A stretch of 28,432 bases of DNA from positions 1 to 28,432 of the IMG/VR virus record IMGVR_UViG_3300045242_000074, one strand, 5' to 3'. Numbering within the stretch: position 1 is the stretch's first letter; the number at the start of each line of letters is the position of its first letter. Both the position numbers and the translations under genes were made by a program. Shown here piece after piece: positions 1 through 28,432 of this stretch. Below the pieces are notes generated by a model. That model worked only from the letters and a program-made list of their open reading frames with translations, did not search any database and was not told where the DNA came from. This DNA comes from a virus.

Positions 1-47
1 CCTTTTTAATGCTATTTCCTGACAATTTCGTGGCGTAAAAACAACAA

Positions 48-458
48 ATGGCAAGGCAATCCGCAGAGTCGTTGACCCTAGTACCGATAGCGGCACTACC
101 GTCTCGGATTGAACCGCCTAGCGAATTGACGCCATTACAGGCCGATATTTGGCGATCAGTAGCCGCCAGCAAGCCGATAGATTGGTTTGGCTAGGATGTT
201 GCGCCATTGCTGGCTGAATACTGCCGAGCAGTGGCTATGTGCAATATCCTTGCGCTATAGATCGAAGCATCAATAGCTGGCAGTGAGCATGGCGAGATTA
301 AAGCCTTGCTAGATATGCGAGACAAGGAAAGCCGAAGGGTTGCAAGTCTCGCCACAAAGATGAGATTGACGAATCAAAGCCGATACACGCCAGACAAGGC
401 GGCGACGGCTAACAAGAAATCTGGCATTGGATTCAAACCGTGGCAGTCAAAAAATTAA
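48..458 (+). CDS. terS: Terminase small subunit, P27-like (TAG = Gln)
   Basis: Predicted 136-residue DNA-recognition subunit of the packaging motor. Reading needs TAG at codons 49 and 71 to be sense; it then runs from ATG 48 to TAA 456-458. The central helical stretch (LLAEYCRAVAM) and the C-terminal motif RLTNQSRYTPDKA match the pattern of P27-type small terminases, where a short segment ending in xLTPxSR follows a helical domain. It directly precedes and overlaps the large terminase by 19 bases, the usual order. No strong ribosome-binding site is visible before the ATG. In the standard code the product would stop after 48 residues. Family placement is from memory of the motif and is moderately sure; the position as the gene before terL is strong support. 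Confidence 0.82.
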
Positions 459-1957
459 AACTGTCGCCGCGTGCAAAGCGCAATATCGAGTGGATTGAAT
501 AGCATCTTGTTGTGCCAGAGGGACGATTGGTCGGCTAGCCCGTTAAGCTGTCCATAGCGCAGCGAGAATGGATGGAGCAAATTTACGGTATGCCGACGCG
601 CACGTTTATTTGCTCTCTTCCTCGAAAGAATGGAAAAACGGCCTGGTCGGGAATGCTTCTGCTGCTGCATTTGGTTGGGCCTGAAGCAACGCATAACGGC
701 CAGCTATACAGTGCCGCGCAATCTAGAGAGCAAGCATCAATCCTTTTTCAGCTTGCCGCGAAAATGATACGCATGTCTGCCGACCTGTCGCAGTACGTGA
801 TAGTTAAAGACTCCGCGAAGGAATTGGCTTGCGCTGAGTTGGGAACGAAGTACCGGGCATTGTCGGCTGATGCATCCACGGCCTACGGCTTGTCTCCGGT
901 GTTCGTAGTGCATGACGAACTAGGACAGGTTAGGGGGCCGCGCAGTGAGCTATATGAGGCGCTAGAAACGGCATCCGCCGCATAGCAGGCGCCGCTGTCG
1001 ATTGTGATTAGCACGCAGTCGCCAAAGGATTCAGACCTACTAAGCCTGCTAATAGATTCTGCAAAGCGCAGCAATGATCCACGCACTAAATGCGTTTTGT
1101 ATGCGGTGCCATCTGATGCAGACCCGTTTGACAGAGACACGCTTGCCAAGGCGCAACCGAATTGGCATCTGATGAATCATGAAGAAGTTTTCCGCATGTC
1201 CGAAGAGGCGAAGCGGATGCCTAGCAGGGAATCAAGTTTTAGAAATCTAATCGCTAACCAGCGCGTGAACATGACAGACCCCTTTGTTACCCGGTCTGTT
1301 TGGGAAGCGAACGCAGGCGCGGCAGATTTCAGCGCGGTGCAAGATTGCTACATCGGCGTAGACCTTTCGGCGCGCAATGACTTGACGGCGGTTGTCGTGG
1401 TCGGACGTGATGCGGATGGAATCTTTCACGTGCTGCCGTATTTCTTCGCGCCGCAAATTGGTATTGAGGATCGAAGCCAGCGCGACCGCGAAACCTATGA
1501 TGTATGGGCGCGCGAGGGTTTCATTACCACGACGCCAGGGGCGTCGGTGGATTATGCCTATGTCGCACAGCAGTTAGTGGAACTGTGCGACACGCATGAT
1601 GTAAAGGCTATCCCGTTTGACCGCTGGCGCATTGACGTGCTGAAAAGCGAACTGGCGCGGATGAATGTTGAGCTGCCTCTGGTGCCATTTGGTCAGGGCT
1701 TCAAGGATATGACGCCCGCGCTAGATCAGCTTGAGTCGCTTTTGCTAGATGGAAAAATCCGGCACGGCGGCAATCCTGTACTGGATATGTGCGCCGAGAA
1801 TGCAGTAGCTACACGCGATCCCGCAGGCGGGCGCAAGTTGGACAAGTCAAAGGCAACGGGGCGAATCGACGGAATGCAAGCGCTGGCAATGGCAATCGGC
1901 GCAGCGAATACACAGATACCTGTCAAGCCGCCCGAATATCAAATGATGTTTATCTGA
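440..1957 (+). CDS. terL: Terminase large subunit (TAG = Gln)
   Basis: ATPase-nuclease that drives DNA into the prohead and cuts it, 505 residues. Visible motifs in order: segment LVGQPVKL (residues 30-37, Q encoded by TAG), Walker A-like SLPRKNGKT (59-67), Walker B FVVHDE (about 155-160), coupling motif ISTQ (190-193), and the RNase H-like nuclease start YIGVDLSARND with the acidic Asp at about 308. TAGs are at codons 21, 33 and 182. The third one sits in ETASAA-TAG-QAPLS, just before the ISTQ motif. The GTG at 440 is chosen because it overlaps the end of the small subunit and gives a typical N-terminus; no clear Shine-Dalgarno sequence precedes it, so coupling is likely. Terminase_1 (HK97-like) family. 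Stop is TGA. Confidence 0.95.
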
Positions 1958-1965
1958 GAGAGACA

Positions 1966-2571
1966 ATGAACGAAAACCAGCGCGCCTATTCTGTTTTCTA
2001 GGTCAAGTCGATTGACGCGGCCAAGCGCACATTTACAGGCTGGGCCACGACGCCAGCCGTAGACCGAGTGGGCGATACGATTGACCCGCTAGGCGCGGTG
2101 TTCAAAAACCCTCTTGTATTGCTACACCAGCATGATAGCGATGAACCTATCGGACAGGCCAACTTCGGAAAGCCGACTGTAAAGGGAATTCCTTTCACGG
2201 CGACTATTCCGCAGACGGATGCTTTGCCGGATAGCGAACTGAAAGACCGACTGGATACCGCATGGGGTGAAATTGAACTAGGACTCGTGCGCGCAGTCAG
2301 CATCGGGTTCCGTCCGCTGAAATATGCATATAACGAAAACGGCGGTATTGAATACCAGGCAATTGAGGTATTCGAGCTTTCTACAGTTTCAGTTCCGGCG
2401 AATGCTGAAGCGGTCATTACATCCATCAAGTCTGTAGATGGCGCAATCTCGCGAGCGCTCGTAGAGAAGATCAAGGAATACGATCACGCGCCTGCAAAGA
2501 CTTTCAAGCGTGCAATTCCATTAGTGAGCGCACCACGCCCGCCAAAAGGCGCGGTATCGCTCAAGAAATAA
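1966..2571 (+). CDS. HK97-type prohead protease (TAG = Gln)
   Basis: Serine protease of the S78 (HK97 prohead protease) type, 201 residues, expected to trim the scaffold domain of the capsid protein during maturation. The N-terminal half reads FQVKSIDAAKRTFTGWATT, then DRVGDTIDP, the pattern of this family. The candidate catalytic His lies in LLHQHDSDEPIGQ and the Ser in VRAVSIGFRP. The only TAG is codon 12, within YSVF-TAG-VKSID. A purine-rich GAGAGA precedes ATG 1966, and the gene follows terL by 8 bases. In the standard code only 11 residues would be made, so the protease would be absent. Stop is TAA. Confidence 0.92.
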
Positions 2572-2582
2572 ACGCGGGCATT

Positions 2583-2603
2583 GCTTCCCTTTGTTGCGGA
2601 AGC
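2583..2603 (+). promoter_or_regulatory. Hairpin in the capsid gene leader
   Basis: GCTTCC at 2583-2588 pairs with GGAAGC at 2598-2603 across a 9-base loop, in the gap between the protease stop and the capsid start. There is no T-tract, so it may be an mRNA processing or stability element rather than a terminator. A similar TTCCGCA/TGCGGAA hairpin sits before the tail tube gene. Confidence 0.4.
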
Positions 2604-2638
2604 CGCAGGGCCGCTTAACCGAAAAAGGAAATATCAAA

Positions 2639-4072
2639 ATGGCAGGTAAAACGTTTGCCGAGCAAATCGCCGATCTGAAGGCGACGCGCGAGGCCAAGAC
2701 TGAACAAATGAATACCGTTGCTTAGAAGGCAATGGATGAATCGCGTTCGATGGATACCGCTGAGGCGGAAAACTTCGATGCGCTGGAAGGCGAGATTAAG
2801 CAGATCGATGGAGACGTTGCTCGCTTGTCGCGTCTGGAAAAGATCAATGCTGAGAAGGCCACGCCGGTTTCTGGCGCCAAGCCGGAAGATGCAAGCAAGT
2901 CGCGCGAAGGCGTGACGGTCAAGAATACGCAGAAGCTTGAACCGGGTATCGAGTTCACGCGTTATGCGATGTGCCTTGCTGCTGCAAAGGGCGATGTAGG
3001 CCGCGCGTTCAATATCGCAAAGTCGCGCATCCCGGATTGCGAGCGTGTAGTTAATGCGCTCAAGTTCCAGAGCGAGACCGGCCATTCGTTCGAGAGCCTT
3101 ATCAAGTCGAATGTGGCTGGCGGCACGACTGCCGACGCAACGTGGGCTGGCCCGCTTGTCTATTATCAGCAGTTCGCTGGTGACTTCGTGGAATATCTGC
3201 GCCCGCAGACCATCGTCGGCAAGTTCGGCACCGGTAACATTCCGTCGCTGCGCCAGATTCCGTTTAACGTGCGGATTGCCAGCCAGACTTCGGGCGGTGC
3301 GGGTTACTGGGTCGGCCAGGGTGCGCCGAAGCCGCTTACCAAGTTCGATTTCGATGCCACTAATCTGTCGTGGGCGAAGGTTGCGGCGATTTCCGTTATC
3401 ACGGATGAGCTGATTCGTTTCAGCAATCCGTCAGCGGAAGCGCTGGTGCGTCAGGGCTTGGTGGATGCGCTCAAGGCTCGCCTTGACGTGGACTTCATCG
3501 ACCCGGGTAAAGCGGCTGTTGCTGGCGTCTCCCCCGCGTCGATCACGAACGGTATCGCGGCGATCAGTTCCAGCGGCACGGATGAAACTGCCGTGCGTCA
3601 CGATCTGCGCGCTTTGTGGGCGCCGTTCATCGCTGCGAATATCGCGCCAACTTCGGCGGTTTACATCATGTCCGCGACTACGGCGCTTGCCCTGTCGCTG
3701 ATGGTGAATCCGCTGGGCCAGCCGACCTTCCCCGGGATCACGATGAATGGCGGCACGCTGCTTGGCGTTCCGGTTATCGTTTCCGAGTACGCCAAGAATA
3801 CGGGCGGTTCCTCTGGCGGTATCGTGATCCTTGCGAATGCGTCGGATATCTGGCTTGCCGATGATGGCGGGTTCACTCTGGACGCGAGCCGCGAAGCATC
3901 GTTGCAGATGGATGATGCGCCGAACAACAACAGCGCGACCGGCACGGAATCGCAGGTTGTTTCCATGTTCCAGACGAACAGCGTCGCCTTGCGTTGCGAA
4001 CGCTTCATCAATTGGCAGCGTCGCCGCAGCGGTGCGGTTGCCTACCTTGATACGGTGAACTGGGGTAGCTGA
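2639..4072 (+). CDS. Major capsid protein, HK97 fold (TAG = Gln)
   Basis: Main shell protein, 477 residues. Residues 1-100 form a charged, helix-prone delta (scaffold) domain containing EGEIKQIDGDVARLSRLEK. The following part has the HK97-fold signatures GGTTADATWAGPL, GYWVGQGAPKPLTKFDF and VAAISVITDELIRFSNPSAE. The single TAG is codon 29 in NTVA-TAG-KAMDE, inside the delta domain. An alternative internal start exists at 2732 (ATG) just after the TAG, but it would remove the beginning of the delta domain. ATG 2639 has a good AAGGAA site (2625-2630) 8 bases upstream. It follows the protease, as expected for a protease-processed capsid. Stop is TGA, followed by a strong hairpin. Confidence 0.94.
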
Positions 4073-4081
4073 GTGTAATTG

Positions 4082-4109
4082 GGTGCGGCCTCAAGTTCGG
4101 GGCCGCACC
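4082..4109 (+). terminator. Strong stem-loop after the capsid gene
   Basis: GGTGCGGCC at 4082-4090 pairs perfectly with GGCCGCACC at 4101-4109 around a 10-base loop, followed by ATTTT. It lies 9 bases after the capsid stop. It is a plausible partial rho-independent terminator or 3' stabiliser that lets capsid mRNA exceed downstream genes. Confidence 0.6.
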
Positions 4110-4123
4110 ATTTTGGAGGTTGC

Positions 4124-4387
4124 ATGAAAGTAAAAATCAAGCTATTGCGACGGTTGCGCGGTGATGATCCGGGAACGTTTTGGCGAGTGTCGCATGGCGA
4201 GGCTTTGGTATTGACGCATCGTGGCTATGCCGAGTATGTGACCGCAGCGGTCAAGCCGCAGGTTGCGGAAGTGCAGCAAGTGCATGCGGATGCAGAGGAA
4301 ACGCAACAATAGGAAGATGTAGAAATATCCGAGCGCACCGGACTCCCCAAGCGGCAATATCGCCGCCGTGATTTGACTGCGGAATAA
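4124..4387 (+). CDS. Small hypothetical protein between capsid and portal (TAG = Gln)
   Basis: 87 residues, not recognised. The N-terminal part MKVKIKLLRRLRGDDPGTFW is basic and is followed by HGEALVLTHRGYAEYVT, which resembles small phage proteins near head genes that contain a short beta domain. The C-terminal part is acidic, then basic (GLPKRQYRRRDLTAE). TAG is codon 63, in a Gln-rich run EETQQ-TAG-EDVE, so an extra Gln there is natural. Start ATG 4124 is preceded by a strong GGAGGT at 4115-4120; an upstream in-frame GTG has no site. Stop is TAA. It may be a head accessory or completion protein by position only. Confidence 0.75.
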
Positions 4388-4391
4388 ACGA

Positions 4392-5807
4392 ATGCGATTT
4401 CTCGGACTGGAAATAACGCGGGCAAAATCCGCACCTGGCTCGCTCTAGTCCGTAGACTCGCGCGGATGGTTGCCGCTAGTTCGCGAACCGTTCGCGGGCG
4501 CGTGGCAACAGAATATGAGCAAGACCGTAGACGGTCAGCTTTCTTTTTCAGCCGTCTATGCTTGCGTTACCTTGATTGCAAATGACTTCGGTTCGCTGCG
4601 TCCGCGACTGGTCGAAAAGCGCGGCAACGTCTGGAAGGAAACGACAAGCGCATCATTTTCGCCGGTTATCCGCAAGCCGAATCGCTATCAGAATCATATC
4701 CAGTTCAAACAATGGTGGGCTACGTCAAAGCTCACGTTCGGAAACACTTACGTGCTGCTAGTGCGAGACAATCGCGGCGTAGTGGTAGAGCAATACATTC
4801 TTGACGCGCGCCGGGTATATCCGCTGGTCGCGCCGGATGGACAGGTTTACTACACGTTGCACACGGATAACCTAAGTGGAGTACAGGGCGAGATTACCGT
4901 TCCTGCGTCTGAGATTATTCATGACCGCATGAATTGCCTGTTTCATCCTCTGGTAGGCATTCCGCCGCTTTATGCTGCTGGTTCGCCAGCGGCGCAGGGC
5001 TTGGCAATCCAGAATCAAAGCCGCAATTTCTTTGTGAACGGCGCGCGGCCTTCGGGCGTGTTGACAGCGCCTGGTGCCATCAGCCAAGAAACCGCAGACC
5101 GACTCAAGAGTCATTGGGAAGAAAAATTTACCGGCGAAAACTCCGGCAAGGTCGCGGTTTTGGGAGATGGCCTGCAATACTCGCCAATGACGATGACGTA
5201 TGTTGACGCTCAATTGATCGAGCAAATGAAGATGACTATTGAGGCTATTTGCACGGCATTCCACGTGCCGCCGTTCAAAATCGGGCATGGTCAAATGCCT
5301 ACGTTCCAAAACGGCGAAACCCTGAATCAAATCTATTATTCCGACTGTCTGCAATCGCTGATTGAAGAATACGAGCTATGCCAGGATGAAGGGCTGGGCA
5401 TCGGTGAAGCGATCACGGTAAACGGTCGCAAAACGCAGCTAGGAATTGACCTTGACTTGCGCGGCTTGCTGCGTATGGACAAGGCAACGCAAGTGCGCAC
5501 GCTTGGCGAAGCGGTCAAGGGTTCGATTATGACGGTGAATGAGGCGCGCGAGGAAATCGACTTAGATAAGGTAAGCGGCGGAGATACCGTTTACATGCAG
5601 CAACAAAACTTTGGCCTGGATGCGCTGGCGAAGCGCGATTCATTGCCCAACCCATTCGTGATTGACCGTCCTACGGCGAACCCAGACCCATCCGTTAGCG
5701 GGCCTGCAGTGAATGCCGATCCGACGCAAGCAGTTGATCAGGTCGCAGCCGCAAAAGCCTTCGCCTATGACGCGCAAAAAGCATTTGAACAGGAGTTAAT
5801 CGCGTGA
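4392..5807 (+). CDS. Portal protein, HK97 family (TAG = Gln)
   Basis: Dodecameric ring at the capsid vertex through which DNA passes, 471 residues. Family features include SAVYACVTLIANDFGSLRPRL near the N-terminus, FFVNGARPSGVL around residue 215, FKIGHGQMPTFQNGETLNQI about residues 295-315 and EEIDLDKVSGGDT near residue 385. The single TAG is codon 19, giving PGSL-TAG-SVDSRGW. Codon 27, a TTG at 4470, lies after the TAG and is a weak alternative start. ATG 4392 is 5 bases after the preceding stop. The gene sits after the capsid gene, whereas HK97-like phages usually place portal between terminase and protease. Stop TGA overlaps the next ATG. Confidence 0.94.
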
Positions 5808-6676
5808 TGTTCGATCCGATTGAATGGGGCAAGGGCATTGCGCGAACGATGAAGGCGCATATTGCAGACAAACTATAGCCGATTGAGAGCCGCATCAAGG
5901 CGCTGGAAGATTATCCCGCGCCGGATATGGATGCGCTGAAACTGCACATTGATACGGCGGTGCTTGCCACGGTAATGGATTGTTTCAAGAAGTGCGAAGC
6001 ATCATTGCGCGGCGCGGATGGCAAGGATGCCGAGCCTATCAATCTGCATGGCCTGATTGCCGAGCTTGCGATTGCGCCCGAGATCAAAACGATTATTGAC
6101 TTGCTGGTGACGGAAGGCATTGCGGAGCACGTCAAGGCTAACCCGGTCAAGGATGGCAAGGACGGTGCGCGCGGCGAAAAGGGCGAGCGCGGCGCGGATG
6201 GTGTAGGGCTTGCTGGTGCGCTGATTGATCGTGATGGATCGCTTGTGGTAACGCTCACGAATGGCGAGACTAAATCGCTTGGCCTAGTCATTGGCAAGGA
6301 TGGCGCAGCGGGTCGCGATGGTAAAGACGGTGCGGATGGCTTGAGCGTGGAGGGGCGTGCGCTTTCCTATGATGCCGAGACTGGCGAAATCATCGAACGA
6401 TGGAACGCAGCGGGTACGGCTAAAGAGTTCCGCTATCCGGCAGTCGGCATACACCAGCGCGGCTACTGGCGCGAAGGCATGGCTTGCAAATCAGGCGATG
6501 CGGTCACGCATGGCGGATCGTTCTATATCGCAAAACGAGATAACGCCAGCAAGCCTTGCGCGGAAAATGGCGATGATTGGTATCTGTGCGTCCGCAAGGG
6601 TCGCGACGGCGAACGCGGGCCTGCCGGTTCCGCATATGTCGCACCGGCTCCCGTAAAGTTGGAGTCTGCAAAATGA
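5807..6676 (+). CDS. Collagen-like, carbohydrate-binding-like virion protein (TAG = Gln)
   Basis: 289 residues. It starts with an amphipathic N-terminal helix, then a charged helical part, then collagen-type Gly-X-Y runs: GKDGARGEKGERGADGVG (about residues 115-132), GKDGAAGRDGKDGADG (about 165-180) and GRDGERGPAG near the C-terminus. Between the last two is a module containing GYWREGMACKSGDAVTHGG and FYIAKRDNASKPC, resembling the short aromatic-rich carbohydrate-binding domains of phage surface proteins. The likely role is a trimeric head fibre or decoration protein. TAG is codon 24 (ADKL-TAG-PIESRI). The start ATG overlaps the portal TGA (ATGA), so translation is coupled. Role is inferred from domain type and position. 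Confidence 0.85.
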
Positions 6677-7029
6677 CTTTGCTGGTATCGCTGGCATAGG
6701 CTAAGGCGCATCTTCGGCTTGACACGACCGATGAAGATACGCATGTATCGTTGCTTATTTCTGCTGCGAGCGCGGCAGTATTGGGCTATGTCAAGAATGG
6801 GCCTGATTTATTCCTTGACTCCGCTGGCGATCCGATCCTTGATAGCCATGGCGATCCCATTGGCATCCCGGACGATATGCGCTTTGCGACCTTGCTGCTA
6901 ATTGGCGAGTTCTACAAAAACCGTGAAGCCAAGCAGGACGGTGAAATTGACCCGGCACACGGTTACGGATACCTGCCGCGCGTAGTGACGGCATTGTTAT
7001 ACCGCTATCGCACGCCGAGTCTTAGCTGA
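6673..7029 (+). CDS. Head-tail connector, gp6-like (TAG = Gln)
   Basis: 118 residues, the adaptor that docks on the portal (HK97 gp6 / phage_connect family). The opening MTLLVSLA-TAG-AKAHLRLDTTDEDT matches the family N-terminus, where L-x-x-AKxHLR follows a polar residue, so TAG at codon 9 as Gln fits well. The body has SLLISAASAAVLGYV and ATLLLIGEFYKNREA, helices typical of the family. The ATG overlaps the preceding TGA (ATGA). In the standard code only 8 residues would be made. Stop is TGA. Confidence 0.9.
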
Positions 7030-7033
7030 TGTG

Positions 7034-7393
7034 ATGGCTATGGACGCAGGCAAATTACGGCATCGCGTGGCGCTGCAATATCAGGCGCAATCGCAGGATG
7101 CAGATACGGGCGAGATTACCGTTAGCTGGCAAACGCTCGCGACGGTATGGGCTGCAATCGAGCCGCTTTCAACGCGCGAGTTTATCCAGTCTCAGGCGGT
7201 GCAATCCGAAGTGACTACGCGCATCACGATCCGCAAGCGCAACGATGTAACTGCGGCATGTCGTGCGGTGCATATGGTGAATGGCGTGGCGGGAAAGGTG
7301 TACAACATCCTTGGCGCGCTTGCCGATCCTGTCAGCGGCTTGGAATATCAAACCCTGCCATGCTCGGAAGGCGTCAATCAGGGCGGCGCGTGA
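7034..7393 (+). CDS. Head-tail adaptor / head closure protein
   Basis: 119 residues of the phage head-tail adaptor family (SPP1 gp16-like). Features: opening AGKLRHRVALQYQ, then WQTLATVWAAIEPLSTREF, TRITIRKRNDVTAACRAVH and the terminal NILGALADPVSGLEYQTLPC. This is one of the few late genes without any TAG. Three in-frame starts are possible (GTG 7031, ATG 7034, ATG 7040). None has a clear Shine-Dalgarno site; 7034 is chosen and 7040 is equally possible. It follows the connector by 4 bases and precedes the glycan cassette. Stop TGA touches the next ATG. Confidence 0.88.
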   Translation: MAMDAGKLRHRVALQYQAQSQDADTGEITVSWQTLATVWAAIEPLSTREFIQSQAVQSEVTTRITIRKRNDVTAACRAVHMVNGVAGKVYNILGALADPVSGLEYQTLPCSEGVNQGGA

Positions 7394-7924
7394 ATGCTGT
7401 TCGCGGTTTTGTGTACAGGGCCAAGCATGACACAGGCGCAGGCGGACGCTTGCAAGAGACGGTGCGGAGTTGTCGCGGTATCGGACGCATGGGCGCTTGC
7501 ACCGTGGGCTGATGCGATGGTATCGCATGATGCAGCATGGTGGCGGGCGCATCCTGAAGTGGATTTCACCGGGCAAAGGTTTACGGCGCATCCTGAAGGA
7601 TTGCACGAGTTCGGCGCAAAAGAGTTCAAGCATCCGGCTGGCAATAGCGGCACGCTCGGGATAGAGGTAGCGATGCACCTAGGCGCAACGCGCGTGCTGC
7701 TACTCGGGTGCGACTTGAAGGGGACGCATTACTTTGGGCCGCATGGCGCAGGATTAAAAAACACGACACTGGAAAGGTTCAAGGTGTTTCATCTGCAGTA
7801 TGCAGCGCGGCGACACTTGCCGGTTATCAATTGCTCGCCTGATTCCGAATTGGATTGTTTCCCGCGCGGGAATTTGATGGATGAATTGAATGCCCACGGC
7901 ATGGCTCGCGATAAGGCCGCTTGA
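7394..7924 (+). CDS. MptE/DUF115-like phage protein
   Basis: 176 residues, no TAG. The core GNSGTLGIEVAMHLGATRVL, then LLGCDLKGTHYFGPHGAG, is the pattern of a phage family related to DUF115/MptE-like folds: GNSG loop, helix, then a strand ending in GxD, and a His/Gly-rich segment. In cellular relatives this fold occurs in pterin pyrophosphokinase-like and flagellin glycosylation proteins. A nucleotide or sugar-nucleotide binding role is plausible but not shown. It begins directly after the adaptor stop (TGAATG) and its end overlaps the next gene by 35 bases. It opens the glycan cassette. Confidence 0.75.
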   Translation: MLFAVLCTGPSMTQAQADACKRRCGVVAVSDAWALAPWADAMVSHDAAWWRAHPEVDFTGQRFTAHPEGLHEFGAKEFKHPAGNSGTLGIEVAMHLGATRVLLLGCDLKGTHYFGPHGAGLKNTTLERFKVFHLQYAARRHLPVINCSPDSELDCFPRGNLMDELNAHGMARDKAA

Positions 7925-8606
7925 GAAACGCACGCAGGCATTCAAGGCAGGATTGACGCGGCACGGTTTCACAGTAAGAGAAAGTCTTACGATGAATCCG
8001 GCAAGCGGCGACATACTGATAATCTGGAATCGCTACGGGTAGGCAGACCAAGCGGCGACGGTATTTGAAAAGCGCGGGCTGCCTGTTTTGGTCGCAGAAA
8101 ATGCGACATGGGGCAACGACGCAATAGGCGGGCCGTGGTTGTCATTATGGCTAGGGCTGCACAATCGGCGCGATTCAATCCGCGCGGGCAGCTAGGGCCG
8201 ATGGGATAGCCTAGGATTCGATCTAGCGCCATCATGGCGGTCGGATGGCGGGGAAACGATAGGATTACCGCAGCGAGGAATAGGGCCGCAGGGCATAGGG
8301 ATGCCGCTGGGATGGAAACCGCCAGGTTGCGACCGTATACGACAGCATCCTGGAATGCGGGAATGCGTGCCGCTTGAGATTGACCTGGCGAACGCATCCA
8401 AGGTTGTGACATGGGGCAGCGGCGCGGCGGTCAAGGCGCTTATATGGGGCATCCGGGTAGAGTCGCATATGTCTAAATGGGCTGGCGAGCAGGACAATAC
8501 AGATGCGGGCAGGATGGCTATGTTCCGCAGGCTTGCGTGGGCCTAGTGGCGACTGACTGAAATTGAAAGCGGGGAAGCGTTCGCGTGGCTGTTATCCGCC
8601 GCGTAA
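7890..8606 (+). CDS. Capsular-polysaccharide-type phage protein (TAG = Gln)
   Basis: 238 residues with TAG at codons 51, 102 and 219. It resembles a phage family with the landmarks ILIIWNRYG, PVLVAENATWG, LPQRGIGPQGIGMPLGW, RECVPLEIDLANAS, VVTWGSGAAVKALIWGI and a terminal AWA-TAG-WRLTEIESGEAF. In relatives I recall, the residue between AWA/AWC and W is often Gln, which supports the code. The VVTWGSGAAVKA segment looks like the nucleotide-sugar side of GT-B type polysaccharide enzymes. Enzymatic role uncertain. Start ATG 7890 is inside the end of the previous gene in another frame. Stop is TAA. Confidence 0.8.
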
Positions 8607-8646
8607 AGCGGCATAAAAAGGGCTTAGTCCAAAAGGGTAAAATGCG

Positions 8647-8775
8647 ATGAATGAGCAGCAGATTGAAAATGAAATTAATGCCAAGGGCTTGAATGCGCCA
8701 CGACTTACTCCGGCGCTGATTGATGCACAAATCGTGGATGAGGCTTATCACGCGCTGCGCAGTAAGCTAATGTAA
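8647..8775 (+). CDS. Short Gp49/gp66-like phage protein
   Basis: 42 residues, no TAG. The segment INAKGLNAPRLTPALIDAQI matches the N-terminal signature of the Phage_gp49_66 family (xAKGLxAPRxTPxxIxAxI), of unknown function. It is shorter than most members as I recall them, so it may be a trimmed copy. A GGGTAAAATGCG stretch precedes ATG 8647. Its TAA overlaps the following ATG by one base. Confidence 0.7.
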   Translation: MNEQQIENEINAKGLNAPRLTPALIDAQIVDEAYHALRSKLM

Positions 8776-9620
8776 TGGCTATTGTCCTGATTACCGGGAA
8801 GGGCGGGAAGTCAGGAAGCTGGAAGATACGCGGCGAGTAGCTCGGCGTTGCGATAGGCGCAGACGTATTACCCGAAGCTGAAACACTGGATTGCAAATCT
8901 GCGCGTGTAGTGGTTTGCGTCAAGAGAATTTCGGAAAGGCTGGTACGCACGGTTCACGCCAGCGGAAGGCCGCTAGTTTGGGATGTGGTAGACGCCTATC
9001 CGCAACCGAATAACTGGACGCGCGAGCAGTGCATGGATTGGCTGCATGGCGAGTTGCGCAGAATCCAGCCGGATGCGGTTGTTTGGCCTACGCGCCGGAT
9101 GATGCGAGATGCCGGATTTGCGGGGCCGTAGATCGTGCTACCGCATCACGCATGGACGAAGTACGGCAGAACGCAAACACGCGATAAGGTGCGCGTAGTC
9201 GGATACGAAGGTGGCGAAAGCTATCTCGGCAAGTGGCGCGAGATTGTGCAACGCGAATGCGATAAACGCGGCTGGCAGTTCCAGATTAACGGCGACATGC
9301 GCGATGCGGATATTGGTGTGGCGCTGCGGGACGGCAACGGGTATGCGCAAAGACATTGGAAGCCGGGCACGAAACTTGCCAATCTTCAGGCGCTGGGTAT
9401 CCCGGCGCTATGCTCTCAAGAGTGCGGCTACCATGAAATAGCAAGCGGCTCGGAAGTCTGGATAGAAGAGGCGCTGGACGTTGGGATTGCATTTGCTGCG
9501 GTCGAATCGGCCTGCACACGCTAGGTGATTTCAGAGATTCAAAGCAGGCAGGTATTGACGCTTGAGTCAGTCGCGGACAAATATAAAGAATGGCTCTCCA
9601 GTTTGGCGCTGAATTACTGA
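8775..9620 (+). CDS. Glycosyltransferase-like phage protein (TAG = Gln)
   Basis: 281 residues with TAG at codons 22, 119 and 250. The opening VLITGKGGKSGSWKIRGE-TAG-LG follows the family pattern SGSWxIRGxQLG, supporting Gln. Then come VVVCVKRISERL, PLVWDVVDAYPQPNNW, VVWPTRRMMRDAGF, a central VLPHHAWTKYGR, and near the end a donor-site-like stretch with RHWKPGTKLANLQALGIPAL. The two-domain order and KLANLQALGIPAL resemble GT-B (family 4-like) glycosyltransferases. Substrate unknown. It overlaps the gene before by one base and the gene after by 31 bases. Stop is TGA. Confidence 0.82.
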
Positions 9621-10348
9621 CCCATCCGCAGGACTCGCTTAGCGCTCGCGCGATATTGGGTGCGATGCAGTAGGCAAGCCCGATACCAGTATGCGGAACG
9701 GCGACATATCAAGGCCAGCATCGCTATCTGATGCTTTGGGGATACGGCAGGGACGGCAATGCGGAGATTGTGCGGCGGCATGTGGCGCGTGGCGGTCACG
9801 CGATATTGTGGGATTTGGGCTACTTCCGTAGGGCAAAGACGGAAGGATATTTCAGGATGAGTGTTGATCGTTGGCATCCGCAGACATGGCTGGACGCGAC
9901 GCCTAACGATGGTTCAAGATTTCAATAGTTAAACATTCCATTGCGCAAGGTATCCGACCCTAATGGGCCGATCATTGTTGCGGCGATGGGTAAAAAATCA
10001 CAGGCGGTAATCGGCAAGGATTGGGAATCGGACAAAGCCGCAGAATTGGCGGCAAGGTTTCCGGGCAGACAAGTAATCATTCGCAGCAAGGGGAATCCGA
10101 CGCCGATCGCATAGGCATTGATGGGCGCATCTATGCTGGTATGCAGGCATAGTAATTGCGCGGTGGATGCAGTAGTCGCTGGCGTGCCTATTGAATGCGA
10201 AGATGGCGCGGCAAAATGGCTAGATGGAAAGCCGTATAAACGCCGTACAAGAAAAGACTTTTTGAACCGGCTTGCGTATTGGCAATGGAAAGCAAGCGAA
10301 GCCGCGCAAGCGTGGCAATTCATATTGAAGGTAACGAATGAAGATTAA
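9590..10348 (+). CDS. Second glycosyltransferase/polysaccharide-type phage protein (TAG = Gln)
   Basis: 252 residues with TAG at codons 28, 113 and 175. Landmarks: YLMLWGYGRDGNAEIVRRHV, GGHAILWDLGYFRR, DPNGPIIVAAMGKKSQ, FPGRQVIIRSKG and ALMGASMLVCRHSNCAVDAV followed by AGVPIECEDGAA. The last segment is like the nucleotide-sugar-binding part of capsule or teichoic-type GT-B enzymes (hS-N-xAxDAxxAGxP). It recurs in Proteobacterial phages beside the neighbouring genes. Function inferred. ATG 9590 lies inside the previous gene; the end overlaps the methyltransferase start. Stop is TAA. Confidence 0.8.
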
Positions 10349-10853
10349 CGTGGGATGCGGTAGCAGAACGCTAGACGGCTGGTTCAATTGCGACATTGCG
10401 CGCGATCCGAACGCGCCGCGCGATCCTGACTTGCTGTGCGACGCAAAATAGATTCCGCTGGCGGATGGTTGCGCTGATACCGTTATGGCGATTCACCTGT
10501 TTGAGCATCTTTACCGCTGGGAGGTTGAGGGCGCACTGCGCGAGTGGGGCAGGCTGTTGCAGCCTGGCGGCTTGCTGATATTGGAATTGCCAGACCTTGT
10601 GAAGTGCTGCAAAAACTATCTTGAAGGCCGCATGCGCGGTGGGAAGAATCCCGACCAGCTCGCGCGATGGGGTATTTATGGCGATCCGCGTTCTGGCAAC
10701 CCCTACATGAATCATCGCTGGGGATATTCGCCGGATGAATTAATATAGATATTGCTCGCCAATGGGTTCAAGAACGCGAAGGAAAAGCCGACGCAATTTC
10801 ATCCCGCTGGCCGTGAACATCGTGATATGCGTATTGAGGCGATCAAGGCATGA
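10338..10853 (+). CDS. Class I SAM-dependent methyltransferase (TAG = Gln)
   Basis: 171 residues. Motif I INVGCGSRTLDGWFNCDI at the N-terminus, then DTVMAIHLFEHLYRW and the post-motif LLQPGGLLILELPDL, the standard Rossmann-fold order. A small C-terminal part contains HRWGYSPDELI-TAG-ILLANGF. TAGs are codons 38 (LCDAK-TAG-IPLADG) and 137. The second sits in a helix where Gln is natural. The substrate is unknown; a neighbour-linked sugar or glycan is likely, since it lies between glycosyltransferase-like genes. Stop TGA overlaps the next ATG (ATGA). Confidence 0.9.
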
Positions 10854-11542
10854 CGTTGCGTATATACATTGGTTATGACGCGCGCGAGCCGGAAGCCTAC
10901 CGCGTTGCGGAATCATCCTTGCGCAAGCATGCAACATAGCCCGTTGACGTAACGCCATTGAATGCGGAACGCCTAGCGGCAGATGGTTTGCTGCGTCGCA
11001 TGCAGGATCGGCGCGGCGGAATCTATGACTTGCCGAGCAACGCGCCATGCAGCACAGACTTCGCCATATCGCGGTTTCTTGTGCCAAAGCTGGCGCAAAC
11101 GGGCTGGGCCTTGTTTGTCGATTCGGACGTTGTTTTTATGGATGATGTGGCGCAGTTGTTTGAGCAAGCCGACGCAAATAAGGCCGTGATGGTAGTCAAG
11201 CATTCGCAGCCTGAAACTGGCGATAAGAAAATGGACGGCCAGACGCAGACGCATTATGCGCGCAAGAATTGGTCAAGCGTGATGCTATGGAATTGCTGGC
11301 ATCCGGCGAATCAACGATTGAGCCTGTAGGACATAAACGAAAGGCCTGGGCGTGACTTGCACAGATTCTATTGGCTGCACGATTCCGAAATCGGCATGTT
11401 GACTTGTGATTGGAATTGGCTGGTAGGCGTGCAAGAAAAACCTTTCTTTCCGAAGCTCGCGCATTTTACGCTGGGTGGGCCGTTCACGCCGGGATGGGAA
11501 GGCGGGGCGCATGATGAAATATGGTATGAGGCTTCGCGCTGA
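10850..11542 (+). CDS. GT-A glycosyltransferase with DxD motif (TAG = Gln)
   Basis: 230 residues. It opens with LRIYIGYDAREPEAYRVAESS, typical of GT8-like phage glycosyltransferases. It carries a metal-binding DxD in LFVDSDVVFMDD (Asp 91 and Asp 93), then NWSSVMLWNCWHPAN and a late His in LAHFTLGGPFTPGW, which could complete the metal site. TAGs are codons 30 (KHA-TAG-PVDV) and 160 (LSL-TAG-DINERPGRDL). Probably transfers a sugar from a nucleotide donor; acceptor unknown. It overlaps both neighbours by ATGA. Last gene of the glycan cassette. Confidence 0.9.
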
Positions 11543-11907
11543 TGTATCCGCCCGTCTTTGCTACCGCAGTTGCGGCGTCGCCTGTAACGGCATTGCTCGG
11601 CACGAATCCGACGCGCCTATATCTGTTCGGTGAAGCTCCGCAGAACGTCACGAAACCGTATGCAGTCTGGCAGACGGTCGCAGGCTCGCCCGAAAACTAT
11701 CTAGGCACGTCGCCAAATATAGATCATTGGGTTGTATAGGTGGACGTATACGCAGATACCGCATCCAGCGCACGCGCGGTTGCACAGGCATTGCATGATG
11801 CTTTTGAGCCTAAGGCATATGTGACTAGCTGGCGCGGCGAGTCACGCAGCACGGATACACTTTTATATCGCTACGGTTTCGACGTGGAGTGGTGGAAGCC
11901 GCGATAA
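11542..11907 (+). CDS. Tail completion protein, DUF3168 family (TAG = Gln)
   Basis: 121 residues. The pattern PPVFATAVAASPVTALLG, YAVWQTVAGSPENYL and HWVV-TAG-VDVYADTASSARAVAQAL followed by LHDAFEP fits DUF3168. TAG at codon 66 sits exactly where the family strand reads V-Q-V/I-D-V-Y, one of the best pieces of evidence for Gln. Role: joins head connector to tail tube. The gene returns to virion functions after the glycan cassette. ATG overlaps the previous TGA; stop is TAA, followed by two hairpins. Confidence 0.92.
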
Positions 11908-11915
11908 AACAGAAT

Positions 11916-11955
11916 CCCGGAGCGCTCCGGGCTAACTTCCGCAATTGATGCGGAA
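11916..11955 (+). terminator. Two tandem hairpins before the tail tube gene
   Basis: CCCGGAGC/GCTCCGGG at 11916-11931 is a perfect 16-base palindrome. It is followed by TTCCGCA (11937-11943) pairing with TGCGGAA (11949-11955) over 5 bases and then ACTTTT. Together they could terminate part of the upstream transcript or mark a processed 5' end for tail tube mRNA. Confidence 0.55.
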
Positions 11956-11986
11956 ACTTTTCAATCATCTAGATGAGGATATCAAA

Positions 11987-12451
11987 ATGGCGGTTCTTAC
12001 CAAGGGCACTTAGGTGTATTTCATCGATCCCGTAAATCATGCGGTGATCGAACTGTATTGCGTCAAAACGCTTAATCCGGGTGGCGCGCAGCGCGATCAG
12101 ATCGAGACGACTTGCCTTAGCGCAAACTCTCGCTCTTACCTTCCGGGCCTTCCCACACCGGGCTAGGCATCGCTCGAAATCGACTTCGATCCGTCGCAGT
12201 CTAGCCACAAGCGTTTCCATGAGCTGTATGTATCCGGCGATACGATCCACTTCGCCGTTGGCTGGTCGGATGGCACCGTAACGCCGCATGCGAATACGTC
12301 GGGCGACTTCGTTCTGCCTACCTCGCGTTCGTGGCTGCACTTCGATGGATTCATCCGTGATTGCCCGTTTAATTTCGCGGTCAATGCAGTGGTTGCATCT
12401 GCTGTTTCGATCCAGGTTTCGGCCTTCCCAGACTTGTTCGTTAAGTCTTGA
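11987..12451 (+). CDS. Major tail tube protein (TAG = Gln)
   Basis: 154 residues, hexamer-forming tube subunit. Segments: TKGT-TAG-VYFIDP near the N-terminus, VKTLNPGGAQRDQIETTCL, GLPTPG-TAG-ASLEIDFDP, then HELYVSGDTIHFAVGWSDG and a C-terminal PFNFAVNAVVASAVSIQVS. The order (asparagine/proline loop, ETTCL, GLxxPGxAxxxIxFDP) is that of lambda-V-like tail tubes. TAGs are codons 9 and 60. Start ATG 11987 has GAGGAT at 11975-11980 and the same ATATCAAAATGGC start region as the capsid gene, both abundant proteins. Stop TGA overlaps the next gene. Confidence 0.92.
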
Positions 12452-12930
12452 CCGAAGCGGTAGACATTCGCGGGCTTGAAGGGGCGCTTGATATTCTCAA
12501 GCGCCTACCGGCTGAGCTTGTCTCAAGTAAGGGCGGTGTCGTCCTTACCGGATTGCGCAAGGGAGCGACGCTCGTGCGCAAGGCATGGCAGGCGGAAGTT
12601 CAGCGGATGGTGGATGAGCCGAATATCGCAGGACACTACAAAGATATCGGCTTGTACAAAAAATCAATCGGTGCAAAGCGCGTGCGCAATCCGAAGAAGT
12701 ATGGATGTGACGAAATGGTGCGCGTTCGCGTGAAAGCGGGCGCGTACCCCGATGGCGATAGGGTGGCGATGGTTGCGGGCATTTTGGAGCACGGCTACGA
12801 GCATATGGTTGCCAAGGCTCCGTTCCGCAAAGCCACGGATACCATCGGGCAGACCGTTGCGGATGCAGTAGTGAAGGGCATCAATGACGGAATCGAAAAG
12901 GTAATAAAGCAACTCGATCCAACGGCATAA
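12448..12930 (+). CDS. HK97 gp10-like tail component, TTG start
   Basis: 160 residues, no TAG. EGALDILKRLPAEL, RKGATLVRKAWQAEV, the central VRVRVKAGAYPDG and the late GILEHGYEHMVAKAPFRKA match the HK97 gp10/minor tail family (EhGtxxmxAxPFlrpA). It probably sits at the head-tail joint. The only start that fits the frame well is TTG 12448, overlapping the tube stop (TTGA), so translational coupling is likely. Usually this gene precedes the tail tube; here it follows it. Stop is TAA. Confidence 0.85.
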   Translation: MTEAVDIRGLEGALDILKRLPAELVSSKGGVVLTGLRKGATLVRKAWQAEVQRMVDEPNIAGHYKDIGLYKKSIGAKRVRNPKKYGCDEMVRVRVKAGAYPDGDRVAMVAGILEHGYEHMVAKAPFRKATDTIGQTVADAVVKGINDGIEKVIKQLDPTA

Positions 12931-13031
12931 CCCAAACGGCAAAGCGGTTACAAACGGGCGCGCGGCCTCTACGCTGTTCGCCGTGGCGCAAGTCGCGCGA
13001 CCCGTCCCGCATCAAAATAGGTAGAACGAAA

Positions 13032-13361
13032 ATGGAACTGATCCAGAAAACGCTTAAGTACAAGGGCAAAGAGGAAACGGTTTACTTCAAGGAATTGACC
13101 GCAGGCCAGCGCTTCCTCTTGCTGAAAGGCCAGCGTATCTAGACGCATCCTGGCGATGAAAAGGCCACGATGGAAATTGATCTTGGCGAAAGCCTTGAGC
13201 GCAATCATCGTCTGGTGCAAATGACGCTTGTGACGGAAGCGGGCGCAGCGGTGTATCGCACGCTTGCCGATCTGCATGCGGACTCGGCGGCGAAGGTTTC
13301 CGCACTGGTCAAGCTTGCCAGTGACGTACACAAGGATGACGACACCGAGGGAAACGCCTAA
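13032..13361 (+). CDS. Tail assembly chaperone, G-like (TAG = Gln)
   Basis: 109 residues, chaperone that coats the tape measure before tube assembly. ELIQKTLKYKGKEETVYF is followed by ELTAGQRFLLLKGQRI-TAG, then HRLVQMTLVTEAGAAVY, with an acidic C-terminal tail. The position between tail tube and tape measure is diagnostic. TAG is codon 37. Normal termination is TAA 13359-13361, four codons after a GGGAAAC slippery site, which diverts a fraction of ribosomes into the next frame. A gap of 101 bases precedes the gene and holds no clear feature. Confidence 0.88.
13349..13355 (+). promoter_or_regulatory. Programmed -1 frameshift site GGGAAAC
   Basis: GAG GGA AAC in the G frame forms the heptamer G GGA AAC (X XXY YYZ). 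A -1 slip continues into CGC CTA AGC and the frame then stays open to TAA 13685-13687. This matches the gpG/gpGT arrangement of lambda-like phages in position, direction and sequence type. It is only two codons before the zero-frame stop. Confidence 0.9.
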
Positions 13362-13687
13362 GCGGTGATCCGCAGCTAAGGTTCCTGTGTAAGCTCGCGT
13401 TTACGTTCCGCGCACCATTGCATGAAGTCATGCAGTGGCCTGCGCGGGACGTGGCCTTACTCGCTGAGTATATGTCCAAGGAACCTGCGCCGGATGACCG
13501 CTTGGAATTTGCATTAGCAGCGATTCAAGCGATGTACGTAAATTCGCATCGCAAACAAGATGCGCCCGCGCATAATGTGAAAGATTTCATGCTGTTCCTC
13601 GATCCTTGGGGCGAGCAAAAAGCCGAAGAAGAATCCAAGATTTCCGACCTTGCCGGAGAGTTCGGCATTTTCAATCAGGTACGATAA
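13355..13687 (+). CDS. Tail assembly chaperone T-like extension, made by -1 frameshift
   Basis: The 110-residue extension is fused to the first 108 residues of the G-like protein to give a product of about 218 residues. No good independent start exists: the frame is open from the slip site, and conserved-looking protein sequence (LCKLAFTFRAPLHEVMQW, then ALLAEYMSKEPAPDDRLEFA) begins well before the first in-frame TTG. DPWGEQKAEEE is like the minor tail T proteins that contact the tape measure. It contains no TAG and ends 4 bases before the tape measure ATG. Confidence 0.88.
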   Translation, partial: RLSGDPQLRFLCKLAFTFRAPLHEVMQWPARDVALLAEYMSKEPAPDDRLEFALAAIQAMYVNSHRKQDAPAHNVKDFMLFLDPWGEQKAEEESKISDLAGEFGIFNQVR

Positions 13688-13691
13688 ATAA

Positions 13692-16600
13692 ATGGCAACG
13701 ATTGTATTTGATCTAAAGGCCGTCACTGGCGCTTTCGTTACAGACTTTCAACGCGCTGCAAAGGAGGCGCAGAAGTCATTGGGCGAAATTAAGGATGCCG
13801 CACGCGAGACGGGCGCGGGCATCCTTGAGTCATTTACAGGACTGAGTACATCGCAGCTAACAGTTGCGGCGCTCTCGGCGGGCTTTGGCGAACTGATTAA
13901 AAAGTCAATCGAGCTTGGCGATCAAGTTAACAAGATGTCGCAGAAAATTGGCGTTAGCGTAGAAACGCTATCTGCCCTGCGTGCGTAGGCGCAGCTATCT
14001 GATGTGAGCTTCGATGATCTTGGCTCCGCAATGGGTAAGTTTGCCAAGACCCAGGCGGCAGCTGCAGGCGGCGCTAAATAGCAATCGGAAGCATTCGCCG
14101 CGATGGGCGTTGCGCTCAAGGATGCGGAAGGACATTTGCGCAGTCAAAATGACGTGCTCGGCGACGTTGCTAAAAAGTTTGCGTCCTACAAAGACTCGAC
14201 GGAAAAAACGGCGCTTGCATAGGTGCTGTTCGGAAAGTCTGGCAAGGAACTAATCCCACTGCTAAATGAGCTTGGCGAAAAGGGATTTGAAGAAGTCACG
14301 AAACAGGCCAAGGCATACAATCTTGTTATCGGCGCAGACCAAGCAAGGGCGTCCTAGGAGTTCCACGAAAACATCACGCGGCTAAGTCAGGCCACTACGG
14401 GCTTTGGTCTGGCCGTCACGAAATAGCTGCTACCCAGCCTTGTGAATCTATCCTCGCAAATGGCGGAAGCCGCTAAGACTTCAGATGGTTACGCGGATAG
14501 CGCAAGTGGTGCTGTGTCTGTTATTAAATCATTCGTTCTTGGCTTGATCGCAGCCAAGGAAACAATCGCGGGACTGGTAAACGTTATCGCCGCAGTATTT
14601 GATGCGGTCAAAACGACGTTTGATGCATCCGGTCAATTTATTGCGGCATGGTCGCAGATGGTTGCCAAAAATATATAGGCTGCCTTCCGTTTTGATTATT
14701 CTGCAATATCCGCGAATAAGGACGCCTTCATAAAACAGGCCGGAGAAATTGCTGGCACGTTTACGCACAACATGGATGTCGCGCGCGGCGCTATGAGTTC
14801 CGGCGTTACTGACTCTGTTGGCAATGTCAAAAAAGCATACGATGCGCTTTTCGGCACGTTCTCCAATGTGATTTCAGGAGTTAAGACTGTATCCAAAGCG
14901 CACGAGGAAGGCGTAGCGCCGCTGCTCAAGAATGCGGATGCAGCGAAGGAGGCGACGAAAGCAGCCGAAAAGCTTGCGGAAATGTTCAATAAGGACGGCG
15001 AGACGCTAGCTTCCATTCAGTCCAAACTAAATCCCGTACAAAAAATATATAGCGAATACGTCAAGGGCATCGCGGAGGCGAATACCGCTTATCAAAAAGA
15101 AATAGAGCTTGCAAAAAAAGCAGGCTTGGGCGATGCTGCATTGGGCCAAGCTAAAGAAAACTTGATTGCAAAAAATAAGGCGCTGCTGGATGTTGAAAAG
15201 GCTCAGTAGGCGGAATTTATAAAGCAGAATGATGTAGTTGGAAAATATCTTGAGAAAATCGCAGACGATCAGGCGCTAATTGGGCTTACTGACCGACAAA
15301 AAGAAATTACCAAGGCAGTTCAGGACTTAACTCGCGAATGGGAAAAGGATACGCCTGCTGTCAAGGCGTGGCTGGCTTAGATGGGCGTTATTGATCCAAC
15401 GTCCGAAGCTGGCAAGCTCAAGATTTAGGAAGTAACTGGCGCGCTGTATGACAATAAGCAAGCCTTCGATCTTTCGCAGCAGGCTGCGCGCGAATGGCAA
15501 GGCATCTGGTCGCAATCCTTCGATAAGATACTAAACACCAGCGGCAATATCTGGACGAAGCTAAAATCCGGATTCAAAGACCTTGTAAATTCGATCATCC
15601 AGTATTTCGAGAAGCTCGCGATTGTCAATCCGATCCTAAACGCCATGTTTGGCGGTTCGGTCGGATTCTCTATATTGCCAACGCTTGCCAATGCTGCGGG
15701 CGGGACTGCGCTAAATCAGACTGGTGCAGCAATTGCGCAATCCTATATTGACCCGAGTAGCGGCAATGTCATTGGCGGCGCTGCGGGCGGCGCTGGCGGC
15801 ATTGGTGGCCTAACGTCACCGTCAACTTGGGTGGGGCTTGGGAAAAACCTTTTCAGCGGGTTTAGTTCGCTATGGAGCGGCACGTCAGGCGGTATTGCAT
15901 CATTCGGCAGCATTCCAGGCGGCGGGTCATATGCGTTGACAGCCCCTGGCGCAGCCAGTCCGTTCGGGTATGGTGGCTACGGCTCAGGGTTCGGGTAGGC
16001 GCTCGGCGTCGCTGGCGGCATTTATGCTGGCTATAACGAGTATAAGAACGCTGGCGGCGGTCTGGCGGGCGCAGCTGGTGGGCTAGCCTATGGAGCCGGT
16101 ACATACTTCGCGGGCGCTGGCATCGCTACTGCGGCTGCAACAGGCAGCATTGCTGCTGGACTCTCTGCAATCCCCGTTGTGGGCTGGATCGCAATTGCAG
16201 CCATGCTCATTGACAAGTTCAGCGGCGGCAAGCTATTTGGCACAGCATTCAAGCCGACCGGCAACGTTGCCGAGAATGTGAGCATCGGCGCGAATGGCGC
16301 TTCGGTCACAAACTCTATTGAAGAAAAGAAAAATCAGGCTTTGTTCGCAGGCCACAAATGGCGATGGGAAGATCTCGCCGCCACGCCGGAACAGATGCAG
16401 TTCGCGGATTCCGTAACCAAGGCCATGAATCAGGTGGCGCAGTCTGCGGCTACCGCGCTTGGGCATGATGTGGGCGATCTTGTCTCTGGCGCGTTCAAAC
16501 AGGTTACGGATAAATCCGGCAAGGTCACATCGCAAATTTCTACGGTACTCGGCAAGCAATACACCGAGGCCATAGACGATTTCGTCAAGCGCATGCAGGC

Positions 16601-18509
16601 GGAAAACGTCATTGCGCAAATTGGCGGTGAAGCGGACAAGGTGGCGGACGCCTATCGCGCGACCGCACAAGGATTGTCCGACGCAGCGCAGTTCCTGCTC
16701 GCCGCTGCGGTAGATATCAAGCACGGTCAATCGTTGCTCGGCGATGATAAATCGCTGATAAGCATCAATGCGCTTGTGAACCAGCTTGCGCAGTCTGGCG
16801 AGTCGCTGGTGCAAACCTATCAGCGATTGCAGACTGAGACGAAGGCGCTGCATGACTCGCTCGACATGATGGGCGTCACCTTGTCGCATACCGGCGCGGA
16901 GTTTGTGAAGTTCGCGGACGCGGCAGCGACGGCAGCGGGTGGCGTGCAAAACCTGCAAGCACTGCTCGCGAGCTACGGGAAGAATTACTTCTCTGCAGAC
17001 GAGCAAGGGCAGCAGCAGATTGCCTACTTCAAGAAACTGGCAGGCGATGCGCTTACCGGCATCGGTGAAGCCGCAGACACCAGCATGGCGCAGTTTCGTG
17101 AGGACTTCACGAAGGTCATGCCGACGCTCACGCCGGAGCAACTCGTCTCTTGGCTCAAGGCGGCGGACTATCTCGCGCAGGCCACTGCAGCGCAGAATCA
17201 GTATAACGCCGCACTCGCACAGGCCAATGCTGCACAACTGAACGGAGTCCAAAACTACGCAAATATTGTCACGTCGATTCAGGACGGCATAAACCAGTTA
17301 CAGCATCCCGCCAGTGATTTCCAAAAGGGATTGATGGCAATCGGGCAGGCGCTTGTTTCGACGGAAGCGCAATTGAATGCGGCGGCGCGCGCGGCAGGAC
17401 TGGCAGCGGCACGCGAGGAAGATTTGGCGCTCGCGCGTAAGTACGCGGAACTGCAATCGCAGGTGCTAGCCAAGCAATTGATGGCGGATAGCGCGCCGCT
17501 GGTATCCAGTCTATTCGGCAATGGCTCGGTGGATCAGGCCGCGACCTCGGCGAGTAGCAGCCTGTACAACGTCGCCAGCGGATTGCAGGCGGTCGCGGAT
17601 GCGGCTACTACCTTCCGTAATTCCATGTTGCTCAATTCTCAGTTGTCGCCGCTGAATGTGCAGCAGCAATATCAGGAAGCGCTCAAGCAGCTTTCGGCAG
17701 ATGGTAGCTCGCAGACCGCACAAACCGCGCTAACTCTCGCGCGGCAACTGATGGCATCGGGCGACGACTACGCCAAGGCGTTCGACCTCATCACCAGCAT
17801 GGTACGCAACAACGGCAGCACGGCAACGGCTGGCGGCGGCGGTCACGGTAGTAGCAGCAGCGCTACATCGGCGGGGCAGACAGAATCACAGCGACTTGCC
17901 GACGCGCAAAAACTCGCGCAGAACGTTGCAGACCTCGCCGGGTTCGGCGGCAAATCTTTCGCGGACATTGCCAAGCAACTCGGTTTTGGACTCGATCAGC
18001 TTGGCAGCATCCTCGGCTTGCAAGGCGACGACCTTACGAAATACCTCACGTCGCTTGAGGCCAAGAGTTACAACCTCACCGACATGGCGGCGATGCTTGA
18101 CAAAACTGTCACGCAGCCGATTGTCGATGCGCTTTATAAGGCGCTTGGCCTGTACAAAAACATCAATACGCATATTGGCATTCCGGGCACCATTGGCAGT
18201 ATCGCAGCAAATGATAGCGACGGCGCGAATTTCAGCGGTACGCCGATCCTGTCGCGTCGCCCAATCCTGCCGACCCCTGTAAACCCTGGCGGAGTGTCGC
18301 CGCCATCGCCGGAGCCTGTGACCCCTGGCGATATAGACCGCCTAGGCGACCGCATCATTAACGGCTTGACCAATGTGGCGAAGGTAACGGCCAGCGGCGC
18401 GGTTGCGGTTGAGGATGCGACAAACAGCGTGGGCAACAAGATCGTGAACCTCGCGCGCGCACCTAACGTGCCGGTAAGCGACCGCGTTATGCGGAGCCTT
18501 GTCGCCTGA
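13692..18509 (+). CDS. Tape measure protein (10 TAG = Gln in the first half only)
   Basis: 1605 residues, the protein that sets tail length; at about 1.5 angstrom per residue this suggests a long flexible tail. TAGs are at codons 99, 130, 177, 222, 245, 329, 506, 563, 579 and 769, all in the same frame. Helical, Ala/Lys-rich early part; membrane-like segments near VIKSFVLGLIAAKETIAGLV and GLSAIPVVGWIAIAAMLI; a Gly-rich stretch about residues 690-770; then long Gln/Ala-rich helices. Codons 770-1605 hold roughly 65 Gln codons, all CAA or CAG. ATG 13692 follows the chaperone stop; TGA overlaps the next ATG. Confidence 0.92.
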
Positions 18510-20092
18510 TGCAGCGCTTCTCATTGATAGCAAATCATCCGCTGTATACCGGCGATATCGTCATCATCAATCGCCCTGCGCAGGCGTTCGTCGGGGCAAG
18601 CTATTCGTTCGCGTTCGCAGCGGTCGGCGGCAGCGGTTCGCTGTCGTGGGAATGCCGCAGCACGTTGCCGAGTGGGTGGACGTTCAGCGGTTCGACGCTG
18701 ACCTATTCTGGCACATTGTCGAGCACGGCGGCGTTTAGCGTGGACATCTACGTCCGCGACGCGAATTTCGATCACGAGATTTTGCAGACGTTCGCGATTG
18801 AAGTTATCGCGCTGCCGCTGACACTCTCGGGCGATTTGCAGGATCAAACTAATGGCGTCACGATCACGCCTTACAGCTACGTGGCAAGTGGCGGATATCC
18901 AGGCTACACCTACGCGATCACCTCGGGCGCGTTGCCGACCGGTCTTTCGCTCAACGGGGCAACGGGGCAAGTGACCGGTACGCCCACGACGAACGGCGCC
19001 TATTCGTGGGCTGTCACCGTAACCGACTCGCACAGCAACCCCGCCACCATACCGGACTCGTGCAACGTCGCTGCGCCAGCGCTGACGCTGACAGGGACGG
19101 CAACATCGCCGGTTACGATTGATGATGCCTATTCGTGGACGCCGGCGACAACGGGCGGCGTTGGGCCTTACACGTACTCTGTCGGAAGCGGAACATTGCC
19201 AGCGGGCACGACGCTAAACACGTCAACCGGCGAAGTTCACGGCACCGTCACCACGGTCGCCTCATTTACTTTCGTGATTCATGTCGTGGATTCGGCGAGC
19301 AGTTCGGCTAACTCGCCATCAGAAACTGTCGTCGTGAATGCCAACGCCACGGCGCTGTCGATCTATAACAAGATCGCGACCAGTGCGGGCGGACATGGCG
19401 CCTATTGGAATCTTGACGAGGCGACCACGGCCATTAGCAGCAGTCGTGCGGATAACGCAAACGGTGCATTCCCTCTTGGGATCGCAGCGGCCGCGATGGC
19501 GATCGTCAACGGGCCTCGTGGTGCGGGCGACAATGCTACAGGCGTCGGCTCTGGCGGTTACCTCACTGCTTCTCGCACAGTTGGCGATGATCTGGACGTA
19601 CCCGCGTCGGCGCAAAAATATTGCTTATTCGGATTCATTAAGTTCAACAGTGCGCCCGGCAGCTTGCTGAGCATAGGTGGGACTTATCAAGGCGGCTCTC
19701 CGCCAAATGGCGGATACATGCTCATATCAGGGCCGACCAATGCGGCGTATGGCTATAGCGGAGATACAGTCACCACTACTTGGGCGCACGCAAATACGAC
19801 TATACCGGACACAACGAACTGGCATTTCTACACCATGTGGCGAGATAACACGGACGGCAAATTGCGCATTTCTGTGGATGGTGCAACCGCCGCCGTTTCT
19901 GCCACAACGTGCGTTCCTCCGCAATCGAATATCGCGTTCCTTATTCTTGGGGGATTGGGTTCTCCTGATGCGTCGGTTTCGAGATGGGGTTACATCAAGG
20001 GCGATTACCTGACTTCGAGCGAACAGACTTGGATGGTGAACAGCGGCAGCGGGCGTAACTGGCTTGAAATCAAACGACTGGCGGGCCACTGA
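18509..20092 (+). CDS. Tail protein with Ig-like (He_PIG) repeats and a LamG-like domain
   Basis: 527 residues, no TAG. After an N-terminal segment it has three Ig-like repeats. The clearest is SGALPTGLSLNGATGQVTG with TPTTNGAYSWAVTVTDS, repeated as SGTLPAGTTLNTSTGEVHG; these are He_PIG type modules that often decorate phage tails. The C-terminal 230 residues, starting near GGHGAYWNLDEATT and including YCLFGFIKFNSAPGSLLSIGG and LRISVDGATAAVS, look like a concanavalin/LamG jelly roll for sugar binding. Likely a distal tail or adhesin component. It overlaps both neighbours by ATGA-type junctions. Confidence 0.85.
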   Translation: MQRFSLIANHPLYTGDIVIINRPAQAFVGASYSFAFAAVGGSGSLSWECRSTLPSGWTFSGSTLTYSGTLSSTAAFSVDIYVRDANFDHEILQTFAIEVIALPLTLSGDLQDQTNGVTITPYSYVASGGYPGYTYAITSGALPTGLSLNGATGQVTGTPTTNGAYSWAVTVTDSHSNPATIPDSCNVAAPALTLTGTATSPVTIDDAYSWTPATTGGVGPYTYSVGSGTLPAGTTLNTSTGEVHGTVTTVASFTFVIHVVDSASSSANSPSETVVVNANATALSIYNKIATSAGGHGAYWNLDEATTAISSSRADNANGAFPLGIAAAAMAIVNGPRGAGDNATGVGSGGYLTASRTVGDDLDVPASAQKYCLFGFIKFNSAPGSLLSIGGTYQGGSPPNGGYMLISGPTNAAYGYSGDTVTTTWAHANTTIPDTTNWHFYTMWRDNTDGKLRISVDGATAAVSATTCVPPQSNIAFLILGGLGSPDASVSRWGYIKGDYLTSSEQTWMVNSGSGRNWLEIKRLAGH

Positions 20093-22698
20093 TGGCTAAG
20101 CAATACTCCTCACTCGACAATGCAGCACTAGGCCCGAGCCTCGAAACCGGGCTTGGCGGGCTGACGCTCACGACCACGGCCGACTCGCTCAACCTCAACC
20201 GCAATGCACGCTCGCGCATCGGGATTGCGGCGACGGCGCCGGACATCTATTTTGAAGGCGTGTTCTACGGCTCGGCTGCGCTCACGATGAGTAACGCGGC
20301 AGTCGGCATCGTGCAGTCTGGCGTTGCGACAAACGTGTGGCCGGGGAACGTCGCCAACTCCATCGGCTACCGCCCTGCAGATGGCGCGGTATATGTGAAC
20401 GGTTCTAGCGTTGCGACGGTTGCGCCAACGCTGGCAAAGGGCGTCATTGGATTTGCGCTGTCGCAGTCCGCGCATACGCTGAAAATCTACGTAAACAACC
20501 TGCTCGTCTACACCGTCACCGGCTTGGCCTCGGCGGTTTGGTTCCCCGCAATCAGCGTCGGCAGCACCGTCGCGCGCGACTTGACCGGATATCTAAACCT
20601 GGGCCTGCGCCCGTCCGAGAATGCGCCGCCAACCGGCTACCGCTTCGGCGTGTGGAGCATCGTTGCCACGACGCCGATTGATCCGCTGGCATCGGACTTC
20701 TTCCTATCGTCGCCGACTTCGCCAGTTCCCAATGCCAGCTACAAGGGCCGCGTGATGCTGCCCGAGAATCTCTCAATCGAACAATCGGCATCGTTCTGGA
20801 CGGATGGATCGCACGGTAGCAGCTCGCAAAACACCATCGGCCTTGACCTCGAAAACGCCGATGGTGCGCTCGACAATTATCCCGACATCATCACCGGCAC
20901 GCCGTTCCCGATTGCGATTGCCGACCTGAATTCTACCGCCGAGCCGACGCTTATCGCAACGCTCGTTGCCAAGGCCGCGAAGCCGACCAAGTTTGATGTG
21001 ATGCACGTCGATTTAGCCGACGCCGCGCGCAAGTGGGACGTGCCATTGCCGCGCCGCTTGGTGCCGCCGTGGATGGACGCGGGCGCAGCAAATCAGCCTT
21101 TCCCGATTGCGCTCGGCGCGGTGCGCGAAGCCGAGCCGCTATTGATCGACGGCATCAATCGCGTGCGCGTGGTGCATGACGATCAACTGACCAACATTGC
21201 CATCCTGCGCGACAAGGGCGACCCGCTCGACCCGACCGCAACGCCGCCCGACTACACGGCGACCGGCGACCTGCGCGGCGTCATCACGAATACCGACCCG
21301 GCTGGCACTGTTACGGGCGATTTTTCCTCGCAAGGCACAAGCTCGCTCACGCCGACGACCGGCACCGACTTGCTAGCAGGCATAGGGGCTATGTCTACTG
21401 CCAATAGCAATGGATTGCCAGCAGGTTGGGAATAGACACCCGCAATTGGCGGGTATGGCACGCCGTCGCAGGTGGCAACAGATGGCGGGCGCGCTCGTAT
21501 CACATTCGATACGTTCACAGGCGGGCCGCAGACGCAGGCAAGCTATATCAGCACGGCCATTGGTGCGGCAACGATCCTTTCCGGCAAGCGCTACCGCATC
21601 AAGTTCGATGTAAAAGCGGCGGACGTTTCGGCGGAAGGCATTAATGCGGCCTTCGGCTTGATCGTCAACGACACGACCGGGCCGCGCGTGGATTCCGTGC
21701 TCGGGCATTCAGTATTGGTAGGCTCGCTCTCCGATCCCGCGTTCGGAGCCGGTTCGTTTACCGTCGATTTCGTCGCGCCGTTCGATGTGCGGTATCTATG
21801 CGTGGGCGCGAGCCTTTCGATCCTGTCTGGCGATCCAACCCCAGGCTCGTCGTGGGTCGAATTCGACAACGTAACCGTCGTTAAACTTCCCGATCCGCCC
21901 GTTTCCGGTGCGCCGTTGCAGGGAATTTCGCTCACAAACTTTTTCAAGGAAATTATCCTGCGCAGCGAACGCGCGGGCCTGACTGATGCAGACGTGGACT
22001 ACACCAGCACCGATGCAATCGACACCTCCGCGCCGTATCCGTTCGGCGTATATGTGCAGTCCGCGATCACGATTGATGGCCTATCGCGTGCGCCGCTGGA
22101 TTCGTTCTGCGCGTCGATCACCGAAGATGAAACCGGCGCGCGTCGTGTCATCCGCTTGACCGATCCAGAGCTCGCCGCCGATGGCGATATCGTTGCGGAG
22201 TTTGACGGCTCGAACCTTGACGATATGCCGACTTGGGATCGCGACCCGGCCATCGGCCTGACAGCGCGCGCAGGCGCGCCGCACAACTGGTATCAGTTCA
22301 CCGACGGCACGCAGTTCGTTGACGACTTCGACCCGGCGACCGGCATCGATGCGCAGACCCGCGCGCAATTCATGCGGGCGAGTCAAAACTTTGTTTCAAC
22401 CGATGTCGTGCTCGATCCGAGTTATCAGTTCGCGCTCGACGCCGACCCGATCCCGTACCTGCTCGACTTGCTGGCCGATGCCAAGGCCGAGCTAAACCGC
22501 GTGTGCGGCATGTTCACGAAGGTTCGTAAGCACTACACGTTTAGCGGGGCGCTGGACGATCAATCCATTCCGCGCGTCGGCGACATCGTGCGCGTGACTT
22601 GGCCGCGCGGCGATCTGGCGGCGGGCAAGAAACTATTCGTAAAGCGCGTGCGCTACTTTCCGTGGTCGCGCCGCGCCGACATAACCGCTTGGGGATGA
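20092..22698 (+). CDS. Large tail-tip (baseplate hub-like) protein with one TAG at codon 448
   Basis: 868 residues if TAG at 21433 is read as Gln; 447 residues if it stops. The N-terminal 190 residues look like a SPRY-type beta sandwich (SIGYRPADGAVYVNG, VIGFALSQSAHTLKIYVNN). Next is a tail-hub part (PENLSIEQSASFWTDG, GLDLENADGALDNYPD, KWDVPLPRRLVP), then a jelly-roll-like middle (YRIKFDVKAADVS, WVEFDNVTVVKLPD), and a C-terminal hub part (LLADAKAELNRVCGMF, IPRVGDIVRVTWPRG). The C-terminal half has no plausible start of its own, and both halves are in frame, so read-through is preferred. Stop is TGA. Confidence 0.85.
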
Positions 22699-22702
22699 TC
22701 CG

Positions 22703-23545
22703 ATGATTCTGAGTTTTCTTCGCGACACCAGCTTCACGCCGAGCATCGCTGGCGGGACGTGGATCACCGGCAACGGCGACACGCTGCAAAACAGCATCGT
22801 TGCGGACAAGGCGCGGCTGCAATGGCCGTCCGGCTCGCAGATGACCAGCACGACCGTATCCCTCACGTTCACACGCGCGGTGGCGGAAACGCCGGTCATG
22901 TTCGGCCTGCTCAATACAACCCTGCCAGTCGGCTGTAAAGTCGTCGTCGCGTTCAAGCGGCCAGCGGATGCGGGCTATACATACAACTCGATAACGCTCT
23001 ACGTGCTGCAAGGGCTGCGCGGCGAGCGGTTTATTTGGTACATGCTGCCGACGGGCCTTGATCCGGTTACGGGGTGCAAAGTCACAATCTACAATGACGT
23101 GGGCGGCTCTACCGCTATTGCAGCGTCGGCTATGATCGACCTGGGAGAAGTGTGGCCCGGGTGCAAGGGAATCGACCTATCCGCCGCCGTGGACTTTGGC
23201 GAAACGCTTGACGATGCCACGCTCACGTACTACTCAAACCTGCAACAGATTCGTCGCCAAGTTAAAACGCCTCGCCGCATCCTGCGCCTTTCGCCTTGCA
23301 TACGGCAGGCATCGGAAGTCTGGAACGGCACCAACGATCTGACAACGATAATGGCCGGACTCGACCGCGCGCAGCCTTGCGTCATAGTGCCGATCTACAA
23401 GACCGCTGGCGTAGTCGATCAAACCCTCGTCGCGCGCATGGCGCGATTCGGCTACATCACGTTGATGGCCGAAAACAAGCACCTGGAAAACCTCATCGTG
23501 CAGGGTGGCGAGTGGAAGCATACGGAAGTGCCGATTCCAGTATAA
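22703..23545 (+). CDS. Tail-tip hypothetical protein
   Basis: 280 residues, no TAG. Not assigned to a named family. Beta-rich and lacking membrane segments; noticeable parts are ARLQWPSGSQMTSTTVSLTF, MFGLLNTTLPVGCKVVVAFK, IDLGEVWPGCKGIDLSAAVD and a C-terminal LVARMARFGYITLMAENK with HLENLIVQGGEWK. Similar proteins follow the hub gene in several Proteobacterial siphophages. ATG 22703 is 5 bases after the previous TGA. It is the last gene of the plus-strand operon; stop TAA at 23543-23545. Confidence 0.78.
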   Translation: MILSFLRDTSFTPSIAGGTWITGNGDTLQNSIVADKARLQWPSGSQMTSTTVSLTFTRAVAETPVMFGLLNTTLPVGCKVVVAFKRPADAGYTYNSITLYVLQGLRGERFIWYMLPTGLDPVTGCKVTIYNDVGGSTAIAASAMIDLGEVWPGCKGIDLSAAVDFGETLDDATLTYYSNLQQIRRQVKTPRRILRLSPCIRQASEVWNGTNDLTTIMAGLDRAQPCVIVPIYKTAGVVDQTLVARMARFGYITLMAENKHLENLIVQGGEWKHTEVPIPV

Positions 23546-23548
23546 ATC

Positions 23549-23656
23549 TGTTCCGCAATTTCAAAACGCGCCGCGCCGCATATAGGTTTCACGGCATCAA
23601 TTTGCGCAATTTTGCGGAACGTATTTCATGCTAACGGCATGATTTAGCGCAAATAA
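23549..23656 (+). repeat. Inverted repeats next to the tRNA-like site
   Basis: GTTCCGCAA near 23549 is repeated inverted as TTGCGGAAC near 23612-23620. CATGC/GCATG forms a small hairpin at 23627-23641, and TTTGCGC (about 23601) is mirrored by GCGCAAA (about 23647). Such clustered short repeats beside an att core could be recombinase arm sites; this is inference. No gene is seen between 23546 and 23711. Confidence 0.35.
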
Positions 23657-23659
23657 GAG

Positions 23660-23706
23660 AGAGACTCTTAATCTCTTGGTCCTAGGTTCGAATCCTAGAC
23701 GGCCCA
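23660..23706 (+). other. attP: 3' half of a tRNA-Lys(CUU) gene, candidate attP core
   Basis: From 23660 the sequence folds as an anticodon arm (AGAGA, loop CTCTTAA, TCTCT), variable bases TGGTC, a perfect T arm (CTAGG TTCGAAT CCTAG) and the 3' acceptor strand ACGGCCC plus discriminator A. The anticodon is CUU (Lys). The 5' acceptor strand GGGCCGT and a proper D arm are missing upstream, and ATCA replaces CCA. A 3' tRNA half of this kind is the usual identity block used by integrases that target tRNA genes. No integrase is in the window. Confidence 0.6.
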
Positions 23707-23711
23707 ATCAC

Positions 23712-23840
23712 TTACGATAGATTGTATTCCTCAAAAAAAGTCAACCATTCCGCAATTCTCAGCGCGTCGGCTCGACCTTGGCACTTGGCGTCCAGTTCCG
23801 CTTTCTCGTCCACTACTCGTTGTTGGAAATCTTGCAACAT
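23712..23840 (-). CDS. Small phage protein with QRVVDEKAELD motif
   Basis: 42 residues beginning MLQDFQQRVVDEKAELDAKC and then a predicted helix with ALRIAEWLTFFEEYNL. The QRVVDEKAELD segment is shared by small early proteins of many Proteobacterial phages; function unknown. Its ATG overlaps the TGA of the pentapeptide gene (ATGA), showing that it belongs to the same operon. Stop is TAA. Confidence 0.75.
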   Translation of the reverse strand: MLQDFQQRVVDEKAELDAKCQGRADALRIAEWLTFFEEYNLS

Positions 23841-24748
23841 CACGCACCCCTCCCGGCTGTGCCGTGCTGTGTTTGCTCGGCAGCACAACGCCGAATATCT
23901 TCGCGCGCTGCTTCGTTTGAGGCGAAGAAGTGAGGCCGATAGCCAACGGCGGCGCGGTAGATCATTGCGCCAGCACGTTCTGGCCCATATTTCTTTTCTA
24001 GCGATTGACCGGCATCGCCCGCAAGGTGAATCGCCCACCCTGCGCGACAATGCGTCGTGCCGCATGCTCCGCTCTCTCCGTGCCATGAGTTCATCTGTAA
24101 CTCGCCGCCGCCCGTGATGGCCGCGAGAATCTTCGCGTCGATCTGTTCGATCACTGGCACATCTGGATTGCGCTCGCGAAATCTGACCGCCGCAGTAGCA
24201 CGACGTGCTGCGCGATCCTCCAGCGTGATAGCGCGCTGGTACGGTTCGGCGGGATTCGTGGCCGTAGTGCCGTCAGGCACGTTCCTGGCGCCCGCAAGGT
24301 AGGCGCCCGCAAGGTCAGCGCCCGCAAGGTCAGCGCCCGCAAGGTCAGCGCGCGCAAGGTAGGCGTCCTCAAGGTAGGCGCCCGCAAGGTTGGCGCGCGC
24401 AAGGTAGGCGTCCTCAAGGTAGGCGCCCGCAAGGTAGGCGCCCGCAAGGTCAGCGCCCGCAAGGTAGGCGCCCGCAAGGTCAGCGCCCGCAAGGTCAGCG
24501 CGCTCAAGGTAGGCGCCCGCAAGGTAGGCGCCCGCAAGGTCAGCGCCCGCAAGGTCAGCGCCCGCAAGGTCAGCGCGCGCAAGGTAGGCGTCCTCAAGGT
24601 AGGCGTCCGCAAGGTAGGCGCCCGCCTTAATCGCCTTCTTCACCGCGAAACCTAGTTGCAGTGAGTACGACTTACCGGAAAATTCAGCCGACAGTTCGCA
24701 CTCAAACTGCACGGCACCACTAAAGCGGTTTTTGATTTGGAAGATCAC
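23840..24748 (-). CDS. Pentapeptide-repeat protein, GTG start
   Basis: 302 residues. N-terminal 37 residues begin IFQIKNRFSGAVQFECELSA, typical of phage pentapeptide proteins. Residues about 38-153 are pentapeptide repeats of the form A(Y/D)LAx, predicted to form a right-handed quadrilateral beta helix. The C-terminal part has IDAKILAAITGGGELQMNSW, CGTTHCRAGWAIHLAGDAG and FFASNEAAREDIRRC, a recurring phage C-terminal module. Start GTG 24748 is chosen because it overlaps the previous TGA (GTGA) and has AGGAG upstream; the longer ATG at 24790 would overlap the previous gene by 46 bases. Function not known. No internal TAG. Confidence 0.88.
   Translation of the reverse strand: MIFQIKNRFSGAVQFECELSAEFSGKSYSLQLGFAVKKAIKAGAYLADAYLEDAYLARADLAGADLAGADLAGAYLAGAYLERADLAGADLAGAYLAGADLAGAYLAGAYLEDAYLARANLAGAYLEDAYLARADLAGADLAGADLAGAYLAGARNVPDGTTATNPAEPYQRAITLEDRAARRATAAVRFRERNPDVPVIEQIDAKILAAITGGGELQMNSWHGESGACGTTHCRAGWAIHLAGDAGQSLEKKYGPERAGAMIYRAAVGYRPHFFASNEAAREDIRRCAAEQTQHGTAGRGA
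24290..24640 (-). repeat. 15-base tandem repeat encoding pentapeptides
   Basis: About 23 units of roughly GCCCGCAAGGT(A/C)(A/G)GC (plus strand), lying wholly within the pentapeptide gene. Since 15 is a multiple of three, all frames stay open and produce false ORFs. Unit variants recur in blocks, which suggests copy-number change by slippage or recombination. Confidence 0.9.
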
Positions 24749-24927
24749 TTCGATTCTCCTGTTGTTTGTGTGTTCTCTCGTGCGCCCCAACGCTTTGTAT
24801 ACTCTTCGACTATTCTGTCAGCGATAGCGCAGGCGGCAATGGACTGGTAATCGTTGTACGAGACGTAGTTGCCGTTCGCGTGTTCGACAATGCCGTCTGT
24901 GCATTCGTGGTATCGCTGCACGGTCAT
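24745..24927 (-). CDS. Small early hypothetical protein
   Basis: 60 residues: TVQRYHECTDGIVEHANGNYV, then DYQSIAACAIADRIVEEYTK and a polar tail. Not recognised. ATG 24927 is served by the GGAGG that overlaps the SSB TAG stop, and the end overlaps the pentapeptide GTG (GTGA). No membrane segment. Confidence 0.7.
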   Translation of the reverse strand: MTVQRYHECTDGIVEHANGNYVSYNDYQSIAACAIADRIVEEYTKRWGARENTQTTGESK

Positions 24928-24938
24928 GCTGCCTCCTA
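24924..24938 (-). promoter_or_regulatory. SSB TAG stop overlapping a Shine-Dalgarno, with TGA backup
   Basis: On the minus strand the sequence is TTC TAG GAG GCA GCA TGA: the TAG stop of SSB shares bases with an AGGAGG ribosome-binding site, and an in-frame TGA follows three codons later, overlapping the ATG of the next gene. If TAG were read as Gln the product would gain only Gln-Glu-Ala-Ala after DDIPF. Confidence 0.8.
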
Positions 24939-25304
24939 GAACGGGATATCGTCTGAAAATTCCTCTTGCGGCGCTGGCGCAGGCTTCGGCTTATCCTGGC
25001 TCGGCACGTCGCGCTTCGGTGCAAGTAGATCGACGTTCGCAACCCGCAGCGTCACATACGTTTTCCCGTCATGCTCGCGCGTGCCAAGTTCGCCAGTGAC
25101 GCCGAGCTTGTCGCCCTTGCATATGTACTCGCCGACCTTCGCGCCGCGCTCGTCCCACATAGAACAGTCAAGCCATATGGTTTGCCTGTTGTCGCCGTAG
25201 CCGCTGTCGATTGCCAACGCCCATGACGTTACGGCTTTGCCGCTAGTCGTGTGACGTGTGATTGCATCGCGGCCAATGCGTCCGATCCCGGTAAAAATAT
25301 TCAT
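24936..25304 (-). CDS. ssb: Single-stranded DNA-binding protein, ends with TAG
   Basis: 122 residues. OB-fold start MNIFTGIGRIGRDAITRHTT, strand WALAIDSGYGDNRQTIWLDC, then GDKLGVTGELGTREHDGKTY, a short Pro/Lys-rich linker and the acidic tip EEFSDDIPF. The tip is the partner-binding end of bacterial SSBs and normally carries the C-terminus, so the TAG right after Phe must work as a stop for the normal protein. ATG overlaps the previous TGA (ATGA). It belongs with the annealase and exonuclease upstream. Confidence 0.95.
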   Translation of the reverse strand: MNIFTGIGRIGRDAITRHTTSGKAVTSWALAIDSGYGDNRQTIWLDCSMWDERGAKVGEYICKGDKLGVTGELGTREHDGKTYVTLRVANVDLLAPKRDVPSQDKPKPAPAPQEEFSDDIPF

Positions 25305-25381
25305 GCTTGTGGCACCTTCAGTTCTGCTTGTATTAGGCTTTTGTGAACACTTGCCAGTCGTTCTATAATTTTAATATTCAT
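25301..25381 (-). CDS. Very small early protein
   Basis: 26 residues beginning MNIKIIERLASVHKSLIQAE. It starts with an ATG overlapping the exonuclease TGA and its own TGA overlaps the SSB ATG, so it is framed by two ATGA junctions, which supports a real gene despite its size. Amphipathic helix; function unknown. Confidence 0.6.
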   Translation of the reverse strand: MNIKIIERLASVHKSLIQAELKVPQA

Positions 25382-26013
25382 GCTGCAATCCTCTCTGCTG
25401 GTGAATACTTAGCCACAATCACGTCAAGCTCGCCGTTGAAATCTGCAACCGCTTGCGCGAGTTTGGCAATATAGGCTTCGTCGCGTTCTGCGCGGAAAAC
25501 GAATAGGGGCAACTTCGGCCAATAGGAAACGAAGTCGCAGAAGTCACGGCCTGAAATCCATAATTGGCCTTGAGCCTGGGCGACGTGTTCTGGCGGCAAT
25601 CGCCGCTCGCCTTCCAACAATTCAATCTGCAAATGCGGTAGCTTGGTTTTTATTTCCAGAAGTCCGTTATCTCCTACCGTGCTATCTGGACTTGCGCCAG
25701 CGCGACCTCGCCGCATGAATCCAACCGGCTGCGGGTCGGAGTCCGTTTGAAAGGCGTAGAACTGCCGCGCCTCATCCTCCATCGCATGTCCGCGTTCGGT
25801 ATGCTCGTTTCCTTCCCATGTCGGCACCTTTTCGCCAGTGATGACCTGGGCCGCAAGGGTTAGCAGATATTTCCGGCGCGTGATGCTTTCGCCGCCGCCT
25901 TTACCCTTAGCTAATACGGTCGCGAACTGGCTTGCGGTTGGAATGCCGCGACGCACGGCAAACCATTCATCAGAGTTTTGCGGGCAATCGTGTAGCAGCA
26001 CAATATCGCTCAC
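25378..26013 (-). CDS. YqaJ-type viral recombinase (exonuclease)
   Basis: 211 residues, lambda exonuclease-like fold that resects DNA ends for recombination. N-terminal NSDEWFAVRRGIPTASQFAT (substrate region), then NEHTERGHAMEDEARQFY, the catalytic block SPDSTVGDNGLLEIKTK (Asp 110, Glu 120, Lys 122) and EHVAQAQGQLWISG, a helix matching the family Gln-rich motif. GTG start overlaps the annealase TGA (GTGA). Works with the ERF annealase and SSB in this operon. No internal TAG; stop TGA. Confidence 0.93.
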   Translation of the reverse strand: MSDIVLLHDCPQNSDEWFAVRRGIPTASQFATVLAKGKGGGESITRRKYLLTLAAQVITGEKVPTWEGNEHTERGHAMEDEARQFYAFQTDSDPQPVGFMRRGRAGASPDSTVGDNGLLEIKTKLPHLQIELLEGERRLPPEHVAQAQGQLWISGRDFCDFVSYWPKLPLFVFRAERDEAYIAKLAQAVADFNGELDVIVAKYSPAERIAA

Positions 26014-26732
26014 CTCGCTTTCTCCTTTGAGCGCAGCGCGGCCAGTGCCATGTCATAGGCTTTTGCTGGCAGCTTGGCGAGGCTTTCGACCTTGAGAAAT
26101 TTAAGGAATTTAGCCTCATTCGCTCCGGTCGATTCCATCCATTCGCGCAATGTCACTAGCTGCGCATCGCTCACAAATTCGACCGATGCCGCATATGCGT
26201 CGTCGTCCTCGCCGTGACTTGTCAGGTTCAACAGTGCGCCAGCGGTATAACGCTTGCCATAGCTCACGCTTGACGCAACGGCCTGTACGGCATTCTTATT
26301 GCCGGACGCATCAGCAGGCAGCTTGATCGTCGTGCGCTCGCTGTGCCCGCTACGATGCGACAGAACGGCGGTTACGCTAATGCCTTCGGAAAAGTCAGTG
26401 CGGAAGGAAAGGGCGAAACCGTGCTGCGTCAGGATCGGCTTGATCGCGGTGTTAATGTCCTCCCAAAGCGCGAATGAATAGCGCATCTTTCCGTCAACCG
26501 TGGCTTTGCCGCGTTCGCTGATTGCTGGCAGCTTGCCCTGCATGTCGGCAAGCGAGCTAGAGAATGCAGACTCCGCACGCCTTGACTCGATGCGCTCATA
26601 CATCGCCATCAATCGCTCCATCTTCTCCACGTCCGTATTCGGATCGGATGCCGCGCGTGAGATAACTGCTAACAATGTGGATTCTTCGGCATGGATCGCC
26701 GGGGTATTTTCAACTTTTGCCACTGCGTTCAT
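26010..26732 (-). CDS. ERF-family single-strand annealing protein
   Basis: 240 residues. ERF features: RRAESAFSSSLADMQGKLP, then VDGKMRYSFALWEDINTAIK, PILTQHGFALSFR, VTAVLSHRSGHSERTTI and AVASSVSYGKRYTAGALLNL followed by GEDDDA. The C-terminal part is a helical extension. The ATG at 26732 (MNAVAKVENTP) has a perfect GGAGGT site just upstream and overlaps the previous TGA (ATGA); a longer frame from 26795 lacks support. Pairs complementary single strands after exonuclease action. No internal TAG. Confidence 0.94.
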   Translation of the reverse strand: MNAVAKVENTPAIHAEESTLLAVISRAASDPNTDVEKMERLMAMYERIESRRAESAFSSSLADMQGKLPAISERGKATVDGKMRYSFALWEDINTAIKPILTQHGFALSFRTDFSEGISVTAVLSHRSGHSERTTIKLPADASGNKNAVQAVASSVSYGKRYTAGALLNLTSHGEDDDAYAASVEFVSDAQLVTLREWMESTGANEAKFLKFLKVESLAKLPAKAYDMALAALRSKEKAR

Positions 26733-26941
26733 TTCGCTACCTCCGATCCCTGCGCGGTTTCCGCCGCGCTCGGTGCTACATAACTCGTGAAGCAATCCCG
26801 CTTACTGCGCCACCGCTCGATACGCTCATGCGGCATCATCGGGCGCAGTGATTCGTTCTTGCCGTTCCACCTGGCGATAACGCAGCGCGCTCCGAATGCG
26901 GCGAGTGTTTTGCCTATCGCTTGGTCACGTTGTGCGGTCAT
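26729..26941 (-). CDS. Small early hypothetical protein
   Basis: 70 residues: TAQRDQAIGKTLAAFGARCV, WNGKNESLRPMMPHERIERW, then polar. Not recognised. It is linked by ATGA overlaps to the overprinted gene before it (TGA 26938-26940) and to the annealase after it. No membrane segment or known motif. Confidence 0.65.
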   Translation of the reverse strand: MTAQRDQAIGKTLAAFGARCVIARWNGKNESLRPMMPHERIERWRSKRDCFTSYVAPSAAETAQGSEVAK

Positions 26942-27864
26942 GCTGCTTTACTCCGTGAGTCCGAGTCTGCGAAGAAGCACGACAATTGCTGTTGCAGCGC
27001 ATAGCGGTACAACGCCATTGCCGCAGAGTCGCAACTGATGGCTTCGATGTTGGTCCACGCCACAGGAATCCCCATCAACCAGCACACAAAGGCCGGATTC
27101 AATCGCGGGCGCGAGGTCTGGACGTTCTGCGAGGATAGTTCCCCATCGCTCGCTCTCTCGATCCGGCGCGAAAAGGCTTCCGCCTGCCAATTCAGCAGCA
27201 TGTCCATCCGACTCCTGCCGTCTGCTCTCGTCACTGCGCTGCCCACCCCATTGGCGATGCTCGCTGTTGGCGTTGCCCAACGTGCCGCAGCCTCGCGCAG
27301 ATTCATGCCCATGTAGCCATTGCTGTACGTGCTGGTGTTTGTGTCTGGCGTAGGCCACAACGAACACGCGTTCGCGCAACTGGCTGGCCCCCACTTTTTC
27401 CGCAGATAGCATTCCCCATTCCGCAGCGAACCCCATTTCGGCCAAGTCTGCGAGTACGGGGCCGAATCCACCGGAAGAAAGGAGTCCTGGCACGTTTTCG
27501 AGTACCACGAGCCATGCACCAGACTCGAGAATAATTCGTGCGATGTCGGGCCATATCCAGCGCTCGTCGTCAGTGCCTTTGCGCTTTCCTGCTTGGCTAT
27601 GCGGCTGGCACGGGAAGCCCGCAGTGATGCAATCCACCGATCCGCGCCAAGCTGTAGCGTCGAAGGTTGTAAGGTCAGACCAGATAGGCGCGCCATCCAG
27701 CGATTGCGCTTCCATGCGAGCCGCAAGGAGCGCAGCCGCATAGACTTCCCTTTCCACGTAACAGGCAACACGGCTTTTCCATCCGACATGCTCGCAAGCA
27801 GCAGCAAGCCCGATTTCAATTCCGCCATATCCGGTACACAGCGCGATGGTAGATAGATCCACAT
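26938..27864 (-). CDS. Gene overprinted on the cytosine methyltransferase (LNPxFVxWLMGxP family)
   Basis: 308 residues in another frame of the methyltransferase, almost fully overlapping it. Family landmarks: TWPKWGSLRNGECYLRKKWG (about residues 140-159), SLWPTPDTNTS (168-178), ARWATPTAS (194-202) and RLNPAFVCWLMGIPVAWT (254-271), ending in DSRSKAA. This order (W-x-x-x-G-x-x-R-x-G, WPTP blocks, LNPxFVxWLMGxPxxWT) is that of a protein often found with phage DNA methyltransferases. ATG 27864 lies 4 bases after the methyltransferase GTG. Its TGA overlaps the ATG of the next gene (ATGA), as in the rest of the operon. Function unknown. Confidence 0.7.
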   Translation of the reverse strand: MWIYLPSRCVPDMAELKSGLLLLASMSDGKAVLPVTWKGKSMRLRSLRLAWKRNRWMARLSGLTLQPSTLQLGADRWIASLRASRASRIAKQESAKALTTSAGYGPTSHELFSSLVHGSWYSKTCQDSFLPVDSAPYSQTWPKWGSLRNGECYLRKKWGPASCANACSLWPTPDTNTSTYSNGYMGMNLREAAARWATPTASIANGVGSAVTRADGRSRMDMLLNWQAEAFSRRIERASDGELSSQNVQTSRPRLNPAFVCWLMGIPVAWTNIEAISCDSAAMALYRYALQQQLSCFFADSDSRSKAA

Positions 27865-27868
27865 TCAC
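26948..27868 (-). CDS. C5-cytosine DNA methyltransferase
   Basis: 306 residues. Motif I ALCTGYGGIEIGL (about 9-21), motif IV GFPCQPHS with catalytic Cys 87, motif VI LENVPG (123-128), motif VIII QLRERVFVV (163-171), variable target region, and motif X RLCGNGVVP (280-288). It methylates cytosine in DNA, probably to protect phage DNA from restriction or to mark it. GTG 27868 overlaps the preceding TGA (GTGA); a longer ATG start at 27931 would intrude 64 bases into the upstream gene. Stop TAA. The second half is also coded in another frame by the overprinted gene. Confidence 0.95.
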   Translation of the reverse strand: MNVDLSTIALCTGYGGIEIGLAAACEHVGWKSRVACYVEREVYAAALLAARMEAQSLDGAPIWSDLTTFDATAWRGSVDCITAGFPCQPHSQAGKRKGTDDERWIWPDIARIILESGAWLVVLENVPGLLSSGGFGPVLADLAEMGFAAEWGMLSAEKVGASQLRERVFVVAYARHKHQHVQQWLHGHESARGCGTLGNANSEHRQWGGQRSDESRRQESDGHAAELAGGSLFAPDRESERWGTILAERPDLAPAIESGLCVLVDGDSCGVDQHRSHQLRLCGNGVVPLCAATAIVVLLRRLGLTE

Positions 27869-28011
27869 GCGACCATCCACCGCAGCGCATCCCCAAGCCA
27901 CCACACCGCGCACCACAGCGCAGCGCCGCACACGAAACCCACGACTGCTTGCACGACTTTGTGCGCGTCCTCGATTGCGGACTCAAACTGTTCTAGGCGG
28001 GAATAGTTCAT
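27865..28011 (-). CDS. Small single-span membrane protein
   Basis: 48 residues: polar N-terminal half NYSRLEQFESAIEDAHKV, then a hydrophobic segment VVQAVVGFVCGAALWCAVWW and a short tail. Likely an inner membrane protein of unknown function. ATG 28011 overlaps the previous TGA (ATGA) and its TGA overlaps the methyltransferase GTG. An upstream ATG at 28020 is also in frame. Confidence 0.68.
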   Translation of the reverse strand: MNYSRLEQFESAIEDAHKVVQAVVGFVCGAALWCAVWWLGDALRWMVA

Positions 28012-28367
28012 GCCGCGCATTCCACAAATTCGCCGGAGTAGTTTAGCTGATACCAGGTATCTGCCTTGATGCCGTTCTCGCCGACCTTCGACGCGCGGAT
28101 ATGCCGAATGCTCCCATCGACGCCGCGATTGACTAGAACAATAGCCGCAGTCTTGGATGCGCGAGCCCTGCAATAAAGTCCGGTCGCCATCGCGACGGAA
28201 TGCAAACCAGTCGCCGATGCAGCGCCACTCTCTCCAGTCGCCGATGCAGTGCCCCTCCAACCAGTCGCCGATGCAGCACCCCTCTCACCAGTCGCCGATG
28301 CAGCGCCACTCCAACCAGTCGCCGATGCAGCGCCCCTCAAACCAGTCGCCGATGCAGCGCCACTCAC
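28008..28367 (-). CDS. Protein with 9-residue repeats and C-terminal DUF7666-like domain
   Basis: 119 residues from GTG 28367. An in-frame TGA near the window edge (about 28400) closes the frame upstream. The first half is a G-A-A-S-A-T-G-x-x repeat. The second half, AIVLVNRGVDGSIRHIRASK, then VGENGIKADTWYQLNYSGEFVE, matches a phage domain (DUF7666-like) usually preceded by such repeats. The exact start in the repeats is uncertain. TGA overlaps the next ATG. Function unknown. Confidence 0.65.
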   Translation of the reverse strand: MSGAASATGLRGAASATGWSGAASATGERGAASATGWRGTASATGESGAASATGLHSVAMATGLYCRARASKTAAIVLVNRGVDGSIRHIRASKVGENGIKADTWYQLNYSGEFVECAA

Positions 28368-28432
28368 ACCAGTCGCCGATGCAGCGCCAATCTCACCAGT
28401 CGCCGATGCAGCTCACCTCAAACAAGTCGCCG
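28200..28432 (-). repeat. 27-base tandem repeats running off the window
   Basis: Units of about CCAGTCGCCGATGCAGCGCC plus 7 variable bases (plus strand), eight copies and a partial one at the edge. The invariant core encodes A-S-A-T-G on the minus strand. The array lies within the repeat gene and continues past the window end. Confidence 0.9.

Follow-up and report, generated by a model that had tools for sequence, protein, structure and literature searches.

A temperate-type HK97-like phage that probably reads TAG as stop in its early genes and as glutamine in its late genes

The DNA analysed here (the window) is a whole IMG/VR record of 28,432 bases, classified as linear. It most probably derives from a temperate-type, HK97-like phage that would use two genetic codes in one infection, in which a phage tRNA with a CUA anticodon would insert glutamine at the TAG codons of late genes. 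We give this reading a probability of about 0.93. Early, lysogeny and replication genes would be expressed in the standard code of the host, with TAG as a stop. TAG codons in the endolysin and virion genes would be read as glutamine by the phage CUA tRNA, most likely charged by the host glutaminyl-tRNA synthetase (GlnRS), and TAA and TGA would remain stops. Late transcription would presumably supply the tRNA and the recoded mRNAs jointly. Before the tRNA accumulates, late proteins would stop as short fragments, which would prevent early lysis and assembly; such a gate would have been selected rather than reached by drift. On the evidence of its genes, the window is a new two-code phage of the code-15 kind.

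Results

Late genes of the window are interrupted by TAG only

Late genes occupy the + strand at 48-23545 and early genes the - strand at 23840-28260. The GC content along the window is 51-62%. The late genes encode HK97-type proteins (terminase, protease, capsid, portal, connectors, tail terminator, major tail protein and tape measure). Phrog matches and the GC profile bear out the first-pass annotation, which had described an HK97-type siphophage with a GC-rich genome. The features are as follows, with positions of in-frame TAG codons.

48-458, +: terminase small subunit (phrog_12559, E 1e-22); TAG 192, 258
440-1957, +: terminase large subunit, HK97 type (phrog_9, E 1e-116; 56% to PAJU2); TAG 500, 536, 983
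1882-2571, +: head maturation protease, start position uncertain (phrog_617/80); TAG 1999
2639-4072, +: major capsid protein (phrog_617, E 7e-106; recoded clade monophyletic); TAG 2723
4124-4387, +: small late gene, function unassigned (45% conservation in relatives); TAG 4310
4392-5807, +: portal protein (phrog_2271, E 1e-127); TAG 4446
5804-6676, +: collagen-like late gene, 3' of portal (phrog_1289); TAG 5876
6673-7029, +: head-tail adaptor Ad1, connector (phrog_40); TAG 6697
7031-7393, +: head closure Hc1 (phrog_25); no TAG in the window, 1 in relatives
7394-7924, +: sialyltransferase-like protein (phrog_4603); no TAG in the window, 1-3 in relatives
7890-8606, +: glycan-cassette gene (homologues in relatives, no family match); TAG 8040, 8193, 8544
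8775-9620, +: glycan-cassette gene (homologues in relatives, no family match); TAG 8838, 9129, 9522
9590-10348, +: glycan-cassette gene (homologues in relatives, no family match); TAG 9671, 9926, 10112
10338-10853, +: methyltransferase (phrog_6636); TAG 10449, 10746
10850-11542, +: glycosyltransferase-like gene (phrog_28018, E 4e-47; weak PF01501 match, below its cut-off); TAG 10937, 11327
11542-11907, +: tail terminator/completion protein (phrog_78); TAG 11737
11987-12451, +: major tail protein (phrog_158); TAG 12011, 12164
12448-12930, +: tail completion/neck protein (phrog_5); no TAG
13032-13361, +: probable tail assembly gene, by position (81-83% conservation in relatives); TAG 13140
13418-13687, +: tail protein (phrog_337); no TAG in the window
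13692-18509, +: tape measure protein (phrog_13338, phrog_8462); 10 TAGs at 13986-15996, none in the last 776 codons
18509-20092, +: tail-end protein with Ig-like domains (PF05345); no TAG
20092-22698, +: tail protein (phrog_8917); TAG 21433
22703-23545, +: final late gene (no family match); no TAG
24936-25304, -: early SSB, C-terminus DDIPF-TAG (phrog_44); TAG is the stop
25378-26795, -: early exonuclease and Erf annealing protein (phrog_149, phrog_155); standard code, no in-frame TAG
26948-27931, -: early DNA methyltransferase, Dcm-like (phrog_29583); standard code

A recount over the 24 + strand genes (7694 codons) gave 39 in-frame TAG codons distributed over 18 genes, with no TAA and no TGA, exactly as first annotated. 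Also in agreement, all 24 genes terminate with TGA (14) or TAA (10), never with TAG. The end points of the TAG span, 192 and 21433, were confirmed, but the spread between them is uneven, 38 of the 39 TAGs being located before 16,000; TAG is absent from four late genes before 16170. In the two alternative frames of the 24 genes, we counted 128 TAG, 154 TAA and 350 TGA. By our arithmetic, 39 random stops would all be TAG with a probability of about (128/632)^39, or about 1e-27. Because off-frame stops are mostly TGA, neither chance nor decay can yield the all-TAG pattern. Translation with table 15 restores full-length genes, with TAG, TAA and TGA counts of 39/0/0 in the window and of 70/0/0 in the late genes of a 56-kb relative, the longest contig of the recoded clade described below.

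TAG in late genes aligns with glutamine

The identity of the residue was addressed by blind profile decoding. TAG codons were masked as X, the late proteins were aligned to 29 standard-code loci, and all 20 residues were scored for each codon using column profiles. Over 37 sites, TAG decoded as Gln with 28.9 nats, followed by Glu (-3.6) and Lys (-14.5); since the homologues are mutually non-independent, these values overstate certainty, though the ranking is clear. As a control, the correct residue was recovered for each of the 61 sense codons. CAG and CAA columns showed the same Gln/Glu mix as the TAG columns. The profile alignment thus points to glutamine, as first proposed, and to no other residue.

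Individual sites had been cited in the first-pass annotation as family glutamine positions. This held for the terminase at 536 (7 Q and 4 K in homologues), for the tail completion protein at 11737 (Q in 7 of 7) and for the glycan genes at 8838 (6 of 6 Q) and 8544 (6 Q, 1 M), but not for the connector at 6697, where the homologues have E, E, E, I, Q and R. In addition, with window TAGs masked, 43 of 92 TAG sites of two recoded relatives fell opposite glutamine codons of the window; without masking, the figure was 44 of 94. Overall, the assignment of TAG to glutamine in late genes is supported by these alignments.

TAG remains a stop codon in early genes

The SSB motif DDIPF must be C-terminal. 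Therefore, the TAG that follows it in the window SSB gene is a true stop. In the 56-kb relative, which encodes integrase, repressor, SSB, RecT, Dcm, replication, helicase, methyltransferase and NinB genes, the repressor likewise has TAG as its terminal codon. The early genes of this relative contain no real internal TAG for 129 CAG/CAA codons (the single TAG counted is located upstream of the probable RecT start), as compared to 70 TAG for 290 CAG/CAA in its endolysin and structural genes (early/late p 3e-9). TAG is thus an early stop and a late sense codon (code 11 early, code 15 late) in both phages.

TAG codons are biased towards gene starts

Within genes, the mean relative position of TAG was 0.32, 0.36 and 0.34, as compared to 0.46-0.51 expected for glutamine codons. 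TAGs are therefore nearer the gene start, with P <= 0.002 in the window, in the 56-kb relative and in a 32-kb relative. CAA versus CAG and five other synonymous contrasts showed no significant position bias. In the terL, portal, connector and major tail protein genes, homologues align on both flanks of the start-proximal TAGs, showing that these are not artefacts of a wrong start codon. The bias is carried by 12 window TAGs that are common to relatives; the 26 unshared ones show a weak trend towards the start only (P 0.12). Because the bias rests on shared TAGs, the three genomes are not independent and provide one observation, not three. Start-proximal TAGs look older or better kept, which would fit a gate against premature late expression. 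Any such gate would be leaky gene by gene, given the four TAG-free late genes before 16170 and the nearly TAG-free genes of the tail end.

It could also be that TAG is truly glutamine but that the reassignment is neutral: in the presence of the suppressor tRNA, CAG would have drifted to TAG in the genes co-expressed with it, without any gating. We hold this to be possible, with the odds somewhat against it. TAG and glutamine codons swap freely among relatives, the start bias of unshared TAGs is not significant, and the number of TAG-bearing genes is not above chance (17 versus 15 expected, P 0.17; 20 versus 19, P 0.41). Drift would, however, leave the start bias of the shared TAGs, which codon controls lack, and the absence of internal TAG from early genes to be accounted for. 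Rather unlikely, in our estimation, is that the suppressor tRNA serves as a second lock on the temperate lysis decision, where it would lengthen early proteins that end at TAG, among them the repressor and SSB, and push the switch one way. Selected start-proximal TAGs would then shorten late proteins during lysogeny, and once the late operon and the tRNA are switched on, readthrough would complete the virion and lysis proteins.

Four recoded relatives encode a CUA suppressor tRNA

Using ARAGORN, a tRNA with anticodon CUA was found in four recoded relatives (L002, L004, L007 and L030), as anticipated for a reassigned TAG. The gene belongs to a tRNA cluster that precedes the small terminase gene by about 2 kb. 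With the endolysin gene on one side and the terminase genes on the other, its position is such that late transcription would deliver tRNA and messages together. The window contig contains no tRNA gene. Its sequence starts only 48 bases ahead of the small terminase gene, too far downstream to reach the place where relatives have the CUA tRNA. In L030, a tRNA-Gln(UUG) stands beside the CUA tRNA.

The acceptor ends of the CUA tRNAs have G73, G2-C71 and a 1-72 mismatch (C.C or U.U). The L030 form is closest to tRNA-Gln(CUG) of two sampled gammaproteobacteria, its acceptor stem being the same except for base 72; the form of L002 and L007 is, overall, not clearly closest to tRNA-Gln. Determinants of GlnRS are the 1-72 and 3-70 pairs, 10-25, U35 and the discriminator, and the amidotransferase route depends on U1-A72 (PMC9976931). 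Since neither tRNA form has U1-A72, direct charging by GlnRS appears more likely.

Searches for further components gave few results. A pattern search for the suppressor tRNA in viral contigs retrieved only contigs that were already known. With Rfam, only tRNA and tmRNA families were detected beside the tRNA, and no theta ribozyme at the gathering threshold. In the 56-kb relative, none of the families found was a release factor or a synthetase.

The lack of a tRNA gene in the window could suggest that the host itself decodes UAG as glutamine, or suppresses amber codons naturally, and that the phage merely follows. This is very improbable, however: the relatives encode their own CUA tRNA, TAG ends the SSB gene and a relative's repressor gene but never late genes, and standard decoding is seen at related loci of sequenced Proteobacteria. 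Still less credible is that TAG specifies another residue (pyrrolysine, Glu, Lys, Tyr or Trp). ARAGORN labels the CUA tRNA 'Pyl', from its anticodon, and Glu ranks second at TAG sites; against this, Glu lies 32 nats behind Gln, the CAG and CAA columns have the same Gln/Glu mix as TAG, and the CUA tRNAs have a normal cloverleaf shape with Gln-type ends.

Recoded phages form a clade

Searches with terminase, capsid and glycan genes recovered about a dozen recoded contigs from several metagenomes (L002/L033, L003, L004, L005, L007/L032, L030, L031, L034, L037, L049, L051 and L052), alongside many standard-code contigs. Their late genes contain no internal TGA; the one TAA counted is the end of an overlapping terminase gene, and its attribution to this upstream gene is suggested by the extended start of the protease. 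At 88 TAG sites compared within the clade, 32 are TAG throughout and 56 are variable, with glutamine in 36 of these 56. In the capsid tree, recoded phages form a single clade (support 100/98), and likewise one clade in trees of the portal and of the glycosyltransferase-like gene. In the TerL tree, L030 branches separately, its terminase being a different one in which no TAG was seen; this reflects a module swap. The portal and TerL trees were built with FastTree.

Relatives from other samples show the same TAG pattern, which excludes assembly error, the explanation against which the initial claim had been set. Stops within essential genes do resemble decay at first view, but a decayed prophage or a sequencing or assembly error can practically be dismissed, since the window late genes have no TAA, TGA or frameshift, contigs of several samples repeat the pattern with many TAG sites in common, and the terminase of L019, a contrast case, has 2 TAG, 3 TAA and 1 TGA.

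Also collected were 39 capsid loci from bacterial genomes, nearly all Proteobacteria. They contained 3 TAG, 2 TAA and 6 TGA in 64,759 codons. None of the 39 loci is recoded, so that no host can be named; the terminase search of bacterial genomes returned no relative. Judged by its genes, the recoded clade is one of small temperate-type phages, kin to phages of Pseudomonas-like bacteria.

The tail end is poor in TAG

16170-23546, +: TAG-poor tail-end region

This region has 1 TAG for 101 CAG/CAA codons, as compared to 38 for 196 upstream (Fisher p 9e-6). In contrast, the tail genes of the 56-kb relative are rich in TAG, with 19 in the tape measure gene and 9 in the big tail gene. In the simplest reading, the tail end of the window would come from a recent module exchange with a standard-code phage. 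Donor searches with 20092-22698 gave no match in viral contigs or phages, and those with the end of the tape measure gave only one match, at 31%.

Relation to known phages

Recoded phages have been described mainly from gut metagenomes, and often have large genomes and hosts that are difficult to culture. As far as our searches reach, the lineage described here, its small integrase-bearing genome, its proximity to a Pseudomonas phage in culture and the bias in TAG position are new.

Among isolates, Pseudomonas phage PAJU2 (Detrevirus, NC_011373) is the closest, with 56% identity in TerL and 53% in the major capsid protein (MCP). From terminase to tail terminator, the late genes of both phages follow one another in the same order, the sialyltransferase and methyltransferase genes included, and both phages have minus-strand exonuclease/Erf early genes. 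PAJU2 differs in using the standard code, without internal stops in the shared genes, and in having no tRNA genes. Detrevirus membership implies high identity over most of the genome, whereas TerL and MCP share only 53-56% protein identity; the window phage is thus best described as a lineage separate from, but related to, Detrevirus.

Reassignment of TAG to glutamine, which the first-pass annotation had given as known in phages, is indeed catalogued (PMC11210395) and, in crAss-like phages that use code 15 in the human gut, the reading of late TAG as glutamine was confirmed by peptides (Peters et al. 2022, PMC9523058). The window phage resembles these in the late structural TAG read as glutamine, in the standard code of early genes and, judging from four relatives, probably in a phage suppressor tRNA. 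It differs from them in being small and HK97-type, with a GC content of about 0.55, an integrase-bearing relative and standard-code kin in Proteobacteria, and its code is deduced from sequence. A crAss-type capsid, portal and terminase, as in Crassvirales, are not found; the late proteins have their matches in HK97-type families and in PAJU2.

For other recoded phages, Borges et al. 2022 (Nat Microbiol 7:918) are cited as proposing that the suppressor tRNA times late lytic genes (PMC13059738, PMC9523058), in genomes cited as 100-600 kb (PMC13059738), as compared to 56 kb for the longest contig of the present clade. Outside the gut, amber reassignment was predicted with Mgcod in cold-seep sediment viruses (PMC10504277), where recoding concerns mostly replication, recombination and repair genes, in contrast to the structural and lysis genes recoded here.

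Since a standard-code relative is in culture in Pseudomonas aeruginosa and further standard-code relatives surround the clade in the trees, the question of timing device or drift becomes experimentally approachable. The window also carries a warning, as standard gene calling splits the late genes of such a phage, 18 out of 24 here.

TAG use along the late genes

In the tail-end region of the window (16170-23546), TAG is almost absent, and the genes upstream are TAG-rich. This region was likely acquired from a phage using the standard code. Within the structural operon, sialyltransferase-like, glycan and methyltransferase genes form a cassette (7394-11542) flanked by head closure and tail terminator genes. 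The nearest isolate, the standard-code Pseudomonas phage PAJU2, has a shorter cassette at the equivalent location. The late/early gene border carries a gene with highly repetitive units:

window 23840-24790, - strand, pentapeptide-repeat protein gene

In a related viral contig taken as a contrast case for gene decay, the terminase (L019:2520-4007) contains in-frame TAG (n = 2), TAA (n = 3) and TGA (n = 1). These mixed stops have the appearance of real decay, or of an inserted segment.

tRNA genes and tmRNA of the recoded relatives

Two viral contigs reading TAG as Gln, L002 and L004, contain a tmRNA matching Rfam RF04321 (112.5 bits) and encoding the tag ANDDSYMPMAQAA:

L002:457-888, permuted (two-piece) tmRNA
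L004:574-1005, permuted (two-piece) tmRNA

This tmRNA may aid ribosome rescue while the code switches. A methylophage with a two-piece tmRNA is the subject of PMC9004378.

The phage tRNA set of the relatives (Gly, Thr, Pro, Leu-UAG, Ser and the CUA suppressor; L002:6729-7818) lies upstream of the late structural genes. The contig L030 (1-13390) is recoded, and its large terminase differs from that of the relatives and clusters with Microbulbifer and Sphingomonad sequences. Its CUA tRNA is unlike their copy but occupies the equivalent location, where it is accompanied by tRNA-Gln(UUG).

Follow-up and report, generated by a model that had tools for sequence, protein, structure and literature searches.

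The closest described counterparts of the system treated here are the code 15 phages, which read the codon TAG as glutamine (Gln) in their late genes. Borges and co-workers are said to have proposed in 2022 that recoding delays the late proteins. The division of a phage genome into an early and a late code is already in print: the part of Peters et al. 2022 (PMC9523058) drawn on here describes an early/late code split and reports TAG-to-Gln peptides, none of which came from regions predicted with code 11 and none of which appeared in the fraction expected to contain early proteins. Late genes are likewise the recoded ones in the gut phages of PMC10607447, as far as the part of that paper used here goes.

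The window analysed in this work covers a linear virus record in full (28,432 bases). Its late block, which extends from terminase to tail on the plus strand (48–23545), comprises 23 genes with 38 in-frame TAG codons as Gln. The early block occupies the minus strand (23840–27931) and contains a pentapeptide-repeat gene, a 60-aa gene, a single-strand DNA-binding protein (SSB) gene, genes for a YqaJ nuclease and an ERF annealing protein, a 70-aa gene, and a methyltransferase gene, none of these seven counted genes having a sense TAG. The SSB gene ends in TAG, and the nature of this ending is the subject of the present analysis.

Recoding of TAG in the late genes

Late-gene recoding of TAG to Gln is real, and the earlier note on this DNA was right about it. 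TAG accounts for 38 of the 328 Gln-type codons in the late window genes and for none of 45 in the early ones (Fisher p 0.008), and it is found inside 17 of the 23 late plus-strand genes. Taken as a residue, it yields long continuous plus-strand frames such as that of the tape measure, with 1605 codons and ten TAGs. In the 56-kb relative G001, which together with G002 and G003 represents the records behind loci L002, L004 and L007, the 23 late genes have TAG at 64 of their 341 Gln-type codons and the 27 early genes at none of 162 (p 2e-12). The gene lists of both genomes were picked by hand and leave out several small ORFs, the G001 gene at 12120–13019, the gene at 14156–14725 and the ORFs at 26–28 kb. 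The early count excludes the small minus-strand ORFs 23712–23840, 27865–28260 and 28008–28367 of the window and a second frame over its methyltransferase gene; G001 43269–43805, which overlaps the methyltransferase gene there, was not counted either.

Gln is also the commonest residue aligned with TAG. Of 48 columns with TAG in G001 but another codon in the window, the window shows Gln in 18 and, as the next most frequent residue, Lys in 7; the corresponding value for G003 is 22 of 31. The reverse direction is weaker, G001 having Gln in 6 of the 21 non-TAG columns at window TAGs. In a six-row alignment, a 106-residue G001 protein has TAG at a position where all five annotated-phage sequences have Gln, and G003 also has TAG there; at the second TAG of this protein, four of the five sequences have His and one has Gln. 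A simple ORF-cover measure (not Prodigal), in which a rise of over 10% was taken to indicate recoding, gave TAG=Q/code-11 coverage ratios of 1.167 for the window, 1.194 for G001 and 1.282 for G003. In-frame TAGs occur in six of 21 terminase relatives: four in each of L002–L005 and L007 (67% identity) and two in L019; the other 15 lack them. A search of bacterial genomes with TerL returned relatives of at most 51% identity and named neither a host nor a recoded prophage, and annotated phages yielded no match to the 868-aa tail protein.

The TAG codons are unevenly spread along the late genes. The initial 15% of the gene holds 15 of 38 TAGs in the window, where an even spread would give 5.7, and 15 of 63 in G001, where it would give 9.5. 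Such crowding near gene starts would act as an effective early brake on translation.

In G001, G002, G003, L271 and L277, the terminase genes are preceded on the late strand by a tRNA gene with a CTA anticodon. G001 and G002 look near-identical where compared and are therefore not independent. In G001, some 1.8 kb separate this tRNA gene from the small terminase gene downstream of it, and the equivalent spot would be just beyond the left end of the window; a tRNA gene search of the window, a fragment beginning at terS, found none. ARAGORN labels the CTA tRNA as tRNA-Pyl from its anticodon, and its charging with Gln is putative. The recoded relatives have several other tRNAs, and G001 (L105 14169–14600, minus strand) and G002 encode a permuted tmRNA (Rfam RF04321, 112.5 bits), which ARAGORN also detects. 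The TAG bias and the tRNA of the relatives support the proposal, likewise made in the earlier note, of a standard early and a recoded late code, the principle of which is already published.

Stops in the early genes

The seven early window genes lack internal TAG, as the earlier note stated, and end in TGA (five), TAA (one) and TAG (the SSB gene). None of 46 late genes (23 in the window, 23 in G001) ends in TAG, versus one of seven early window genes and one of 27 early G001 genes; these counts (2/34 versus 0/46) are too sparse to prove a difference. The G001 case is a repressor-like gene (45038–45541; weak repressor matches) with a 22-codon extension beyond its TAG. Its protein has no match among annotated phages, so that this stop is unconfirmed. 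Since only two SSBs were found in the recoded clade, the case for a TAG stop there consists of the window SSB and this unconfirmed gene.

One further candidate was dropped. The 80-codon "MIFLQ" gene (G001 35188–35430) was considered as a conserved TAG stop until a third relative, L287, was compared: its TAG stands one codon further on, and the total length up to a common TAA site is unchanged, which fits a stop or Gln. Of the 15 genes counted in the middle block of G001, this one alone ends in TAG, and this block was not used as evidence. The cluster at G001 35158–36097 (minus strand), also present in L110 and L287, has one gene with TAG at an invariant Gln, and a nearby co-oriented gene with TAG 8–9 codons before a shared TAA. 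Two standard-frame "TAG-ended" ORFs of G001 (35230–35481 and 46757–46966) were rejected, as they look like shadow frames.

Other features of the early side of the window may be mentioned. At 26938–27931 (minus strand), two long frames of one strand coincide over nearly their entire length; they encode a cytosine methyltransferase (P0001) and a WPTP/FVCWLMG protein, each with a match among the PHROGs methyltransferase families. A comparable pair is present in G001 at 43183–44238, and its second frame (43269–43805) ends in TAG. The pentapeptide-repeat gene contains a long run of near-identical repeats (24300–24630; PF00805), and short repeats of the SATGxRGAA type lie at the end of the window (28008–28367, minus strand), with a weak collagen-repeat match below the cut-off.

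The SSB gene and its junction with the next gene

The SSB gene (24936–25304, minus strand) has 122 codons. Its product matches the SSB family of Pfam (PF00436, E 1.7e-14, 54.2 bits against a cut-off of 26) and phrog_44, "single strand DNA binding protein" (E 5.7e-24). SSB proteins bind their partners through the terminal Phe of an acidic tip. On the minus strand, the sequence from 24950 to 24915 reads GATATCCCGTTCTAGGAGGCAGCATGACCGTGCAGC. As described in the earlier note, the tip DDIPF directly precedes TAG: the gene ends SDDIPF-TAG (24938–24936), and GAG, GCA, GCA and TGA (24926–24924) follow. The tip is terminal only if TAG stops, and read-through would append Gln-Glu-Ala-Ala (QEAA) before TGA.

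The TAG, most likely the SSB stop, sits within TAGGAGG. It shares two bases with the hexamer AGGAGG (24937–24932), apparently a ribosome-binding site that serves the next gene; the ATG of this gene (24927–24925) follows after four bases. This next gene (24745–24927, minus strand) has 60 codons and no assigned function, with a weak match to phrog_23083 (E 5e-4). An overlap of stop, ribosome-binding site and ATGA start is a routine coupling layout in compact operons. With an ATGA start whose ATG comes 11 bases after the T of TAG, a TGA lands automatically in the SSB frame. Thus the supposed safety stop, TGA, belongs to the start of that downstream gene. Of 95 genes in the window and G001, 10 have another in-frame TAA or TGA no more than four codons behind their stop, and a single instance therefore does not call for selection. 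Both TAG as the SSB stop and a second stop within four codons are at background frequency. The position of TAG directly after the tip is not random, because the tip usually coincides with the end of the protein.

Related SSB proteins

A single-sequence search of viral contigs with the SSB found nothing, and an alignment query gave matches at 100 loci, 98 of them complete, which were reduced to 80 non-redundant related SSBs. Their genes end in TGA (55), TAA (17) or TAG (8). The tip is the end of the protein in 49 of the 80; another 30 have 1–12 sense-coded residues beyond it, and the tip is indistinct in L127, perhaps owing to a frameshift. The eight TAG-ended proteins all end at the tip, and no conserved extension was found after them. 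In four of these eight (L113, L168, L151 and L024), the stop is part of TAGGAG or TAGGGG, with ATG 11–12 nt after its T. Across the 80, the stop overlaps a ribosome-binding site in five of eight TAG cases versus 21 of 72 others, a difference that is not significant (Fisher p 0.10). Six of the records with TAG-ended SSBs, including L113 and L168, had TAG=Q/code-11 coverage ratios of 0.99–1.04 and are standard-code phages; L023, L024 and L151 are too short for this measure. The TerL family PF03354 was found in none of the nine records with TAG-ended SSBs, which does not inform on their code.

Residues beyond the tip are present in L111, L116, L121, L131, L132, L133, L141, L164, L182 and others. 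Many of these tails fall into recurring types (EWR/EFR, RGxW-like and RxxSYY-like), a pattern that suggests a second C-terminal motif. The closest SSB, that of L116 (72% identity over 97 residues), continues past the tip: DIPFAPPITRRSWSVL. The acidic tip of phage SSBs hence frequently lies inside the protein and not at its end, a point of importance wherever DDIPF is used to prove a C-terminus. A literature search on the DDIPF tip of phage SSBs found no papers; absence from print is not claimed. The earlier note had concluded from the terminal position of the tip that TAG must be a stop. A stop is indeed the most likely reading, but the tails in 30 of 80 related SSBs weaken the "must", and they equally weaken the view of a short tail as something special that masks the tip.

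Interpretation of the SSB ending

The ending is very probably an ordinary stop in an early gene of a late-recoded phage, with TAG and TGA both resulting from the gene junction. According to this explanation, the lineage reads TAG as Gln in its late genes (packaging, head, tail and lysis), most likely by means of a phage-encoded tRNA with the anticodon CTA. The opposite-strand early block, including the SSB gene, would be made under the ordinary code, as its lack of sense TAG implies, and TAG would be a plain stop there. This stop runs into AGGAGG, from which ribosomes would start on the downstream gene, and the TGA is read from the ATG-A start of that gene, in frame by happenstance. The suppressor is presumably scarce during SSB synthesis, and any QEAA-tailed SSB made later would probably be of no consequence. 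A stop is favoured by three points: TAG stands where most relatives stop, the counted early genes have no sense TAG, and standard-code phages have similar junctions.

If TAG were instead sense and coded for Gln, the gene would end at TGA 24924–24926 and the protein would carry a QEAA tail past the tip. This is improbable, and it keeps some weight through the tails common among related SSBs, that of the closest relative included, and through the layout of the operon: the SSB gene would then overlap the next gene by 4 nt, as neighbouring genes do at 26729–26732, 26010–26013 and 24745–24748. The G after the SSB TAG is, moreover, the commonest base after sense TAGs in the window (19 of 38). Against it stand the complete lack of TAG among the Gln-type codons of the counted early genes in both genomes, the location of TAG immediately behind the tip, the very point at which 49 of 80 related SSBs end, and the lack of any QEAA-like tail among those 80. 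The SSB of G001, 58% identical and the sole other one found in the recoded clade, terminates with DDRPPF-TAA and has no backup stop.

This last observation also bears on the proposal of the earlier note that TAG plus TGA is a selected arrangement, in which TAG stops early and is suppressed late, giving a tip-masked form with switched partners and a tail limited by TGA. The note had suggested looking for relatives that keep TAG with a nearby TGA, and had named an SSB ending in TAA without backup as evidence to the contrary, which is what G001 has. Some late read-through of SSB mRNA is plausible, the recoding and the tRNA of the relatives being real. Nevertheless, selection for such a switch is very unlikely: backup stops are found after about 10% of genes, the TGA is accounted for by the ATGA start, post-tip residues are common in related phage SSBs, and no stable structure follows the TAG (fold z -0.94). 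It is just as doubtful that two SSB forms exist, one with an exposed tip early and one ending in DDIPFQEAA as the CTA tRNA builds up, with altered partner recruitment; if they did, the code switch would also retune replication.

A different, historical account is compatible with the ordinary-stop explanation and has a modest chance of being true. The early block may have been acquired from a standard-code phage, in which case the lack of TAG codons and the TAG stop would reflect history and not selection. The identity of the window SSB to that of the recoded G001 (58%) is no higher than to SSBs of other phages (L112 60%, L111 58%), and G001 is absent from the 80 kept YqaJ relatives, so the two early blocks seem to differ. 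Yet the 27 early genes of G001 likewise have no sense TAG, and the split is thus common to two different early blocks.

Comparison with known systems

The SSB is like bacterial and phage SSBs in its family match (PF00436; phrog_44) and in the DDIPF tip before the stop. What sets it apart from usual SSBs is that it ends in TAG in a lineage that reads TAG as Gln elsewhere, while many related phage SSBs extend beyond the tip. The junction TAGGAGG-N4-ATGA is like those of compact operons, the sole difference being the reassignment of TAG elsewhere in the genome, and it illustrates that a suggestive "double stop" can come from an ordinary gene junction.

With the code 15 phages, the genome shares TAG as Gln in the late genes, a CTA tRNA (in its relatives) and an early region compatible with the standard code. 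Unlike the gut phages treated in the published work used here, the lineage has a smaller genome (56 kb in the relative G001) and an HK97-type terminase. The SSB ending is thus most likely ordinary, and the general idea of an early and a late code is correct but already known. This work adds to it a small recoded phage lineage, and one genome in which TAG most likely serves as an early stop and as late Gln.
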